Source: Caldifarciminota bacterium (GTDB lineage Bacteria; Hydrothermota; UBA3072). Taken from it: a stretch of 64,000 nucleotides of DNA. The notes below the pieces were generated by a model. The model worked only from the letters and a program-made list of their open reading frames with translations. It had not been told where the DNA came from and made no database searches. Positions within the stretch are counted from its first letter, which is position 1. The number at the start of each line of letters is the position of its first letter. The stretch covers positions 1 to 64,000 of the forward strand of contig JAFGHJ010000013.1 in the NCBI GenBank assembly GCA_016930175.1, read 5' to 3'. Made by a program: the position numbers and the translations under genes. This document shows positions 1 to 64,000 of the stretch, one piece after another.

Positions 1-101
1 CATAAGGAAAAAATTGACTTCGAGAAGATAAACGTAATATGTGGATAAAAATGACTGGATCTTATTCTCTAACATCTTTTATTAAAATATTCATAATGGA
101 T

Positions 102-1802
102 TTAAGTTTTAATGAGTAAGTAATTTTCTAATACCAGATATTTTGCTTTAGTTCTCGAGAATGTACTTAAAGCATCTTCCGGAGAACAAACAAGAGGTTC
201 TCCGTGTAAATTGAAGCTTGTGTTGAGTATAATACCTGTACCCGTTAATTTTTTGTATTCGGATAATAATCTGGCATATCTGGACGTATAATCGGTTATT
301 ATCTGTGGTCTGCAGGAACCGTCTATATTAATTACACCTTTCACCAATTTCTGTTTATCTTTTTTTACCATATATCCCATTGTCATAAATTTATTGGGTG
401 TACCTTTTAGATCTTCCAAAATTTCCTTTGCGTCATCTAAAAGCATCGTCGGACAGAATGGTTGGTACCACACTCTTTTCTTTTGTACGAGATTTAATTC
501 ATTTTTGATTTCTTCGGAATGGGGGGGTGCTAATATACTTCTGTTTCCGAGCGCTCTCGGTCCGTATTCCATTCTTCCCTGAAACCATAATACAATGTTT
601 CCTTCAAATATAATTTTTGCTACTTCTTTTTCAATTTCATTTACATATTTATATTTTATATCTTTCGGTTTATTTCTATCCAGGACTATTTTTATATAAT
701 CGTTTGAAAATCGGGGTCCAAAATATACATCTTTAAAGTCGTATTTGGAAATACCGTTTAGTTCATAGTTGGTAACCATAGCGCTACCCATCGCAAGGCC
801 GCCATCGCCCATGTGAGGGAATACGTAGACATCTTCTACTTCGGGTAAGTTCTTAATGAGCATGTTTACTTTTATATTTGAGCAGGTTCCTCCGGCTAAG
901 CATATTTTATTTAAACCTGTTTCTTTGACTGCATTCCGAATCAACTCGGTAATTTTTATTTCCAATGTTCGTTGTGCCATATAAGCGAACTGTTCAGACG
1001 GAAATTTCCAGAAAATCTTTTTTAATTCTCCGGATGTTTTTAAAGAGCCGTATTTCACTTTTACCTCCATGCCGTCAATTTCGAAAAAATCCAGAAGAGG
1101 ATTTTCTTCATCTTCTATTTTTAGAGCGTAATTAGCGAGTGCCATAACTTTACCTTCATCTTCCAATTCTCTCATATTCATCAGGTTGGTTACGTGTTCG
1201 AAAAATATACCGAAAGAGTCTTTGCCGGAAATAGTTTTTATTCTTTCTAATTTACTGTTTTCTAATGTATTTATCGTTCCCGATAAAGTGTCGCCGATTC
1301 CATCGATTGTAATGACCAATGCCTTTTCAAAACCACTTGTAAAAGCTGCGCTTGCAGCATGACATAAGTGATGGTCATGAATAAATAGCTTAAAATTATT
1401 GAAACCTAATTTTTTTAATTTTTTATTTATTAACGATTTACTTATACTTTTTGATAAAGGATCTAATTGCAACTCGGTTGCCTTGTATTTAAAACCCCTT
1501 TTGAAAGAATCAAGACTGGAATAATTCTTTTTTCTTCTGCGCAACAAATAATAATTTTCTTTTAAGAAAGGTAATGCCCTCCACAGGGTTTTGGCAAATT
1601 CTGAAGTCGAAAATGATATAATTTCTATGTCTTCTTTTTTAAGACCTAAATAATTTAAAGCGTATTCTATTGACTTTTCCGGGAAAGCTATTTCTAATTT
1701 TCTTCTTGAAAGGCGCTCTTCGTTTATAGAGAAGAGGATTTTATTGTCCTTTAATATTGATATACCTGAATCGTGACCATCCCATATTCCTAAAATAAGC
1801 AC
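102..1802 (-). CDS. NodU/CmcH-family carbamoyltransferase
   Basis: Enzymes of this family transfer a carbamoyl group from carbamoyl phosphate to a hydroxyl of a sugar, antibiotic or similar acceptor. The 566-residue product has both expected parts: an N-terminal ASKHA-like domain (GIWDGHDSG at residues 5-13, HDHHLCHAAS near 142-151, ITIDGIGD near 164-171, CLAGGTCSN near 300) and a C-terminal YrdC-like catalytic domain (EYGPRALGNRS near 418, NTSFNLHGEP near 530). Length is normal. The start is GTG at 1802, 8 bases after AAGGAG; a promoter lies just upstream. No biosynthetic partner (glycosyltransferase, sugar-nucleotide gene) is nearby, so the acceptor cannot be inferred. Confidence 0.93.
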   Translation of the reverse strand: MLILGIWDGHDSGISILKDNKILFSINEERLSRRKLEIAFPEKSIEYALNYLGLKKEDIEIISFSTSEFAKTLWRALPFLKENYYLLRRRKKNYSSLDSFKRGFKYKATELQLDPLSKSISKSLINKKLKKLGFNNFKLFIHDHHLCHAASAAFTSGFEKALVITIDGIGDTLSGTINTLENSKLERIKTISGKDSFGIFFEHVTNLMNMRELEDEGKVMALANYALKIEDEENPLLDFFEIDGMEVKVKYGSLKTSGELKKIFWKFPSEQFAYMAQRTLEIKITELIRNAVKETGLNKICLAGGTCSNIKVNMLIKNLPEVEDVYVFPHMGDGGLAMGSAMVTNYELNGISKYDFKDVYFGPRFSNDYIKIVLDRNKPKDIKYKYVNEIEKEVAKIIFEGNIVLWFQGRMEYGPRALGNRSILAPPHSEEIKNELNLVQKKRVWYQPFCPTMLLDDAKEILEDLKGTPNKFMTMGYMVKKDKQKLVKGVINIDGSCRPQIITDYTSRYARLLSEYKKLTGTGIILNTSFNLHGEPLVCSPEDALSTFSRTKAKYLVLENYLLIKT

Positions 1803-1829
1803 TACGCATTCTCCTTCTTACTGATAAAT

Positions 1830-1857
1830 AGAATAATAATTTCCCCTTGAAAGTCAA
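1830..1857 (-). promoter_or_regulatory. Promoter of the carbamoyltransferase gene
   Basis: Read on the minus strand: TTGACT at 1857-1852, a 16-base spacer, TATTCT at 1835-1830. It ends about 27 bases before the GTG start, leaving room for the AAGGAG ribosome site. Confidence 0.6.
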
Positions 1858-1884
1858 GGAAGTTAATGTTTATTGTTTCTCCTT

Positions 1885-1934
1885 ATTAAAGGGTTTTTAT
1901 TGTAAAGTCAAGAGACCTAATACCTTATTTTTTT
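1885..1934. repeat. Direct repeat flanking the GH62 gene, downstream copy
   Basis: By hand alignment about 40 of 50 bases match 4593-4642, in the same orientation, on the other side of the GH62 gene. Both copies contain a minus-strand TTGACT box with an AT-rich -10-like hexamer 16 bases on, so they may be duplicated promoters or a scar of insertion. Confidence 0.45.
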
Positions 1935-2182
1935 ATCAGTATATGGATTGTTTTTTTTAAATGATTTTTTCAGTGTATATATCCTTAAAATGAATTAGGG
2001 TAAGGTTTATAATGAAAAAATTCTGTATTATTGAAAGTATTTCGAGTCAACTTTTTTCTTATGATTTAAATAGCTTTTTCGGTTGGTTTGATATTTAAGT
2101 CGCGGTATTTTTAAAGCAGATTTCTCGACGGAGCCAACCCCGGTACAGACGTATTTTCGTATACTAAAATACATTAGTGGTG
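1935..2182. other. AT-rich intergenic stretch, no gene seen
   Basis: Together with the flanking repeat and terminator this makes a 513-base gap between the carbamoyltransferase start and the GH62 stop. A 62-codon minus-strand frame crosses it but starts inside the terminator loop and has no ribosome site. I see no other structure here. Confidence 0.5.
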
Positions 2183-2228
2183 TAAAAAGGCAGTGAGAAC
2201 AGACAAAAAAATCCATTCTCGCTGCCTT
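2183..2228 (-). terminator. Terminator of the GH62 gene
   Basis: Arms 2216-2228 and 2187-2199 form a 13-bp stem with one wobble pair and a 16-base loop. On the minus strand the stem is followed by a run of five T. It lies about 90 bases after the GH62 stop codon. Confidence 0.75.
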
Positions 2229-2315
2229 GATTGTATATAAATTTAAAAATTACTACTTTGCCTGTTTTTTCAGCTTATTCACATCATTTAGCTAATAGCA
2301 GTTCTTAAATTCATA

Positions 2316-4214
2316 TTAATAATTGCGTATAAGACCAAGGTCATAGGGAATCTGCCAGTATTCCCCGTAATTTCCGCTCGGTACGCCCTGAATCAGAAAA
2401 TCGCATCTATTTAAGTCATTGACTTCCATGTATTCATTTGTTCCTGCGCGGAGTATTTCTCCATGAGAACACTGATCTGTCCAATGATCTGCTTCGTAGA
2501 TTAGATCATTTCTATGAGCCCATTCCTCCGAAAGTTTTGTAAATGAGCCTCCAGGGCTGCTTGCTCTCCACAATTCAAAGTGCCTGTTTATATCTTCGAC
2601 TACCATATAATACTGTCCATCCGCTCTATTTCTATAAACGGCTACACCTTCGAAGGTATTTGTGGCAACTACTGAAGCTCCTGACCAACCGGAAGGAAAG
2701 TTTGAAATAGATGTACTGCGGCGTAAAATTGTACGTGAGTCGTCACCCGGCGCATAAAATATATACATGGTATTACCCTCACGAATACACCAGTAATCAA
2801 GTCCACCGGAAAACATGGATCGTCCGGCGCTCCACCCGTTAGGGTTGCCTACATCTGAATTAGTAGAATAGGTAGCTCCCTGTCCGCTTTGGTAGATTAA
2901 ATACCATTGACCTTTTGCTTCGCAATAAAATACCTGCGGGGCACAAAAGTACGATCCGCCATTTACCGAACTCATATAAGTATGGGTTGCGTTATTTAGT
3001 CCTGATACCGAGGATGCTGTAGCGTAACCCATGCGCCAGCTGCTATTGTCGCGGCCGGTATAAAAGAGATGGTATCTGCCACCTGAATACACAATAGATG
3101 GATCTTTTACAGCAATATCATCAAATGAGCCTGAAGGCCCGTCCTGGAAACATCTTGATCCTAATCTCCATGAGGGATTAGTGTTTACCCCGCCTCCACC
3201 GGTTGTGGTTGTTGTGCTTCCGCTGGTTGTGGTGGTCGTTGTGCCACCTCCGCCGTCGGTTATCTGCCACTGTGCATTTACGTGTGTGGTACTGTTCGAA
3301 TACTGTGCGCAGGCGCTGCCATTCTCGGTTCTACCGTATCCATCAAGTTTCATGTTGGTGCCCCGGTTTACCAGATAGTAATAACCCGAACCCGCTGAGA
3401 CAATGCTCCACTGTGCATTTACATGCGTGGTAGAACTTGAATATTGTGCGCAAGCATCACCATTACCCGTTCTGCCATATCCATCAAGTTTCATGTTTGT
3501 TCCCTGGTTAATCAGGTAGTAATAACCCGAACCCGCTGAGGTAATGTTCCAGTGTGCATTGGGATGGGTTGTATTGGCATACTGTCCGCAATCAGCGCCA
3601 TTATTTGTTCTACCCATACCATCGAGGTATAAACCTGTTCCCCGGTTTCTGAGTTGTTTTACTCCGGTGATGCCGCTACTACCGCTGGTGGTTGTGGTCG
3701 TGCTTCCGCCACTTGTGGTGGTGGTTGTACCATCGTCTGCCGGTGTATTGCCAAACGCTATATACCCGTTGCAGTGCATCCACTCGCTGTATGAACCGCC
3801 GCAGGAACCATTCTGCCAGACGGCAGTATTGGTCGCCTGATTTTCTGCCTGACGAGTATCCCCGCCGACGGACAGATAATCTACCTGAACGTCTCTGCCT
3901 GAAGCATCGTTAAAAAACTCCACCCTGATATCCCCTCTGCTGGTCCATAAGGAAACGCTATGGTCGCCCATACTTGTACCTAAAGTCCAGGTCCCAACCG
4001 TATTGCCACCAACTATAAGACGAACCTGACCGGCTCCGTCCGTGCTGCGTGCTCTTAGACTCATAACTAGTTCGGCTCTAAGCTTACCGCTATCATCGTC
4101 CCTTTCGATTATTTCGGGAGCAGTGGGTTGATTTTGCTGGCATCCCCAGGAAAAAACTATAACTGCAGCTAAAACTGTAATTACGAAAATTATCATAAAA
4201 CGCTTAAAATCCAT
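2316..4214 (-). CDS. Secreted GH62 alpha-L-arabinofuranosidase lipoprotein with CBM and ricin-B-like domains
   Basis: Predicted to remove arabinose side chains from arabinoxylan outside the cell. Domain order: lipoprotein signal (SWGC, acceptor Cys25); a CBM36/60-like beta-sandwich (about 38-125); a Cys-bearing segment; a Thr/Ser/Gly linker; a ricin-B-like region (about 182-320) with three repeats containing YLDGMGR or KLDGYGR and QYxxxTHxNAxW; a second Thr/Gly linker; GH62 domain (about 348-632). GH62 signatures are clear: KDPSIV (base Asp), LDYWCI (modulating Asp), FEGVAVY (acid Glu), and the C-terminal CDFLIQG. Starts at ATG after GGAGAG. By eye the gene is much richer in G+C than its neighbours and is isolated by long AT-rich gaps, which suggests acquisition by transfer. 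The catalytic family call is firm; the first binding module is less certain. Confidence 0.88.
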   Translation of the reverse strand: MDFKRFMIIFVITVLAAVIVFSWGCQQNQPTAPEIIERDDDSGKLRAELVMSLRARSTDGAGQVRLIVGGNTVGTWTLGTSMGDHSVSLWTSRGDIRVEFFNDASGRDVQVDYLSVGGDTRQAENQATNTAVWQNGSCGGSYSEWMHCNGYIAFGNTPADDGTTTTTSGGSTTTTTSGSSGITGVKQLRNRGTGLYLDGMGRTNNGADCGQYANTTHPNAHWNITSAGSGYYYLINQGTNMKLDGYGRTGNGDACAQYSSSTTHVNAQWSIVSAGSGYYYLVNRGTNMKLDGYGRTENGSACAQYSNSTTHVNAQWQITDGGGGTTTTTTSGSTTTTTGGGGVNTNPSWRLGSRCFQDGPSGSFDDIAVKDPSIVYSGGRYHLFYTGRDNSSWRMGYATASSVSGLNNATHTYMSSVNGGSYFCAPQVFYCEAKGQWYLIYQSGQGATYSTNSDVGNPNGWSAGRSMFSGGLDYWCIREGNTMYIFYAPGDDSRTILRRSTSISNFPSGWSGASVVATNTFEGVAVYRNRADGQYYMVVEDINRHFELWRASSPGGSFTKLSEEWAHRNDLIYEADHWTDQCSHGEILRAGTNEYMEVNDLNRCDFLIQGVPSGNYGEYWQIPYDLGLIRNY

Positions 4215-4314
4215 ATATACTCTCCTTACTTCCTTTTGTCTTTGATTATTGTTTTTGTTACATAAAGAAATAAAACTACTTTTTTGAACCCTCCTTTCTT
4301 ACTTTGAAGATTTT

Positions 4315-4351
4315 CCTTCCTTTGCCGCAACCGAAACAGCCGAAAGGAAGG
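4315..4351 (-). other. Hairpin in the leader of the GH62 gene
   Basis: Perfect 9-bp inverted repeat (CCTTCCTTT at 4315-4323 with AAAGGAAGG at 4343-4351) around a loop rich in CCG/CGG, about 110 bases upstream of the GH62 start. It may sit in a long 5' leader. I could not match the region to a known riboswitch. Confidence 0.4.
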
Positions 4352-4493
4352 GCTACTTAAATAAATTTATTTTTATCCGCTACAGGGATTTCGGCCACAA
4401 TTGAATACTTTAAGACTTTGTTACCATACGATTCCATATAGCCTTTGACTCCCTTATTTTAGATTTCGGCTTAAGGCTATTACTGTAATCCTT

Positions 4494-4513
4494 AAAGCCG
4501 AAAGGCTTTTTTT
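4494..4513 (+). terminator. Orphan terminator-like hairpin
   Basis: AAAGCC, GAAA tetraloop, GGCTTT, then T residues on the plus strand. No plus-strand gene ends nearby, so it may be a remnant or stop antisense transcription towards the following region. Confidence 0.4.
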
Positions 4514-4592
4514 GATAAATAAACCCGCTTAATTTCCGCATAAAAATCGAAATTCAACCGCTAGATAACTAAAATTAAATTATTACCCTTTA

Positions 4593-4642
4593 ATTACAGG
4601 TATTTTACTGTGAAGTCAAGCGACGAATTACCTTATTTTTTA
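4593..4642. repeat. Direct repeat flanking the GH62 gene, upstream copy
   Basis: Partner of 1885-1934, with about 40 of 50 positions identical. On the minus strand it contains TTGACT and, 16 bases on, GTAATT, so it could include the GH62 promoter with a leader of roughly 370 bases. Confidence 0.45.
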
Positions 4643-4680
4643 GTCAATATTTCATGATTTTTTAATTAACCAATAAATAA

Positions 4681-4767
4681 TTTCGACTAAAGTATATAGT
4701 AATAAAAATATGTAGTCGGAATCTAAATTCGACCGCGTATTTGGAATAAAAATACGCAGTCGAAATC
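4681..4767. repeat. Two tandem hairpins built from one motif (four alternating copies)
   Basis: Related copies of AATACGCAGTCGAA occur alternately inverted and direct at 4681-4697, 4705-4723, 4728-4742 and 4749-4767, about 21-24 bases apart. The last pair forms a 15-bp stem with one mismatch and a 7-base loop. The first pair keeps CGACTA/TAGTCG. Neither strand shows a T run that would make it a terminator. Confidence 0.55.
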
Positions 4768-5033
4768 AAATAAAATCTTTGGCTTAAATCTTTAGAAAGT
4801 AACAGAAGAATAAAAAGTAAAGAAAGGAATATTCTTTAGAGTAGCCCTACTTTTAAAAATAAAAAAGGCGATCTGGCTGTGCAACTATAGTATTAAAGGA
4901 GTTTTTCCTAAAGGTCTAAAATATGTTGTTAAGATAAAGTATTAAACTTTTAGATATTGGTTTTTCGCTTTTTGATGTTGGCTTAAAAACAAATAAAAAT
5001 CTTTGTGTGCTTTGTGGTTAATAATCCGTGGTT
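4768..5033. other. Intergenic stretch, mostly phrase-like repeat
   Basis: This is the end of an 819-base gap. It contains a short phrase-type segment (TTTGTGTGCTTTGTGG near 5002) of the kind found in most long gaps of this window. No open frame here is convincing. Confidence 0.4.
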
Positions 5034-5753
5034 TTATTCTATTTTTTTTATTCCTTCGAGTATCTTATCGCCGCCGTAATCCACTCTTGCAACTATCTCA
5101 TCGTCTTTAATCGTTTTGACGCCTTCGAAAGTTAATAGATATTCTCGAGTTGTTTCAGGTAATATTATTGACGGGTCAAGAGAATCGCGGTATATCTCTT
5201 TTTCTCCTCGCCTGACCCAGTACTCTACTTCGGGTCTTAGCCATATGTTGCCGTTGTTCTGGACTTCCATCTTCAACTCCCCGCTCTTTTCCAATTCCAT
5301 TTTCTTTATTTCTGCTTCTTTAAATGTTGTTCCCGCGATATCTAAATAAGTAGTGATTCCGACTCTGCCGGCGAGTCTGACAAGGGGTGTCCATTCCTCC
5401 TGTTCCGGCGGTTTGCCTTCAAAGAATATAACGCTCCAGAATCCACCTTTGGTTTCCGATGGTATTTCGAAGGTAACTCTTATTTCTTGTACCGCTCCCG
5501 GCGCAAGAACGAACTCAGTTGGATTTATTGTAATCCACTCTGAACAGGAATTGGAAAGAGAATCCGCAGGATAATACAATATATTGCCATCTTTACTGAG
5601 GTTCCAGTCTCCCTTGTAAACACTGATTATGGCTTCATTGTAGGCGTCTCCGTTCTTTACCGATATTTCCCTGGTAATCACTCCGGGATATGAAGTTACC
5701 TCTAAACGCAGGGGAGAAACAAGTAACGAAACGGATATTAATAAATTAAACAT
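5034..5753 (-). CDS. Secreted beta-sandwich protein, chaperone- or DUF916-like
   Basis: Function unknown. The 239-residue product starts with a short hydrophobic signal (residues 1-14), then EVTSYPGVITREISVKN, a pattern seen in periplasmic chaperone-type and DUF916/WxL-interacting beta-sandwiches: a conserved extracytoplasmic strand, a ligand region with FVLAPG, VTFEIPSE and GGFWSVIFFEG, then a second sandwich with MEVQNNGN. No transmembrane anchor is seen. It follows the 5767-6204 gene by 13 bases, after GGAGAT, so the two are probably co-expressed. A role in binding or assembling the partner on the surface is inference by analogy. Confidence 0.7.
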   Translation of the reverse strand: MFNLLISVSLLVSPLRLEVTSYPGVITREISVKNGDAYNEAIISVYKGDWNLSKDGNILYYPADSLSNSCSEWITINPTEFVLAPGAVQEIRVTFEIPSETKGGFWSVIFFEGKPPEQEEWTPLVRLAGRVGITTYLDIAGTTFKEAEIKKMELEKSGELKMEVQNNGNIWLRPEVEYWVRRGEKEIYRDSLDPSIILPETTREYLLTFEGVKTIKDDEIVARVDYGGDKILEGIKKIE

Positions 5754-5766
5754 TTCATATATCTCC

Positions 5767-6204
5767 TTACTTTTTCATTAACGTGAAATCGATATTTGTC
5801 AGGAAATCTCCCGGGCTGTCTTGCCACTTCAAATCCAACCTCAAATCTATGGAAAAGTCTCTTCCTGTCTCTTCTGCAGCACTTCCTTCTAAAACCTTAT
5901 CCTCTCCCATTTCGAAAGAGACCCATTCTCCTCCTTCGATTCTCCAGGCTAATCTCCCAAGAGGCATCCTGTCTCCCTCTCTTGACAGAAAATCTCCTTC
6001 TGCCGAACATATAAGAATCCATTCGGTATTGGATTGAATTGTGCCTTTTATGGCCCCCGGAATTTCAATTGGAGAATTTAAGGGGCTTACAAAACCGATG
6101 TCGATTTTTTCGGTTCGAATTTCAAGTGAAAGGTACTCGTCTAAATCGGCTTGACTTAAAATTCCTTGAGTTATAAGAAAAGGCAATAGAATAAATATTA
6201 TCAT
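5767..6204 (-). CDS. Small secreted beta-rich protein, possible partner of the downstream sandwich protein
   Basis: Not a family I recognise. From the Met at 6204 the product is 145 residues: hydrophobic signal (IIFILLPFLITQGILS), then an acidic beta-rich body ending SPGDFLTNIDFTL, a style of ending seen in subunit-like or WxL-like domains. A longer frame to 6270 exists, but a perfect TTGACA-16-TATAAT promoter (6245-6218) lies inside that extension, so 6204 is the supported start. That leaves a leader of only about 7 bases and no proper ribosome site. Confidence 0.68.
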   Translation of the reverse strand: MIIFILLPFLITQGILSQADLDEYLSLEIRTEKIDIGFVSPLNSPIEIPGAIKGTIQSNTEWILICSAEGDFLSREGDRMPLGRLAWRIEGGEWVSFEMGEDKVLEGSAAEETGRDFSIDLRLDLKWQDSPGDFLTNIDFTLMKK

Positions 6205-6217
6205 TTCTTTACTATTA

Positions 6218-6245
6218 ATTATAGCCGGTAAACTAACATTGTCAA
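6218..6245 (-). promoter_or_regulatory. Consensus promoter of the 5767-6204 gene
   Basis: Minus strand TTGACA at 6245-6240, 16-base spacer, TATAAT at 6223-6218. Thirteen bases separate the -10 box from ATG, so the transcript should start about 7 bases before the start codon. It decides the start of the gene. Confidence 0.75.
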
Positions 6246-6327
6246 GCACTTGCCTGGTAACGCAAAACACAATAAAAAATTTCGTTTATTTTTTTTGTGT
6301 TTCGTAGAATGAGAAGCATAAACTCCT

Positions 6328-6651
6328 CTAAAAAGCTGTCTTCTCCTTGGCTACTATTTGCCAGCTTCCTGATTTTCCGAAATTATCAGAGCGCACAATA
6401 CATTCCATATTATGCGCTTTTTCCTCCCTGTCATAGAATTCACCCGCTACGTATACAAACTTCCCGTCAGCACTGCAGGCAATGCCTGATATTTCAGATA
6501 TATCAACTAGTTGAATACCTTCATCGCTTTCGGGTTTGGCTTTCGCTTCGATGTATAATAACGGAGAGGCGAGATTTCCTTTTAACAGATTCAGACAGAG
6601 TAGAATTAAAATTAAAACCAAAACTGTTTTGATAAATTTGTCTTTAGGCAT
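6328..6651 (-). CDS. Small secreted hypothetical protein
   Basis: No family recognised. The 107-residue product has a basic N terminus and one hydrophobic signal segment (about 8-28), then about 75 exported residues with SGIACSADGKFVYVAGEFYD, a pattern like one blade of a beta-propeller (WD40/YVTN-like). Such a short protein cannot form a whole propeller, so it may be the remnant of a longer gene. ATG follows a strong GGGAGGG site, and a TTGACT-16-TAACTT promoter lies upstream. It precedes the two secreted genes at 5034-6204, which have their own promoter. Confidence 0.65.
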   Translation of the reverse strand: MPKDKFIKTVLVLILILLCLNLLKGNLASPLLYIEAKAKPESDEGIQLVDISEISGIACSADGKFVYVAGEFYDREEKAHNMECIVRSDNFGKSGSWQIVAKEKTAF

Positions 6652-6671
6652 AAACCCTCCCTTTTGTTTAA

Positions 6672-6699
6672 AAGTTAAGGGTTTTCTCTAATTAGTCAA
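6672..6699 (-). promoter_or_regulatory. Promoter of the 6328-6651 gene
   Basis: Minus strand TTGACT at 6699-6694, 16-base spacer, TAACTT at 6677-6672, about 20 bases before the ATG. Confidence 0.5.
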
Positions 6700-6825
6700 T
6701 ATTAAATTGAATCAAGATTCTCTGATTCGCGAGTTGATTGAACTGGGAATGGTTAAGAGTGAATTCTTTTGAATTTAAATAAAAAATAGATATGTTTGGT
6801 TCGACGGAACGCAAAGTTAAAGTAA

Positions 6826-6853
6826 TTGACAAATCGAAAAAAATCGTTAAAAT
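6826..6853 (+). promoter_or_regulatory. Promoter of the repeat lipoprotein gene
   Basis: TTGACA at 6826-6831, 16-base spacer, TAAAAT at 6848-6853. The start codon is 62 bases on. Confidence 0.65.
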
Positions 6854-6915
6854 AATTATTATCAATACTTTTAGTTAATTTTTGTATTGTTAATATTTTT
6901 TAAAAGGAGGTATTT

Positions 6916-8064
6916 ATGAAAAGGTTTGTTTGTTTGTTTGTACTGTGGCTTATTGTTTTATCCTGGATTGGCGGATGTGGCGGAAAAGGAGGGGGAGGTG
7001 ATAAGGAACCCAACAATTCTATTGAAGAAGCTGGTGAAATAACCCTTGATGAATCTTTTCCCATAAAAATTAATCCAACGGGAGATGTGGATTGGTTTAA
7101 AGTGGGGTTATCGGAACAGGGCTATTTGAAGGTACAGGCAGGGGAAAGCCCCGAAGAGTTAAATCTTGAAGTTGCTTTTGCTTTGTATAAGGAATGGGAG
7201 GGGGAAAAGGAAGAAAGAATAAGAGGTTGGAACCGTTTGCCGGATGCTTTGTTTGTACCTAAAGGTGGTACTTACTATTTCGCAGTTAAGGATGATTATG
7301 ACGATGCTTCATCCGGAAAAGCAATTCAAATTAAAGCAAATTTCTTAAAAGAATTTGATCCTTTTGAACCAAACGATAAACCGGAAGAAGCTAAACTTGT
7401 AGAAGCGGGTTCCATAGTAAGGCCAGCAGTATATCCCACGGGAGATGTGGACTGGTTAAAGATTAAACTCGACAAGCAAGGTTATCTGGTTTTGAAATCA
7501 AATAATGTTCCCGAGGCAATAATTCCCGAAGCTTCTTATTTTCTTTTTGATGAGTGGTCAGACCCTAAAGTTAAGGAAATAAAAAGTTGGGGAAAATTTC
7601 CTGATGCCTGCGTTATTTCTGATTCCGGGGAATACTTAATTAAGCTTCACGACGATTATGATGACGCCGAATCTGAAACCCCATACGATTTGAAGATTGA
7701 ATTTCTTTCAGAGATGGATGAAAATGAGCCGAATGATGTATTCGCAAATGCTAAAAGTATAAATCGTGGGGATACTATTAAATTGGCTATTTTCCCGTTA
7801 AAAGACAGAGATTACTATAAAATTAGGACTGCCGATAATCAAAATCTTAAATTTTTGGCAAAGGGTTTTTCTGATGATATCGTACCGGAAATTAAATTGA
7901 TGATAGTGAACGAGAATAATCCGAATGAATTGAAGGAAGCAAGTGCTTGGAAAAGATTACCTGCTGATTTTGAGGTTGAGGCGAACAAAGAGTATTTTGT
8001 TTTGGTCCACGACGATTATGATGATGCTGGTTCGCCTGAGGTTTTTCAGTTGATAATCGAGTAG
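6916..8064 (+). CDS. Lipoprotein with three pre-peptidase C-terminal-like repeats
   Basis: The 382-residue product has a lipoprotein signal (IGGC, acceptor Cys21), a Gly/Lys spacer, and three repeats of about 115 residues. Each repeat opens with an EPN motif (KEPNNS, FEPNDK, NEPNDV), continues with GDVDW(F/L)K or KDRDYYK, and closes with DDYDDA. This is the layout of pre-peptidase C-terminal (PPC) beta-sandwich domains, which usually hang on secreted enzymes; here they stand alone. The acidic closing motifs could bind calcium (inference). ATG follows AAAAGGAGG. The gene has its own promoter and terminator, so it is monocistronic. Confidence 0.82.
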   Translation: MKRFVCLFVLWLIVLSWIGGCGGKGGGGDKEPNNSIEEAGEITLDESFPIKINPTGDVDWFKVGLSEQGYLKVQAGESPEELNLEVAFALYKEWEGEKEERIRGWNRLPDALFVPKGGTYYFAVKDDYDDASSGKAIQIKANFLKEFDPFEPNDKPEEAKLVEAGSIVRPAVYPTGDVDWLKIKLDKQGYLVLKSNNVPEAIIPEASYFLFDEWSDPKVKEIKSWGKFPDACVISDSGEYLIKLHDDYDDAESETPYDLKIEFLSEMDENEPNDVFANAKSINRGDTIKLAIFPLKDRDYYKIRTADNQNLKFLAKGFSDDIVPEIKLMIVNENNPNELKEASAWKRLPADFEVEANKEYFVLVHDDYDDAGSPEVFQLIIE

Positions 8065-8089
8065 ATTATATCGTATAGATTGAAGTCAA

Positions 8090-8120
8090 AAAAGAGGCAT
8101 CGTTTGATGCCTCTTTTTTT
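8090..8120 (+). terminator. Strong intrinsic terminator
   Basis: GAGGCATC (8094-8101), GTTT loop, GATGCCTC (8106-8113), flanked by an A run before and seven T after. It ends the repeat lipoprotein transcript. Confidence 0.93.
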
Positions 8121-8249
8121 ATTGGATATTAAAAGACTTTGAGTTACCGTAGTCTCTGTGTGAAATTTAGGGAGTAGAGAGTAGCCGGGAGTTTAAAACA
8201 AAAATAAAAATTTCGTTTATTTAGTGTTTTTCGTGGCTAAATTTGCCCC

Positions 8250-8277
8250 TTGACAAAATCAAAGAAAACACTAAAAT
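8250..8277 (+). promoter_or_regulatory. Promoter of the TetR-export operon
   Basis: TTGACA at 8250-8255, 16-base spacer, TAAAAT at 8272-8277. The operator at 8283-8300 overlaps the expected transcription start. Confidence 0.75.
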
Positions 8278-8282
8278 TGTTT

Positions 8283-8300
8283 TAACTAAACAGTTAGTTA
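8283..8300. promoter_or_regulatory. Palindromic operator, likely TetR binding site
   Basis: Perfect 7-bp arms TAACTAA and TTAGTTA around ACAG. It starts 6 bases after the -10 box and lies 11 bases before the TTG start of the TetR gene, the usual position for autorepression. Confidence 0.75.
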
Positions 8301-8310
8301 GGAAGGAAGA

Positions 8311-8934
8311 TTGACAGGCAAAAAAAAGGAAAACGCAAGAGAGAAGATAATGAAAGTAGCGATATCGCTTTTTGCGAAGAAGGGTTTTGATGCCGCGACT
8401 GTTGATGAGATAGCCGCAAAAGCGAAAGTGAACAAAGCTCTTATTTATTACTATTTCAAAAATAAGGATGATCTGCTCGAGAAAATTTTCGATAGTTTTA
8501 TGGAAGAGGGTTTAATTCGGTTTCAGGAACTTTTCTCGAAGATGGAATCGAAGGAAGTTTTTGATTCAAGTGAGAGAGTGGGCGAGATGATGCAGATTTT
8601 AATTAATTTTATGATGGAGAATGGGGAGCTTTTGAAAATAATGCTTATGGAGTCTATAAAAGGAGAGAGAGATCCTTTTCTTGAAATAATGGAAAGGCAA
8701 ACAGGTAAGGATCTTTTGGGATTGGTTAATGAAGCAAGGGATAAAGGTATAACTCTTGATAAAAATATAACTCAGATGTGGGTGACGGAGTTTTTTACGG
8801 GTTCTATTCCTATGATGGTATATATAGTTTATCGAAGCCGATGGGCGAAGTTTTTTAATGTTGACGAGAAAATTCTGGATAAAATGTTTGTTAACGCTTT
8901 TGATGAAACTCACATCGAACACCATCGAAAATGA
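8311..8934 (+). CDS. TetR/AcrR-family transcriptional repressor
   Basis: Predicted ligand-responsive repressor of its own operon. The 207-residue product has the TetR helix-turn-helix at residues 10-57 (FAKKGFDAATVDEIAAKAKV, then ALIYYYFKNKDDLLEKIF) and a helical ligand-binding domain of normal length. It starts at TTG, 3 bases after GGAAGGAAGA. It sits first in an operon with a LolA-like protein, a porin and an RND transporter, overlapping the next frame by 4 bases, and a palindrome at its own promoter fits autorepression. The inducer is unknown but likely a hydrophobic compound or envelope signal handled by the transporter (inference). Confidence 0.93.
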   Translation: MTGKKKENAREKIMKVAISLFAKKGFDAATVDEIAAKAKVNKALIYYYFKNKDDLLEKIFDSFMEEGLIRFQELFSKMESKEVFDSSERVGEMMQILINFMMENGELLKIMLMESIKGERDPFLEIMERQTGKDLLGLVNEARDKGITLDKNITQMWVTEFFTGSIPMMVYIVYRSRWAKFFNVDEKILDKMFVNAFDETHIEHHRK

Positions 8935-9059
8935 TTTTTAAACCTATAATGTTGCCTGAAGAATTTGTCCGACTCGGTGGGTTGGGTGAGGATTTAACTG
9001 CTCGACCATTTAACTATTTAACTGCTTTCGTTAGAAAGCTTTACGGTGGAGGAAATATG

Positions 9060-9827
9060 ATGAGAAAAGTTTTATTTGTTTTTATTTTAATTATATTTTT
9101 TGGGCTGGTGGCGGAGGAAACAGGGGAGACTATCACTGCTGAAGAGATTATAAAGACGATGACAGAAACATTAAATCCCGAGCAATCGGAGGCGGTCATG
9201 GAGATGACGATAACTACTTCCGGCGATCAGGAAAGGACATTTGTGTACAAGGCGTATTCTAAAAACGGCGGTGAAAAAAGTTTGATGAAATATCTCGAGC
9301 CCGGCAGGGTCAAAAATCAGTCTATTTTGATGTTGAATAACGCGGATGATATCTGGATGTATTTTCCGGGAACCAATAGAGTAAGGAAGCTGGCGACCCA
9401 TGCAAAAAAACAAAAAGTACAGGGAAGCGATTTTTCTTATGAAGACCTTGGTTCTTCGAACGAGTTTGAAGACGACTATAAATCAGTTTTGCTTGGAGAA
9501 GAAGAAAAAGAGGGGCAATTATGTTATAAGCTCAAACTTACAGGTAAAGAAAATTCTAATGCCGGCTATTCCCGTCTTTTTGTATGGGTCGAGAAAGAAA
9601 ATTATGTTCCCCTGGTAATAGACTATTATCATGAAAAGGACCCGGAACTTCTGGAAAAAGAACTCGTTCTTACCGAGGTAAAAACGATCGATGGAATACC
9701 GACACCTATGAAAATGGTCATGTATAATAAACTTGATAATACAAAAACATCCATGAGTTTTAGAGAATTGACCTATGATGTAAATCTGCCCGATAACCTC
9801 TTTACTGAAATGGGGATGAAAAAATGA
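9060..9827 (+). CDS. LolA-like outer membrane lipoprotein-sorting protein
   Basis: A periplasmic carrier-type protein with the LolA/LolB fold, of the group often encoded beside MMPL transporters. Residues 1-17 form a signal peptide, followed by ITAEEIIKTMTETLNPEQ, a beta-rich body with KYLEPGRVKNQSILML, DDIWMYFPGTNRVRKL and QGSDFSYEDLG, and the terminal LPDNLFTEMGM. These motifs are typical of the family. The frame is open from 8931, but GGAGGA at 9048-9053 and the signal peptide support ATG at 9060 (or 9057). Its stop overlaps the porin start (ATGA). It probably shuttles a lipophilic substrate between the RND transporter and the outer membrane (inference). Confidence 0.85.
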   Translation: MRKVLFVFILIIFFGLVAEETGETITAEEIIKTMTETLNPEQSEAVMEMTITTSGDQERTFVYKAYSKNGGEKSLMKYLEPGRVKNQSILMLNNADDIWMYFPGTNRVRKLATHAKKQKVQGSDFSYEDLGSSNEFEDDYKSVLLGEEEKEGQLCYKLKLTGKENSNAGYSRLFVWVEKENYVPLVIDYYHEKDPELLEKELVLTEVKTIDGIPTPMKMVMYNKLDNTKTSMSFRELTYDVNLPDNLFTEMGMKK

Positions 9828-11011
9828 GAAGCGCAGCTTCTTTTTTAAATTTAGTTGTTTCTGTTATAGTTTTAAATTTATTGGTAACGCCCAATGCTAA
9901 TGCGGAAAAGGTTGATATCTTTGGCTATTTCGAACCGCAGTTTATCTTTCTTTATCAGAATGGAAATTCATATCAAATGAATTCGGATAAGCTCCGAATC
10001 GATTTGCAGAGTTCTACTTCTAACGTAGAATTTGGCGCCGATGTAATCTACAATCTATACTTCGGGAAAAAGAGCTGGAATATCCTTGATTTTCTACCTT
10101 CGGAAATAGTTGGGGAAGTACCTTCGGAAATGCGCTCGTATTTTAGATATACCTTTAATGACACATTGTATCTCGATAATGCTTACGTTAGAATTTCTAA
10201 TTCAAGAATAGCATGTATTTTTGGTAAACAGCAGATTTCCCTTGGCACGGGCTATTTTTCCAACCCCGTCGATGTTTTTAACCTAAAAGATGCAATGGAT
10301 CCTACCTACGAACAGACAGGGCATAACAGCGTAAGATTAGATGTTATGCTGTTGAACAGAACAAGTGTTATGTTTCTTTATTCTCCGATAGAAAGTGATT
10401 GGAATAATTCCGGAAAACTTTTTCGTCTGAAGGTCGGATTGGGCCATTTCGATTTTGTTCTTACAGGTTACGAGTTCCGGGATAAATCGACTGATTTTTA
10501 TTCGGTTTCGGTAACAAACGAGCGCAGAAGACTAACCGGTTGCGAGTTTGTCGGAGAAATTTTTGGTCTAGGCGTATGGGGTGAAGGAGCTTATAATTTA
10601 ATGGAAATTTCTGATGATTTTTATGAGTTTTTAATTGGGAGTGATTATACTTTTGAGTCCGGTCTTTACGTTTTACTAGAATACCATAGAAACGAGAAAG
10701 GCAAAACAAGTTACGAAGATTATAATATTAATGATTGGCTCAGATTTTATATGGGGGAGAGTAAGACCATAGCTCAAGATCAGATGTATGCGCTGATAAG
10801 TTATCCGATAACTGATTTAATAAATTTGCAGCTCATGTCTATTTTTAGTGTATCTGATGGTAGTGCTGCTTTTGTCCCTGTGATAGATTATAATATTTTT
10901 GAAAACGTTGATATAAATATAATGGGTAATATATATGCGGGCAGTGAAGGAAAGACTTACAACAGTAAGCTCGGAAATGGCGTGGTGATACGCGCAAGGG
11001 CATATTTCTAA
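9824..11011 (+). CDS. Outer membrane beta-barrel protein of the export operon
   Basis: The 395-residue product has a signal peptide ending NANAEKVDIFG and then alternating aromatic/polar strands typical of a porin, resembling DUF1302-type or alginate-export-like barrels (FGYFEPQFIFLYQ, DNAYVRISNSRIACIFGKQQISLGTGYF, LKDAMDP), with terminal VIRARAYF ending in Phe. Start codon overlaps the LolA-like stop by 4 bases, so they are translationally coupled. In comparable operons such a barrel is the outer-membrane partner of the MMPL pump. The following 297 bases hold a structured repeat, not a gene. Confidence 0.82.
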   Translation: MRSAASFLNLVVSVIVLNLLVTPNANAEKVDIFGYFEPQFIFLYQNGNSYQMNSDKLRIDLQSSTSNVEFGADVIYNLYFGKKSWNILDFLPSEIVGEVPSEMRSYFRYTFNDTLYLDNAYVRISNSRIACIFGKQQISLGTGYFSNPVDVFNLKDAMDPTYEQTGHNSVRLDVMLLNRTSVMFLYSPIESDWNNSGKLFRLKVGLGHFDFVLTGYEFRDKSTDFYSVSVTNERRRLTGCEFVGEIFGLGVWGEGAYNLMEISDDFYEFLIGSDYTFESGLYVLLEYHRNEKGKTSYEDYNINDWLRFYMGESKTIAQDQMYALISYPITDLINLQLMSIFSVSDGSAAFVPVIDYNIFENVDINIMGNIYAGSEGKTYNSKLGNGVVIRARAYF

Positions 11012-11049
11012 ATATTGTTATTATGGCTTTAATTGTAACAGACTGTTTT

Positions 11050-11203
11050 TGCTCGGCAATATTATTCAGAAAACGCAGTCGATTTCCCCTGCGAGGAAAT
11101 CGCTGCTCCCGCTCTCACTTTCGCTCTTTATGATTTTCTTCGAAAATCATAAAGCCGTGCCCGCTCAAGTTCCGAGAGGGTTTCTGAATAATATAGCCTC
11201 GCA
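11050..11203 (+). repeat. Structured repeat element, copy A
   Basis: Nested stems: outer arms 11059-11072 and 11181-11194 (14 perfect pairs, with more imperfect pairs to 11050/11203); hairpin P2 11080-11087/11095-11102 with loop CCTGCGA; hairpin P3 11126-11138/11142-11154 with loop TTC. Between stems are the conserved segments AAAACGCAGTC and TGCCCGCTC...TCCGAGA. It lies between porin and RND genes and would be carried on the operon mRNA. Copies B and C are at 38.9-39.2 kb. Confidence 0.85.
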
Positions 11204-11308
11204 TTTATTTCGAGCGTTAATAGAAAAGAGTTTTGAATTTCTACATGAACATCAATCAATTAACTTTAAAAGAAAAGTTGATTTTAAAGGAGTGAAAGGA
11301 GGTTTGAG

Positions 11309-14038
11309 ATGAGAGATAAATTACTTAAGGCTTGGGGACGTTTTTCGATGACTCATCCATGGCAGGTTTTAATCGGGCTTTTCCTTGTGGCAGTGATTTG
11401 TTTGGTATCTGTGGCATATCTATCCGCAACCAAAAGATTCACAATGGAGATGAGCTGGTCTGATATGCTGCCGGCGAATGACACGATGGCAGAGGAATTC
11501 GACAGAATTTTAAAGGAATTCCGTAGCGCTTCGAATACAATAGTAGTGGTTCGGGGTGAGGAGAAGGAGATAAAAAGATTTGCCGATGAAATAGCTCCGA
11601 AAATCGAGAAACTTACAGAGTATGTTGATGAAGTGTACTATAAAATCGATAAAGACTTCCTTGCCCGGCACGGGTTTATGCTTATTAAGGAAAAGGATCT
11701 GGAAAGCACCGCCGATATGTTCGCTAATTTGAATCTTATACCTCTTTTAGAGAATATAAACGATAATTTCGAAGAAGAATACGTTGGAGACGAGGAGGCG
11801 CTCAGCACGAAACAAAAAGAAGATGAAGCGGTCAGATCCCTCGACGGTTTCCAGTACTGGATTTCTACAATGGATGAGTTTATTAGCAATCCCGAGAAAG
11901 CGGATGAGGAATTAACGGTGAAAGCGATTGATAGATTTCTTTACGGAGACCCTTACTTTATTTCTCAGGATAAAAGAATTCTTTTGATGACTGTAAAGCC
12001 GACTTTTACCGAGATGGACATAGAAAAAGACGTGGCCTCAACCGATTCTATATATTCGATTATAAACAAGACTTTAGAGAGGTATCCTAACGTCAAAGCA
12101 GGTCTTACCGGCAATATACCTCTCCAGCGGGACGAAATGTATTACACTCAAAGAGACATGACTTTAGGATTTATACTTGCTATAATCCTGGTTATGCTGC
12201 TATTTATTTTAACTTTCAGGATGTTAAGCGTTCCAATACTTGCAGGAGTTAACCTTATACTCGCTATTATAATTACTGTGGGGCTTGTTGCTATTTATCC
12301 GGGAAGATTAAATTTAATGACGGCGATGTTCGGAGTTATTCTGATTGGGCTTGGTATTGATTACGCAATTCATATTATTTCATTGTACAGTGAACGTAGG
12401 ACGATAGATAAGGATGCCCCAACCGCAATGGCAGAGGCTCTTGTTCGCTCAGGAGGAGGAATTATAACCGGGGCTTTAACTACCGCGGCAGCTTTTTTTA
12501 CCCTTTCTGTATCGGTGACGAGAGGTATAAAAGAGATGGGCATTGTTCTCGGTATGGGTATAATATGCGCTATGGTTGTAACAATGATTGGATTGCCTGC
12601 TTTTCTTTCCGCAATGGAAAGATTCTCGTCGAAGTTCATAAAAAGGCCTTTTCAGCCCAGACATATTGAGTTTACTGCTTTAGAAAATTTTGGAAAAAGT
12701 GTAAGTAAGCACCCTTTGAGATATCTTTTAATCGGCTTTGGGCTTACCGGTTTTTTCTTCTATCAGTATAAATACAGGTTAAAATTTGATTATAATATGC
12801 TCAATATCGAACCGAAAGGTCTCCCTACGGTAATGCTTCAGGATACAATAGTTGACGCTTTTGATCTTGCTATCGATTATGCAATGGTTACTGCCTCTAC
12901 AATTGAGGAGTCTTATACTCTGGCTGAAAAGGCAAAAGAAATGCCTTCCTTTTCGATGGTTGAGAATATAGGAGATTTCTGCCCTCCGTTGGATAAGCAG
13001 AAAAAAAGGGTCGTTTACTTAAATAAAATAAGGAATTTGTTAGACAAAAACAAGAAAAGTATTCCGATATCATCGGGTAACCTTAAGGATTTAATAGAAC
13101 AGTTAGAGCGGCTTGATATGAACATTTATGAACTTTCTCAGCTCGCATTTTTAGGTGGTCAGGATAAAGTCGATGAAAAATGTAAAAGTATAATTGGGAA
13201 CCCGGAGTCCGATAATACGGAGAGCATTATTTTGAATCTTGTGGATAAAATAAAGGAAAATCCCGCGGTTTCTATTCGTAGGCTAAACAAATTTCAAAAG
13301 TTATATGAGCCTTTATTGAGAAAGAAAATTTACGATATGGCTAACCCTGCGTTTTTAACTCTTGATAACATCCCGTATAATATTAAGAGCAGATATGTAA
13401 ACGACGATGAAGATCTTTTTCTTGTAAATATATATCCGAGAGAGTATATTTGGAACTTTGAAAACATGAGAAGATTCAGTAAACAGGTCGAGCTGGTGAG
13501 CGAGAGAGCTACAGGTCTTCCTCCTCTTTTTCTTCGTTTGATTGAATTGATTGGTAGAGATGGAAAGAGAGCAACGGTACTTACTTTATTTATAGTTGTT
13601 CTTCTTTTATGGTTGGATTTCCGAAGTCTTAAACTTGCTCTTTTAGGTATTATTCCTCTCATTGCCGGAGGATTGTGGATGTTGGGACTTCTTTCGAGTT
13701 TTGGTATGATGCTTACAGTGGTCAATGTAATCGGTATACCGATGATAGTTGGGATAGGGATTGATGACGGGGTTCATATATTGCACCGGTATAGGGTAGA
13801 GGGATTTAGCGAGACGCCACATGTGCTTTTGAGTACAGGTAAAGCGGTTCTCCTTACTTCTCTTACCACAATGGCGGGTTTTGGTTCCCTTATGATTTCC
13901 AAATATAGAGGTTTTATCGGTCTTGGCGCCCTTCTTGTTTTCGGTGTAGGCGCGTGTTTTATTACAACCGTTCTCTTTATGCCTGCTATAATAAATATCG
14001 CGGAAATAATAATTAAGAAGAAATCTTCTAAAGAATAA
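11309..14038 (+). CDS. MMPL/RND-family exporter (HAE3-like)
   Basis: Inner-membrane proton-driven transporter. The 909-residue product has the RND two-fold plan: TM1 near 18-38, a periplasmic domain to about 275, TM2-6 near 285-430, then TM7 near 475, a second periplasmic domain, TM8-12 near 750-900. Each half carries the MMPL signature in its TM4-like helix: GLGIDYAIHI (first half) and GIGIDDGVHILHRY (second half). Such pumps of about 900 residues export hydrophobic compounds or lipids. ATG follows AAAGGAGG. With the LolA-like protein and porin it makes a complete inner-to-outer-membrane route under TetR control. Substrate unknown. Confidence 0.93.
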   Translation: MRDKLLKAWGRFSMTHPWQVLIGLFLVAVICLVSVAYLSATKRFTMEMSWSDMLPANDTMAEEFDRILKEFRSASNTIVVVRGEEKEIKRFADEIAPKIEKLTEYVDEVYYKIDKDFLARHGFMLIKEKDLESTADMFANLNLIPLLENINDNFEEEYVGDEEALSTKQKEDEAVRSLDGFQYWISTMDEFISNPEKADEELTVKAIDRFLYGDPYFISQDKRILLMTVKPTFTEMDIEKDVASTDSIYSIINKTLERYPNVKAGLTGNIPLQRDEMYYTQRDMTLGFILAIILVMLLFILTFRMLSVPILAGVNLILAIIITVGLVAIYPGRLNLMTAMFGVILIGLGIDYAIHIISLYSERRTIDKDAPTAMAEALVRSGGGIITGALTTAAAFFTLSVSVTRGIKEMGIVLGMGIICAMVVTMIGLPAFLSAMERFSSKFIKRPFQPRHIEFTALENFGKSVSKHPLRYLLIGFGLTGFFFYQYKYRLKFDYNMLNIEPKGLPTVMLQDTIVDAFDLAIDYAMVTASTIEESYTLAEKAKEMPSFSMVENIGDFCPPLDKQKKRVVYLNKIRNLLDKNKKSIPISSGNLKDLIEQLERLDMNIYELSQLAFLGGQDKVDEKCKSIIGNPESDNTESIILNLVDKIKENPAVSIRRLNKFQKLYEPLLRKKIYDMANPAFLTLDNIPYNIKSRYVNDDEDLFLVNIYPREYIWNFENMRRFSKQVELVSERATGLPPLFLRLIELIGRDGKRATVLTLFIVVLLLWLDFRSLKLALLGIIPLIAGGLWMLGLLSSFGMMLTVVNVIGIPMIVGIGIDDGVHILHRYRVEGFSETPHVLLSTGKAVLLTSLTTMAGFGSLMISKYRGFIGLGALLVFGVGACFITTVLFMPAIINIAEIIIKKKSSKE

Positions 14039-14059
14039 AAAAAGATGGAGGGTAGCGAT

Positions 14060-14542
14060 ATGTCAGATAGGATTTCTGTCTGGGGGATTGGATTTAAGTT
14101 TACTGCCTTGTCTTTAGGATATTCATTTGCGATTATTTTTATTAATTATTTTACTTATCCTTTATTTTATATCAAGTTCTTAGAGTACAGGATATTCTTA
14201 ATCTCGGGTATTGTTCTGATAGTTCTTGGGCTGCCTTTATTTATAATTTCAGGGTTTTCTGTGCATAGAGCGTATGCTGAAGATGTTTTAAGAACAAGAG
14301 GGGTTTATTCTATATGCAGGCACCCTTTGTATGCTTCTTTTATTTTCTTTATTGTTCCGGGAATTTGCCTCTTGTTTAAATCCTGGATAGCATTCTCTGT
14401 CCCTTTCGTGATGTATGTATTCTTCAGGATCTTAATAAAGGAAGAGGAAGATTACTTGAGTAAAAGGTTTAGTTCTGAGTATGAAAAGTATAAAAGAAAA
14501 GTGCTTCTCGCATTTCCGAGAATTTGGAGGTATGAGAAGTAA
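14060..14542 (+). CDS. Isoprenylcysteine carboxyl methyltransferase (ICMT)-like membrane protein
   Basis: About 160 residues, four or five membrane segments. The C-terminal half has the ICMT/PEMT methyltransferase signature: RTRGVYSICRHPLYASF, then a hydrophobic stretch, then LIKEEEDYLSKRFSSEYEKY and a terminal FPRIWRY. These proteins bind S-adenosylmethionine in the membrane and methylate lipophilic substrates; bacterial members mostly have unknown targets. ATG at 14045 is possible, but GGAGGG at 14047-14052 supports 14060. It follows the RND gene by 21 bases and probably ends that operon, which would suit modification of an exported lipid (inference). Confidence 0.85.
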   Translation: MSDRISVWGIGFKFTALSLGYSFAIIFINYFTYPLFYIKFLEYRIFLISGIVLIVLGLPLFIISGFSVHRAYAEDVLRTRGVYSICRHPLYASFIFFIVPGICLLFKSWIAFSVPFVMYVFFRILIKEEEDYLSKRFSSEYEKYKRKVLLAFPRIWRYEK

Positions 14543-14793
14543 TTGTAGTAGTGATACCACAAAGCCTGGACAACTCAATTGTTACGAGTCAATAACTAGG
14601 ATTTGGGATTTGGGATTTAATATTAATAATTATGAATTCTGAATTTTGAATCTTGAATTAAAACAAACAAAAAACTTTGTGTTCTTTGTGGCTTTGTATG
14701 AGATTAATTTGGGGATGTGGGTCGGGTCTTAAACAACACATTCTTTCTTTGTGTCTTGGTGCCTTTGTGGCTGAAAATAAAAAGGTCTTTCTA

Positions 14794-15456
14794 TCAAATG
14801 AAAATTTTTATCAGGTATGCAATAAGAAGCGCGAGAGAAAAGCTGAAGAGCGTTCCAATAAGAATATATTCCGCTTCCTTTCTTCTCGAATGGTCTTTTA
14901 TTTCTCCGAATCTGAAAATCGTTTTAGCTGTTATTAAAAAGGCGATAGCCATTACATTACCGCTTAAGACAAAGATGTAAATCAGCGTTCTCTCTAAAAT
15001 TCCTATCCATAGCCCCGCTTTTTCAAGACCTTTGGCTTCTTTTATTTGCTTCCTGAAAGGTTCGGTGGCGAGGCCAATTATATACCCGGAAGGCCAGATT
15101 AGTATAATAAACCCAAGGATTACTAATAGTACTCTTTTAGAGTTCCATAAGATTATTACAAGAGCAAAAAGGAAGGATAAATAGGTATCTGTGAGCAAAA
15201 GCCATATCGCGACCAATGTAAATATAAGCAATATCTGGCTTAAGAAGAAATTAAAGAGAGTTCTTCTTTTCGGTATCATAATCAGGTATGCCAGAAAGTG
15301 AGCAACAAATACGAGCGGCAGAATCCATAAATCTGCCCAGGAGAAAGAAATGAGGTATATTGATAGTGCGTAAATGGCTCCGGAAATATATAGCCACCTG
15401 GATCTTATTTTTTTCTTCTTTACATGATTGGTTAAATTTTTGAATGCGAATATCAA
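14794..15456 (-). CDS. DUF3307-family membrane protein (SatE-like)
   Basis: At least 220 residues with six or more hydrophobic segments. The C-terminal FGEIKDHSRRKEAEYILIGTLFS is like the end of DUF3307 proteins, and the gene directly follows a SatD-family gene, the known pairing, which supports the call. TTG at 15456 is the first ordinary start, but the frame runs upstream with family-like sequence (ILLHILIIHSAVSL), and a GGAG at 15520-15517 precedes ATT/ATA codons at 15516-15508. The true start may therefore be a non-AUG codon near 15516-15510, or CTG at 15489. Function unknown. Confidence 0.75.
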   Translation of the reverse strand: MIFAFKNLTNHVKKKKIRSRWLYISGAIYALSIYLISFSWADLWILPLVFVAHFLAYLIMIPKRRTLFNFFLSQILLIFTLVAIWLLLTDTYLSFLFALVIILWNSKRVLLVILGFIILIWPSGYIIGLATEPFRKQIKEAKGLEKAGLWIGILERTLIYIFVLSGNVMAIAFLITAKTIFRFGEIKDHSRRKEAEYILIGTLFSFSLALLIAYLIKIFI

Positions 15457-15546
15457 GCTGACTGCCGAGTGAATTATCAGTATATGCAGTAAAATATTAA
15501 TATCGTTTATAATAATCTCCGAAACCTATAATTAGTTTTATAGTCT

Positions 15547-16206
15547 TCATAACTTATAATTTTTATCAAGCAAATGTTTAAACAGTTCGAAAGATTCGCT
15601 CAATGTGAAATGACCTCCAAGCTGAAGTCTCTGATTAACTGCGGGTTGGGAAATCTTCAATTTTTTACTGATAGAAATCTGAGTATCGCCTTTTAGCCAT
15701 AAAAGTATAGCTTCAGCCTGCTCAGTAGACCAGCGCCGGGTTATCGAGTCTATAGAAGAAGAAATAAATTCAAGTTGTTTATTCAATTCATCGATACCGG
15801 ACTTTATGGAGAACCTTCTGTATTTCGATATATTATCGAGAGCGTTACCGGATAATCTGAATGCTTCGCCGTCGCTTTCCTTTAAGTTTTTTCTATTAAG
15901 CGATTCTATATTTCCTATACCTATGGCAATTCTAGCGTCAATACTTTTTCCTTTTATCGTGTTACTTAAAAGCTCAGCTTTTAAATATATTGCAATCTCC
16001 AGAGCATGTTTCGGCTCTGAAATTACTATCTGGAAAGAGTCACCTCTGAAGATATCGGAGATTCCTTCAATGCTTTTACCTCTAAAATCGCTGAGAGAAT
16101 TTAGCGCGTCTTTTAATATTTTCAGAGCTTTCTCTCTTTCTCTGCCGAATTTGCCGGATTTTACAATATCACCGGTAATAACCGCATATATCTTATCTTT
16201 ACCCAT
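15547..16206 (-). CDS. SatD-family protein
   Basis: The 219-residue product begins YAVITGDIVKSGKF, the SatD family hallmark, with RGDSFQIVISEP and DARIAIGIGNIE resembling a nucleotidyl-cyclase-like fold, and ends in a helix-turn-helix (about 165-200: WLKGDTQISISKKLKISQPA, then VNQRLQ). SatD is named from an acid-tolerance operon of streptococci; its biochemical role is not known. The C-terminal HTH suggests DNA binding. ATG follows AGAGG, with a promoter at 16233-16261. The DUF3307 gene follows directly. Confidence 0.85.
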   Translation of the reverse strand: MGKDKIYAVITGDIVKSGKFGREREKALKILKDALNSLSDFRGKSIEGISDIFRGDSFQIVISEPKHALEIAIYLKAELLSNTIKGKSIDARIAIGIGNIESLNRKNLKESDGEAFRLSGNALDNISKYRRFSIKSGIDELNKQLEFISSSIDSITRRWSTEQAEAILLWLKGDTQISISKKLKISQPAVNQRLQLGGHFTLSESFELFKHLLDKNYKL

Positions 16207-16232
16207 TATAAACCTCTAATATTATATTCTAT

Positions 16233-16261
16233 ATTATAAGTCTAAAAGGCTATAATGTCAA
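16233..16261 (-). promoter_or_regulatory. Promoter of the satD-DUF3307 pair
   Basis: Minus strand TTGACA at 16261-16256, 17-base spacer, TATAAT at 16238-16233. Confidence 0.75.
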
Positions 16262-16269
16262 GGGGGAAG

Positions 16270-16560
16270 TTTTATTTTAGTTGGTGTGTTGGTGGGTTGG
16301 CGTGTTAGTGTGTGTGAAAAAAACAGACCAACGGACTAACAGACTAATAGACCAACAGTTTAGGTCCTCTGTGTACTCTGTTGCTTTGTGTGAGATTAAT
16401 TTGTGGTTGTGTGGGGGTTTTTTAAACAACAAAAAATCTCTGTGTCCTCTGTGAATAAATTAGTCATAAGTCACTGGTCGCTAGTCATTAGTCAAAAAAA
16501 TAAAAAAAATCAGTGATAATCTGTGAAAGCTCGTGGTTACAATTGGGAGTAGTGTAGGGG
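16270..16560. repeat. Phrase-like intergenic repeats
   Basis: Fills most of the 397-base gap between satD and proB. It holds degenerate phrases such as TTGGTGGGTTGGCG, ACAGACCAACGGACTAAC, CTCTGTGTCCTCTGTG and AGTCATAAGTCACTGGTCGC. The same phrases recur, in either orientation, near 25.9, 49.5, 55.2, 56.3 and 57.6 kb. No gene seen. Confidence 0.7.
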
Positions 16561-16567
16561 AGCGCTC

Positions 16568-16595
16568 TTGACAAATAATTTCACGGGTTTATATT
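16568..16595 (+). promoter_or_regulatory. Promoter of proB, leaderless arrangement
   Basis: TTGACA at 16568-16573, 16-base spacer, TATATT at 16590-16595. Only 8 bases separate it from ATG at 16604, so transcription should start at or within 2 bases of the start codon. No ribosome site is present. Confidence 0.75.
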
Positions 16596-16603
16596 CATAA
16601 AAA

Positions 16604-17743
16604 ATGGGAAATAAAAAGTATAAAAGAATTGTTGTAAAAGTCGGCAGCTCCACCATAACTCACTCCGTCGGCAAACTTAACCTTACCATGATAGACAATA
16701 TTGTGAGACAGCTGGTCGACCTTAAGAATAAGGGCAAAGAGGTAATTCTTGTGACTTCCGGTGCGATAGGAGCCGGCATGGGAGAGTTAGGGTGTGAGAA
16801 AAGGCCCAAGTTGATACCAAAGCAGCAGGCGATGGCTGCAATAGGTCAGGGGCTTTTGATTGGCGTTTACAATAGGCTTCTGCGTGAATACGGAGAAAAA
16901 GGAGCTCAGGTTTTGCTTACTTCAAGTGACCTTGAAGACAGGGACAGGTATTTGAATGCTTTTAACACTTTAATCACTCTCCTGGAGTATGGAGTTATAC
17001 CTATTGTCAACGAGAATGATACTGTAGCGACTAATGAGATTAAATTCGGTGATAATGATACTCTCTCAGCCAGGGTGGCGAGTCTCGCCGAAGCTGATGT
17101 TTTGTTAAATTTAAGCGATGTTGAGGGCCTTTATAAGGGGGACCCTTCGAAGGCAACCGAATCGCTTGAAATTATACACAAAGTCGAGCAAATCACACCT
17201 GAGATTGAAAGCTTAGCCGGAAGTAATAAAGGAAGCGAGGTTAGTATCGGAGGTATGACCACCAAGATAGAAGCCGCTAAGGCAGCTGTCGATTCAGGTA
17301 TAATAATGGTTATTGGTCCCGGCTACAGAAAAAACGTTATTGTCGATCTGGTGAATATGCTTGAAAATGAGGAAGAATACAATCTGGGAACAACTTTTTT
17401 GCCTTCGAAAGGTTGTCTTTCCAAAAGGAAGCAGTGGCTGAGTTTTAATGTTCCTATTTGCGGTAGTATTACAGTGGATAGAGGAGCCGAAGAAGCTCTT
17501 GTTAATAAGGGGAAAAGTTTGTTGCCTGGAGGCGTTAAAGAGGTTAACGGCGTTTTTTCCACAGGTGGTCTGGTCAAGATACTTAATGAAGATGGAAGGG
17601 AAATAGGAAAAGGTCTCGTGGATTACTCGAGTGCGGAAATAGAAAAAATTAAGGGACATCATTCCAGTGAGATTTTTTCGATTCTGGGCTATATAAATCA
17701 GGAAGAGGTAATCCATAGAAGGAATATGGTTATAGGGGGTTAA
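16604..17743 (+). CDS. proB: Glutamate 5-kinase
   Basis: First step of proline synthesis: ATP-dependent phosphorylation of glutamate. The 379-residue product has the amino-acid kinase domain (VVKVGSSTIT at 8-17, VTSGAIGAG, NENDTVATNEIKFGDNDTLS, LNLSDVEGLY, GGMTTKIEAA) and a C-terminal PUA domain (about 290-370). Length is typical. ATG at 16604 lies just after a promoter without a ribosome site, so the transcript seems leaderless. proA follows after 3 bases. The neighbouring citrate-to-2-oxoglutarate genes supply the glutamate skeleton. Confidence 0.97.
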   Translation: MGNKKYKRIVVKVGSSTITHSVGKLNLTMIDNIVRQLVDLKNKGKEVILVTSGAIGAGMGELGCEKRPKLIPKQQAMAAIGQGLLIGVYNRLLREYGEKGAQVLLTSSDLEDRDRYLNAFNTLITLLEYGVIPIVNENDTVATNEIKFGDNDTLSARVASLAEADVLLNLSDVEGLYKGDPSKATESLEIIHKVEQITPEIESLAGSNKGSEVSIGGMTTKIEAAKAAVDSGIIMVIGPGYRKNVIVDLVNMLENEEEYNLGTTFLPSKGCLSKRKQWLSFNVPICGSITVDRGAEEALVNKGKSLLPGGVKEVNGVFSTGGLVKILNEDGREIGKGLVDYSSAEIEKIKGHHSSEIFSILGYINQEEVIHRRNMVIGG

Positions 17744-17746
17744 AAG

Positions 17747-19006
17747 ATGGATGTAAAGAAAGCGGTTATTGTTCAGGGTAAAAAAGCAAAAGAAGCCTCA
17801 AGGATACTGGCTAACACCTCTACGGATATTAAAAATAAAGCGTTACTTAACATAGCCCGGAAACTTGAAGAATCAAAGAAAAAGATAATTTCGATTAACG
17901 ATAAAGATATGAATGCCGGAAAAAAAGCCGGTTTCGCAAAATCACTTTTGAACAGATTGGAATTGAATGAAAAGAGGATAAATAGTATGGCAAAGGGTCT
18001 CCGTGAAGTGGTGCAATTGGAAGACCCTATTGGTGAGGTCATAGGAATTAAAAGAAGACCCAATGGGCTTGAAGTGGGTAAAATTAGAGTTCCTCTTGGA
18101 GTCATAGGCATTATTTATGAGGCTAGACCTAATGTAACAGTGGATGTCGCCGGGCTTTGTCTTAAAGCCGGTAATGCCGTACTTCTAAGGGGAGGGAAAG
18201 AGGCATTCAAATCGAATCAGATTCTAACAGAGATAATTCAACAATCTATTGTTGAAGAAGGGTTGCCCTGTGAATCGGTTCAGTTAGTGCAGACAACCGA
18301 CCGTGCTGCCGTCAGTGTTATGTTTAAAATGAATGATTATCTCGATGTTTTAATTCCCAGGGGCGGAGCTGGTCTTATAAAGCGAGTTGTGCAGGAGTCG
18401 AGCGTTCCCGTTATTGAAACCGGCGTGGGTAATTGTCATGTGTATGTCGATTCTTCGGCTGATATAGATATGGCTCTTAGAATCGTTTATAACGCGAAAA
18501 CCGATTATCCTGCGGTTTGCAATGCTGCCGAAACTCTTCTTATACATAAAGATATAGCTGAAAAATTTCTACCTTTAATCTATAAAAAGTTTTCTGAAAA
18601 TAACGTAGAGCTAAGGGGATGTGCTGTGTCGAGGAAAATAATACCCGATATTAAGAAAGCTACTGAAGATGACTGGTATGAGGAATATCTGGATCTTATT
18701 ATGGCGGTTAAGATAGTAGACAGTATCGATGATGCTATAAACCATATTTATAAGTACGGCTCAAAGCATTCCGAATCTATTGTAACCAGTAATTATAATG
18801 ATGCGAATAAGTTTTTAAAAGAAGTGGATGCCGCCGCTGTTTATGTTAATGCTTCAACCCGCTTTACCGACGGTGGTGAATTTGGCCTGGGAGCCGAAAT
18901 CGGAATAAGCACTCAGAAGTTGCATGCGAGGGGCCCCATGGGCTTGAAAGAACTAACCTCCACTAAATTCATAATTAGAGGTAGCGGACAGATAAGGGAA
19001 ACCTGA
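17747..19006 (+). CDS. proA: Glutamate-5-semialdehyde dehydrogenase
   Basis: Second step of proline synthesis: NADPH-dependent reduction of glutamyl phosphate to the semialdehyde. The 419-residue product is full length, with IIYEARPNVTVDVAGLCLKA near 125, RGGKEAFKSN, and the catalytic Cys in TDYPAVCNAAETLL near 255, and NASTRFTDGGEFGLGAEIGI near 370. It follows proB by 3 bases, with its ribosome site inside the proB end (AGGGGG). No proC is in the window. Confidence 0.97.
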   Translation: MDVKKAVIVQGKKAKEASRILANTSTDIKNKALLNIARKLEESKKKIISINDKDMNAGKKAGFAKSLLNRLELNEKRINSMAKGLREVVQLEDPIGEVIGIKRRPNGLEVGKIRVPLGVIGIIYEARPNVTVDVAGLCLKAGNAVLLRGGKEAFKSNQILTEIIQQSIVEEGLPCESVQLVQTTDRAAVSVMFKMNDYLDVLIPRGGAGLIKRVVQESSVPVIETGVGNCHVYVDSSADIDMALRIVYNAKTDYPAVCNAAETLLIHKDIAEKFLPLIYKKFSENNVELRGCAVSRKIIPDIKKATEDDWYEEYLDLIMAVKIVDSIDDAINHIYKYGSKHSESIVTSNYNDANKFLKEVDAAAVYVNASTRFTDGGEFGLGAEIGISTQKLHARGPMGLKELTSTKFIIRGSGQIRET

Positions 19007-19250
19007 TTTAGTTCTTAGTTCGTCGTTCATAGTTCGTAGTTTTTCCACATAGATTCTTCGAGTCTAAGTCAAATAGTATGAATTCTTCGGATTGTTTAAA
19101 TAGAAAAATAGCAAAATAGTAAAATAGTTAAAAAAAAACAGAAAACTCTGTGTACTCTGTGGTAAACAATTTAAGGTTAGGGGGTTGCAGAAAAACCCGA
19201 GACATATAATTTATCTGTGTATTTTAAAAATTAAGGAAGGGTAAGAGAAA

Positions 19251-20423
19251 ATGGATTATAAGAATAAAAAGATCAAGGGTGTTTTAAAGCAGGATTACCA
19301 GTTTTTCTCGCATGGACTTGAAGGTGTTGCCGCTTTTGAAACCTCTATAAGTTATATTGATGGTAAAGACGGTATTTTAATTTACCGCGGTATACCTATT
19401 GGAGAATTAGCTGAAAGATCCACGTATGAGGAGACTGCTTATTTTTTGATTTACGGCAGCCTTCCAACGAAAGCTGAACTAAAAAAATTTTCTAACGATC
19501 TTGAAAATCATATTTCTTTGGACACAGAGGATATAAAGTGGCTTAAAGACTTTCCTGTAGCGGCTCATCCCATGGATGTGTTAAATACATGCGTTTCTCT
19601 TATGAGTTTATCCGAAGGAGGCGACTACGAAATTGGTAGGGAAAGCGACTTAAAGGCCGGAATTCAAATTATGGGTAAGATGCCTTCCATCATTGCCGCA
19701 TTCGATAGAATAAGAAAAGGAAAGGAGCCTATCCCTCCCGATAACAAGCTTTCTTATGCGGCTAATTTTCTATGGATGCTTAATGGAGAGAAGCCTAAAG
19801 AAAAAGAGGCAAGAATTCTGGATCTTTGTCTGATTCTTCACGCTGAGCATGGTGTTTGTGCTTCGACCTTTGCGACACTGGTTACTTCTTCTACTATGGC
19901 CGATGTGTACTCTTCGATTGTTTCCGGTATAGGCACGCTCAAAGGCTATCTTCACGGCGGCGCTAATGAACAGGTTATACGAATGCTGGAGAGAATAGGC
20001 GCTCCTGAAAACGTTGAGAAGTATTTAAACGAAGCTACGAAGAAAAAAGAAAAAATAATGGGTTTCGGACATAGAGTGTATAAAGCACTTGACCCGAGGG
20101 CTCGTATTCTGAAAAACTACGCCCGTGACCTAACCGGAAAAAGAGATGAGGTTCTATTTAAGACCGCATTGAAAATTGAGAAATTTATGGAAAAGAAGTT
20201 TGGACCTAAGGGTATATATCCTAATGTGGATTTCTATTCAGGTTTTGTATATAAGGCGCTTGGTATACCTACCGATATGTTTACTTCTATTTTCGCTATT
20301 GCGCGCTCTGCGGGCTGGATAGCTCATATTCTTGAATACCGAGAATCTAGCAGAATATTCAGACCTCGAGGTATCTATAGCGGACCTGTTAACGTAAAGT
20401 ATATACCTATAAAAGCGAGATGA
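19251..20423 (+). CDS. gltA: Citrate synthase
   Basis: Condenses oxaloacetate and acetyl-CoA to citrate. The 390-residue product has the Si-type citrate synthase motifs: IDGKDGILIYRGIPI near 37-51, LHAEHGVCASTFATLV near 195-210 (the usual HxDHE-like site reads HAEHG here), GGANEQV, the active-site MGFGHRVYKALDPRA near 280, NVDFYSGFVYKALG near 325 and WIAHILEYRES near 362. A TATAAT at 19205-19210 lies upstream but with no good -35. ATG follows GGAAGGG. It opens a gene cluster with the aconitase subunits and isocitrate dehydrogenase. Confidence 0.95.
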   Translation: MDYKNKKIKGVLKQDYQFFSHGLEGVAAFETSISYIDGKDGILIYRGIPIGELAERSTYEETAYFLIYGSLPTKAELKKFSNDLENHISLDTEDIKWLKDFPVAAHPMDVLNTCVSLMSLSEGGDYEIGRESDLKAGIQIMGKMPSIIAAFDRIRKGKEPIPPDNKLSYAANFLWMLNGEKPKEKEARILDLCLILHAEHGVCASTFATLVTSSTMADVYSSIVSGIGTLKGYLHGGANEQVIRMLERIGAPENVEKYLNEATKKKEKIMGFGHRVYKALDPRARILKNYARDLTGKRDEVLFKTALKIEKFMEKKFGPKGIYPNVDFYSGFVYKALGIPTDMFTSIFAIARSAGWIAHILEYRESSRIFRPRGIYSGPVNVKYIPIKAR

Positions 20424-20426
20424 AGT

Positions 20427-21683
20427 TTGGGTAAGACAATTTCCGAAAAGATCATCTCTGAGCACGTAGGAAGAGACGTAAGACCTGGCGAGTTTGTGGT
20501 TGCAAGGGTCGATGTTGTTATGGCTCAGGATGGTACGGGACCTCTTTCCGTTCAGGAACTAAAAAAAATGGATATGGAGAGAGTTTTCGATAAGCGAAAT
20601 TCAATACTCTTTATCGACCATGCTTCTCCGAGTCCAAGGAAAGAATTATCGAACGCTCAAAAATTATTGAGAGAATTTTCTAAGAAAACCGGGGCTTTTC
20701 TTTCTGATGTCGGAGAAGGTGTATGCCATCAAAGGCTTGTCGAAGACTGGGTTAATCCCGGAAATTTGGTTGTGGGAGCGGATTCTCATACTTGTACTTC
20801 CGGAGCGCTGGGAGCTTTCTCGACCGGTATGGGGTCAACAGATATCGCTCTTGCTTTTGCTCTTGGTAAAGTCTGGCTTAAAGTACCTGAAACATACAAA
20901 TTTATTGTAAAAGGCAAGCTTCCCGATGGCGTTTATTCAAAAGATATAATTCTTCACATAATAGGGAAGATTGGCGCTGACGGAGCTACTTATAAAGCCA
21001 TGGAATTCGAAGGAGACGTAATAGAAAATCTTTCTATGTCTTCACGTTTTACAATAACAAATATGGCTGTTGAAGCGGGAGGTAAAACAGGACTTATCGG
21101 GACGGATGGAATCACAAAAAGTTATCTCAAAAAGAGAGGCAGGGGGAATAAATTCAGAGAAATAAAATCCGATTCTGATGCGAATTTTGAAAAGTTGTTC
21201 GAGATAGAAGCGAATAAACTTGAACCTTTAGTTTCTTTCCCTCATACGGTCGATAATGTCAAAGGTATCTCGAATATAGAAGACGTAAAGATAGACCAGG
21301 TTTTTATCGGAACCTGTACGAACGGGAGGCTTGAGGATTTGCGAATAGCCGCGTCTATTCTTAAAGATAAAAAAAGACATCCGGATACGAGGTTAATCGT
21401 TGTTCCTGCTTCGAGAGAAGTTTTTTTGGATGCACTGCGGGAAGGTCTTATCGAGATTTTCTTACAGGCGGGTGCTGCTGTAGAGTCCCCCGGATGTGGT
21501 CCCTGTGTGGGAATACATAAAGGGGTTCTCGCGGACGGCGAAATAGTTCTTTCCACGCAGAATAGGAATTTTGAAGGAAGAATGGGGAATCCTGAAGGTT
21601 TTATTTATCTTAGTTCTCCGGCAACTGCGGCGGCTAGCGCTATAGAAGGCAAGATCGCGGATCCAAGGAGGTATTTAAAGTGA
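20427..21683 (+). CDS. Aconitase/homoaconitase-type large subunit (LeuC family)
   Basis: The 418-residue product is a LeuC-type hydro-lyase large subunit, binding a [4Fe-4S] cluster via Cys residues in HTCTSGALGAFSTG (near 123), FIGTCTNGRLEDL (near 292) and SPGCGPCVGIHKG (near 355). The family includes isopropylmalate isomerase, homoaconitase and two-subunit aconitases. Placement between citrate synthase and isocitrate dehydrogenase, with no leucine or lysine gene nearby, argues for citrate-to-isocitrate conversion; methylthio/homo-substrates are possible. TTG start at 20427, 3 bases after the gltA stop, with a weak ribosome site. Stop overlaps the small subunit by 4 bases. Confidence 0.92.
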   Translation: MGKTISEKIISEHVGRDVRPGEFVVARVDVVMAQDGTGPLSVQELKKMDMERVFDKRNSILFIDHASPSPRKELSNAQKLLREFSKKTGAFLSDVGEGVCHQRLVEDWVNPGNLVVGADSHTCTSGALGAFSTGMGSTDIALAFALGKVWLKVPETYKFIVKGKLPDGVYSKDIILHIIGKIGADGATYKAMEFEGDVIENLSMSSRFTITNMAVEAGGKTGLIGTDGITKSYLKKRGRGNKFREIKSDSDANFEKLFEIEANKLEPLVSFPHTVDNVKGISNIEDVKIDQVFIGTCTNGRLEDLRIAASILKDKKRHPDTRLIVVPASREVFLDALREGLIEIFLQAGAAVESPGCGPCVGIHKGVLADGEIVLSTQNRNFEGRMGNPEGFIYLSSPATAAASAIEGKIADPRRYLK

Positions 21684-22186
21684 ATTCCATTATTTCCGGA
21701 AAAGCCTGGAAGTTCGGCGATAATATTTCCACAGACCATATAACTCCGGGGAGATATTTTCACCTCCGGAGCAATCTCGAAGAACTCGCAAAACACGTGC
21801 TTGAAGACGCCGACCCTTCTTTTTCTTCAAAGGTGAAAGCCGGTGATATTATTGTCGCGGGCAGGAATTTCGGACTCGGTTCTTCAAGGGAGCATGCTCC
21901 TCGGGTAATTAAAATTGCAGGAGTTTCTTGTATCGTAGCAAAGTCTTTCGCGAGGATTTTTTATAGGAATTCGTTTAATATTGGTTTACCCTTATTGGTC
22001 AGCAATACTGAGGAAATTGATGAGGGAGACAATCTGAAAATTGACCTCGAGGAGGGGAAAATCGAAGACGAGACTAAAGGTAAGATTTTAACTTTCTCGC
22101 CTCTCTCTCCTTTTATGAGGAAGTTGATCGAAGATGGCGGTATAGAAGAACACGTAAAAAAGCACGGTGATTTTAAGATAAAATAA
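21680..22186 (+). CDS. Aconitase/homoaconitase-type small subunit (LeuD family)
   Basis: The 168-residue swivelling-domain subunit that completes the active site of the 20427-21683 enzyme. Motifs: GDNISTDHITPGRYFHL near 14-30, GRNFGLGSSREHAPRVIK near 60-78, and AKSFARIFYRNSFNIGLPLL near 87-106. The GSSREHAP loop decides substrate; YFHLR in place of typical LeuD residues would suit comparison with aconitases. GTG start in a GTGA overlap, preceded by AAGGAGG. Confidence 0.92.
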   Translation: MNSIISGKAWKFGDNISTDHITPGRYFHLRSNLEELAKHVLEDADPSFSSKVKAGDIIVAGRNFGLGSSREHAPRVIKIAGVSCIVAKSFARIFYRNSFNIGLPLLVSNTEEIDEGDNLKIDLEEGKIEDETKGKILTFSPLSPFMRKLIEDGGIEEHVKKHGDFKIK

Positions 22187-22203
22187 TCTAAGGCGGAATA
22201 AAA

Positions 22204-23517
22204 GTGGTTCAATTCAAAAAACTTGCTTTACCCGATAAGGGAACGGGAATAGAAATCAAAAAAGGGAAATTGAATATTTCTGATAATCCGATAATACCTT
22301 TTATTGTGGGTGATGGTATTGGTTTGGACATAATAAATGCTTCTATGATTGTCTGGAATGAAGCGGTCAAATTAGCATATAACTCAAAAAGAGAAATAGA
22401 ATGGTTTGAAATATTCGCTGGTGAAAAAGCAATAGAAAAATATGGAGAACCCTTACCGGAAGATACCTTGAAAGCTGTCCAATACTTTAAGATAGCGATA
22501 AAAGGACCTTTGACCACTCCTGTGGGAGGGGGATATAGAAGTTTGAACGTTTCTCTCAGGCAATTGTTGAACCTTTATGCATGCGTGCGTCCTGTAAAGT
22601 ACTATAAAGGCGTACCGTCTCCTTTAAAAAATCCGGAAAAGATAGATATCGTTATTTTCAGGGAAAATACCGAAGATGTATATTCCGGGATTGAATGGGA
22701 GGAAGGTACGGAGGAAGCTAAAGAAGTTATCGATTTTATTAACAAAGAAATGGGAACTAAACTTGAATATGACGCAGGTATAGGAGTTAAACCAATAAGT
22801 AGATCCAAAACCAAGAGGTTAGTCAGAAAAGCGATTCAATATGCTATAGATAATAAGAAAGGGAGTGTTACAATTGTCCACAAAGGCAATATTATGAAGT
22901 TTACCGAGGGAGCTTTTAAGAAGTGGGGTTATGAGGTCGCAGTAGAAGAGTTCAGAGAGCGGATCATCACCGAAGATGAGCTTTACGATCAAGTTAAAGC
23001 TGAAGATGGGGTAACTCCCGTATTGAAAAAAGGCGTGTTTAAGTCGCTTCGCGGAGGAAAACCTGCCGGAAATCCCGGCGGCAGAATAGTTATAAAGGAT
23101 AGAATCGCTGACCAGATGTTTATGCAGCTTCTTACCCGTCCCGATGAATATGAGGTTATAGCTCTGCCGAATCTCAACGGAGACTACCTTTCCGATGCCG
23201 CAGCCGGACAGATTGGCGGACTTGGAATTGCCCCGGGAGCCAATATAGGTGATACTGTTGCGCTTTTCGAACCTACACATGGCTCTGCACCCAAGTACAG
23301 GGGGCTTGATAAAGTTAACCCTTCTTCGATGATTCTTTCAGGAGTGATGATGTTAAAGTATATTGGCTGGATTGAAGCGGCAGAGTTAATAGAAAAAAGT
23401 CTTGAAAAAGCTTTCATTGATAAGAAAATTACTTACGATCTGGCAAGACAGATGGAAGGAGTAAATCCCATAAAAACTTCAGAATTTGCTCGGGCAATTG
23501 TCGAGAGAATGAAATAA
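22204..23517 (+). CDS. icd: Isocitrate dehydrogenase (NADP-type)
   Basis: Oxidative decarboxylation of isocitrate to 2-oxoglutarate. The 437-residue product closely follows the bacterial homodimeric enzyme: [13 protein letters not shown] near 30-42, [20 protein letters not shown] near 100-119 (including the substrate-contacting Ser), [13 protein letters not shown] near 155, [15 protein letters not shown] near 222 and [16 protein letters not shown]-type sequence near 352-365. NADP preference is inferred from similarity to the E. coli type, not tested. GTG start after AAGGCGG, 18 bases after the small aconitase subunit; four-gene citrate-to-2-oxoglutarate cluster. Confidence 0.94.
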
Positions 23518-23527
23518 GGAGGCAAGT

Positions 23528-25777
23528 TTGCTGCTTTTAATATTAGTTTCATACGTTAATCTTTCAATTGCAACTTCAGAACGATCCCGTGCGCTTTATT
23601 CGAATCCGGCAGGCTTATCTATACATTCTTATCCGGAAATTTCTGTTCGCAGCGAGGACTACTGGGTTTCGATGAATATACCTTTTTTAGGATTTGCAGG
23701 GGGGATTCGTTTCAGGAGCGATTCTGTGGAATTTATGACTGGAACGAGTCCACTGCATTATAAAGATAAATTTTCTCTTGGTTATATGTATTCTTCCTGG
23801 GATGATAAATACACTCTGGGTGCTATGTACCGTCCTCACAAATGGACTTCTTTAGGTTTTACCACAAATTTTCCCAGTAGAGAGGGGTATGATTTTAATT
23901 TTGGGCTCTCGGTTATACCGGGTTGGGATAGATTGGTTTTGACTTCAGATTTTTTTATTGATAGAGGTCCGGATGAAACGAGATACTTAATCCAAAGCAT
24001 AACCGGGACGTTGGAAATTGTAGAGGGTGTCAAGTTGAATATCGGATTTTTGCCCCTTGATAATAATTTTGAAGATGGAAAAATCTATGGCGGCTTGGAA
24101 TTTTCGCTTGGTAATCTGCTTTTCGGCGGTTATCAAAGATTTGGAGAAGGCGATAGTGAGGGTGTAGTTACGGAGGGTATAGTTACGGCTTCCGTTGTAC
24201 CTTATCCTACGCTGTTTAAGGGTGGAGAACGTTCGGTAATGATTGAAATTGAAGGAGATTATCCGGAGGTTCCTAATATTCAAGGTTTTTTTGGAAGAGA
24301 GCATTCATTTTATAATCTCTTGAATCTTCTGGATTATATAAAGGAAAGAAAAGGAATCGATAGTGTAGTTGTTTATATAAAAAGTAACTCTCTTGGACTT
24401 GCTCAGGCCGAAGAAGTTAGAAATGAGCTTTTGGGGATTGCGGATGAAAAATTTCTTCTTGTGCATTCCGACTACCTTGGTTTTAAAGATTTATACCTGG
24501 CTTCTGCCGCAGATATTATATCGCTTTCTCCTCCGGGTATGGTTTATTTCCCCGGATTATATCTTTCACAAATCTACATAAAAGGGTCTTTGGAAAAATT
24601 GGGAATAGAGGCCGAAATAGGGCATGTCGGTAAATATAAAACAGCCGGAGAGATGTTTACAAGAGAAAATATGAGTGAGTTCGAGAGAGAACAATTAAAA
24701 AAGTTTCTTGATGATCTCGTAGAAGTCGTTGTCGGAGAAATTTCGGATTCGAGAGGTATCGAAGCGAGTAAAATAAAGAATCTTGTGGATTCTCTTGGGT
24801 GCTTTACGCCGGAGGAGGCAGTAAAAGAAGGATTAATAGATACTGTGGCTTATTTTGACGAGATTAAAACTCTTGCTGGCATTAAAGGCGATGGTAAAAT
24901 GTGGAGAGGAAAGAGCGTTCCCAGGGAGTTTTTATTAAGTGATCCGCCGAAAATCGCAGTTTTAGCACTTGAGGGTACCATAATTGTCGGCGAAAGTTCT
25001 AACTCCCCTCTGGATATTCCTATTTTCGGAGGTTCTACTATAGGTTCCGAATCGGTGGTAAAGGAACTCGAGCGGTTGAGGAAAGATAATGCTGTAAAAG
25101 CCGTAGTTATAAGGATAAACTCAGGTGGAGGAAGCAGTGTTGCCTCAGATTTAATATACAGAGAGATTTTAAGATTAAAAGAGAAAAAACCAGTAGTTAT
25201 CTCTATGGGTAATATTGCGGCTTCGGGAGGATACTATATAGCTGCCCCGGCTAACAAGATATTGGTTGACAGGACGACTCTTACAGGTTCGATCGGCGTT
25301 TGGGGGGCGAAGTTCGTTATGGAAGGCTTATATGATAAGCTTGGAATTTCACATGATATAGTTAAATGGGGAGAACATTCGGATGCGTTCAGTTCTAACC
25401 GTCCTTTCTCACATTATGAGAGAAAAATGTTTGAAAAAATGCTCCAGCATATCTACGATCAATTTCTCGAGGCAGTTGCCAACCCCAGAGGATTAACGGT
25501 TGAAAAAGTTGATTCTTTAGCAATGGGTAGAATATGGAGCGGTCATACCGCAAAAGAAATTTCTCTTATAGATGAATACGGAGGGCTTCTCGATGCTATA
25601 AAAGTTGCCGGTGATGAAGCAGGTATTCGAAAATATAAAGTCATTCTTTTGCCTAAACCATTAAAGTTTCTAGAAAGATTAATGGGAGTGGAAGAGACTG
25701 TTTATCTGCCTATATTAAAATTGATTCAGGAACCCTACCTTTATTTCGAGCCAGCCAGGCTTGATTTCGGAAGGTGA
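23528..25777 (+). CDS. sppA: SppA-family signal peptide peptidase with N-terminal barrel-like extension
   Basis: Serine-lysine protease that degrades cleaved signal peptides. The 749-residue product has the two-domain 67-kDa type body from about residue 245: catalytic Lys in VGKYKTAGEM near 370 and catalytic Ser in NIAASGGYYIAAPA near 565, followed by LTGSIGVWG. Residues 15-235 are different: SNPAGLSIHSYPEISVRSED and repeated amphipathic strands (WVSMNIPFLGFAGGIRF, YTLGAMYRPHKWTSLGF) look like an outer-membrane or PorV-like barrel rather than the usual N-terminal membrane anchor. TTG start 5 bases after AGGAGG, 10 bases after icd. Confidence 0.9.
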   Translation: MLLLILVSYVNLSIATSERSRALYSNPAGLSIHSYPEISVRSEDYWVSMNIPFLGFAGGIRFRSDSVEFMTGTSPLHYKDKFSLGYMYSSWDDKYTLGAMYRPHKWTSLGFTTNFPSREGYDFNFGLSVIPGWDRLVLTSDFFIDRGPDETRYLIQSITGTLEIVEGVKLNIGFLPLDNNFEDGKIYGGLEFSLGNLLFGGYQRFGEGDSEGVVTEGIVTASVVPYPTLFKGGERSVMIEIEGDYPEVPNIQGFFGREHSFYNLLNLLDYIKERKGIDSVVVYIKSNSLGLAQAEEVRNELLGIADEKFLLVHSDYLGFKDLYLASAADIISLSPPGMVYFPGLYLSQIYIKGSLEKLGIEAEIGHVGKYKTAGEMFTRENMSEFEREQLKKFLDDLVEVVVGEISDSRGIEASKIKNLVDSLGCFTPEEAVKEGLIDTVAYFDEIKTLAGIKGDGKMWRGKSVPREFLLSDPPKIAVLALEGTIIVGESSNSPLDIPIFGGSTIGSESVVKELERLRKDNAVKAVVIRINSGGGSSVASDLIYREILRLKEKKPVVISMGNIAASGGYYIAAPANKILVDRTTLTGSIGVWGAKFVMEGLYDKLGISHDIVKWGEHSDAFSSNRPFSHYERKMFEKMLQHIYDQFLEAVANPRGLTVEKVDSLAMGRIWSGHTAKEISLIDEYGGLLDAIKVAGDEAGIRKYKVILLPKPLKFLERLMGVEETVYLPILKLIQEPYLYFEPARLDFGR

Positions 25778-26084
25778 TTTTTTTAACCACGAAACACACG
25801 AAATACACGAAACCCCCACCTCACCTTTTATAATCGTGTTTTAAAAAAACACACGAAAAAACAATTATCCACAGATTCACACGGGTATAAATTGATTTTT
25901 AAATTTTTTTGACTAATGACTGGTGACCAGTAACTTATGACTAAATTACTTACACAAAGAACACAAAGACACGGAGAACACAAAGAAAAACAACAAATAG
26001 CAGGAATTACACAAATGTTTTAAAAATTGAACCACATAGCAAATGAAGAATCTACTTAACAATAAAACACACCAAAAAAAATTT
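25778..26084. repeat. Phrase-like intergenic repeats
   Basis: First part of a 562-base gap. Contains CACGAAACACACGAAATACA, TGACTAATGACTGGTGACC and ACACAAAGAACACAAAGACA. These are reverse complements of phrases in the plus-oriented copies elsewhere (for example 16.4 and 46.5 kb). No gene seen. Confidence 0.65.
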
Positions 26085-26135
26085 GTCATTGCGAGTTAGG
26101 CTTCCAGCCTGACTTATACGAAGCAATCTCAAGGT
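26085..26135. repeat. GTCATTGCGAG...CGAAGCAATCTC-type dispersed repeat
   Basis: TTGTCATTGCGAG, then an inner GGCTTCCAGCC palindrome, then CGAAGCAATCTC. I recall this end-to-end motif as a common dispersed intergenic repeat in many bacterial genomes. Only one copy is in this window, followed by ACCGCAAAGACGCAAAGG phrase repeats up to about 26.17 kb. Confidence 0.6.
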
Positions 26136-26339
26136 AATTTTACCGCAAAGACGCAAAGGTCGCAAAGAAAAAATTTTTATTTGACCACCAAACACACCAA
26201 ATATACTAAATATACTAAATCCCACGAACCTTTTTAGTTTGAGTTAAAAAAATATTTTCCTCCTTTACTTTTTTAACTTTTTCTATAACTTTCTAATTGG
26301 ATATCACTTTTATAGTATGATAAAGGAAATATAATTCTT
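26136..26339. other. End of the sppA-kinase gap
   Basis: Phrase-type sequence to about 26.23 kb, then AT-rich DNA. A TATAAT at 26330-26335 sits only 4 bases before the kinase ATG and has no matching -35, so I do not call it a promoter. Confidence 0.4.
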
Positions 26340-28472
26340 ATGGATGATGGTAAAAAGACAAAAGAACAGTTAATAGACGAGTTAAAAAAATTACGCAATA
26401 GAATTGCTGAACTTGAAAAATCTATAAATAAGAACAAGCAAACGGAACAGGAATTAGTCCAGGATCGAGCTATGTTTGAGAGTTTTATGGACAATATTCC
26501 AATGTCAGTTTACTTTAAAGATAGGAAAGGGCGATTTCTTCGAGTGAGTAAGCACTTTCTGGAACAATACGGACCCCCGGAAGTAAGTTCTATAGAAGAA
26601 GTAATTGGAAAGACGGATTTCGACTTGTTTCCGGAAGATTTAGCTAAAGAGGACCGTAAGGATGAACTTCACATAATGAAAACAAAAGAACCTACCGTTG
26701 ACAGAGAAGAAAGAGCGAAAACTGCGGATGGAGAAGAGGTCTACATATCGGCTAACAGAGCTCCCTTTACCGATGATGAGGGTAATGTTATCGGAATACT
26801 TGGCATTATTCGAGATATCACCGAGCTTAAGAAAAGGGAGGAAGAATTGATTGAAGCTCAGAAAGCTGCTCAAAAAGCCTCTCTGGCGAAGAGCACTTTC
26901 TTAGCTATAATGAGCCACGAGATTCGTACACCTCTGAATGCAATAATCGGTATGTGCGAAATTTTGGAAGAGACAGTACTTTCTCAAGAACAGCATGACT
27001 ATCTTAAAGTTTTAAGAGAGGCGGGAGAGGCACTTCTTGCCATAATTAATGATGTTCTTGATATTTCCAAAATTGAATGCGGAGATGTGCAAATTGAGAA
27101 GAGCGAATTCTCGCTTGACGATCTTGTTGAGAAGGTTTGTGATATTCTTGCGATTAGAGCGCACAAAAAAGGTATTGAACTTGTAGATCATATCTCTCCG
27201 AACGTCCCGATTAATCTTATAGGTGATTCTTATCATGTCCGTCAGGTTTTGGTGAATCTGATCGGAAATTCGGTTAAGTTTACTGAGAAGGGAGAAATTG
27301 TATTGAATATTAGGCTTGCGGCAGAAGAGGGTTATAAATGTGAAATTGAAAGTGAGAGTGGGGTGTGTTTGTTGTTTTCCGTAAAAGATACAGGGGTAGG
27401 AATACCTAAAGAAAAACAGAAAGATATATTTGAAAGTTTTAAACAGGCTGATTCTTCAACTACCCGTAAATTTGGGGGTACCGGATTAGGATTAAGTATT
27501 TCCAAAAGGTTAGTTGAGCTAATGGGTGGGCAAATGTGGGTGGAAAGCGAAAAGCGGAAAGGAAGCGAATTTTTCTTCACCGTGCATTTTGAAACACAAA
27601 AAGCAAAGAAGCCGCGTACTTTCATTGAACCGGAGGAGGTTGATGTAAGAGGTATTACAGCTCTTATTGTGGACGACAACGCTACAAACAGATTGATTTT
27701 AAAGGAAATTCTTACGGCATGGGACGCGGATGTGGTGGAAGCTTCAGGTGGAGAAGATGCGATATCGATAATTAAGTCTGCCAGAAAAGAGGGTAAAAAT
27801 TTCCGGCTTGTTTTGCTCGATAGGCGAATGCCTTATGTAGACGGTTTTAAAGTAGCTGAGGCTATAAGGGAAGATAAAAAAAGTGAAGAGACTACCACTG
27901 TAATGATGCTCACTTCAGATTATCGGGTTTCGGATTTGACCCGTATCGATAAGTTAGGTATAAGTTGTTATCTTGTTAAGCCTATTAAGAGAGATGATTT
28001 GAAAAATGCAATTCTGACCACACTTGGCTTATGGAAGGCTAAGAAGAAGAAGAAAGAAATAGAAAAAGTTAAAGTGATCGATTTACCGGCCATGAAAATT
28101 TTGCTTGTAGAGGATACGGAAGATAACCGTTTACTAATAAAAGCTTTTTTGCAAAAATCTGCTGTTGAAATCGATGAAGCTGAAAATGGTAAAATTGCCT
28201 TTGAGAAATTCAAGAAGAATGTATATGATTTAATTTTGATGGATATGCAAATGCCTGTTATGGATGGGTATACGGCTAGTAGAAAAATACGTATATGGGA
28301 AAAAAGAGTGGGAGCGGAAGAGACTCCGATTGTTGCCCTTACCGCTTATGCTTTAAAAGGTGATGCCGAGAAAAGTCTCGATGCCGGATGTAATGCTCAT
28401 GTTTCAAAGCCCGTAAAGATGGAAACGTTGGTTGAAGTCTTGAAGGAATTTGCAGATAAATTGGGTTTATAA
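26340..28472 (+). CDS. Hybrid sensor histidine kinase (PAS-HisKA-HATPase-REC-REC)
   Basis: Soluble-looking 710-residue kinase without membrane segments. Order: coiled coil (about 5-40), PAS (about 45-165; FESFMDNIPMSVYFKDRKG, and GILGIIRDITELKKREEE at its end), HisKA with phospho-acceptor His near 193 (MSHEIRTPLNAIIG), HATPase (VNLIGNSVKFTEKGE; DTGVGIP; FGGTGLGLSIS), REC1 (acceptor Asp near 492 in LLDRRMPYVDGF), REC2 (acceptor Asp near 633 in LMDMQMPVMDGY, with closing Lys in SKPVKME). All key residues are intact. An Hpt gene follows directly, so the phosphate may leave through it to an unlinked regulator. No ribosome site before ATG. Confidence 0.93.
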   Translation: MDDGKKTKEQLIDELKKLRNRIAELEKSINKNKQTEQELVQDRAMFESFMDNIPMSVYFKDRKGRFLRVSKHFLEQYGPPEVSSIEEVIGKTDFDLFPEDLAKEDRKDELHIMKTKEPTVDREERAKTADGEEVYISANRAPFTDDEGNVIGILGIIRDITELKKREEELIEAQKAAQKASLAKSTFLAIMSHEIRTPLNAIIGMCEILEETVLSQEQHDYLKVLREAGEALLAIINDVLDISKIECGDVQIEKSEFSLDDLVEKVCDILAIRAHKKGIELVDHISPNVPINLIGDSYHVRQVLVNLIGNSVKFTEKGEIVLNIRLAAEEGYKCEIESESGVCLLFSVKDTGVGIPKEKQKDIFESFKQADSSTTRKFGGTGLGLSISKRLVELMGGQMWVESEKRKGSEFFFTVHFETQKAKKPRTFIEPEEVDVRGITALIVDDNATNRLILKEILTAWDADVVEASGGEDAISIIKSARKEGKNFRLVLLDRRMPYVDGFKVAEAIREDKKSEETTTVMMLTSDYRVSDLTRIDKLGISCYLVKPIKRDDLKNAILTTLGLWKAKKKKKEIEKVKVIDLPAMKILLVEDTEDNRLLIKAFLQKSAVEIDEAENGKIAFEKFKKNVYDLILMDMQMPVMDGYTASRKIRIWEKRVGAEETPIVALTAYALKGDAEKSLDAGCNAHVSKPVKMETLVEVLKEFADKLGL

Positions 28473-28485
28473 ATAAGGAGGAGTT

Positions 28486-28794
28486 ATGGATGAGAAAGAA
28501 AAAATTGTTGTAAAAGTGGACCCTGAAATAGCCGATCTCATCCCCGGTTTTTTGAATAATAGAAGAAAAGACATAGAAAATATGGAATCGTGCCTGAAGG
28601 TGAAAAATTTTGAGCAAATAGAACGGTTAGGGCACAGTATGAAAGGTTCGGGCGCGGGTTACGGGTTTGCTGAAATCAGCGAAATAGGCAGGTTTATAGA
28701 AATAGCAGGAAAAGAAAAGGATATAGAAAAGATAAAAAAAGGTATAGAGGACTTAAGAGATTATCTGGATAGAGTTGAAATAGTAGGTGAGTAG
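28486..28794 (+). CDS. Histidine phosphotransfer (Hpt) domain protein
   Basis: The 102-residue four-helix protein relays phosphate between REC domains. Acceptor His near 50 lies in RLGHSMKGSGAGYGF, the standard Hpt signature. Begins 13 bases after the hybrid kinase, with AAGGAGGAG before ATG, so it is co-transcribed with it. The N-terminal VKVDPEIADLIPGFLNNRRK matches other stand-alone Hpt proteins. Its output regulator is not in this window. Confidence 0.92.
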   Translation: MDEKEKIVVKVDPEIADLIPGFLNNRRKDIENMESCLKVKNFEQIERLGHSMKGSGAGYGFAEISEIGRFIEIAGKEKDIEKIKKGIEDLRDYLDRVEIVGE

Positions 28795-28814
28795 GTTCTT
28801 TAATATTATATTTA

Positions 28815-29522
28815 ATGAATAAAAAATACGAGTTGATTCTTTTTGACCTCGATGGAACATTGTTTGATTACGAAAAAGCGGAAGGTTATGCTTTGAAAAA
28901 AAGCATGGAGCGCTTCGATATTGATTATAAATTCCCTTTTTATTTAGAAAAATACAGAATAATAAACAGGGAAGTATGGAGAGAGTTCGAAAGGGGCGAA
29001 ACAAGCCTTGATGAGTTAAAGTTAAAAAGATTCAAAATTTTGTTTAACGAACTTGGTATAAATCAAGACATCAAAGATTTTAGCAATAGTTATCTGAATT
29101 ATATATCAGATACTTCTTTTGTTACAGAGGGCGCGGAGGAAATTGTTTTCTCATTATATGGAAAATATAAACTTGCATTGGTTACAAATGGAATCTACTC
29201 CGCGCAGTATGAAAGGTTAAAGAGGTCACCTCTAAAGAACTATTTTGATGTTTTTGTGGTTTCGGAAAAAATCGGGGTTGCGAAGCCCAATCCGGACTTT
29301 TTCTCTTACGTTTTCAAAATAACCGAACACAGTGATAAGAATACTGCTTTAATTATTGGGGATTCTCTTTCATCCGATATAAAGGGAGGAGTAGATTTCG
29401 GGATTGATACGTGCTGGTTTAATCCCGGAAAGATTAGAAATGAAGGAGATATAATTCCAACGTACGAGATCGAAAAGCTGCCTCAGATTAAGGATATTCT
29501 TACCCAATCCCACCAAAAATAA
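28815..29522 (+). CDS. HAD-superfamily hydrolase, YjjG-like nucleotidase
   Basis: The 235-residue product carries all HAD motifs: FDLDGTLFDYEKAE (motif I, residues 10-23), VTNG near 117 (motif II), Lys in VAKPNPDFF near 157 (motif III) and IGDSLSSDIKGG near 181 (motif IV). FDLDGTLFD plus the helical cap is the pattern of the YjjG family, which dephosphorylates non-canonical pyrimidine nucleotides. It lies 20 bases after the Hpt gene, probably by chance of operon layout. There is no ribosome site before ATG. Confidence 0.85.
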   Translation: MNKKYELILFDLDGTLFDYEKAEGYALKKSMERFDIDYKFPFYLEKYRIINREVWREFERGETSLDELKLKRFKILFNELGINQDIKDFSNSYLNYISDTSFVTEGAEEIVFSLYGKYKLALVTNGIYSAQYERLKRSPLKNYFDVFVVSEKIGVAKPNPDFFSYVFKITEHSDKNTALIIGDSLSSDIKGGVDFGIDTCWFNPGKIRNEGDIIPTYEIEKLPQIKDILTQSHQK

Positions 29523-29654
29523 AAAATTCTCACACAAAGTTACGGAAACACATAGAAGAAATTTGTTGTTTTTTACTACTCCCTGCTTACTATTTTTCAC
29601 TATTTAACCATTTTACAATTTAACTACTTAACTGATCCGAAGGATTCTTAAAGC
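29523..29654. repeat. Phrase-like intergenic repeats before the Pho box
   Basis: CACACAAAGTTACGGAAACACA, ACTATTTAACCATTTTACAA and similar phrases fill the space between the YjjG-like gene and the Pho box. Confidence 0.5.
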
Positions 29655-29707
29655 TTAACAGTAGTTTAGTAATCGATTAATAACTCCTTAACAAGAGAGC
29701 TTATATC
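29655..29707 (+). promoter_or_regulatory. Pho box and promoter of the phosphate porin-like gene
   Basis: Four hexamers at exact 11-base steps: TTAACA 29655, TTAGTA 29666, TTAATA 29677, TTAACA 29688. A -10-like TATATC starts 8 bases after the last one (29702). This is the layout of Bacillus PhoP boxes (TTAACA-like hexamers separated by 5 bases). Confidence 0.85.
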
Positions 29708-29743
29708 TTTGGCTGAAATTTATAACCTTAAAGGAGGTTTTTT

Positions 29744-30739
29744 ATGAGAAGGTTTTGGTACTTGGTTTGTTTGGTGATTTTAATTGTTGCGCCTGTAAGT
29801 TTGATTGGCGGAGAAACGAAAGTCTCTATGGTTTTGTGGAACAGGTATACTGCTGACCTCACTGATGGGAAGATAAATGAGAGTGTGTTCAGCCTGGAAA
29901 GAGGTTATTTTAGAATCGAGCCAACCTTTACGGATAAAATAAAAGGCAGATTTAATATTGATTTATTTTCCGACGAAGATGGCCTCGACGGGGCAGGGCT
30001 CAAATTGAAATATGCATATCTGGATTTTGCTGAGGTTTTGCCGATTCCTGAAAGCCAGATTAGCATTGGTTTGATTAAACATTATTTCGGCACCGTCTAC
30101 GATTGGGAGTACCTATCCATAGAGAAAGCATTAGAAGATAAGGAAGGAGTTGCTGCATCTACGGATTATGGGCTTGCATTATTTGGTTATCTGCCCGGCG
30201 GTTACGGTGAATACGCGGTTTCCCTATTAAACGGCGAAGGATATAAAAAGACCGGCGGTGATTTGGATAAGGAACCGGAGATTGCCGCTAATTTGAGGGT
30301 TATCCCGATACCCGGAGTTACTGTAGGTGGTTCTGTGTTGTATGAAAACGACGAGAGCGAGAGACTCGCATACGCAGGCGTAGCCCATTTTGCAAAAGGT
30401 CCTTTTGATCTCTGGGGAGAATATCTTGTTTCTGATATGAACGATGTAACTGCTAACGGTTTTATGGTTATGCCTATGTTTAAACTTAAAGGATTGACAG
30501 GTATCGATGTTGACTTATTAGGAAGGTTTGATATGTGGGACGGGAATACCGATGTAGATGATGATGGTCGCATGACTATTACCGCAGGGATAAACTGGAA
30601 TCTTGTTAGAGACGAGAAAGGTGCCCCTATGGTGTTTTTCCAATTCCAGGGAGAAAGAACGATGTACCAGGACGATGTTTTAGTTGATATTGATAAATTG
30701 ATGGCTCAGATTCAGTGGAAATTCAGCAATGTCTTTTAA
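29744..30739 (+). CDS. Phosphate-selective porin-like outer membrane protein
   Basis: The 331-residue product has a signal peptide (residues 1-25) and a beta-barrel body resembling OprO/OprP-type porins: FSLERGYFRIEPTFTDKIKG, RFNIDLFSDEDGLDG, LKLKYAYLDF, ISIGLIKHYFG, and a final strand IQWKFSNVF ending in Phe. Placement directly upstream of pstS under its own four-repeat Pho box supports a role in phosphate entry. ATG follows AAAGGAGG. The family assignment rests on pattern and context. Confidence 0.8.
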   Translation: MRRFWYLVCLVILIVAPVSLIGGETKVSMVLWNRYTADLTDGKINESVFSLERGYFRIEPTFTDKIKGRFNIDLFSDEDGLDGAGLKLKYAYLDFAEVLPIPESQISIGLIKHYFGTVYDWEYLSIEKALEDKEGVAASTDYGLALFGYLPGGYGEYAVSLLNGEGYKKTGGDLDKEPEIAANLRVIPIPGVTVGGSVLYENDESERLAYAGVAHFAKGPFDLWGEYLVSDMNDVTANGFMVMPMFKLKGLTGIDVDLLGRFDMWDGNTDVDDDGRMTITAGINWNLVRDEKGAPMVFFQFQGERTMYQDDVLVDIDKLMAQIQWKFSNVF

Positions 30740-30755
30740 AAGGTAAGCTGATTTC

Positions 30756-30808
30756 TTAACAGTTTCTTAACAAATACTTAATGGATGGTTAATGTTTAAA
30801 ATTAAACT
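30756..30808 (+). promoter_or_regulatory. Pho box and promoter of pstS
   Basis: TTAACA 30756, TTAACA 30767, TTAATG 30778, TTAATG 30789, all at 11-base steps. TAAACT begins 8 bases after the last hexamer (30803), the same distance as at the porin promoter. Confidence 0.85.
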
Positions 30809-30832
30809 TAAGAATATATAAGGAGGCTATAA

Positions 30833-31660
30833 ATGAAAAAGTTAGGAATGTTTCTTTCCTTATTTGTGCTTATGAGTGCAGTGTTTACGGGCGGTAATGC
30901 ACTTTATGCTGCTTCAAAGAGTATAACTATAACCGGTTCGACAACCGTTTTACCGATCGCTCAGATGGCTGCCGAGGCTTTCATGGATATTCATCAGGAT
31001 ATTTCCGTGTCAGTCAGAGGCGGAGGTTCCGGTGTAGGTATAGCTGCGCTTATTGACGCAAGGGCTGACATTGCTGATGCATCAAGATCTATAAAGACAA
31101 AAGAAATTAAGCTTGCCAGAGAAAAAGGGATAGATCCTTACGCAAACGTGGTGGCGAGAGACGGTATTGCTGTAGTTGTTCACCCAGATAATCCGTTGGA
31201 TTCGATTAGTATTGAAGATCTTAAGAAGATTTATACCGGAGAAATTGAAAACTGGAAAGACCTTGGGGGTCCAAGCAAATCTATTGTTGTTATATCGAGA
31301 GATTATTCATCGGGTACTTTTGAAGTTTTTAAGGAATTGGTCCTCGAAGGTGCTAAGGTGATAGACGGAGCGTTGATGCTGGCTTCAAATAAGGCTGTTT
31401 CTACTACTGTCTCAACAACTCCTAATTCTATTGGTTACATAGGTCTTGGTTATCTTTCAGAGGATGTTAAAGCCCTTAAAGTAGATGGGGTAAAGGCAAG
31501 TGAAGAGACAGTTAAGAAAGGAGAATATAAGCTGGCGCGTCCTCTTTTTATGTATACCAATGGAGAACCCAAAGGTATAATAAAGACCTTTATTGATTTT
31601 ATTTTTTCTCCGCAGGGGCAGAAAATAGCGAGGGAAGTGGGATACGTTCCTGTTAAGTAG
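30833..31660 (+). CDS. pstS: Phosphate ABC transporter, substrate-binding protein
   Basis: Periplasmic phosphate receptor of the Pst transporter. The 275-residue product has a signal peptide ending NALYAASK, then ITGSTTVLPIAQ near 31-42, the phosphate loop SVRGGGSGVGIAAL near 61-74, RDYSSGTFEVFKEL near 162 and TTPNSIGYIGLGYL near 196. ATG follows AAGGAGG. A GC-rich stem-loop separates it from pstC, consistent with the usual excess of PstS over the membrane components. Confidence 0.96.
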   Translation: MKKLGMFLSLFVLMSAVFTGGNALYAASKSITITGSTTVLPIAQMAAEAFMDIHQDISVSVRGGGSGVGIAALIDARADIADASRSIKTKEIKLAREKGIDPYANVVARDGIAVVVHPDNPLDSISIEDLKKIYTGEIENWKDLGGPSKSIVVISRDYSSGTFEVFKELVLEGAKVIDGALMLASNKAVSTTVSTTPNSIGYIGLGYLSEDVKALKVDGVKASEETVKKGEYKLARPLFMYTNGEPKGIIKTFIDFIFSPQGQKIAREVGYVPVK

Positions 31661-31700
31661 TTTTTAGGAGAAATAATAACAGTATTTAAGTTTAAAAAAC

Positions 31701-31729
31701 GGGGGTGGGATTAAATTAGTCCCACCTCC
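31701..31729 (+). other. Stem-loop between pstS and pstC
   Basis: Twelve-pair stem 31701-31712/31718-31729 with two G-T wobbles and a 5-base loop. No T run follows, so it should stabilise pstS mRNA or partly attenuate read-through rather than terminate. Its 3' arm contains CCACCTCC, the same sense as the anti-Shine-Dalgarno, and pstC 15 bases on has no ribosome site. Confidence 0.7.
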
Positions 31730-31743
31730 AAAAATTGTGAAAA

Positions 31744-32613
31744 ATGATTAAAGAAAAACTTTTTAAATACTTAACCCTAACAGCAGCTCTATGCTCGGTT
31801 GTTTTTCTTTTTGGTATAATATTCAGTATATTCAAAGAAGGATATTCTATATTCGCCGAAGTAGGATTTTTTAAGTTCATATTTGGTAGATCCTGGCATC
31901 CTACGCACTATCCTCCAGAGTTCGGAATTTTGCCTTTAATTGTAAGTTCAATATTGGTTACAGCGGGCGCGCTGTTAGTATCGGTCCCTCTTGGTGTTGG
32001 GTCGGCAATTTATATTTCCGAGCTTGCGCATCCAAAAGGAAAGGAAATTTTGAAACCAATAGTGGAACTTCTTGCTGGTGTTCCATCTGTAATTTACGGT
32101 TTATTCGGAATGGCATTTTTAGGACCTTTCATAAGCAGAGTTTTTGGTTTGCCGGTTGGGTTAAATGCTTTAAACGCTTCAATAATTCTTGGGGTAATGG
32201 TTGTACCCATAATATCGAGCATCTCTGAGGATGCGTTAAATTTAGTGCCAAGGCAGCTAATAGAGGCATCTTACGCACTCGGAGCCAATAAATGGGAAAC
32301 AATAATAAGAGTAATATTACCAGCTGCTAAATCCGGAGTGATCTCTTCGATTGTGTTAGGGTTTGGTAGGGCTATAGGAGAGACGATGGTTGTATTGATG
32401 GTAGCTGGAGGTGCTACTTCTATCCCACGTTCTATATTCAGGCCTGTTAGACCGATGACTTCAGCAATAGCAGCAGAAATGGGAGAGACAACCATGGGGA
32501 GCTCTCATTTACATGCCTTATTCGGAATAGCAATAGTACTTTTTGTGATAACATTTATTTCTAACTTGATAACAGAATGGGTGATGAGAAATAGAGGTAA
32601 AAATGGGGCTTAG
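31744..32613 (+). CDS. pstC: Phosphate ABC transporter permease
   Basis: First membrane subunit of the Pst importer. The 289-residue product has six membrane segments, the PstC N-terminal FKEGYSIF...FGRSWHPTHYPPEFGILPL region, ELLAGVPSVIYGLFGMAFLG near 109 and the EAA loop [20 protein letters not shown] near 176. ATG at 31744 has no ribosome site. Its end overlaps pstA by 11 bases. Confidence 0.95.
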   Translation: MIKEKLFKYLTLTAALCSVVFLFGIIFSIFKEGYSIFAEVGFFKFIFGRSWHPTHYPPEFGILPLIVSSILVTAGALLVSVPLGVGSAIYISELAHPKGKEILKPIVELLAGVPSVIYGLFGMAFLGPFISRVFGLPVGLNALNASIILGVMVVPIISSISEDALNLVPRQLIEASYALGANKWETIIRVILPAAKSGVISSIVLGFGRAIGETMVVLMVAGGATSIPRSIFRPVRPMTSAIAAEMGETTMGSSHLHALFGIAIVLFVITFISNLITEWVMRNRGKNGA

Positions 32614-33457
32614 AAAATTAAAAGAAATTTTAGGAATAAATTTGCTAAGATTAACAATATTCATAAGCATATTATTTTTATTCCTATTTATTATTCTTAT
32701 TTTTGCAAAAGGTGCAAAAATGCTTTCTTTTTCTTTCTTAACTCAACCTCCAAAATCAGGAATGACAAAAGGCGGAATATTTCCAGCTATAATCGGTACT
32801 CTGTATTTAACTATTTTCTCTGTTTTATTCGCTTTCCCTATAGGTGTACTTTCTTCAATTTATCTTGTGGAATACGCAAAAAAGAATTTTCTTGTAACTA
32901 TTATAAGAACGGCAATAGGTACACTGGCTGGTGTTCCTTCAATAATTTTTGGTCTTTTTGGTCTGGCAATTTTTGTTATAACCTTTGGATTCGGCGTCTC
33001 CATACTTTCTGGGTCTTTGACTTTAGGAATAATGATTCTTCCGGTCATTATTAAAGCGTCTGAAGAAGCTATAAAAGCAGTTCCGGACAGTTTCCGTGAG
33101 GCCTCATACGCTCTCGGAGCTACCAAGAGGCAAACTATAATAAAGGTAGTTATTCCTACAGCTATACCCAGTATATTAACCGGCGCAATAATGAGTATTG
33201 GAAGAGCTGCCGGAGAAACCGCTCCTATTTTGTTTACAGCAGCTACTTTCTACACAAGGAAACTTCCAACCTCTATTTTTGATGAGGTAATGGCACTTCC
33301 TTATCATATATATGCTCTGATGACCGAGGGGACTGCCCCTGAATATCAGGTTCCTATTGCTTACGGCACATCGGTTGTGCTTCTGGGGCTTGTGCTTGTA
33401 ATCAGTTCGGTTTCAATTATTATTAGATTCAGGATGAGGAGAAAAAAGAAATGGTAA
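32603..33457 (+). CDS. pstA: Phosphate ABC transporter permease
   Basis: Second membrane subunit, paired with PstC. The 284-residue product has six membrane segments, [19 protein letters not shown] near 46, [18 protein letters not shown] near 106 and the EAA loop [20 protein letters not shown] near 168, plus [15 protein letters not shown] near 201. It overlaps pstC by 11 bases and pstB by 7, so translation is coupled along the operon. Confidence 0.95.
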
Positions 33458-34209
33458 AGAATGAGCTTAAAGTTGAAAAACTTAATCTCTGGTTTGGAGA
33501 AAAGCAAATCTTAAAAGATGTTACTTTTTCCATACCAGACAAAAAGATAACTGCGATTATTGGACCTTCCGGCTGTGGTAAGACTACACTCCTTAGATGT
33601 TTTAACAGGATGAACGATATGACAGATAACGTTAAGATTAAAGGGAAAATCATCCTGGATGGTTGTAATATATATGAAGAAAAAACAAATTTATCTTCTC
33701 TCAGAATGAAAGTTGGTATGGTTTTTCAGAGACCCAACCCATTTCCGAAATCCATTTTTGAGAATGTGGCTTTCGGATTGCGTGTTAAGGGTTTCAAAGA
33801 TAAAACAAGGTTGACGGAAATAGTCGAGAAAAGTTTAAAAGACGCCTGGTTGTGGAATGAGGTTAAGGACAGGCTTAATTCTTCTGCGATGGAGCTTTCG
33901 GGTGGACAGCAGCAGAGGTTGTGTATCGCTCGCGCGCTTGCTACAAATCCGGAAGTTATACTTTTTGACGAGCCGACTTCCGCGCTTGACCCACAAGCTA
34001 CTGCCAAAATAGAAGAACTTAGCGTTGAGTTAAAGAATTCGGTAACAGTTGTTCAGGTAACGCATAACATTGGACAGGCTGCCAGGATTTCCGATTATAC
34101 CGCTTTTTTGTATCTTGGAGAATTAGTCGAATTCGGTATTTCGGAGAAGTTATTCACAGTTCCTCAGGATAAAAGAACCGAGGAATACCTCGGAGGAAAA
34201 TTTGGTTAA
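33451..34209 (+). CDS. pstB: Phosphate ABC transporter ATP-binding protein
   Basis: ATPase of the Pst importer. The 252-residue product has Walker [20 protein letters not shown] near 35, Q-loop [20 protein letters not shown] near 90, signature [15 protein letters not shown] near 150, Walker [14 protein letters not shown] near 171 and switch His in [19 protein letters not shown] and RPNPFP are PstB hallmarks. Starts inside the end of pstA. Confidence 0.97.
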
Positions 34210-34221
34210 GAAGGGGGAAAA

Positions 34222-34878
34222 ATGCTTGATGAAAGAATGAAATCGTTAAAAAAGGAAATTGTAAACTATGCTTCTCTTGTTGAGTCTATGATAGAAGAAA
34301 GCATAGCGGGTTTATCAAAAAGAGATAAAGCTTTATTGGAATCAGTTATGAAAGAAAAAGAAAATAAAGCGAACAATCTTGAAATGCTGATAGAGGAGCA
34401 CTGCATTGAGATTATTGCTCAGTTCGAGCCAAGAGCTAAAAATTTGAGGTTGATTTTGATGATTCTGAAAATGAACAATGATCTGGAAAGAATGGCTGAT
34501 CATGCGGTGAATATTGCCGATAGCGCTTCTTTTTTGATAAAACTAAAAAAGGAAGAATCTATGGAAGAGATCTTAAATCTATCAAATGAAACCAAAGAGA
34601 TGTTAAAGGATAGCATTGATTCTTTTATTGATGGAGATACAAAGAAAGCAAAGAAAGTTTGCCAGAGGGATGATGTTGTTGATAAGATAAGAGATAAGAT
34701 AATTAAAACTTCAGTTGTGAATATGTGTTCGGATCTCGATTCTCTTGATTCGGTTGATCAAAGAGTTCACATAATGAGAATAGCTAAGAATTTAGAAAGG
34801 ATAGCGGATCTTTCTACCAACATTTGCGAAGATACGATATACATGGTAGAAGGCAAAGATATAAAGCACGGAAAATAG
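34222..34878 (+). CDS. phoU: Phosphate signalling regulator PhoU
   Basis: The 218-residue helical protein has two PhoU repeats of three helices, with metal-site-like motifs NNDLERMADHAVNIADSA near 89-106 and IAKNLERIADLSTNICEDT near 190. It couples Pst occupancy to PhoR and keeps the kinase inhibited when phosphate is plentiful. ATG follows AAGGGGGAA, 12 bases after pstB. Confidence 0.95.
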   Translation: MLDERMKSLKKEIVNYASLVESMIEESIAGLSKRDKALLESVMKEKENKANNLEMLIEEHCIEIIAQFEPRAKNLRLILMILKMNNDLERMADHAVNIADSASFLIKLKKEESMEEILNLSNETKEMLKDSIDSFIDGDTKKAKKVCQRDDVVDKIRDKIIKTSVVNMCSDLDSLDSVDQRVHIMRIAKNLERIADLSTNICEDTIYMVEGKDIKHGK

Positions 34879-34976
34879 TATACGGAGAAAGTCTGAAACT
34901 TCAGAAATATAGTTTTATCCCTTTACTTTTTTCAAGATTCTTCGTAGAATAATAAATAGATTTTTTTGGAGGATAA

Positions 34977-35660
34977 ATGGGTAAATTAATTGCTGTTGTG
35001 GATGATGAAGCGGATATTGTAGAACTTGTTTCAGTCAACCTTGAAAAGGCAGGCTTTAAAGTCGAAGGTTTCTACAACGCGAATGACCTTTTAAGTTTTA
35101 TAAAGAAGAAAACACCGGATCTTATTATTCTTGACTTAATGCTACCGGATGCCGACGGATTCGAAATTTGCAAGAACCTGAAAAGTCAAGAAAAATATAC
35201 CAACATTCCTGTCATAATGCTTACTGCTAAAGGCGAAGAAGTAGATAAAGTTGTGGGGCTTGAAATAGGAGCAGATGATTACGTAACAAAGCCTTTTTCT
35301 ACAAGAGAATTGGTCGCCAGAGTTAAAGTAGTTTTAAGAAGAGGAGAAAAGGAAGAAGAACCGAAAAAATCAATAAAAATCGGAGAAGAAATCGAGATTT
35401 TTCCCAAGGAATATAAAGTATTGATTTCCGGAAAAAAGATAGAACTTACTTCGACTGAGTTTAGGATTCTTCATTTACTCGCAAAGAGGAAAGGATGGGT
35501 TTTTTCAAGGGATCAGATTCTGGATTATCTCTATGAAGGAGATAGGATAGTTTTTGACCGGACAATCGATGTGCATATAACTCATCTCAGGGATAAACTC
35601 GGTAAATTCGGAGAGTGCATTAAGAGTATAAGAGGTATTGGTTATAAAATAGAGGAATGA
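34977..35660 (+). CDS. Phosphate response regulator (PhoB/PhoP type)
   Basis: OmpR-family activator. The 227-residue product has a REC domain (DDEAD near 8-12, acceptor Asp near 54 in LIILDLMLPDADGFE, VIMLTAKGEE, Lys in VTKPFSTREL) and a winged-helix DNA-binding domain (about 130-227; LTSTEFRILHLLAKRKGWVF, DRTIDVHITHLRDKLG, IKSIRGIGYKIE). It is 98 bases after phoU, behind TTTGGAGG, and overlaps the kinase gene by 4 bases. The TTAACA-type boxes upstream of the porin and pstS are its probable targets. Confidence 0.93.
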   Translation: MGKLIAVVDDEADIVELVSVNLEKAGFKVEGFYNANDLLSFIKKKTPDLIILDLMLPDADGFEICKNLKSQEKYTNIPVIMLTAKGEEVDKVVGLEIGADDYVTKPFSTRELVARVKVVLRRGEKEEEPKKSIKIGEEIEIFPKEYKVLISGKKIELTSTEFRILHLLAKRKGWVFSRDQILDYLYEGDRIVFDRTIDVHITHLRDKLGKFGECIKSIRGIGYKIEE

Positions 35661-37396
35661 AAAAAAATATTTTTTTTCGTATTTTTATAAGTCATTTACT
35701 ACTAGCTTTCGGAATTTCTTTATTGCTTGTTGCTTTTTCTTTTAGGTTGGTTAAGAAACATTATATTGAAACCCTTACTAATGATCTTGAAAAAATTGCT
35801 CTTGCTCTGGATAAGACGTTAAGACCCTATATTGCATTAGGAGATTTTTCTACGCTTGATTCTGTTGTTAAAAATATGGGTAAAAAAATCGAAGTTCGGA
35901 TTACCGTCGTTGATTCAAAAGGGGTTGTTTTAGCGGATTCTGAAGAAGACCCTGAAAAGATGGAAAATCACGGAATGCGGTCGGAGATATTGCCGGCTTT
36001 TTACGGTAAAACCGGGTCTTCCTTGCGATTTAGTGAAACGGTTAAAGAGGAGATGCTATATGTTGCAATTCCCATTAAGGATAATACCGATAATTTGATG
36101 GGAGCGTTAAGAGTAAGTCTTTTTTTAACGCAAATTCAAGAGCTTCTGAGTTACATAATGAGAAATGTGATAATTATAGCTGCTCTGCTCACCGTTTTTT
36201 CTCTCTTAGCGGCTTTCTTCTATGCTAAATCACTGGCAAGGCCCATAAGGAAGCTTGCTGTCGCGGCTGATGAGGTAGCCGGCGGCAATTTTAATATAGA
36301 AATTTTAACTGAAGGCACAGGAGAGATAAGCCGTCTTACAAGGAATTTTAACGACATGGTTGTACGCATAAGAGAATTAATCTCCGAACTATCCGAGCAA
36401 AAAGATTCCCTAAAAGTTATTGTTTCTTCGATAAAAGAAGCCCTTATTGTTATTAACGCAGAGGAAAAAATAGTGATAATGAATGATAGTTTTAGAGAAA
36501 TTTTTAAAAGCGGCGAAATAAAAAATAAGATTTATTGGGAAGTCATAAGAGAGCCTAAATTTGAAGAAATAATTGAAGAAATAAATAAAGACAAAAAAGA
36601 TTTAACCAGAGAAATACGAATTCATGACAGAGATTTCATATGCAGTGCAGCTTTCCTGGAAAAGTATAATGAAATTGTTGTCACTCTTCATGAAATAACA
36701 GAGATCAAGAGTGCAGAGAGGATTAAGAAAGATTTTATCTCGAATGTTTCTCATGAGCTTCGAACACCTCTGACTGCTATTAAAGGTTTTGTTGAGACTC
36801 TTCTTAGTACAGCGAAGAAAGAAAATAAGCGTTACCTCGAAATAATTGGCAGGCAAACCGACAGGCTTATAAATATTGTAAAGGATTTGCTAAAGCTTTC
36901 CGAACTCGAAGATATAGAGGAGGGTAAGCTCGACATAAATTTATCAAAAGTTGATTTGAAAGAAATTATAAGTAATGTTCTGAGTATTTATGAAAAAGAA
37001 ATAAACAATAAAGGCTTAAAATCGATTGTTGAGATTGACAAAAACGTTTCCAAAATTAAAGCTGATCCTTTTAAGCTTGAACAACTTTTCATAAACATGA
37101 TTGAGAATGCGATTAAATACACAGAAAAAGGCGAAATAAAAATAGTTGTGAAAAGAGATAAAAAATCGGTTTTGATTGAGGTTTCGGACACGGGAATTGG
37201 TATAGCCCGTAAGCATTTGTCTAGAATTTTTGAGCGGTTTTATGTCGTTGATAAATCGCGTTCTAGAGAATCAGGAGGAACAGGTCTGGGTCTTTCGATT
37301 GTAAAACATATCGTTCAATTACATAAGGGCGAGATAACCGTCGATTGCAAGCTCGGAACAGGTACAAAGTTCATAATTGTTTTACCAATAAATTAA
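35657..37396 (+). CDS. phoR: Phosphate sensor histidine kinase (PhoR type)
   Basis: The 579-residue membrane kinase has TM1 near 9-28, a periplasmic domain of about 135 residues with VVDSKGVVLADSEEDP, TM2 near 170-192, HAMP near 193-245 (KSLARPIRKLAVAADEVAGG), a PAS-like domain (ISSIKEALIVINAEEKIVIM-like region near 255-345), HisKA with acceptor His in NVSHELRTPLTAIKGF near 368, and HATPase (MIENAIKYTEKGE, DTGIGIARKHL, GGTGLGLSIVKHI). Partner of the adjacent regulator; starts in an ATGA overlap. Confidence 0.93.
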   Translation: MKKNIFFRIFISHLLLAFGISLLLVAFSFRLVKKHYIETLTNDLEKIALALDKTLRPYIALGDFSTLDSVVKNMGKKIEVRITVVDSKGVVLADSEEDPEKMENHGMRSEILPAFYGKTGSSLRFSETVKEEMLYVAIPIKDNTDNLMGALRVSLFLTQIQELLSYIMRNVIIIAALLTVFSLLAAFFYAKSLARPIRKLAVAADEVAGGNFNIEILTEGTGEISRLTRNFNDMVVRIRELISELSEQKDSLKVIVSSIKEALIVINAEEKIVIMNDSFREIFKSGEIKNKIYWEVIREPKFEEIIEEINKDKKDLTREIRIHDRDFICSAAFLEKYNEIVVTLHEITEIKSAERIKKDFISNVSHELRTPLTAIKGFVETLLSTAKKENKRYLEIIGRQTDRLINIVKDLLKLSELEDIEEGKLDINLSKVDLKEIISNVLSIYEKEINNKGLKSIVEIDKNVSKIKADPFKLEQLFINMIENAIKYTEKGEIKIVVKRDKKSVLIEVSDTGIGIARKHLSRIFERFYVVDKSRSRESGGTGLGLSIVKHIVQLHKGEITVDCKLGTGTKFIIVLPIN

Positions 37397-37560
37397 CCAC
37401 AAGAAATAATTATCTCACACAAAGAGTACAAAGACACAAAGGAAAACAACTAAAAATATTTATGTTTTTTTAAAACCCAATTCTACCCCAAAAACTAAGA
37501 GAAACAACAAATCACACGAATGGCACGAATAGAAGAATGCCCATTTTGAGGTTTGTATTA
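37397..37560. repeat. Phrase-like intergenic repeats after phoR
   Basis: CTCACACAAAGAGTACAAAGACA and ACAAATCACACGAATGGCAC; the first phrase recurs at 49561-49585. Nothing gene-like. Confidence 0.6.
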
Positions 37561-37603
37561 TAAAAATATAATATTTAGATTGATTAAGAATTTAAGAATT
37601 TAC

Positions 37604-38086
37604 TTAGTCTCGTATATTTCCCTTAATTAATTCTATAGCTTTTTTAAATGCTTCTCGATTTCCGATTCTTACTATTTCTACTTTTGAGTCATCTTTTTTG
37701 ATTATAATCATTTTATCTGATTCGGATATTGAATTTGTCCAGGGAGGTGCTCCAATAAATCTATAAAAAAAATCTTTAGAACTGAAATACCCTTCTAAGT
37801 ATTTAACACTTTTTATATCACTGTATTTATATTCCTGATATTCATTTAATATTTTAAAGTAACCGTGTCTTTCTATGAAAAATTTTTCGTAATCTACTTT
37901 AAGCTCTTTTGTTTTTATAAATACCGACATAAATATTATGTATAAGCCTAATAATAAAATAAGTGGAGATACAAGAGGTGAAGATATAAGATAAATTAGA
38001 TAAAAGCACCCAATACCTAGGCCAATCAATAAGGATCTAAAGAACATTGGCCAAAAGTAATTATCTTTAACTTCGTATATTACCAT
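37604..38086 (-). CDS. Small membrane protein, PH-like, unknown function
   Basis: The 160-residue product starts with VIYEVKDNYFWPMFFRSLLIG, has two membrane helices (about 16-34 and 40-54), then a cytoplasmic domain of about 100 residues with alternating strands and a final helix (NREAFKKAIELIKGN). Two helices followed by a small beta-domain is the plan of bacterial PH-like or YcxB-like membrane proteins. It is AT-rich and stands alone between phoR and the phosphoesterase. ATG follows AAAGGAGTT. Weak family call. Confidence 0.7.
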   Translation of the reverse strand: MVIYEVKDNYFWPMFFRSLLIGLGIGCFYLIYLISSPLVSPLILLLGLYIIFMSVFIKTKELKVDYEKFFIERHGYFKILNEYQEYKYSDIKSVKYLEGYFSSKDFFYRFIGAPPWTNSISESDKMIIIKKDDSKVEIVRIGNREAFKKAIELIKGNIRD

Positions 38087-38099
38087 AAAACTCCTTTAT

Positions 38100-38337
38100 T
38101 TTTTTAAAACTAATGAGACCCGCTTATTTGATATTCTCATATATAATATTTTTGAATCGAATTTTTATTCAACAAATTAGAGTTATTTATAGTTAAAGAA
38201 TTTCTCTTTTTTCTTTGTATCTTTGTGCTCTTTGTGTGATATTATTTTTGTGGTTGGGGGTGTGGTGTTAAACAACAAAAAAGTCTCTGTGTTCTCTGTG
38301 AGTTTTTTGTTTTTTCTCTGTGACCTCTGTGGTAATT
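38100..38337. repeat. Phrase-like intergenic repeats
   Basis: Contains TTTGTGCTCTTTGTGTG, CTCTGTGTTCTCTGTGAG and CTCTGTGACCTCTGTGGT. A 71-codon frame at 38223-38438 is made largely of these repeats and is not taken as a gene. Confidence 0.65.
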
Positions 38338-38814
38338 TTACAATTCCACAATTTCGCATTCAGGTTTTTCGAGGTCGATTATCGCGAAAGTTGCTTTTCC
38401 CGAAAGATAGCCGCATAATTCGCCCGGATTTACTGTAAGCGGGTCTTCTTTGACATAATATTCGTGGGTGTGCCCATGAAGAACTATGTCATAAATGCCG
38501 CTTTTTCTGAATGCTTCCAGTTGGTAAGGTTCGTGCATAATTGCTATTTTTCTTCTTTCGATAGTAATAGCTTTGGGTGCTCTGTCGATTTCAAAGCCGC
38601 ACTCGTTAGCTTTTTTCTGCAGAAATAATTTATCTCCGTCATTGTTGCCGAAGATTGCGTATACCTTTTCTATTTTAAGAAGTGGTAATGAGAAAGGAGA
38701 ACAATAATCCCCTAGGTGTATAAGGTTTGTTATATTCCTTTCTTTTAAGATATTTATAACTTTTTTTATGTTTTCAAGATGGTCATGCGTGTCAGATATT
38801 ACTCCTATTTTCAT
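38338..38814 (-). CDS. YfcE/MJ0936-family metallophosphoesterase
   Basis: Small dimetal phosphodiesterase or phosphatase. From ATG at 38814 it has 158 residues with the full metal set: GVISDTHDHLENI near 4-16, LIHLGDYCSPF near 36, GNNDGD near 60, MHEPYQ (in place of the usual HG) near 94 and LHGHTHEYY near 112, then NPGELCGYLSG. The GNND and GHTH motifs define the family. A frame extension to 38826 exists, but GGAGG at 38822-38826 supports 38814. A weak TTGAAT-16-TACTTT promoter lies at 38835-38862. Confidence 0.9.
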   Translation of the reverse strand: MKIGVISDTHDHLENIKKVINILKERNITNLIHLGDYCSPFSLPLLKIEKVYAIFGNNDGDKLFLQKKANECGFEIDRAPKAITIERRKIAIMHEPYQLEAFRKSGIYDIVLHGHTHEYYVKEDPLTVNPGELCGYLSGKATFAIIDLEKPECEIVEL

Positions 38815-38834
38815 AATTTCCTCCATTCGGATTA

Positions 38835-38862
38835 AAAGTAATTAAATCGGAGAAAAATTCAA
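38835..38862 (-). promoter_or_regulatory. Probable promoter of the YfcE-like gene
   Basis: Minus strand TTGAAT at 38862-38857, 16-base spacer, TACTTT at 38840-38835, 20 bases before the start codon. Weak match but the spacing equals the other promoters here. Confidence 0.4.
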
Positions 38863-38881
38863 GGAGGTTTTTTTGAAGTCA

Positions 38882-39160
38882 TAGGTATTGGAATCCGAGA
38901 AAGACGTGGTCAATTTTCCCAGCGGGAAGATTCGTAAGGGGTACTGTTCGAGAAAAACGGAGTCAATTCTCCCAGCGAGAGAATTGCTCCTTAGCTCTCG
39001 CTCTCACTCTTTCCGATTTCTCCGAAATCGAAAAACCTTGCCCGTTCGAGCTCCGAGATATTTTCCTGAACAGTACCCCTTACTCATTGGATTGTTTTTT
39101 TAAAAAGTCCATGCCCGCTCACCCTCCGAGACGCTTTCCTGGACAGCACTTCTTGCTCAT
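38882..39160 (+). repeat. Structured repeat element, copy C, interrupted by copy B
   Basis: Left part 38882-38933: outer arm, AAAGACGTGGTC, hairpin P2 (38912-38918/38926-38932, loop CCAGCGG, one wobble pair). Right part from about 39089: P3 (39089-39097/39102-39110), TGCCCGCTC...TCCGAGA, TTTCCTG, and the right outer arm 39141-39151 ending CTTGCTCATT. The outer arms pair at 10 of 11 positions if three bases (38891-38893) bulge out. Copy B occupies the linker between P2 and P3. Confidence 0.75.
38934..39088 (+). repeat. Structured repeat element, copy B, nested in copy C
   Basis: Outer arms 38934-38949/39068-39083 (16 perfect pairs), P2 38964-38971/38979-38986 with loop CCAGCGA, P3 39014-39020/39024-39030 with loop TCC, linkers AAAAACGGAGTC, GCTCTCGCTCTCACTC and TGCCCGTTC...TCCGAGA, end CTTACTCATT. 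Stem sequences differ from copy A at most positions while pairing is kept. Confidence 0.85.
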
Positions 39161-39264
39161 TTTACAATTTCCAACTTGCAATTTAAAATTAGACACTAAG
39201 AAGTGTCGTATTTCTCTGTGAGCTCTGTGGTAGAAAATAGTAGGGAGTGGTGGGGGAGGTTCGC
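39161..39264. repeat. Phrase-like repeats up to the peptidase promoter
   Basis: ACAATTTCCAACTTGCAATT, CTCTGTGAGCTCTGTGGTAG and TAGGGAGTGGTGGGGG run directly into the TTGACA box at 39265. Confidence 0.55.
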
Positions 39265-39292
39265 TTGACAAATACAAAGGTTTTAGTAGAAT
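39265..39292 (+). promoter_or_regulatory. Promoter of the isoaspartyl peptidase gene, leaderless arrangement
   Basis: TTGACA at 39265-39270, 16-base spacer, TAGAAT at 39287-39292, then 7 bases to ATG at 39300. The transcript should begin at the start codon; no ribosome site exists. Confidence 0.78.
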
Positions 39293-39299
39293 TAAAGTT

Positions 39300-40166
39300 A
39301 TGGAACCATTACTGGTAGTTCATGGTGGAGTAGGTAGTAATTTAAGAGACTCAAAGCTTAGAGGAAAAGTTCTGGGAGAAGCCCTGGAAGCCGGTTTTGT
39401 GGTTTTAAAGGAAGGTGGGAGTGCCGCTCTGGCAGCAGTTAAAGCTGTTATGGTTATGGAGGATTCTCCTGTATTTAATGCCGGTACAGGTTCTGTTCCC
39501 AATCTGATAGGTGAAGTCGAGATGGATGCTTCGGTTGCGACTTCTGAGGGAAATTTCGGAGCGGTGGCTTCTATAAAAAATGTTAAGAATCCTGTGCGAA
39601 TTGCGTATGAAGTATCGGATAAAACTAAACATTTAATACTCGCCGGCGAAGGCGCTACTCTCTTTGCGCGAAATAGAGGGTTTAAGAATTATGAACCTCT
39701 GACTGACGAAATGAAGAAATTATTTAAGGAAAAAAGTAATTGTGATTCCGAAGAAATAGAGAAGTTGCAGAGTCTTTATTCCAATGAGACGGTTGGGGCA
39801 ATTGCCATAGATGGTTTTGATAGTATAGCTGCCGCAGTTTCTACAGGAGGTATAATTTTTCATCTTCCCGGCAGAGTCAGTGATGTCCCGATACTAGGTG
39901 GGGGTGTTTATGCTTCAAATAGAGGCGCTACTACAATTACCGGTAAAGGTGAAGTCATTGTTAAAGAAATGATTGCCAGAAAAGTCGATGAATATTTGAT
40001 TGACCATAGCGCTGAGGAGGCGGCAAAAGATATAATTCAGGAGTTCGAGATAGATTTTGGAATAATAGTGGTGGACCAGGATTGTAAGGTCGGGATAGCT
40101 TATAATACTGAGTCTATGAGTTGGGGTATTAAAACTCAGGATTATAAAGAAGTACAGCCAGAATGA
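39300..40166 (+). CDS. Isoaspartyl peptidase / plant-type L-asparaginase (Ntn hydrolase)
   Basis: Hydrolyses isoaspartyl dipeptides or asparagine after self-cleavage. The 288-residue precursor begins PLLVVHGGVG, has FNAGTGSVPNLIGEVEMDAS near 60-79, and the processing site before the nucleophile Thr in SNETVGAIAIDGFDS near 163, followed by STGGIIFHLPGRVSDVPILG and GVYASN. Family members usually read GTVGAVA at the cleavage site; here Glu replaces Gly before the Thr, which may matter. Leaderless promoter upstream; stop overlaps the next start (ATGA). Confidence 0.92.
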   Translation: MEPLLVVHGGVGSNLRDSKLRGKVLGEALEAGFVVLKEGGSAALAAVKAVMVMEDSPVFNAGTGSVPNLIGEVEMDASVATSEGNFGAVASIKNVKNPVRIAYEVSDKTKHLILAGEGATLFARNRGFKNYEPLTDEMKKLFKEKSNCDSEEIEKLQSLYSNETVGAIAIDGFDSIAAAVSTGGIIFHLPGRVSDVPILGGGVYASNRGATTITGKGEVIVKEMIARKVDEYLIDHSAEEAAKDIIQEFEIDFGIIVVDQDCKVGIAYNTESMSWGIKTQDYKEVQPE

Positions 40167-41383
40167 TTTTTTTGTTTTTTTCTTTATTTATTTATGATGT
40201 AGATTTTCAGGCTTATAAGCGTTACTCTGTATATATAAACGATTTGAATCTTTCAGTAGGAAATAGGGGTAAATGGTTATTTTCGGAGCTCGAAGGAGGA
40301 ATTGGTCTTGATTATACTTCTTCAGGATTTGATATAGGTTTTTCCGATTTGTTTATTAGAGCCGGGGCAAATAGGTATGTTCGAATGTTTAATGTGAGCC
40401 TTTTTCCGGTTTTGCATCGTCCCGGAAGATGTAAAGAAGGGGAGGTACGCGATTTTTCTATCAGGCAGCCGGGGTTTGGATTTGGGGCAAGGTTGGGAAC
40501 GGAGATTTTATGGTTCTCTATCGATTCTGATTTTGAGTATATAGAACATTTGTCTAATCCTTCTACAGAACATTTTTTATTTGATTCGGAGATTAAATTT
40601 AATCCCGATACTTTGACATTTGCCTTGGATTTTGAGTTAGAAAGATTTGTAATGATAGGTCAGGACCCAATTAGTTCGATTTATATAAAGCCGAAAATTA
40701 TTCTTTCCCGATGGAGGAATTTTTCTTTGAATTTTGGTTTCTCTTTTCGTATTTCCGGCAAAACGGATAAGACGTCGGATAATATCGGATTAACTGAGTT
40801 AGGGGTTAATGCAGGGTACTATGGGTCTCCTTCTTGGAAAATTTGTTTTGGAATTTCTTCCGCTGATTTTCATAGAAAAACAAGAAAGCTCTTTCCCTTT
40901 AGGATTTTTCTTGTCGACGAGGAAGGTAATCCTGCCTCCGGACTTTTATCGCTTGCCGATTCAGGTAGTTTTCAAATAGGTGACGGGGAAATTAAGTTTG
41001 ATTTACTTCCGGGCATATATCCATTGTCGGTTTTTTCGGAGGACTGTCTTCCTATTGATACGGTAATTGTACTCAAGGAGGAAACAGACGTGCTTCTGCA
41101 GATTCATAAAAAGCCAGATTTTAATATCGTTCAAGGTAAAGTTGTTGACGTTGTATCCGGGAAGCCGCTTTATGCAGAGATTTTTATTGAGAATTCTATT
41201 AACTCCGAAACAAATAGTGATCCGGTAACCGGAGTTTATAGGGCATACCTTACTTCGGGAGATTATATAATCAGAGTCACTTCTAGAGGATATTATCCTT
41301 CTACTTCTCTTATTGAAGTTAAACCCGGTAAGGTATCAGAATTAAATTTTGAGCTTTTTCCGGTTAAAAAGGAGAAAAAATGA
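40163..41383 (+). CDS. Outer membrane barrel-like protein with C-terminal carboxypeptidase-regulatory-like domain
   Basis: No named family. The 406-residue product has a short signal-like N terminus (MIFLFFSLFIYDV), then about 240 residues of barrel-like strands (LSVGNRGKWLFSELEGGIGL, LNFGFSFRIS, WKICFGISSADF), then one Ig-like domain (FRIFLVDEEGNPASGLLSLA) and a carboxypeptidase-regulatory-like domain (about 325-400: GKVVDVVSGKPLYAEIFIEN, YRAYLTSGDYIIRVTSRGYY). Coupled to the peptidase by ATGA and to the 39-residue gene in the same way. Confidence 0.75.
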   Translation: MIFLFFSLFIYDVDFQAYKRYSVYINDLNLSVGNRGKWLFSELEGGIGLDYTSSGFDIGFSDLFIRAGANRYVRMFNVSLFPVLHRPGRCKEGEVRDFSIRQPGFGFGARLGTEILWFSIDSDFEYIEHLSNPSTEHFLFDSEIKFNPDTLTFALDFELERFVMIGQDPISSIYIKPKIILSRWRNFSLNFGFSFRISGKTDKTSDNIGLTELGVNAGYYGSPSWKICFGISSADFHRKTRKLFPFRIFLVDEEGNPASGLLSLADSGSFQIGDGEIKFDLLPGIYPLSVFSEDCLPIDTVIVLKEETDVLLQIHKKPDFNIVQGKVVDVVSGKPLYAEIFIENSINSETNSDPVTGVYRAYLTSGDYIIRVTSRGYYPSTSLIEVKPGKVSELNFELFPVKKEKK

Positions 41384-41499
41384 AATTTGGAGGTCGCTTT
41401 CGAAAAGTCGAATATAAACCGAGATCCCCTGTTTATTTAATATTTCTATTGGTATTGGTAATAGCAATTATGCTATTATTAAGATTTTTCAGAGGATAA
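41380..41499 (+). CDS. 39-residue single-pass membrane protein
   Basis: ATG at 41380 overlaps the upstream stop (ATGA) and follows GGAGAAAAA. The product has a basic head (MKFGGRFRKVEYKPRSP) and one hydrophobic helix (VYLIFLLVLVIAIMLLLRFF), inside-positive orientation. Its coupled start, good ribosome site and clean membrane topology support a real gene. It may act with the barrel protein upstream or the large membrane proteins downstream; function unknown. Confidence 0.72.
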   Translation: MKFGGRFRKVEYKPRSPVYLIFLLVLVIAIMLLLRFFRG

Positions 41500-41627
41500 T
41501 AAGAGAGAAGAATATCAGGTATTTTTCAGAGTGTAATTGAGATGTGAAAAATTTTTTTATTTTTTACGGAACGAATACAGAGTAGAACAGTCTAATATCT
41601 TAAAAGTATTATCAAAAGGAGGAGTAA

Positions 41628-44120
41628 ATGGTAAAATTTAAGAGCTTAGTATGTTTTATAGTAGTTTTTTTTGTATTTTTTTCTATTTTTTCTGTATTGT
41701 CTTTAAATGCTCAGGAACCCGCTGCGGCTAAAGAATCGAGTGAAGTCAAAATCAGCTGGGAAGAATTTAAGAAGCTTTTAAAGATGGATACGGATGAAAT
41801 TAAGCTTTCATGGGACGAATTCAAAAAACTTTTGGCGCAGACAGGTCAGGATGTTAAAATCGAATATAACATTGAGAACGGGATGGTTGTCCTCACGAGA
41901 GAACAGTTTAAAGCGCTGCTTCAGAAGATGAAAAAGCCTGATGTTACTCCGATAGTTCCTCCGGGAGATTACCTTATAACGAAAGCGGAATATAATGGGG
42001 TTATGGCACATAACAGCACTACTTTTGATGTTACATTCGATATTGAAATATTTAAAAAAGAGAGAACGAATTATCCTAAGATACAGTTGATGCCGCAAAG
42101 TGTCGCTCTCAGAGATATAAAGTTAGACGGCGCCTCCGCTCTCGTTATGGTTGAAAATGGATGGTATATACTTACTACCGATAAAATCGGTCAACATAAG
42201 GTGACGCTTTCGTTTTCCGTTCAAACCGAACTTGATAAAGGTCCCGATGTTTTAAATCTAACTATTCCGAGGACTGCAATTACGTTATTCAATATCGATA
42301 TTCCGGTAACTGACGCCAGGGTAGAAATACCTGAATCTAAATATATGTCTGTTACGAAACGAGGTATTTATTCGAATGTGAAGGCTGTTCTTTCTACAAC
42401 TTCCAACATTTCATTAAAACTGCATCGAACTGTCATGAAAGAAAAGAAAAAGGTTCCTGCTAAGATTTACACCGAAGCGATGAATTTACTTTCCGTTGAG
42501 GATAATGCTCTGCGAGTCGAATCTAACTTCAAACTTAATGTTCTCCAGAATTCAATTTCCGGTGTACAGTTATATGTACCTAGTGACTACAGTGTTTTAT
42601 ACGTTAGAGGAGAGGATTATCAGGAAATAAGAGACTGGAGCACGAAAGAAGTCGAAAACAGGGAAGTACTGAGCGTTCCTTTCGGAGGAGAAAAAGAAGG
42701 CTCTATTGTATTTACGGTAGTGGCAGAAAAGATTCTTACCGGAGAGAGTAATGAGATCAAATTCGATGGGTTTCAGGTAGTAAACTCCGTTAGAGAAACA
42801 GGATTTCTTGGAATTGAGAAGAAGAGCGCGGCTGAGGCTGAGATTATAGAAAATAAAGATATCGATATTGTGGATATACAGGAATTACCAATGGAGCTTG
42901 TGAATATGTCCACAAGACCATTAATTCTTGGTTTGCGATATCTCAGGCACCCATTTTCGCTGACTCTTAAGGTTACAAAACACGAAGAACTACCAATGGT
43001 TAATACGGTTATCGATAACGCCAGTGTTGTTTCGGTCTTACTGGCAGAAGGTAAAGTTGTAAGCAGGGTTATTTATACTATGCGAAATACCGGTAAGCAA
43101 TTTTTGGAGTTAAGCTTACCCGAAGAGGCAGAGATATGGAGTCTTTATGTTGATGGTAAGAGAGAGATACCTTCTAAAAATAAAGACGGAGAGTTTATGA
43201 TACCTCTTGTCCGTTCGAGGGTAGAGGGTGAAAGTATAGAGTCGTTCGACGTGGAAGTTCTCTATTATCATAAAAACAATTCGCTGCCTCTTGTCGGTTC
43301 AAAAAAACTTTTATTTCCCAAGGCTGATGTTGTAATAAGTAAAATGTTATGGTCGTGTTACCTTCCTCTGGAATATCACTACCTCCATTTTGGTGGAAAC
43401 GTCGAAAAAGAAGATATTGCAACAGGAATACGTCCTTTATTGAGTGGCGGAAGAGTTTTTACCTACGAAAAGGTTCGCGGATACGAGCAGGCTCTCGAGA
43501 ACTGGGAGGAAGCAGAACAGATCGAAGATGAAAAAATACAAAAAACACAGAGGATGCTTAAAAGTAATTTTAGATTGAGTTCGGCGAATGAGCAGGCAGA
43601 CATAATGAATCAGGTCAGACAGGAAATCGGCTTTGCTGAGAATATAAAAAGGGAGAGAGATAGAGGGGTAACCGATGTGGCACTCTTTAAGATAGAAGTT
43701 CCCACTTCCGGGAAACTTTATCGTTTCGCGAAAACAGTCGTTGAAGATGAGCAGCTGTATTTGGATTTTCAGTATACAAGAAGATGGATTTATTCTCTAC
43801 TTAAAGTTCTTTTCTTTATCATAATTCTTATTGTCATTTATCGTCTTAGATTTAGAATAAATGCCATCCTTATCGAATTGAGGAATTGGGCTAACTCCAA
43901 GAAAGATTTCTGGATGAAGGCAAAGACTCCCGAGGGCATTAAAGTTCTTTCTATTTTGGGCGCTTTTCTCTTTTTCTTTATATCTAAATTTCTTTTTGTC
44001 GTTTTTGTTCTTATTTTTCTATTCGCGTGGCTTAAACCCGAATTGATCAAAAAAGAAACAAAACCCACGACCCGAAAGAAAAGAATCCCAAAGAGAAGTA
44101 AGAAAGCCAGCGGGGAATAG
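41628..44120 (+). CDS. Large exported protein with FKKLL repeats and C-terminal membrane helices, paralogue 1
   Basis: I do not recognise a named family. The 830-residue product has a signal peptide (about 9-29), then three short repeats: KISWEEFKKLLK, KLSWDEFKKLLAQ and VLTREQFKALLQK (about 42-105). A long beta-rich body follows (LPRDIKLDG-like SVALRDIKLDGASALVMVEN; MRNTGKQFLELSLPEEAEIW; SLYVDGKREIPSK), a charged helical segment (about 620-680), and two hydrophobic helices near 717-737 and 770-805 with a Lys/Arg-rich tail. It is very similar in plan and motifs to the next gene. ATG follows AAAAGGAGGAG. The tail position of the helices suggests an anchored periplasmic domain. Confidence 0.8.
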   Translation: MVKFKSLVCFIVVFFVFFSIFSVLSLNAQEPAAAKESSEVKISWEEFKKLLKMDTDEIKLSWDEFKKLLAQTGQDVKIEYNIENGMVVLTREQFKALLQKMKKPDVTPIVPPGDYLITKAEYNGVMAHNSTTFDVTFDIEIFKKERTNYPKIQLMPQSVALRDIKLDGASALVMVENGWYILTTDKIGQHKVTLSFSVQTELDKGPDVLNLTIPRTAITLFNIDIPVTDARVEIPESKYMSVTKRGIYSNVKAVLSTTSNISLKLHRTVMKEKKKVPAKIYTEAMNLLSVEDNALRVESNFKLNVLQNSISGVQLYVPSDYSVLYVRGEDYQEIRDWSTKEVENREVLSVPFGGEKEGSIVFTVVAEKILTGESNEIKFDGFQVVNSVRETGFLGIEKKSAAEAEIIENKDIDIVDIQELPMELVNMSTRPLILGLRYLRHPFSLTLKVTKHEELPMVNTVIDNASVVSVLLAEGKVVSRVIYTMRNTGKQFLELSLPEEAEIWSLYVDGKREIPSKNKDGEFMIPLVRSRVEGESIESFDVEVLYYHKNNSLPLVGSKKLLFPKADVVISKMLWSCYLPLEYHYLHFGGNVEKEDIATGIRPLLSGGRVFTYEKVRGYEQALENWEEAEQIEDEKIQKTQRMLKSNFRLSSANEQADIMNQVRQEIGFAENIKRERDRGVTDVALFKIEVPTSGKLYRFAKTVVEDEQLYLDFQYTRRWIYSLLKVLFFIIILIVIYRLRFRINAILIELRNWANSKKDFWMKAKTPEGIKVLSILGAFLFFFISKFLFVVFVLIFLFAWLKPELIKKETKPTTRKKRIPKRSKKASGE

Positions 44121-44130
44121 GGGTGTAATC

Positions 44131-46497
44131 ATGAGAAGAAAAAGAACTGTAGATTGTATTTTCTCGATGGGCTTTTACCTTCTTTTATTGTTTTCCTTCT
44201 TTAGTTTTACACTCAAAGCCGATAATTCTGTTAATTCAAAAGTAACCATTGATTGGAAAGAATTCCGTTCTCTTTTGAAGCTTGATGTTGATGAGATAAG
44301 ACTTTCCTGGGATGAATTCTCAAGGCTAATGGAGCAAACAGGTGCAAGGTATGAGCCGGAGTATAGAGTTGATAATGGCAGCGTTGTTCTTACGAGGCAA
44401 GAATTCAAAAAACTTGTAGATAGTATGAAACCGCCGGCAGGAGATGAACTTATGCCTCCCGCCGACTATATTTTAACTAAATCGACATACAACGGAGTAA
44501 TGGGTAGGGAGAGTACCACTTTTACCGCTGTCTTGAATCTGGAAATATTCGATAGAGCTAAAGAAGCCTATTTAAAGATTCCCCTTTTTCAGGAAGGTTT
44601 AGCTATCTCGGAAGTTCGGCTTGACGGCAGACCGGCTTCGGTAATAACAGAAGGGGGCTGGCATTATCTTTCTACTAATGAGGTCGGGCGACATTCAGTC
44701 AGCGTGAGATTTTCTATTCAATCTTCTCCGGATAAAGGAATTCCGGGTTTGAATTTTACTATTACGGGGACGCCAGTTACTTATATAAGTCTCGATATTC
44801 CAAAGGCTGATCTTGAAATTAGTGTACAAAATGCTCAGGAAATAATAAAGACCGGGGCGAAAGGCCATACTATAATCAGAGGATATCTGTCTTCAACTTC
44901 CTATGTGTCGATTTCCTGGAAGAGTGAAGATAAGAAAATCAAGAGAGGTCCAGCAAGGATATACTCTGAAGTTTTTAATCTTCTTTCTATTGAGGCGGAC
45001 GCAATCAGTGTAACTACTGTCTTTGAATTAAACATAATGCAGAATACTATTAGTGTACTTACGCTTGCTGTTCCTTCCGATTATCAGGTTATTGACGTGA
45101 GTGGTGGAGGTCTGGCAGGATGGAGCGTCAGGGAAGAGGGAGGAGGGCAATTACTGGATATAGCTTTTGAGTATCCTTTCGAAGGTACGAAGGCATTGAC
45201 CGTTAAATCGGAAAAATTACTCGCGGAGGAAACGATTGTTGCAAATTTTGAAGGTTTTGAAGTTTTGGGAGCGATGAGGGAATCAGGTTATGTCGCTGGA
45301 GAAGTCAAAAGTGATGCCGAGGCTGAAGTTCAGGAATTTAATAATATAGAAAGAATAGATTTTCAAAAAATACCCTATCAGTTGAGCAACCTTTCGGCAA
45401 GACCTATTCTTTTTGCTTTTAGATATGTAAGGCATCCTTTCAATATGGTAGTTCGTATTACTAAATATGAAAAGGAGGAGGCGCTTACTTCTTTTATAGA
45501 TCTGGCAAAAGGAATTACACTCTTTATGGAAGACGGCAAAATGGTGCATCAAGTTACATTTACCATGCAAAATCTGTGGGATCAATTCCTTAAGATAAGC
45601 TTACCTGCCGATGTAAGTATCTGGAGTGTTTATGTTAATGGTAAAAGAGAAAAGGCTTCGAAAGGAGATGACGGCAGAGTTTTAATTCCTCTTGCGAGGT
45701 CGGAAAGAGGGTACGATGGCTCGCTTACGCCTTTTGATATCGAGCTTATTTATACGGAAAAAGTAGAAGGTTTTAATTTCCTGGGGAAAAAGAAAAATTA
45801 CTTTCCGGCTACTGATATCTTAATTAATAAAGCAGAATGGACTCTTTATTTGCCGGTCAATTATGATTATATAAGTTTTGGCGGGAATCTTAACCCTGCG
45901 GTTGAAGAAGTTATTCCCCCGAGCCAGTCCGAAATTGAAATGAAAGAACTTCCGGAAGAGGCTATGGAAAGCGAAACAGAAGAAATAGAATTGGATGATA
46001 AATCCGGCGTTAGCGCTGCTGCTCCGGTTTCTAAAAAAGCTTATGATTTGGTTTCAACCAGGCAGGCAGTTGAGTTTGCTAGCGGGAAAGCGGGATTGCT
46101 GTCTCTGAAGGTTAAAGTTCCTATTTCCGGCAAGAAATATTCTTTTGAAAAAAAGATTGTGGAAAAAGAAGAAGCTCTATTTTTAGGTTTTTCTTATGCG
46201 AACGAGATAATAATTAGAACGATAATTATACTTTTGATTTTAATCTTACTGTTTGTTCTCTTTCGAAAGAGAAGGATATTTATACCGCTGTTCGGGGCTT
46301 TGGGTAAAGGGCTGGTTAAATTACTATATGTGTTTAAACTTGCCTTAAGACCCAGGGAATTTATTATAATTATTAGTGTGTTTTTGCTGCTATGGATATT
46401 AACAAGGTTCTACTGGTATTATCCGCTTCTTTCTTTTGTTTTATTGCTTTTGTTTGGAGGGTCGATTGTGAGATATGTGCAGAATAGAGGGAAGTGA
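44131..46497 (+). CDS. Large exported protein with FKKLL-like repeats and C-terminal membrane helices, paralogue 2
   Basis: The 788-residue paralogue of the preceding gene, 10 bases downstream. Shared features in the same order: signal peptide; [22 protein letters not shown] and VLTRQEFKKLVD; PPADYILTKSTYNGVMGRES (PPGDYLITKAEYNGVMAHNS in paralogue 1); STRPLILGLRYLRHPF-like LSARPILFAFRYVRHPFN; LSLPADVSIW-like ISLPADVSIWSVYVNGKRE; and a membrane-rich C terminus (about 690-785). It lacks the long charged helix and has an acidic linker (MESETEEIELDD). Weak ribosome site (GGGTGT). Tandem duplication is clear; function unknown. Confidence 0.8.
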   Translation: MRRKRTVDCIFSMGFYLLLLFSFFSFTLKADNSVNSKVTIDWKEFRSLLKLDVDEIRLSWDEFSRLMEQTGARYEPEYRVDNGSVVLTRQEFKKLVDSMKPPAGDELMPPADYILTKSTYNGVMGRESTTFTAVLNLEIFDRAKEAYLKIPLFQEGLAISEVRLDGRPASVITEGGWHYLSTNEVGRHSVSVRFSIQSSPDKGIPGLNFTITGTPVTYISLDIPKADLEISVQNAQEIIKTGAKGHTIIRGYLSSTSYVSISWKSEDKKIKRGPARIYSEVFNLLSIEADAISVTTVFELNIMQNTISVLTLAVPSDYQVIDVSGGGLAGWSVREEGGGQLLDIAFEYPFEGTKALTVKSEKLLAEETIVANFEGFEVLGAMRESGYVAGEVKSDAEAEVQEFNNIERIDFQKIPYQLSNLSARPILFAFRYVRHPFNMVVRITKYEKEEALTSFIDLAKGITLFMEDGKMVHQVTFTMQNLWDQFLKISLPADVSIWSVYVNGKREKASKGDDGRVLIPLARSERGYDGSLTPFDIELIYTEKVEGFNFLGKKKNYFPATDILINKAEWTLYLPVNYDYISFGGNLNPAVEEVIPPSQSEIEMKELPEEAMESETEEIELDDKSGVSAAAPVSKKAYDLVSTRQAVEFASGKAGLLSLKVKVPISGKKYSFEKKIVEKEEALFLGFSYANEIIIRTIIILLILILLFVLFRKRRIFIPLFGALGKGLVKLLYVFKLALRPREFIIIISVFLLLWILTRFYWYYPLLSFVLLLLFGGSIVRYVQNRGK

Positions 46498-46737
46498 GCA
46501 GTAATATAAGGATTTGGGATTTAGGATTTAGCAAAAAAGAAAAATCTAAGTGTCTTTGTGCTCTTTGTGGTTATCCGGGTCATTAGTCAAAAAATAACAA
46601 ATAAAAATCCTTTTAAATCTGCGTTTATCTGCGTTCCATTTATTGGTATGATGTGGGGTGGCTCTGTGTTCTCTGTGTATTTCTTTTTCTCTGTGTACTC
46701 TGTGGTAAAAATTTTTTTTGGAGGGGAATTTTCTCTC
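46498..46737. repeat. Phrase-like intergenic repeat, copy W1 (long inverted pair)
   Basis: About 46553-46706 matches the reverse complement of about 57477-57657 almost base for base, through TTATCCGGGTCAT, AATAACAAATAAAAATCC, TTTAAATCTGCGTTTATC and ATGTGGGGTGGCTCTGTG. W2 has about 22 extra bases of GTCACTAGTCGCCAGTC type where W1 has a single GTCATTAGTC. Open frames here are not genes. Confidence 0.85.
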
Positions 46738-46765
46738 TTGCCATAATTTTATTCATTGTTATAAT
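46738..46765 (+). promoter_or_regulatory. Promoter of the DUF2723 gene
   Basis: TTGCCA at 46738-46743, 16-base spacer, TATAAT at 46760-46765. Start codon 46 bases on, behind AAAGGTGG. Confidence 0.65.
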
Positions 46766-46810
46766 AAAATGCTTGAAACATAACTTAAAATGAAAGGTGG
46801 GTTTTAAAAT

Positions 46811-49495
46811 ATGGATTTTAATAAAAAGAAAATATTTTGTTTTACGTCTGTTTTTGTGGTTTTAATCAGCGTGTATTTGTATACTATTGCTCCTACGGTT
46901 TCCCTTTGGGATTGCGGTGAATTTATAGCCTGTTCACATATCTTAGGAGTGCCTCATCCTCCCGGTACCCCTTTTTATATATTGCTTGGGAGAATCTTTG
47001 ACATTCTTTTTCCTTTTAAGGAAATAGCAAAGAGGATAAATTTCCTTTCTGTGTTGTCCGGGGCTTTGGCAGGAGCGGTTTTATATCTTGTAGTTTTAAA
47101 GGTTATAGGAAGATTTAACGAGAATAAAGGTAGAGAGCATTTATTGGGAACTCATCTTATTGCGGTTTTCTCTTCCATCGGAGCAGGGCTATGTTTTAGC
47201 GTATGGGATTCATCAGTCGAGGCGGAAGTGTATGCTCTGTCAACATTAATAATTGTTTTGGGGCTGTGGTTGACTTTGCATTGGAGCGATCACAGGCAGG
47301 AGAAAGGTGACAACAATTACTTACTTTTATTCGCTTATTTATTGTTTTTATCGATTGGTGTTCATTTGCTTCCATTGTTGCTTTTACCCGGAGTTTTAAT
47401 ATTCCTGATTTTGATCGACTGGAAAATTTTAAAGGATTATCGGCTTATAGGAATAGTACTGGTTTTGGCTCTTATAGGCGTTTCGACTTATTATGTTCTG
47501 ATGATAAGAGCGCAGGCAAATCCCGGTATTAATGAAGCGAATCCAACCACATTTGCAAAATTATGGGATGTATTTAACAGAGAACAGTATGGGGCAGATA
47601 ATTTGTTTATAAGACATACTTCCTGGCAAACAGATTACGGATTTATTAGAGCTTTATTTGAACAGCTTAAAGTGTTCTTCAAATATTTTTCGTGGCAGTT
47701 TTTCCCTTATCCCAGAACCGATACCGGAGTTTTGCTCCGTTATCTATCTTTATTCGGTACGTATATGTACGTTTTGACCGGTGTCTGGGGGATATGGATA
47801 AATTTTAAGAAAGATAAGGAATCTTTTTGGTTGGTTTTCATCCTTTTTATACTTTTGACTTTGGGGTTGGTTGTTTATCTTAACCATGAGTTTTCTCCTT
47901 CCGACCCAAATCCAGCCCATCAGCCGCGGGAACCGCGGGAAAGAGACTATTTCTGGGCACCCGGATTTTTCTTTTTTATGTTTTATGTCGCTATAGGTCT
48001 GCACTGGGTATGGGGTCGGTTAAAGCAAAGAATTCCTCGTTACGCGGTGAGCGTCATAGTAATAGCGGGTTTTATGGGTTTTATTCCTTTAGTCAGCAAT
48101 ATTAAATCCCATGCAAACAGGAGAGGTAACTGGCTTGCGCATGATTATGCGCATAATTTATTAATCAGCTGCGAAGAGAATTCGATTTTATTTACATACG
48201 GAGACAACGATACATTTCCTGTTTGGTTCATACAGGAGGTTAAGGATTTTAGAAAGTTCGATGCGGAGAAAAAGAAAGGTGTAAGGTTGGGTAATTTTTC
48301 GCTCATGAACACCAACTGGTATATTAAGCAGTTTAAGTTGTCGAAGGTACCGATTGATTTTGCTTCACCTTTTATAGGTACACGATTTGCTTCCGAATAC
48401 AATCGTCAAAAGAGGGCAGGATCGACAAACAAAAATTTTGAAGAGTGGGTAATGGACTCATTACCCCCCGCCGTGAGGATTGAGGAAGGCAGAATAATTG
48501 AACTAAAGGATATGGCAGTCAGATCTATAATTCTGTCGGCGCTTGGAAAAGAGCCGACTTTCAGAGATATGTTTATGGAATTGGGTTTGTTTGTTGAGAA
48601 GTACATAAATAGTGAAGATTTCAATCCTTCTATCAATATTTATTTCTCGTTTCCCATACCCTCCGATTATCGTGAGCCGTTGAGTGCTCATTTATTACGG
48701 GAAGGCGTAGTATATAAACTCGTAAAAGATAAAGTTAATCTTAAAAGCAACAGGGAAAAGACGTGGGACTTATTTAATAATAAGTTCGCGTACAGCTATT
48801 ACGATAACTTCTGGATGTGTATAGGAAGCGAGGCTCAGGTTACTACTCTGATAAACCTTGCTTTTTCTTTATTCACTTTCGGTGAGGAGGTCATGTCCGA
48901 CATCTATCCCGCTCTGCAAAAAGATAAACTAACAGAACCTGTCCGGGATACGCTTCTTATGCTCCAGTCGCTTTTTAATAAGGCTATCATATACACTGAA
49001 GATGAAACCCTTTTTCTTGGCATAGCTCCTAACTTGATAGAAAATCAAAAGTTGATTTATCGAAAACTGGGTAATTATGACGAGGGTCTTCAATTCGTGA
49101 ATTCTTTTCTTCGGATAAAAGATGTCCCGAGACTTCGCTTACTCAGGGGAGAGTTACTGATAATAAAGGCAAAGAACACAGAGGATTCCGGAGAAGCAAG
49201 AAATATGCTTACCCTGGCGGAGGAAGATTTCAACAGTTTGTTTCCATTGAAAAGATGGAGACCATTTGCTTATAAAGGTTTTATCGAACTATATGTTTAT
49301 TCGGGGGAAGAAGAAAAACTTGAAAATATAGTGGATGAATTGGTTGAAGATCAAAGAATGTTTAACACTGTTTTCATGCTTCTTGAAAGAGAAGATGTAG
49401 AAATTGCGATTGACCTTATAACAAGAGTAAAGAAAAGATACCCCAAGGATAAATATCTCGATGAGGTTCTGGATAGTCTGGAAGTGAGAAGATAA
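46811..49495 (+). CDS. DUF2723-family polytopic membrane protein (TMEM260-like)
   Basis: The 894-residue protein belongs to the GT-C-like DUF2723 family, whose eukaryotic relative TMEM260 is a protein O-mannosyltransferase. Hallmarks: YTIAPTVSLWDCGEFIACSH near 24-43, GVPHPPGTPFYILLGRIFD near 46, SSVEAEVYALS near 136, and HQPREPRERDYFWAPGFFFF near 375. About twelve membrane helices to residue 430, then a soluble domain of about 450 residues whose last third is helical and TPR-like. A role in transferring sugar to exported proteins is inference. No glycosylation neighbours. Confidence 0.9.
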   Translation: MDFNKKKIFCFTSVFVVLISVYLYTIAPTVSLWDCGEFIACSHILGVPHPPGTPFYILLGRIFDILFPFKEIAKRINFLSVLSGALAGAVLYLVVLKVIGRFNENKGREHLLGTHLIAVFSSIGAGLCFSVWDSSVEAEVYALSTLIIVLGLWLTLHWSDHRQEKGDNNYLLLFAYLLFLSIGVHLLPLLLLPGVLIFLILIDWKILKDYRLIGIVLVLALIGVSTYYVLMIRAQANPGINEANPTTFAKLWDVFNREQYGADNLFIRHTSWQTDYGFIRALFEQLKVFFKYFSWQFFPYPRTDTGVLLRYLSLFGTYMYVLTGVWGIWINFKKDKESFWLVFILFILLTLGLVVYLNHEFSPSDPNPAHQPREPRERDYFWAPGFFFFMFYVAIGLHWVWGRLKQRIPRYAVSVIVIAGFMGFIPLVSNIKSHANRRGNWLAHDYAHNLLISCEENSILFTYGDNDTFPVWFIQEVKDFRKFDAEKKKGVRLGNFSLMNTNWYIKQFKLSKVPIDFASPFIGTRFASEYNRQKRAGSTNKNFEEWVMDSLPPAVRIEEGRIIELKDMAVRSIILSALGKEPTFRDMFMELGLFVEKYINSEDFNPSINIYFSFPIPSDYREPLSAHLLREGVVYKLVKDKVNLKSNREKTWDLFNNKFAYSYYDNFWMCIGSEAQVTTLINLAFSLFTFGEEVMSDIYPALQKDKLTEPVRDTLLMLQSLFNKAIIYTEDETLFLGIAPNLIENQKLIYRKLGNYDEGLQFVNSFLRIKDVPRLRLLRGELLIIKAKNTEDSGEARNMLTLAEEDFNSLFPLKRWRPFAYKGFIELYVYSGEEEKLENIVDELVEDQRMFNTVFMLLEREDVEIAIDLITRVKKRYPKDKYLDEVLDSLEVRR

Positions 49496-49718
49496 AAGAG
49501 TCAGGGGTCGTGAGTCGCGAGTCCTGAGTCAAAAAAACTCACCTCACATTTCCAAATTAATCTCACACAAAGAGTACAAAGACACAAAGTTTTTTTGTTA
49601 TTTTTTTAGCCGTAAGCTGCGAGCAGTAAGCCGATGGCGATTTATCTTTATGGTTTAAAAATATAGTGTTTTTCTATAATTGATAGTATTATATCAAAGT
49701 TGATAATAGTTTTTTATC
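49496..49718. repeat. Phrase-like intergenic repeats
   Basis: AGTCAGGGGTCGTGAGTCGCG, CTCACACAAAGAGTACAAAG (as at 37414), and GCCGTAAGCTGCGAGCAGTAA. The rest of this 416-base gap is the promoter and leader of the tail-fibre-like gene. Confidence 0.6.
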
Positions 49719-49747
49719 TTGACATTGTATTTGATTTTACTTATAAT
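49719..49747 (+). promoter_or_regulatory. Promoter of the tail-fibre-like gene
   Basis: TTGACA at 49719-49724, 17-base spacer, TATAAT at 49742-49747. Predicts a leader of about 158 bases before ATG at 49912. Confidence 0.75.
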
Positions 49748-49828
49748 GGGAAAGTATACTAAACTCATACATACGGACTTTAAGAAATTCTTATAAGTAA
49801 AATTGTATTATTTTATTGGGGGGTACAA

Positions 49829-49915
49829 TTGAAATTAGATTCTAAAGATATTGTTATTTTCTTAGTTAAATCAGATTCATACTTAAACCAAACCAAAAAA
49901 GGAGGGAAGGTATGA
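49829..49915 (+). CDS. Possible 28-codon leader peptide
   Basis: TTG at 49829, 5 bases after GGGGGG, opens a 28-codon frame (KLDSKDIVIFLVKSD at its start) whose TGA overlaps the ATG of the next gene (ATGA at 49912-49915). The next gene's ribosome site GGAGGGAAGG lies inside this frame, so translation could be coupled. No homologue known to me; it may be chance. Confidence 0.3.
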   Translation: MKLDSKDIVIFLVKSDSYLNQTKKGGKV

Positions 49916-50769
49916 AAAAACTAATTGTTGTAGTACTCGTATTGTTGTTGGTTAGTCGGGTCAGCTATGGGCAATCCTGTGGTAATTCAGGTGACGATCG
50001 TGTAATTGAGGGTAAAGCTGCTGCATATGCGCCTGGCGGAAAAATAACAGTAAAAGGTGGTACTCCCGGAAATGGCGGGTCGATAATTCTAACACCCGGG
50101 GATGGGATGAGTGGGGATGGAAATGTTATCGTAGAGCTGGCTTCTGCTTCTCGTGTTGGTATAGGGACACAAGTGCCAGATGTGACACTTCATGTCAAGG
50201 GAAGCCATGTCAGCACCCTTGGGATGATGGAATTGGAAAGTACTGGTCACGCATTTATGTCATTAAAAGCAGCTAATGGTAAAGACGCAGGTTTTAATAT
50301 ATGGGAAGGAAGTGATCGAAAATGGATGATTAGTTATGATGACTATGATTCACGTTTCCGTTTTTATAGCTACGATTTTGGTGAAGATATTCTGGTTATA
50401 GCAAATGATGGCAATGTTGGCATCGGGACTACAAGTCCTCAATCCAAACTCGCAGTAAACGGAACAATTAAAGCAAAAGAAATCAAAGTCACCTTAGAAG
50501 GCTGGTCTGATTTTGTTTTTGGGGATAATTACAGACCAATGCCACTTAATAAACTAGAAAAATATATTAAGCTTAATAAGAGCTTACCTGGTATTCCAAA
50601 AGAGAAAGAAGTCGCGAAAGAAGGCGTGTCTCTTGGAGAAATGCAGGCAAAACTTCTTGAAAAGGTTGAAGAGTTGACGCTTTATGTGATTGAGTTGAAG
50701 AAAGAGAATGAAGAACTGAGAAAAACAAATGAGAATTTAGAAAATCGAATATCGGCATTGGAAAGGTAA
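49912..50769 (+). CDS. Secreted tail-fibre / S74-chaperone-like protein
   Basis: The 285-residue product has a signal peptide (cleavage near GQS, 19-21), a Gly-rich beta segment (KITVKGGTPGNGGSIILTPG), two VGIGT motifs (SRVGIGTQVPDVTLHV, GNVGIGTTSPQSKLAVNGT) that are typical of trimeric fibre proteins, and the C-terminal block LNKLEKYIKLNKSLPGIP, GVSLGEMQAKLLEKVEELTL, then a coiled coil (ELKKENEELRKTNENLENRI). That ending is widespread in surface proteins of Bacteroidota-like bacteria. Probably a trimeric surface fibre. ATG follows GGAGGGAAGG. Confidence 0.82.
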   Translation: MKKLIVVVLVLLLVSRVSYGQSCGNSGDDRVIEGKAAAYAPGGKITVKGGTPGNGGSIILTPGDGMSGDGNVIVELASASRVGIGTQVPDVTLHVKGSHVSTLGMMELESTGHAFMSLKAANGKDAGFNIWEGSDRKWMISYDDYDSRFRFYSYDFGEDILVIANDGNVGIGTTSPQSKLAVNGTIKAKEIKVTLEGWSDFVFGDNYRPMPLNKLEKYIKLNKSLPGIPKEKEVAKEGVSLGEMQAKLLEKVEELTLYVIELKKENEELRKTNENLENRISALER

Positions 50770-50818
50770 ACTTGATAACGTGTTATCTATTATGAAACCG
50801 ACCTTTAAAGGAGGACGA

Positions 50819-53152
50819 ATGATTACAAAAAAATCAAGTTACCTTATTTTGCTTTCTTTTATTCTTTTTCCGTTAACCATGATTGCTACGGAGGATTATC
50901 CGATAATTTTTGTACATGGTATACAAGGCGATCCGCGACCGATAATAGCCTGGGGCACATGGAACCATCCAAACTCTGCAATGAACAAAATTGTAAATTC
51001 AGGCTACGGCGGATATAAGTGGGGTTTAAGAGAATACGGATGGAATGCAGATCAATGCCTTAAGACTACCCAACTCCAATCTACGTCAGGTGATCCCAAA
51101 AGGATTTACCACTTTTCTTACTACTATGGAGATGGTTCATATATGGGAGTAATAGGCGGTCACGGCAGGTATTATCCTATGAGTTACGCTTACGATTATC
51201 AGGTATCAGAAGGTAATTCCTCTTATGCACAACTTCTTGCAGATTTCATCAATAAGGTGCTTGCCGCAACCAGCGCACCAAAAGTAGATATTGTTGCTCA
51301 CTCAATGGGAGGAGTAGTGGCAAGAGCTGCTATTGCTTGGTACGGATGTGAAAATAAAGTAGGAAAACTGCTTACAGTTGGCACTCCTAACAATACTTAT
51401 TACGTGAATGACTTTGTGGAAGCTATTGTAGCTAATTGGTTTCCAGGATATCAAGATTGGCAAAAAAAGGGTGAGTTATTAGAATTGGGAATCAACTATG
51501 AATCTAAAACGGGTGGTGCTCTGTTTTTCGATGCTCAAAACCCTGGCACAGTAGCCACTTATCTGGATTGGTTAGCTCTTGGCGAACCTCAAATCCATAC
51601 AGCTTGTATTGCGGGAAATAAGGATCAATGTTGGTCAGAGCTTTTTGATGACAATGATGGAATAGTTTTCGTGACACAAGCCCATCTACCTTATGCTCAA
51701 TTTAATCCCACAATCCATGTAACACATGCCCGGGACTGGGCGACATTCGATGAAGGGGCTCTCGTCACTTGCACATACACAACCGAATTTATAAAGAAAT
51801 GGATAATCGATGATGAAGTTCTTCCTGATTTCCAAATCTCCACCTCTGATTTTTGGCTGTTTCCTAGCCCAGTAGGTTTATATGAACAATACGTAGGAAT
51901 TTATACAAATCTTTCGGGCTCATGGGATCCGATTTTGAGCTCTGTTTTTAATATAGTTAATTTAGCCGGGCAAATTGTACAGCAGAAGGGAATTGGTTGG
52001 AATTCTGCAGAAGGTATGGACAGGTGTTTTTATCCTGTCTTAAGTACTTCTCCCGGATTTTTCCCGGCAAATGGTGTATATTTCATATATTTCCGGCATC
52101 AAAACATGCAAGATGGTGATATTGAAGAAGGAGAAGGGAATTACTCGCTTACAGTTGTGGATCATGGTGGAGAACCCGCCTCAGTTAGCTTTGACTTGCC
52201 TGTCTATGTCTATTTTGGACGAAAAATGCTAATTGGCAATGCTTTAACAATTAACGCTAATGTTATTGGACAAGGTTACACTAGGACAATGCTTGATACA
52301 ACTTATTTTTATAAATATACAACGGAGACGGATTACCGAGAATGTGAGTTAGACGCTTATGGACAATGGACAGTACCTGCTCCTCCTCCACCTCCTATAT
52401 CGGGCCCAATTCAGTATAATGTCAAAGCAGTAGTAAATCTTGACCCTATAACAACTATTAGTGCTGAGGATATCATAACCGTGCCGTTTGATTTAGCACT
52501 AAGGCGCAGAGAAATAAAGGATGAAGAAACTTTTGGAGCCATCAGTTTGATAACAGCAGGAAGTGATAATCCTAGTTGTACCGAGTCTAGGTGTTACTTT
52601 ATTGTTTACAAGGACGAGAGACATCCTGAGTTCTGGACGGGCGAAGTCACAATGGTGGCTGGAGACTCTATCCTATTATGTCCAGGAACTGAAGTCCAGG
52701 AAGGTTGTTATTTGTATGCGTATATCGACCCATCTTTTAAAGGCTCAACATCTTCTTTACCGACACAAGCACTTACTTTAGGCACAACTCTCGAACCCGA
52801 CAAAGCAGAAGAAAGCACTCCTAATACCTCTGCTGAAGTTTCTTCGGAGAAAACAAAAGAACCTATTCCAACCGTCTTCAGCTGCGCGCAAAACTATCCG
52901 AATCCATTCATGGTTAACACCGCAATCAAATACGGATTACCGAAGAACTGTGATAACGTTAACCTGACTATCTTTAACATAGCGGGTCAGGCAGTCCGAA
53001 CCTTAGTCAACGGACAGGAGTCTGCCGGATTCAAATCGGTCAGTTGGAATGGAAAAAACAGTGCGGGTATCCAAGTGCCTCAGGGAGTATACTTCTATGT
53101 TTTCAAGGCAGATGATTTTGAAAAACACCATAAGATGATATTGGTTAAGTGA
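50819..53152 (+). CDS. Secreted alpha/beta-hydrolase (lipase-like) with C-terminal sorting-like domain
   Basis: From ATG at 50819 (AAAGGAGG 6 bases before; an upstream ATG at 50780 has none) the product has 777 residues: signal peptide (about 5-25), lipase domain (about 28-330) with oxyanion-side FVHGIQGDPRP, nucleophile Ser near 161 in VAHSMGGVVARAA, and DDNDGIVFVTQAHLP with later HVTHARDW; a beta-rich middle; and a C-terminal domain (about 695-777) with NYPNPF, YGLPKNCDNVNLTIFNIAGQ and VPQGVYFYVFKA, the FlgD/type-A sorting-like fold. The lipase family (PGAP1-like or class 2) is assigned from the Ser motif; catalytic Asp and His are likely but not fixed. Substrate unknown. Confidence 0.83.
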   Translation: MITKKSSYLILLSFILFPLTMIATEDYPIIFVHGIQGDPRPIIAWGTWNHPNSAMNKIVNSGYGGYKWGLREYGWNADQCLKTTQLQSTSGDPKRIYHFSYYYGDGSYMGVIGGHGRYYPMSYAYDYQVSEGNSSYAQLLADFINKVLAATSAPKVDIVAHSMGGVVARAAIAWYGCENKVGKLLTVGTPNNTYYVNDFVEAIVANWFPGYQDWQKKGELLELGINYESKTGGALFFDAQNPGTVATYLDWLALGEPQIHTACIAGNKDQCWSELFDDNDGIVFVTQAHLPYAQFNPTIHVTHARDWATFDEGALVTCTYTTEFIKKWIIDDEVLPDFQISTSDFWLFPSPVGLYEQYVGIYTNLSGSWDPILSSVFNIVNLAGQIVQQKGIGWNSAEGMDRCFYPVLSTSPGFFPANGVYFIYFRHQNMQDGDIEEGEGNYSLTVVDHGGEPASVSFDLPVYVYFGRKMLIGNALTINANVIGQGYTRTMLDTTYFYKYTTETDYRECELDAYGQWTVPAPPPPPISGPIQYNVKAVVNLDPITTISAEDIITVPFDLALRRREIKDEETFGAISLITAGSDNPSCTESRCYFIVYKDERHPEFWTGEVTMVAGDSILLCPGTEVQEGCYLYAYIDPSFKGSTSSLPTQALTLGTTLEPDKAEESTPNTSAEVSSEKTKEPIPTVFSCAQNYPNPFMVNTAIKYGLPKNCDNVNLTIFNIAGQAVRTLVNGQESAGFKSVSWNGKNSAGIQVPQGVYFYVFKADDFEKHHKMILVK

Positions 53153-53445
53153 AAAACGTTAGGACGTTAGAGAGTTAGAAGGTTAGGAAGTTAGAAAAAA
53201 AACGGAAACAAGGAGTAAATAGTAGAGAGTAGTGAACAGGGAATAGTATAAAATCGGCTTAGAATTCCTTTTTGGGGTTTTGAGCCGATTTGGTTTTAAA
53301 CAACTATTCGTGATATTTGTTGTCAAAATAAGCTTTTAGCTATGGGCCTTTGGCTCTTAGCTTAAAAGAAACAACAAAAATAAATCTTGTGAATCTGCGT
53401 TCATCTGCGTCCTATTATCTTTGTGCTCCAAGTGAGATTTTTTCC
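53153..53445. other. Gap with terminator-like hairpin and phrase repeats
   Basis: Includes GTTAGAGAGTTAGAAGGTTAGG, the hairpin at 53251-53291, an AGCTTTTAGCTATGGGCC phrase repeated in altered form at 55093-55135, and CTGCGTTCATCTGCGTCC, repeated at 55282-55303. No gene seen. Confidence 0.55.
53251..53291 (+). terminator. Probable terminator of the lipase gene
   Basis: AAATCGGCT (53251-53259) pairs with AGCCGATTT (53283-53291); inside it AATTCC pairs with GGGGTT via wobbles around a T loop. Followed by GGTTTT rather than a clean T run, about 100 bases after the lipase stop. Confidence 0.5.
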
Positions 53446-53473
53446 TTGACATTTTAAAAATAATCCCTATAAT
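53446..53473 (+). promoter_or_regulatory. Consensus promoter of the lamin-tail protein gene
   Basis: TTGACA at 53446-53451, 16-base spacer, TATAAT at 53468-53473. Confidence 0.8.
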
Positions 53474-53541
53474 TTTTTCTAAATCGATACAAAAGAAAGG
53501 GGGGGGTCACGAAAAGGGTATTCATTTTAACTGTTTTCAAT

Positions 53542-55083
53542 ATGTTTTCCGCTTTTTTTCTCCTGGCGGATAATTTACTCGTTAACCCGGGGTTCGAATT
53601 CTGGACAGAGAATAACCCTGATAACTGGACTTACGAATCAGGTATTACCGTTTACAGTGAAGAGGGTACCGTCCACGGGGGAAATTTCAGTCTTAAGGAT
53701 TCTCTTATAACGCAAACGCAAGACAACGCGGATTTAGTAAGCGAGCTGGTTAAAGTCACCCCGGGAGCTCTCTGCACTCTTAGAGTATGGGTCTATGATA
53801 ATGACCCTGCCGGTAGGCTCAGACTTTCAGCTTTTTGGAATTCGGGCGACTCGGATTATGACTCATATTCTGTTGACAGTGAGGAATGGCAGCAGCTCGA
53901 GATGGAAGTAAATGCACCTTTCACTGCTGATTCGGGAAGACTCGCGATGAGGGCGTACGATACGAAAGAAAATTGGGACGGAGACGCTGTTTTTTATATC
54001 GACGACGCGGAATTCATAACTACTACTACACCCGTGCCTCCTTTCATTAAAAGAATCTGGCATAAGCCCACTCATCCTTTGCCGGCTTATGAAGAAAACG
54101 TCTACGCGGAAATATTGGACGACGGTAATATAACAGACGATTCTCTTTATTACGGAATCAATAATCCGGATCCTTGTTTTGGTATTTATCACTCCGCGAT
54201 TAACGGAGATACTTTTCTTTACAGTATCCCGTGCCAGGCAGAAGGGGATACTGTTTTTTATTATCTGTGGGTAAAAGATGATTATGATTCAATTACCGTT
54301 TCCGATACGAACGCCTATTATGTGGGTAATAAAGGAATAGTAATCAACGAAGTTTGTTACGACATCCCGGGTTCAGACACAGCCTGTTTTATAGAATTAT
54401 ATGGTTTTCCAGGAGCTTCTCTGGATGGGATAGAAGTTGTTGGGGTAAACGGTCTAAACGGCGAAGATTATGAAGTAATTGACCTTACCGGTTATTCGAT
54501 ACCGCCTGATGGTTTTTTTGTTATCGCGCAGGACAGTTGTGTGGCGAATGCCGATACGATTACGGATAATGTCGATTTGCAGAACGGTCCGGATAATATC
54601 GAACTGAGATTTAACGGAATAGCAATAGACGCGCTGGGATACGGAAGCGGCGATTTTATATTCACGGGAGAAGGATTGCCGGCTCCGGATATAGAGGATA
54701 CTAATAGTTTGTCGCGATATCCGAACGGTGAAGATACGGATAACAACGTGAATGATTTTGTGGTAACTCTTAGATCGCCCGGAGAAGAAACCACTGCTTC
54801 GGTTGAAGAGATTTACTCTGAGACGCCTTTTGAGTTATCCTTCTCATCCGTTATGTCAGGGCAACGAGCGAATTTTGTGATCGATGTGAGAAAAAAAGGA
54901 GATATAGACTTTTCTATATTTAATGTATTGGGACAGCGGGTTTTTGAATTTAAAAAAGACTTTTTGAGTCCCACTTCGCATAAAATCGAGTGGAATACTA
55001 AGGATGTTTGTCCCGGTGTGTATTTTTGCAGGTTGAATTTCGAGGAAACAAATTTAACCGAGAAAGTTTTAATATTGAAATAG
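53542..55083 (+). CDS. Secreted protein with lamin-tail and C-terminal sorting-like domains
   Basis: Surface or extracellular protein. From ATG 53542 there are 513 residues: CBM-like sandwich (about 12-160; LLVNPGFEFWTENNPDNWTY), a linker with an Ig-like part, a lamin-tail domain (about 270-425; IVINEVCYDIPGSD, FIELYG), and a C-terminal FlgD-like domain (FELSFSSVMSGQ, FNVLGQRVFEF, VCPGVYFCRLN, KVLILK). The ATG lies inside what looks like a signal peptide: reading 11 codons further up to ACG at 53509 gives KRVFILTVFNMFSAFFLLA right after a G8 run that could be the ribosome site. So translation may begin at a non-standard ACG, or the G8 run hides an error. Promoter at 53446-53473. Confidence 0.8.
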   Translation: MFSAFFLLADNLLVNPGFEFWTENNPDNWTYESGITVYSEEGTVHGGNFSLKDSLITQTQDNADLVSELVKVTPGALCTLRVWVYDNDPAGRLRLSAFWNSGDSDYDSYSVDSEEWQQLEMEVNAPFTADSGRLAMRAYDTKENWDGDAVFYIDDAEFITTTTPVPPFIKRIWHKPTHPLPAYEENVYAEILDDGNITDDSLYYGINNPDPCFGIYHSAINGDTFLYSIPCQAEGDTVFYYLWVKDDYDSITVSDTNAYYVGNKGIVINEVCYDIPGSDTACFIELYGFPGASLDGIEVVGVNGLNGEDYEVIDLTGYSIPPDGFFVIAQDSCVANADTITDNVDLQNGPDNIELRFNGIAIDALGYGSGDFIFTGEGLPAPDIEDTNSLSRYPNGEDTDNNVNDFVVTLRSPGEETTASVEEIYSETPFELSFSSVMSGQRANFVIDVRKKGDIDFSIFNVLGQRVFEFKKDFLSPTSHKIEWNTKDVCPGVYFCRLNFEETNLTEKVLILK

Positions 55084-55302
55084 AGAGTAGTTAAACTAAG
55101 CTTTTCGCTATCGGCTTTCGGCTTTTAGCTAATAAAAAAAACAACAAAAATCCTTTGTGCGTTCTGTGTCTCTGTGGGAGAGATTTTTATAGTTGGTGCG
55201 TTAGTGCGTGGGTGAGTTGGTGGGTTGGTGGGTTTTTTAACAGACCAACGGACTAACCGACCAACAGACCAACAATTAAATGAATCTGTGTTCATCTGCG
55301 TC
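55084..55302. repeat. Phrase-like intergenic repeats between convergent genes
   Basis: GCTTTTCGCTATCGGCTTTCGG, TGCGTTCTGTGTCTCTGTGGG, TGGTGGGTTGGTGGG and CAACGGACTAACCGACCAAC. The same phrases occur at 16.3 and 53.3 kb. No clear terminator for either flanking gene. Confidence 0.6.
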
Positions 55303-56094
55303 CTATTCCTTATAATAATTCTCTCTCCAGTGCCCGACGAATGCGGCGATGGGAATTTTCGCAGTTTCTAAATAATCTTTTAGTAATTCCACAAACTTTT
55401 CCATTTTCTTTCTATCCTTTAAGTACTCGTAACTCTCCGGGAATTTATTTTTTAAAATCTCCCTGAAATTTTCTCCGCCGAGACGGGTATTCAGAACTTC
55501 GACTAGGTAATAATCTACTATTCCTTTAGTTTTCTTTAAAACTTTCCTTACTTCTGTAAGCTTTGGAATAACGGGACTTATAAAACAAAAGGTGTTTATC
55601 CCTTCTTTATTTAATTTTTTAAGCGCTTTAATCCTTCTTTCGCTTTTTGGGGCGTGTGGTTCGAGAATCTTCCTCACTTTTTCCGGAAAGCAATTTACGG
55701 TTAGACCGACACTTAAGTTTTTAAATTTTTTCAGTATATCGATGTCTCTTAAAACTAAATCGGACTTGGTGAGAATCGAGAGGTTAGTATTTTTGTCCAT
55801 ATTTTCGAGGACTCTTCTGGTGAGTTTACGCTCTTTTTCGAGGGGTTGATACGGGTCTGAAACCGAACTCATCGATACTTCTCCGCCAATCTTTTCTTTT
55901 GCGAGCTCAGGGGCATTTGTCTTTACTTCGATCCACGTTCCCCACTGTCCGTAATCTTTCCACCTGCTCATATACCGGGCATAGCAGTAAGCGCATCTGT
56001 GTCCGCAGCCCACGTACTGGTTAATTGTATATTCTATGCCGGGAAGTTTTGTCCTTGTGTATATCGATTTTGCTTCTCTCTCGATAATTTTCAT
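55303..56094 (-). CDS. Radical SAM protein, spore-photoproduct-lyase-like
   Basis: The 263-residue product has the cluster motif CGHRCAYCYARYMSRW (CX3CX2C, near residues 31-38), SSVSDPYQPLEKERKLTR near 80, ILTKSDLVLRD near 106, and VGLTVNCF. This matches the Rv2578c/SplB-related group (TVGCGHRCxYCYAR, VSDPYQPxE, TKSxLxxRD), which cleaves S-adenosylmethionine; most members have unknown substrates. Length slightly short for the family. It stands alone, and its minus-strand end faces the lamin-tail gene. Confidence 0.9.
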   Translation of the reverse strand: MKIIEREAKSIYTRTKLPGIEYTINQYVGCGHRCAYCYARYMSRWKDYGQWGTWIEVKTNAPELAKEKIGGEVSMSSVSDPYQPLEKERKLTRRVLENMDKNTNLSILTKSDLVLRDIDILKKFKNLSVGLTVNCFPEKVRKILEPHAPKSERRIKALKKLNKEGINTFCFISPVIPKLTEVRKVLKKTKGIVDYYLVEVLNTRLGGENFREILKNKFPESYEYLKDRKKMEKFVELLKDYLETAKIPIAAFVGHWRENYYKE

Positions 56095-56397
56095 AGTTAG
56101 AATATAGAATGTTTTTTCTTTTACTCAAGGCTTACCTGGCAAGAAAAAATATTGATCACAAAGAATATAAAGAAGACAAAGTAACAACAATTTATTAAAC
56201 CACGAAATACACAAAATACACGAAACCCAACAACGACTTCAGATTTGTGTAAAAAAAATACACTAAAAATAATTGAATCGAAGAGAACACAAAGTCATAA
56301 GTCACTATCGGCTAAACGCAAAAAACCAAACCAACGGATTAATTGTTTAACAGATTAACGGTTTAAGAAACTGGAATTTTGAAACCTGGGAAAAATT
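56095..56397. repeat. Phrase-like intergenic repeats
   Basis: ACCACGAAATACACAAAATACACG, AGTCATAAGTCACTATCGGC and ACGGATTAATTGTTTAACAG phrases. The upstream end of the radical SAM gene lies at 56094; no consensus promoter is obvious for it. Confidence 0.55.
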
Positions 56398-56452
56398 GGG
56401 GGCAAAGTCCAAACAATATACAATATGATATTGTTAAACGATGCCCCCTTAT
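56393..56452 (-). terminator. Terminator of the RRM gene
   Basis: GGGGGC (56398-56403) and GCCCCC (56443-56448) close a long hairpin that also contains AACAATAT/ATATTGTT as an inner stem. On the minus strand it is followed by AATTTTT. Placed about 35 bases after the RRM stop. Confidence 0.7.
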
Positions 56453-56484
56453 ATTTAGATAGTTATATATTTATTAGATAACTT

Positions 56485-56799
56485 CTAATTTGACCATCGG
56501 GAGCGGCCGTAGCTGGGTGCTCCGCTTCTTCCTCTGGAACCACCTCTGTAGCCTTCCGGACGGGGGCGAGCTTCATTAACGGTAATTTCTTTACCTTTAA
56601 ATTCTTTGCCGTTTAAACCGGCAATCGCTGCCTCTGCTTCTGCTTTGTTAGGCATTTCGACAAATCCAAATCCTCTGGGTTCGCCTGTATACCTGTCTTT
56701 AATCATTCTAACCGAAGTCAATTCTCCGTAAGCTGCAAAAGCTTCTTTAATCTCTTCTTCAGTTAGTTGTGACGAAATGTTACCTACGTATATATTCAT
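56485..56799 (-). CDS. RNA-binding protein with single RRM domain
   Basis: The 104-residue product has one RRM (residues 1-80) with RNP2 IYVGNI near 3-8 and RNP1 RGFGFVEM near 42-50, then a Gly/Arg/Ser-rich tail (about 81-104). This is the layout of bacterial cold-inducible Rbp-type RNA chaperones found in cyanobacteria and many environmental phyla. ATG follows AAAGGAGG. The promoter is about 180 bases upstream, leaving a long leader that may regulate expression, for example at low temperature (inference). Confidence 0.95.
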   Translation of the reverse strand: MNIYVGNISSQLTEEEIKEAFAAYGELTSVRMIKDRYTGEPRGFGFVEMPNKAEAEAAIAGLNGKEFKGKEITVNEARPRPEGYRGGSRGRSGAPSYGRSRWSN

Positions 56800-56982
56800 G
56801 TTACCTCCTTTTAGGTTTGAATATTTACATGTTTTTGTAAATGTAATTAAGGCTGAATACGATTTTACGGAAAAACGTATTAAGATGTATAACCGGCAAA
56901 ACCAGAAGGGAGATAAATGAATTAGAAAACAATTAAATTCCTATCGATCTTGAAGGTTCCATAACCTACATTTACTGCTTCT
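56800..56982 (-). promoter_or_regulatory. Long 5' leader of the RRM gene
   Basis: About 175 transcribed bases between the promoter and the RRM start. AT-rich, with no open frame worth calling. Similar RRM or cold-shock genes often have long structured leaders, so structure here is plausible but I do not see a clear hairpin. Confidence 0.4.
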
Positions 56983-57010
56983 AAAATACTTAATTTTTAA
57001 GAAAAGTCAA
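56983..57010 (-). promoter_or_regulatory. Promoter of the RRM gene
   Basis: Minus strand TTGACT at 57010-57005, 16-base spacer, TATTTT at 56988-56983. Confidence 0.55.
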
Positions 57011-57168
57011 GGGGGAAAGAAAAAAAATTGAACCACAAAGGTCACAAAGAACTCAAAGTTTTTACTTTTTATCTTTTTACTAATTTGCTAATCAACTAAT
57101 TAACGAATATACGGATTTTTAGATCCGAAGAATCTACGTCCGTAAAATGATAGTAATAGATTTGGAGT

Positions 57169-57381
57169 TTACAGTGAACATCCCTTATTTTTTGATTCTC
57201 TTCTGTCTTTACCACTTCGGCGGTCTTCACCATTTCTGCGTTCAGGACCAGTGTAGTCGGAATCCGAATTTTTTCTGCGCTCTTTTCCGCTTCGACGGTC
57301 TTTGCCTCTTCTCCTATCGGCTCCCTTATATCTGGGAGTAAAAATTATACGTTCTCGTCTCTCTGTTTCTTTTTCTTCCAT
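57169..57381 (-). CDS. Small Arg/Lys-rich repeat protein (GKDRR motif)
   Basis: The 70-residue product is highly charged with about seven copies of an RR-centred motif: GADRRRGKDRRSGKERR, then GPERRNGEDRRSGKDRR. GxxRRxxxxRR strings occur in linkers of several bacterial proteins but I know no function for a free-standing one. AGGAGG lies 11 bases before ATG, and a TTGACT box lies upstream. It could be an RNA- or DNA-binding basic peptide, near the RRM gene (inference). A shorter opposite-strand frame is a shadow of it. Confidence 0.7.
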   Translation of the reverse strand: MEEKETERRERIIFTPRYKGADRRRGKDRRSGKERRKNSDSDYTGPERRNGEDRRSGKDRRESKNKGCSL

Positions 57382-57433
57382 CTTTTCTATTGCCTCCTGT
57401 TAAAATTAAGCGCAACAAATCTTATGTTTAAAA

Positions 57434-57461
57434 AATAATAGCAAAATATACGGAAAGTCAA
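57434..57461 (-). promoter_or_regulatory. Probable promoter of the Arg-rich protein gene
   Basis: Minus strand TTGACT at 57461-57456 and ATTATT (16-base spacer) or TATTAT (15) at about 57440-57434. Confidence 0.45.
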
Positions 57462-57469
57462 CCCCCGAA

Positions 57470-57767
57470 AAAGAACTTACCACGGAGGACACAGAGAAAA
57501 GACAAGCACACAGAAAACACAGAGCCACCCCACATCACACCAAAAAATGGAACGCAGATAAACGCAGATTTAAAAGGATTTTTATTTGTTATTTTTTGAC
57601 TAATGACTGGCGACTAGTGACTGATGACCCGGATAACCACAAAGAACACAAAGATACTAAAATTATAACTGTTGGTCTGTGGGTCGGTTGGTGCGTTAGT
57701 CTGTTAAAAAACACATCAACGCACTAACCCACTAACGCACTAACTAAATATTATTTTTAATATTTAA
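57470..57767. repeat. Phrase-like intergenic repeat, copy W2 (long inverted pair) and flanking phrases
   Basis: About 57477-57657 is the inverted counterpart of W1 at 46553-46706. The rest (57660-57750) carries GTTGGTCTGTGGGTCGGTTGG and AACGCACTAACCCACTAACG phrases running up to the PriA stop. No gene seen. Confidence 0.8.
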
Positions 57768-59690
57768 TTAAAGCATATTTATAGGGTCTATTTCTAAGGA
57801 GATTTTTACTCCGGGAATCTTTTTGTTATAGAGCTTCTTTAAGATGTTTTGAAGGGCAGAGCTATTTTTTGACTTTAACAGCATATGAAATCGAAAATAT
57901 TTCTCTATTTTTCCGATGGGGCAGGCAACAGGTCCGAGAATAGTTATTTTTTTTGATTCCACCATGCTTTCTATTGTTTTCTTTAATTTAACGGAAGCGT
58001 TTTCCGCCTTTTTTATTTCTTTAGACTTGATAATAATTCTTGCCAGTTTGGTGAAAGGCGGGTAGTTGGCGGATTCTCTGAATCTTATTTCTTCTTTGTA
58101 AAAATCTCTGTAACTATGAGCCGATGCGCTTTTTATCGCGTAGTGATTTGGATTTGAGCTCTGTATTAAAACTTTCCCCGTTTCGCCTCTGCCCGCTCTG
58201 CCCGCAACCTGCGAGAGAAGTTGAAAAGTTTTCTCAGTTGCTCTAAAATCAGGAAAGTTTAGTGCTGTATCCGCTGAAACAACGCCTACAAATCCTATAT
58301 CTGGGAGGTCGAGTCCTTTTGTTACCATCTGGGTTCCCAGAAGTATTTGAATCTCTCCTTTCTTTAATTTACTGTATATTTCTTCGTGAGAGTGCCTGCC
58401 GGAAGTGCTGTCTGTATCCATCCTTTTGATATTGTATCCGGAATATTTCTTTTCTATTTCCTCTTCTATTCTTTGTGTTCCCCATCCCAGATAAAATATT
58501 TCTTTACCGCAGACGGGGCATTTCTCTATTCGTTCGACGCGGTATCCGCAGTGATGACATATTAACGTGTTTGTTTTTTTATGAAGAGTTAAACAGATAT
58601 CGCAGTCCCTGCAGCGGGCAACCCATCCGCAATTATAGCATTTGCCGTAAGGAGCGTAGCCCCTTCTGTTTAAAAAAAGAATCACTCTTGATGGCTTTTC
58701 TTTATTCAAAGTATCTTCTATTTCTTTTTCCATGACTTCAGAGAAAAGCTTACCACCAGGGTCCGCGATTTTTACTTCCGGTAAGTCCATACCTTTTACT
58801 CTTTTGGGTAGTTCGAGAAGTTTATACTTGCCGGTTTCCGCATTATAAAAGGACTCGATAGAAGGTGTGGCGCTGCCGAGAATAACCGGAAAATTTCCTA
58901 TTTTCCCCCTCATAACCGCGACATCACGTCCGGAAAATCTTGGTTTGAGGTCTTCCTGGCGGTATGAGTCGGAGTGCTCTTCATCGACTATAATTAAGCC
59001 GAGATTTTTAAAGGGACTGAAAACACTCATTCTTGAACCAACCCCGATCTTTAAATTTCCGTTTATAGCGTTTACCCAGTATGAATATCTCATCCCTTTT
59101 GATGATTTGTAATTGTACGATTCGCCGATTCCGAATCTGTCCCTTATTCGCTCGATAACCTGCGGTATCATTGAAATTTCCGGTGTTAAGTAGAGCACAC
59201 TTTTCCCTTTGTCTATTACCTGTTCCATCAATCGTAAGTAGATTTCTGTCTTTCCGCTTCCCGTGACCCCGAAGAGAAGAAAAGTCTCGAAACGTTCCTC
59301 TTTTATGGCTTTCAATATTTTTTTATACGCTTTGTTTTGAGATAGATTTAATTTGATTGTAGATTCTTTTTTTGTATATTCTTTAAATGCCTTGACTTTC
59401 TTCATTATCGGAGGAAGACAGAAAGAAAATACCAGACCGAGAGGGCAGACGTAATAACTTGAGACCCATAGACAAAGCTTAAATAAGTCCGGAGGCAAAT
59501 CCAGTATCTTTCTCTGAATTTCTTTTGCGCCTTTAAAAGGTTTTCCCTCTTCTATGACGACTCCCTCTATTGTTTTATTTCTGAAAGGTATACGGACAAC
59601 GCTTCCCCTTTGTAATTTAAGGTCTTCCTTTCCTGTGTAAGTGAAAAGGCTAAATTTATCTATGGGGACGGCTACATTAAAGTATTTCAT
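57768..59690 (-). CDS. priA: Primosomal protein N' (replication restart helicase)
   Basis: Superfamily 2 helicase that reloads the replisome at stalled forks. The 640-residue product has the DNA-binding N-terminal part (VAVPIDKFSLFTY), Walker A FGVTGSGKTEIY near 140, the DEEH box LIIVDEEHSDSYRQ near 232, LGSATPSIES near 273, the eight-Cys zinc region (CYNCGWVARCRDCDIC, then CHHCGYR and CPVCGKE; about 351-395), and motif VTKGLDLPDIGFVGVV with QVAGRAGRGE near 495. Shorter than E. coli PriA (732) mainly at the N terminus. Its start overlaps the upstream HhH gene stop by 4 bases. Confidence 0.96.
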   Translation of the reverse strand: MKYFNVAVPIDKFSLFTYTGKEDLKLQRGSVVRIPFRNKTIEGVVIEEGKPFKGAKEIQRKILDLPPDLFKLCLWVSSYYVCPLGLVFSFCLPPIMKKVKAFKEYTKKESTIKLNLSQNKAYKKILKAIKEERFETFLLFGVTGSGKTEIYLRLMEQVIDKGKSVLYLTPEISMIPQVIERIRDRFGIGESYNYKSSKGMRYSYWVNAINGNLKIGVGSRMSVFSPFKNLGLIIVDEEHSDSYRQEDLKPRFSGRDVAVMRGKIGNFPVILGSATPSIESFYNAETGKYKLLELPKRVKGMDLPEVKIADPGGKLFSEVMEKEIEDTLNKEKPSRVILFLNRRGYAPYGKCYNCGWVARCRDCDICLTLHKKTNTLICHHCGYRVERIEKCPVCGKEIFYLGWGTQRIEEEIEKKYSGYNIKRMDTDSTSGRHSHEEIYSKLKKGEIQILLGTQMVTKGLDLPDIGFVGVVSADTALNFPDFRATEKTFQLLSQVAGRAGRGETGKVLIQSSNPNHYAIKSASAHSYRDFYKEEIRFRESANYPPFTKLARIIIKSKEIKKAENASVKLKKTIESMVESKKITILGPVACPIGKIEKYFRFHMLLKSKNSSALQNILKKLYNKKIPGVKISLEIDPINML

Positions 59691-61234
59691 ATGGAGATAG
59701 CTAATCCTACTTCGTGAGAAATTGTTTCTTTAAAATCGATACTCCACTTAAGATATAGTTGTACAGGTAATATTTTTTCTCCCAGGATAAGATATAAGCG
59801 TCTGCCTGAACCGTAGAGTTGTTTTATAGTAAACTTGCCCGGTAGATCGTTTTCATAGGCGTAGATTCTTGAATCCCAGTTATCTGTTTCGTAAAATACT
59901 AAGCGTCCTTCGAGGATGTAATCTTTAGAGTAACGGCAAGAGGTATAAGCGAGGAAACCGGAACCATCCCGGGCGTTTAGAACTTCAAAGCGGCTTCTGA
60001 AAGTTAAATCTTTTACTTTGTGTAACAAATCGAATCTGCCGCTGTTTTTCCCCCTCTGGGTTTTTATTCTGTTTTGTATCTCAAGGTTTTTAACAGGGTA
60101 AAAGCCAAGATGAAATTCCGCTATTCTATCGAAAGATTCCATACTTGAAATGGTACGTGAGAGTTCGGTGAAGATACCGGCGGATAAAACGGGTGAAATC
60201 TTTCTCGTGTAGCTTACATAAAAAGCTTCTTCATCTTTATAGAAAGGAGAACTTCTTAAGGTAGGTAATGAGTCTTTTAAGTTAACATATATAGCTTTTA
60301 ATCCTTTGCCGTTATCTATACCCATCGAATAAGACAGACTGTTTTTTGTTTCTTTAAAAGTATTGCCTCCGGCCGCGATTTCAAAACGGAAGAGATTTCC
60401 CGCGAGTTCCTTATCGGCATAAAAAGAACCCAATCCGTGTTTTCCTCTTTCTTCAGATTCGCTAAAACTTCCAGTTAATCTTATTGAGGAAAATTTATAA
60501 CTCGCTCCCAGAAGTTTTTCTTCGCCCCAGCTGGTTTCCTCGAGATAAGAACCGAAAAACATAAAATTTTTCCACTTCCCTGCGATGCCTCTGAAGAAAT
60601 TTTCTTCGAACGTAGAAAGATGCGGACTGAAACCTTTTTCTCCGGGTATTATCCCTGCGCTGCGGTAAAAGAAGCCAGGTTTACCCAATATAATTCCCAT
60701 TCCTAGGTCTAGGTCATAGTCTCCTATAACGAGTTTTTCGGGAATATAAATCGAAACGGAGTAATAATCGAGATAATTATCCTCATCATAGTCTTTTTCG
60801 GTAAGACCGTTTACGAGTAAGCCTTTATATGGAATGGTAATTCTATTGTATATTTTGTTTTGAGATTCTTCTTCCTTATGTTCGAAGCGGGATAAAAAAT
60901 CGAATCCCGCGGGTTTTCTTCTTCTTTTTGAGTCTTTTACCGTTACGTAGTTTTCTATTCTATCGAAAAGATAAGGTGTCATTCCTTCGATTAAAAGTAA
61001 TTCTTCTTTTTTAGTAAAAAGGTGTTCTTTTCTGTATTTTATTGTCCTTTCCGCGAGGTAAGTGTCGAAATACGGTATGAGCATCAATTCGACTTTTCTC
61101 GCGGTGTTTATATTTATCGGATTTTCCTTTAATCTTCTTATTGTCTCTAAGAGCTCAGGCGTTTTTGCGATTTCCTGGTCTATTTCAAACGGCTCTATTG
61201 ATATGAGACAAAATAGCAATAACAGTTTTTCCAT
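59687..61234 (-). CDS. Helix-hairpin-helix protein with outer-membrane barrel-like body
   Basis: The 515-residue product has a signal peptide (about 1-18), then a helix-hairpin-helix (HhH) region (about 30-105; ENPININTARKVELMLIP and LLLIEGMTPYLFDRI), and then many amphipathic strands (about 120-515). HhH followed by a barrel is a recurring layout in Bacteroidota-like genomes with unknown function; the HhH may bind DNA or protein at the surface. It overlaps the NUDIX gene by about 50 bases and priA by 4, so translation is coupled. Confidence 0.8.
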   Translation of the reverse strand: MEKLLLLFCLISIEPFEIDQEIAKTPELLETIRRLKENPININTARKVELMLIPYFDTYLAERTIKYRKEHLFTKKEELLLIEGMTPYLFDRIENYVTVKDSKRRRKPAGFDFLSRFEHKEEESQNKIYNRITIPYKGLLVNGLTEKDYDEDNYLDYYSVSIYIPEKLVIGDYDLDLGMGIILGKPGFFYRSAGIIPGEKGFSPHLSTFEENFFRGIAGKWKNFMFFGSYLEETSWGEEKLLGASYKFSSIRLTGSFSESEERGKHGLGSFYADKELAGNLFRFEIAAGGNTFKETKNSLSYSMGIDNGKGLKAIYVNLKDSLPTLRSSPFYKDEEAFYVSYTRKISPVLSAGIFTELSRTISSMESFDRIAEFHLGFYPVKNLEIQNRIKTQRGKNSGRFDLLHKVKDLTFRSRFEVLNARDGSGFLAYTSCRYSKDYILEGRLVFYETDNWDSRIYAYENDLPGKFTIKQLYGSGRRLYLILGEKILPVQLYLKWSIDFKETISHEVGLAISI

Positions 61235-61712
61235 CTTTTATTTTACCTGAACGGACTTTTGAAAGCGCTTCTTCTATTTTTATTTTCACGACTTCGATGT
61301 TTTCATCTTCTTCCGCTTTTTTCACTGCTTCCTCAAGATCTGTTGCTTTGAACAGGTGGATTTTCTCATTGCTGTAGCCGGGTGTGAGGTAGACCCAACC
61401 AAGTTTTTCAAGTTTTCCGGGTTTATAGTTTATTTCTTCCTGAAGTTCTCTCTTAATCGATTCTTCCGGGGTTTCTCCCTTTTCAATGGTTCCGGCGGGT
61501 ATTTCAAGTACATAATCTTTTACTGAATAACGGTATTGTTTTACAAGAATTATTTCGGAGGGATTGAGAATAGGTAGTGCAGCGACAGCTCCCGGATGAG
61601 ATACGTACTCTCTAAAAGTTTTTATTCCGTTTGTAAGTACGACTCTATCCGCGTTGAGACTTAAAAGATTGCCGGTAAAAATTCTTTTTTCTTCAACCGC
61701 TTTTTCTTTCAT
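61185..61712 (-). CDS. NUDIX hydrolase, ADP-ribose pyrophosphatase-like
   Basis: The 175-residue product hydrolyses nucleoside diphosphate linkages, most likely ADP-ribose. The NUDIX box begins in PAGTIEKGETPEESIKREL and continues QEEI (near 73-97); the final Gly of the consensus is replaced by Asn, but the catalytic Glu residues remain. The preceding QYRYSVKDYVLEIPAG and following GWVYLTPGYSNEKIHLFKA are typical of the ADPRase group. Start overlaps the upstream gene (ATGA) and its 3' end overlaps the HhH gene. Confidence 0.93.
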   Translation of the reverse strand: MKEKAVEEKRIFTGNLLSLNADRVVLTNGIKTFREYVSHPGAVAALPILNPSEIILVKQYRYSVKDYVLEIPAGTIEKGETPEESIKRELQEEINYKPGKLEKLGWVYLTPGYSNEKIHLFKATDLEEAVKKAEEDENIEVVKIKIEEALSKVRSGKIKDGKTVIAILSHINRAV

Positions 61713-62419
61713 TTTATACCCCTTTTTTCTGTTTTGAAAATCCCGTGGTTTACGGTGAATGTTTCCGACAAGCCGAGATACGGATGATTCTGAATGCCTA
61801 CCCCGAATCTCATCTTTGATAATTCAAAGGAGAATCCTGCTGTAGGAATCAGAGGATTGGTCAGCAGACCCAGAGAGGCGTTGAAAGTCGGGAATCTTAT
61901 TTCATATCCAAAACCCAATCCTATACCCCAGTTTTCCGTGTAGTTGAGTTTTACCCCGATTTTATTCCACTCGTCGGTGTAAACGCCGCATAGCTCTAAT
62001 TCGGCAGGAATTGTACTGTTCCTTATCCATGAAACAGGATGAAAAGTCCTGAGATAGACACTGTGGTTTGGTAAGGAGAAACCGATAAGAAAATCGGCTG
62101 AAAATCCAAAGTTATCTTCATCTTCTTGAGATAAATTTAAAAGAGAAGGTTCGATTATAAAAAAAGTTTTATCTATCTGTTTTATAAGGGTGCCTTCTAA
62201 TATTAGTTCCCTGTAGAAAGAAGTGCCGAAGTGGGAAAATCCGATTCCGTAAGAGCCGTTTAGCCAGTCGATTTTGACCGTCTGTAGTTCCGGTATTGCG
62301 TATAGATTCTGATAGGTAACAGAAAAGGAATTCTCCGGCTCCCTCGGTATATTACCGAATCCGAATTCCTCCGCCGTTCTTAAAGGAGGGAACAATGAAA
62401 AAATTAATAAAAATACCAT
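61709..62419 (-). CDS. PorV/Omp-like outer membrane barrel protein
   Basis: The 236-residue product has a signal peptide (about 1-16), then FGFGNIPREPENSFSVTYQN and barrel strands with alternating hydrophobic residues (GSYGIGFSHFGTSFY, WGIGLGFGYEIRF, KMRFGVGIQNHPYLGLSETF). This resembles small PorV-type or conjugal-transfer-like barrels, but no sharp family motif is visible. First gene of a tightly overlapping run with NUDIX, HhH and priA. Confidence 0.75.
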   Translation of the reverse strand: MVFLLIFSLFPPLRTAEEFGFGNIPREPENSFSVTYQNLYAIPELQTVKIDWLNGSYGIGFSHFGTSFYRELILEGTLIKQIDKTFFIIEPSLLNLSQEDEDNFGFSADFLIGFSLPNHSVYLRTFHPVSWIRNSTIPAELELCGVYTDEWNKIGVKLNYTENWGIGLGFGYEIRFPTFNASLGLLTNPLIPTAGFSFELSKMRFGVGIQNHPYLGLSETFTVNHGIFKTEKRGIK

Positions 62420-62437
62420 TCTCTACCCTATGGTTTT

Positions 62438-62465
62438 AGTATAGAGAGAGATTTTGTAAAGTCAA
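62438..62465 (-). promoter_or_regulatory. Promoter of the barrel-NUDIX-HhH-priA run
   Basis: Minus strand TTGACT at 62465-62460, 16-base spacer, TATACT at 62443-62438. About 18 bases lie between the -10 box and ATG. Confidence 0.65.
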
Positions 62466-62622
62466 GCTTTCCTTTATTGTAAAATGATGACTACTGGAAG
62501 AGACTTGGTTAAAAGGAAATATAAAATCCTGATTAAAGACACAAAATGAGACTCTTTCGTTCTTAAAGTTTTGACCAAAAAGGACAGATAGTTTTTTACT
62601 GTCGCTGTACTAGAAAAACTTT

Positions 62623-64000
62623 TTAGCGTTTTTCGTTATATAGAGCTTGGATCTCCTCATTAGAGAGAACTCGGTTATAGATACGAAGGTTATCAATTTC
62701 CCCTGCCAGAGATTGGTCCGCCTCAATATGTAAGGTGTCTGATACGAGATCTTGTTCCTGTCCTATCATAACTCCTCCTTCTTCTATATTTAAGATTCTA
62801 TTGCCTACATAAGTATTATGAGCTATACCATCAATGTAGATAGTTCCTTCACTGGCTTCTCTTACGAAAATTAAAGAGTGCCAGTCCTTATCAAAAATAG
62901 TGGTATCCATCTGGAAATTTAATCTACTATCTTCAACCGAAAATTCCCATGCTTTCTTATCGCAACTGTAGAATATTAGAAACGCATTATATTGAGTTCC
63001 CCTTCTGCAGCTAATAACAGCATGTCCTTGCATACGTCCTTCTCTATGAATTGTATTAAGTTTAATAAAGAATGAAATGGTAAGATCTCCAAGACCACTA
63101 AAAACAGTACTCGGAACGGTCATATAGTCTTTGGTGTTATCTCCGATTTTTAAAACGCTATCAGCAGATGCGTTGCCCATAAGGCTTCCATGATTCCCGT
63201 TTCCGCTTCCATCGTTCGCATTTCCATTAAAAAGATATTCGGCGATGAGTCCATTATCTGGTGTATTCTCAGAGATTATCAAAGAGCAAGGTTCTGACCA
63301 TTGAGACATCTTATTTTTTGTATCAATAGCTCTGACATTTATGTTGTAAGTTCCTAAGTCACGCCATATGTGATTTGCCGAGACGGTTTCTCCGGATTCT
63401 ACGAAATTACTCCAATAAGATAGATTGCCATCTCCCCAGTCGAATTGATATGATATACTGTCTCCTTCCGGATCGGTTGTGCGCCCGTAAAATGTATATG
63501 TAGTGTTTATAGATCCGCTATCCACACCTGAAGGTGCGGGAGGTCGATCAGGAGGAAAGTTAGTATTTGTGAAAATATTTACCGGGAGAGCTTCTGACCA
63601 ATCGCTTATTTTATTTTTTGTATCAATAGCTCTGACATTTACGTTGTAAGTTCCTGTGTCTTGCCACGCGTGATTTACTGATGCTGTATCTCCGGATTCT
63701 AAGTAATCAGTCCAATAAGATAGATTGCCATCCCCCCAGTCGAACTGATACGATATCTTGTCTCCTTCCGGATCGGTTGTGCTCGAGTAAAAAGTATAAT
63801 ATGTGTGCACAAATCCGCTGTCGATTCCGGAAGGTACAGAAGGTTGGTTAGGCGGAAAATTTATACATGTGATAATATTTACCGGCAGAGCCGTTGACCA
63901 ATCGGATATATTGTCTTTTGTGTCCATAGCTCTGACATTTACGTTGTAAGTTCCCGTTTCACGCCATACGTAATTTGCCGAGACAATTTTTCCGGATTCT
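62623..64000 (-). CDS. Secreted PKD-repeat/LamG protein, 5' part beyond the window
   Basis: Partial: the frame is open to the window edge, and an ATG at 63927 lies inside a repeat, so it is not the start. From the N-terminal side: the end of one PKD-like repeat, then two near-identical PKD repeats of about 100 residues (DPEGD(K/S)ISYQFDWGDGNL, ESG(D/E)T, (V/I)NVRAIDTKNK), then a concanavalin-A/LamG domain of about 215 residues (YLFNGNANDGSGNGNHG, WHSLIFVREASEGTIYIDG, IDNLRIYNRVLSNEEI). PKD domains space surface enzymes or adhesins; LamG binds glycans or proteins. No sorting-like C terminus. Confidence 0.88.
   Translation of the reverse strand, partial: ESGKIVSANYVWRETGTYNVNVRAMDTKDNISDWSTALPVNIITCINFPPNQPSVPSGIDSGFVHTYYTFYSSTTDPEGDKISYQFDWGDGNLSYWTDYLESGDTASVNHAWQDTGTYNVNVRAIDTKNKISDWSEALPVNIFTNTNFPPDRPPAPSGVDSGSINTTYTFYGRTTDPEGDSISYQFDWGDGNLSYWSNFVESGETVSANHIWRDLGTYNINVRAIDTKNKMSQWSEPCSLIISENTPDNGLIAEYLFNGNANDGSGNGNHGSLMGNASADSVLKIGDNTKDYMTVPSTVFSGLGDLTISFFIKLNTIHREGRMQGHAVISCRRGTQYNAFLIFYSCDKKAWEFSVEDSRLNFQMDTTIFDKDWHSLIFVREASEGTIYIDGIAHNTYVGNRILNIEEGGVMIGQEQDLVSDTLHIEADQSLAGEIDNLRIYNRVLSNEEIQALYNEKR

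Follow-up and report, generated by a model that had tools for sequence, protein, structure and literature searches.

The window, by which we mean the whole analyzed stretch of 64,000 nucleotides, carries two complete copies (A and B) and the remnant of another (C) of a palindromic element of ~140 to 155 nt. Copy A (11050..11203, minus strand; covariance model match of 132.4 bits) lies in the gap between an open reading frame (9824-11011) and an MMPL-family gene (11309-14038; Pfam MMPL). The two arms of its outer stem P1 (11050..11072 and 11181..11203, listed without a strand) are 87% complementary over 23 nt and enclose the minus-strand hairpins P2 (11075..11106), with a 7-base loop that reads CCTGCGA on the plus strand, and P3 (11126..11154), with perfect arms of 13 bp and a loop of 3 nt. 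Copy B (38934..39083, minus strand), the top match of the covariance model with 163.9 bits, has a metallophosphoesterase gene (38338-38826, minus strand) on one side and an asparaginase_2 gene (39300-40166, plus strand) on the other, both named after their Pfam matches. Its outer stem of 23 nt is 91% complementary, and its hairpins P2 (loop CCAGCGA on the plus strand) and P3 are found at 38959..38990 and 39010..39034 of the minus strand.

Copy B is nested in copy C, which is the outer remnant (~38882-38933 plus ~39084-39160) of a nested pair; the middle of copy C has been replaced by copy B, and its outer stem is largely decayed. Both halves were found on the minus strand with half-element profiles. 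One (38882..38933; L017 h3-1467-1488) contains, read on the plus strand, an outer-stem arm, the ACGTGGTC linker, and the 5' arm and loop of P2, and the other (39084..39160; L017 h5-1671-1706) contains the linkers TGCCCGCTC and TCCGAGA and an outer-stem arm. A preliminary description had listed three copies of one architecture. This is correct for copies A and B, in which the long outer stem, P2 with its 7-base loop, P3, and the common linkers are indeed present, but not for copy C, which is a remnant around the nested copy B and not an independent third copy; furthermore, copy B starts where it had been placed but ends at 39083 and not at 39088. The compensated P2 (AATTTTC/GAAGATT) described for copy C is doubtful, because in our reading of the letters its 3' arm, GAAGATT, would partly be the left flank of copy B (for comparison, further nested copies have GGGTTGATTCGTAAGG and GGTTTATTTCGCAAGG).

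Distribution of the element family

BLAST searches with copies A and B revealed more copies in the same genome, and a covariance model (R1) built from a minus-strand alignment of ten copies found 17 in this WOR-3/Stahlbacteria-type MAG. The preliminary description had proposed such a model and had named, among the observations that would speak against a new element, a lack of further copies in the genome and a match to a known family. Neither of these was made. In addition to the 17 copies in the own genome, all five relatives of the same family (G001 to G005) contained the element, with 2, 9, 1, 27, and 11 copies, respectively, and a search of the window with the 4,227 families of Rfam gave no match at the gathering cutoff. 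At a relaxed E value, no match over the element came near the cutoff of its family in six loci.

The first sample also included 24 genomes from outside this family, and R1 found no copies in them. In a wider sample of the phylum, 6 of 147 genomes were positive, all belonging to this family, and 141 were without copies. Of 380 Patescibacteria genomes, 26 contained the element. A pattern scan of GTDB contigs identified hosts in candidate division WOR-3, Stahlbacteria, TA06, Omnitrophota, Actinomycetota, several Patescibacteria, and Saganbacteria, with each locus confirmed by R1 at E values below 1e-18; 11 other genomes, including those of Actinomycetota, Omnitrophota, and Saganbacteria, had 1 to 22 copies each. 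The pattern scan gave no match in the viral contigs of IMG/VR, and neither did BLAST searches of phages with copy B or of plasmids with one Actinomycetota copy. We found no description of the family in searches of the openly accessible journal literature. The element family is widespread, scattered through the genomes of uncultured bacteria, and, as far as these searches show, undescribed.

Folded structure and outer stems

The consensus of the ten copies on the minus strand has 52 pairs, 34 of which are changed on both sides, a covariation far stronger than the three copies of the preliminary description could give. According to the model, one of the two strands forms a three-way junction that consists of the outer stem P1, a P3-capped arm, and hairpin P2. 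The P3-capped arm follows the pattern CGTCTCGGA-xxxx-GAGCGGGCAyGG / GAGCGA-xxxx-GAGAGC, in which xxxx stands for covarying pairs, with G-A mismatches between the paired segments; the P2 loop on the folding strand is UCGC(U/A)GG, and the conserved unpaired letters lie in this loop and in the linkers. Coupled A-G/G-A positions become Watson-Crick pairs in some copies and, as judged from the alignment, these swaps are consistent with tandem G-A mismatches within the P3 arm. In addition, a short form of ~100 nt is seen (L087, L090, L092, L093, L095, and L098), in which the whole P3 arm is missing and P1, TCTCGGA, and P2 are kept.

The structure derived from WOR-3 copies pairs 95.0% of 5,512 cells in 110 distinct copies from outside WOR-3, compared to 37 to 47% if the partners are slid by 1 to 3 columns, and 1,956 cells are changed on both sides compared to 515 after shuffling. 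Because the copies are related and were aligned by fitting them to the structure, the pairing figures and, somewhat, the G-U counts lean upward, but the gap is still very large. On the modeled strand, G-U pairs exceed A-C mispairs by 267 to 52 in the non-WOR-3 copies and by 199 to 62 in WOR-3; therefore, it is the modeled strand that folds, which corresponds to the minus strand of the window and not to the strand written out in the preliminary description. The consensus energy is also lower on the minus strand.

The core of the element is common to the copies, but the outer stems are not. In the Patescibacteria genome G039 and the near-identical G565, every nonorthologous copy has an outer stem of its own on a common core, and the arms have no exact match of more than 11 nt to any other copy. 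The identity of the arms between copies is 0.20 in G037, 0.28 in G522, 0.32 in G035, and 0.34 in G039 (chance, 0.25), whereas within the copies of these four Patescibacteria genomes the self-pairing is 0.91 to 0.96, and the identity of the core is 0.67 to 0.71. In WOR-3 (0.52 to 0.58) and in an Actinomycetota genome (Yes46-11; 0.77), the arms are partly common to the copies.

Between G039 and G565, many orthologous copies are nearly identical, but several sites carry different hairpins between the same flanks. At site L337/L237, two adjacent elements are replaced; at L152/L319 and at site L321, one of the genomes has a P3 hairpin where the other has an entire nested element; and at sites L323 and L236, the rest of the element is replaced by a second hairpin family. 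Since orthologous sites carry different stems and stems within one genome are unrelated, much of the covariation comes from replacement or new making of whole hairpins. The preliminary description had taken the covariation as the signature of selection on a folded RNA or single-stranded DNA; a structured family with many copies, without an Rfam counterpart and with pairing kept across phyla, is indeed present, but compensatory change is not the sole source of the signal. As a caution, covariation, usually a strong sign of a functional RNA, can come from the replacement of whole stems.

The second hairpin family has the core GCGAAGGCTAAGACTTG...GGAG..AGCCT and a site-specific outer stem (L373, G039:C14:56829-56974; L372, G565:C20:12152-12294), and it occupies, at two orthologous sites, the place of a part of the element. 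At one site, a base palindrome, GGCTAAA/TTTAGCC, is common to two genomes that have different elements on top of it; a preexisting hairpin as the target was considered and dropped, since this palindrome is absent from the other sites.

Template switching can make whole stems in one event and thereby mimic compensatory change (PMC8794818). It may be asked whether the pairing is mainly a by-product of replication, with template switching at imperfect palindromes making and keeping perfect stems without any selection for folding. The whole-stem replacement seen at orthologous sites and the published mechanism argue for this, but it leaves unexplained the loops and linkers conserved across phyla, the dispersed copy number, and the fixed site of nesting, and we regard it as rather unlikely. 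Template switching is better seen as a part of the stem mechanism, overlapping with the mobile element that we favor below.

A few sites bear on the origin of the private arms. In MnmA, and perhaps in the cysteine desulfurase, one arm resembles the native gene sequence and the other its inverted copy, which weakly supports an origin from the target. A search for target-derived inverted repeats in the first of the desulfurase gene sequences and at polymorphic sites was partly suggestive, with one contrary case, the extra insertion in L322 compared to L241, which speaks against such an origin. It is conceivable, but rather doubtful, that the mobile element brings along only a conserved folded core and that each insertion builds fresh terminal inverted repeats by copying the target or other local DNA in inverted form, so that no two copies would have ends in common.

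Insertion between and inside genes

The pair of genes around copy A is ~26 nt apart in G002, which lacks the element at this site, and ~297 nt apart in the window genome (G000), where copy A lies between them. Nests like that of copies B and C are common in the own genome; a complete inner copy takes the place of the segment between the P3 apex and the P2 loop of the outer copy, and inner and outer copies had the same orientation in all nests seen.

Copies are also found in frame within genes for a cysteine desulfurase, MnmA, ParB, and an MBL-fold protein, in both orientations. In the cysteine desulfurase, residues 7 to 171 and 226 to 433 align to residues 9 to 174 and 181 to 384 of a chain of solved structure, and the element, at residues 175 to 223, forms an extra segment of ~49 residues. 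In MnmA, the alignment to the chain ends at residue 148 and restarts at 149, with the element in between. An intron or a translational bypass was considered and dropped, as the copies inside genes are in frame and on either strand. Desulfurase genes of related genomes have further copies, at two positions. One insert is apparently common to G039 and G557; its core is 84% identical, compared to 37% identity at the third codon positions of the desulfurase gene between relatives, and P1 and P3 are changed on both sides and still paired. In parB, two near-identical Patescibacteria genomes differ (L142 versus L327) by an in-frame deletion of 51 bp between TCCGAGAC repeats of nested element halves.

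Dispersal, nesting, patchy distribution, the empty orthologous site, and the in-frame copies in both orientations point to a mobile element and not to a cellular RNA gene. A conserved noncoding or cis-regulatory RNA that has a function in the cell and is transcribed at many loci has to be weighed, since the covariation across phyla, the G-U counts that favor the minus strand, the conserved loops, and the noncanonical coupled pairs would all be expected of it. Furthermore, the conservation of the core across phyla and its retention within the coding gene for the desulfurase over a long divergence could mean selection for function and thus also count against selfish DNA. However, an RNA gene would hardly be present in 1 to 27 dispersed copies with patchy occurrence, at a site that is empty in a relative, in frame in both orientations inside genes, and without a match in Rfam. 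No neighbor gene family common to the elements was found in flanks from 42 genomes, and the neighborhoods in WOR-3 and these 42 genomes contained only ordinary host genes or artifactual open reading frames inside the element. The orientation to neighbors is mixed, and the folded strand is antisense to codirectional genes more often (63 versus 33, p = 0.003, with copies that are not fully independent). A riboswitch or another cis-regulatory element would have a fixed orientation and an association with a gene class, and neither was seen. Altogether, we consider a cellular RNA quite improbable.

Selfish DNA is the best reading of these data. The element is probably a noncoding, palindromic selfish element similar to REP, RPE, or MITE sequences, of which the folded core is recognized and the outer stems are replaced or newly made as wholes. 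In our model, a trans-acting machinery would recognize the core in its folded form, probably that of single-stranded DNA, and then move or copy the element. The outer stems and P3 would be swapped, or formed de novo, as entire hairpins; this may happen when DNA synthesis folds back on itself or switches template, and it may lead to self-matching, copy-specific arms. On the other hand, no transposase or other enzyme tied to the element was found among the neighbor genes and at Y1 loci, which argues against this model. Inspection of the flanks established no clean target-site duplication either, and none is evident at the one insertion site GGAA^TT.

Relation to known palindromic elements

MITEs, ERIC, and similar repeats are nonautonomous and mostly intergenic, with terminal inverted repeats and foldable transcripts (PMC10969869). 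A classical MITE would have arisen from an insertion sequence by deletion and would be moved by a transposase binding to terminal inverted repeats that are conserved between copies. Our element would agree with this in its size, its intergenic position, its nesting, and its possession of terminal inverted repeats, and the partly common outer arms in WOR-3 and Actinomycetota Yes46-11 (0.52 to 0.77), which resemble those of ordinary MITEs, speak against the model with newly made stems. However, several Patescibacteria show the opposite of what is expected of a MITE, namely, a conserved interior and inverted repeats that differ from copy to copy without any relation, and neither a parent insertion sequence nor an adjacent transposase was found within the flanks examined. 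A MITE is thus already strained by the figures for arm identity, and we hold it to be distinctly improbable.

REP elements are hairpins scattered in intergenic regions, and our element resembles them in this respect; recognition as a single strand would also fit its strand asymmetry. Nevertheless, a REP-type element moved as single-stranded hairpins by a Y1 (IS200/RAYT) transposase is very unlikely, since the element is several times longer than REP units and the Y1 gene (PF01797), although present in 13 of 17 element-bearing genomes, also occurs in 5 of 14 control genomes, and four genomes with the element, one of them with 22 copies, lack this gene, since the loci of 30 Y1 genes contained no element, and since at least two Y1 genes of WOR-3 (L175 and L171) have palindromes of their own beside them, such as AAATTACACATTCTGGTCGCGG...AATGTGTAATTT, which differ from our element.

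Going back to the selfish element favored here, its closest analog is probably the Rickettsia palindromic element (RPE), a dispersed palindrome of ~150 bp that is found in intergenic regions and in frame in unrelated metabolic genes (PMC10969869). Judged by the published description, the two are alike in size, palindromic form, dispersal, and in-frame insertion, and our element would work most like an RPE in size and in-frame insertion. It differs in its hosts, which belong to other phyla, in the three-way-junction core that is common across phyla, and in the outer stems, which in several genomes are unrelated from copy to copy. Hairpin and double-hairpin elements of mitochondria are likewise small, potentially mobile, and intergenic or sometimes within genes, but those of sponges have conserved stems and variable loops (PMC2800124), whereas in our element it is the stems that vary and the loops and linkers that are conserved, the core is multibranched, and the hosts are bacteria. 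An integron attC site would have a conserved core site at the base of the stem, and no conserved outer-stem sequence was found (A4).

In the known dispersed palindromic elements compared here, the ends are the part that copies have in common. In our element, the core is common, and in several hosts each copy has ends of its own, and this is seen in very small genomes, even within essential genes. Such private ends imply a so far undescribed way to move or rewrite hairpins.

Further observations concern the arrangement of palindromes around and within the copies. Elements also occur as oppositely oriented pairs separated by 13 to ~125 nt (L119/L137, L232 in G038, L237 in G039, and L144 in G035); their relative orientation was constant in the cases seen, as in REP doublets. 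At L122, two inverted elements are 1.6 kb apart, with only an ordinary kinase-like gene between them. Finally, a second, smaller palindrome of ~50 nt, CCCnnTGGAATAG...CTATTCCAnnGGG, is located within element copies of several WOR-3 genomes, beside CTCG/CGAG (L072, 1708-1744; L080, 99-135; L097, 1524-1560; L023, 1700-1736; L108, 167-203; L059, 75-111), and may be a REP-like element that targets the larger one.
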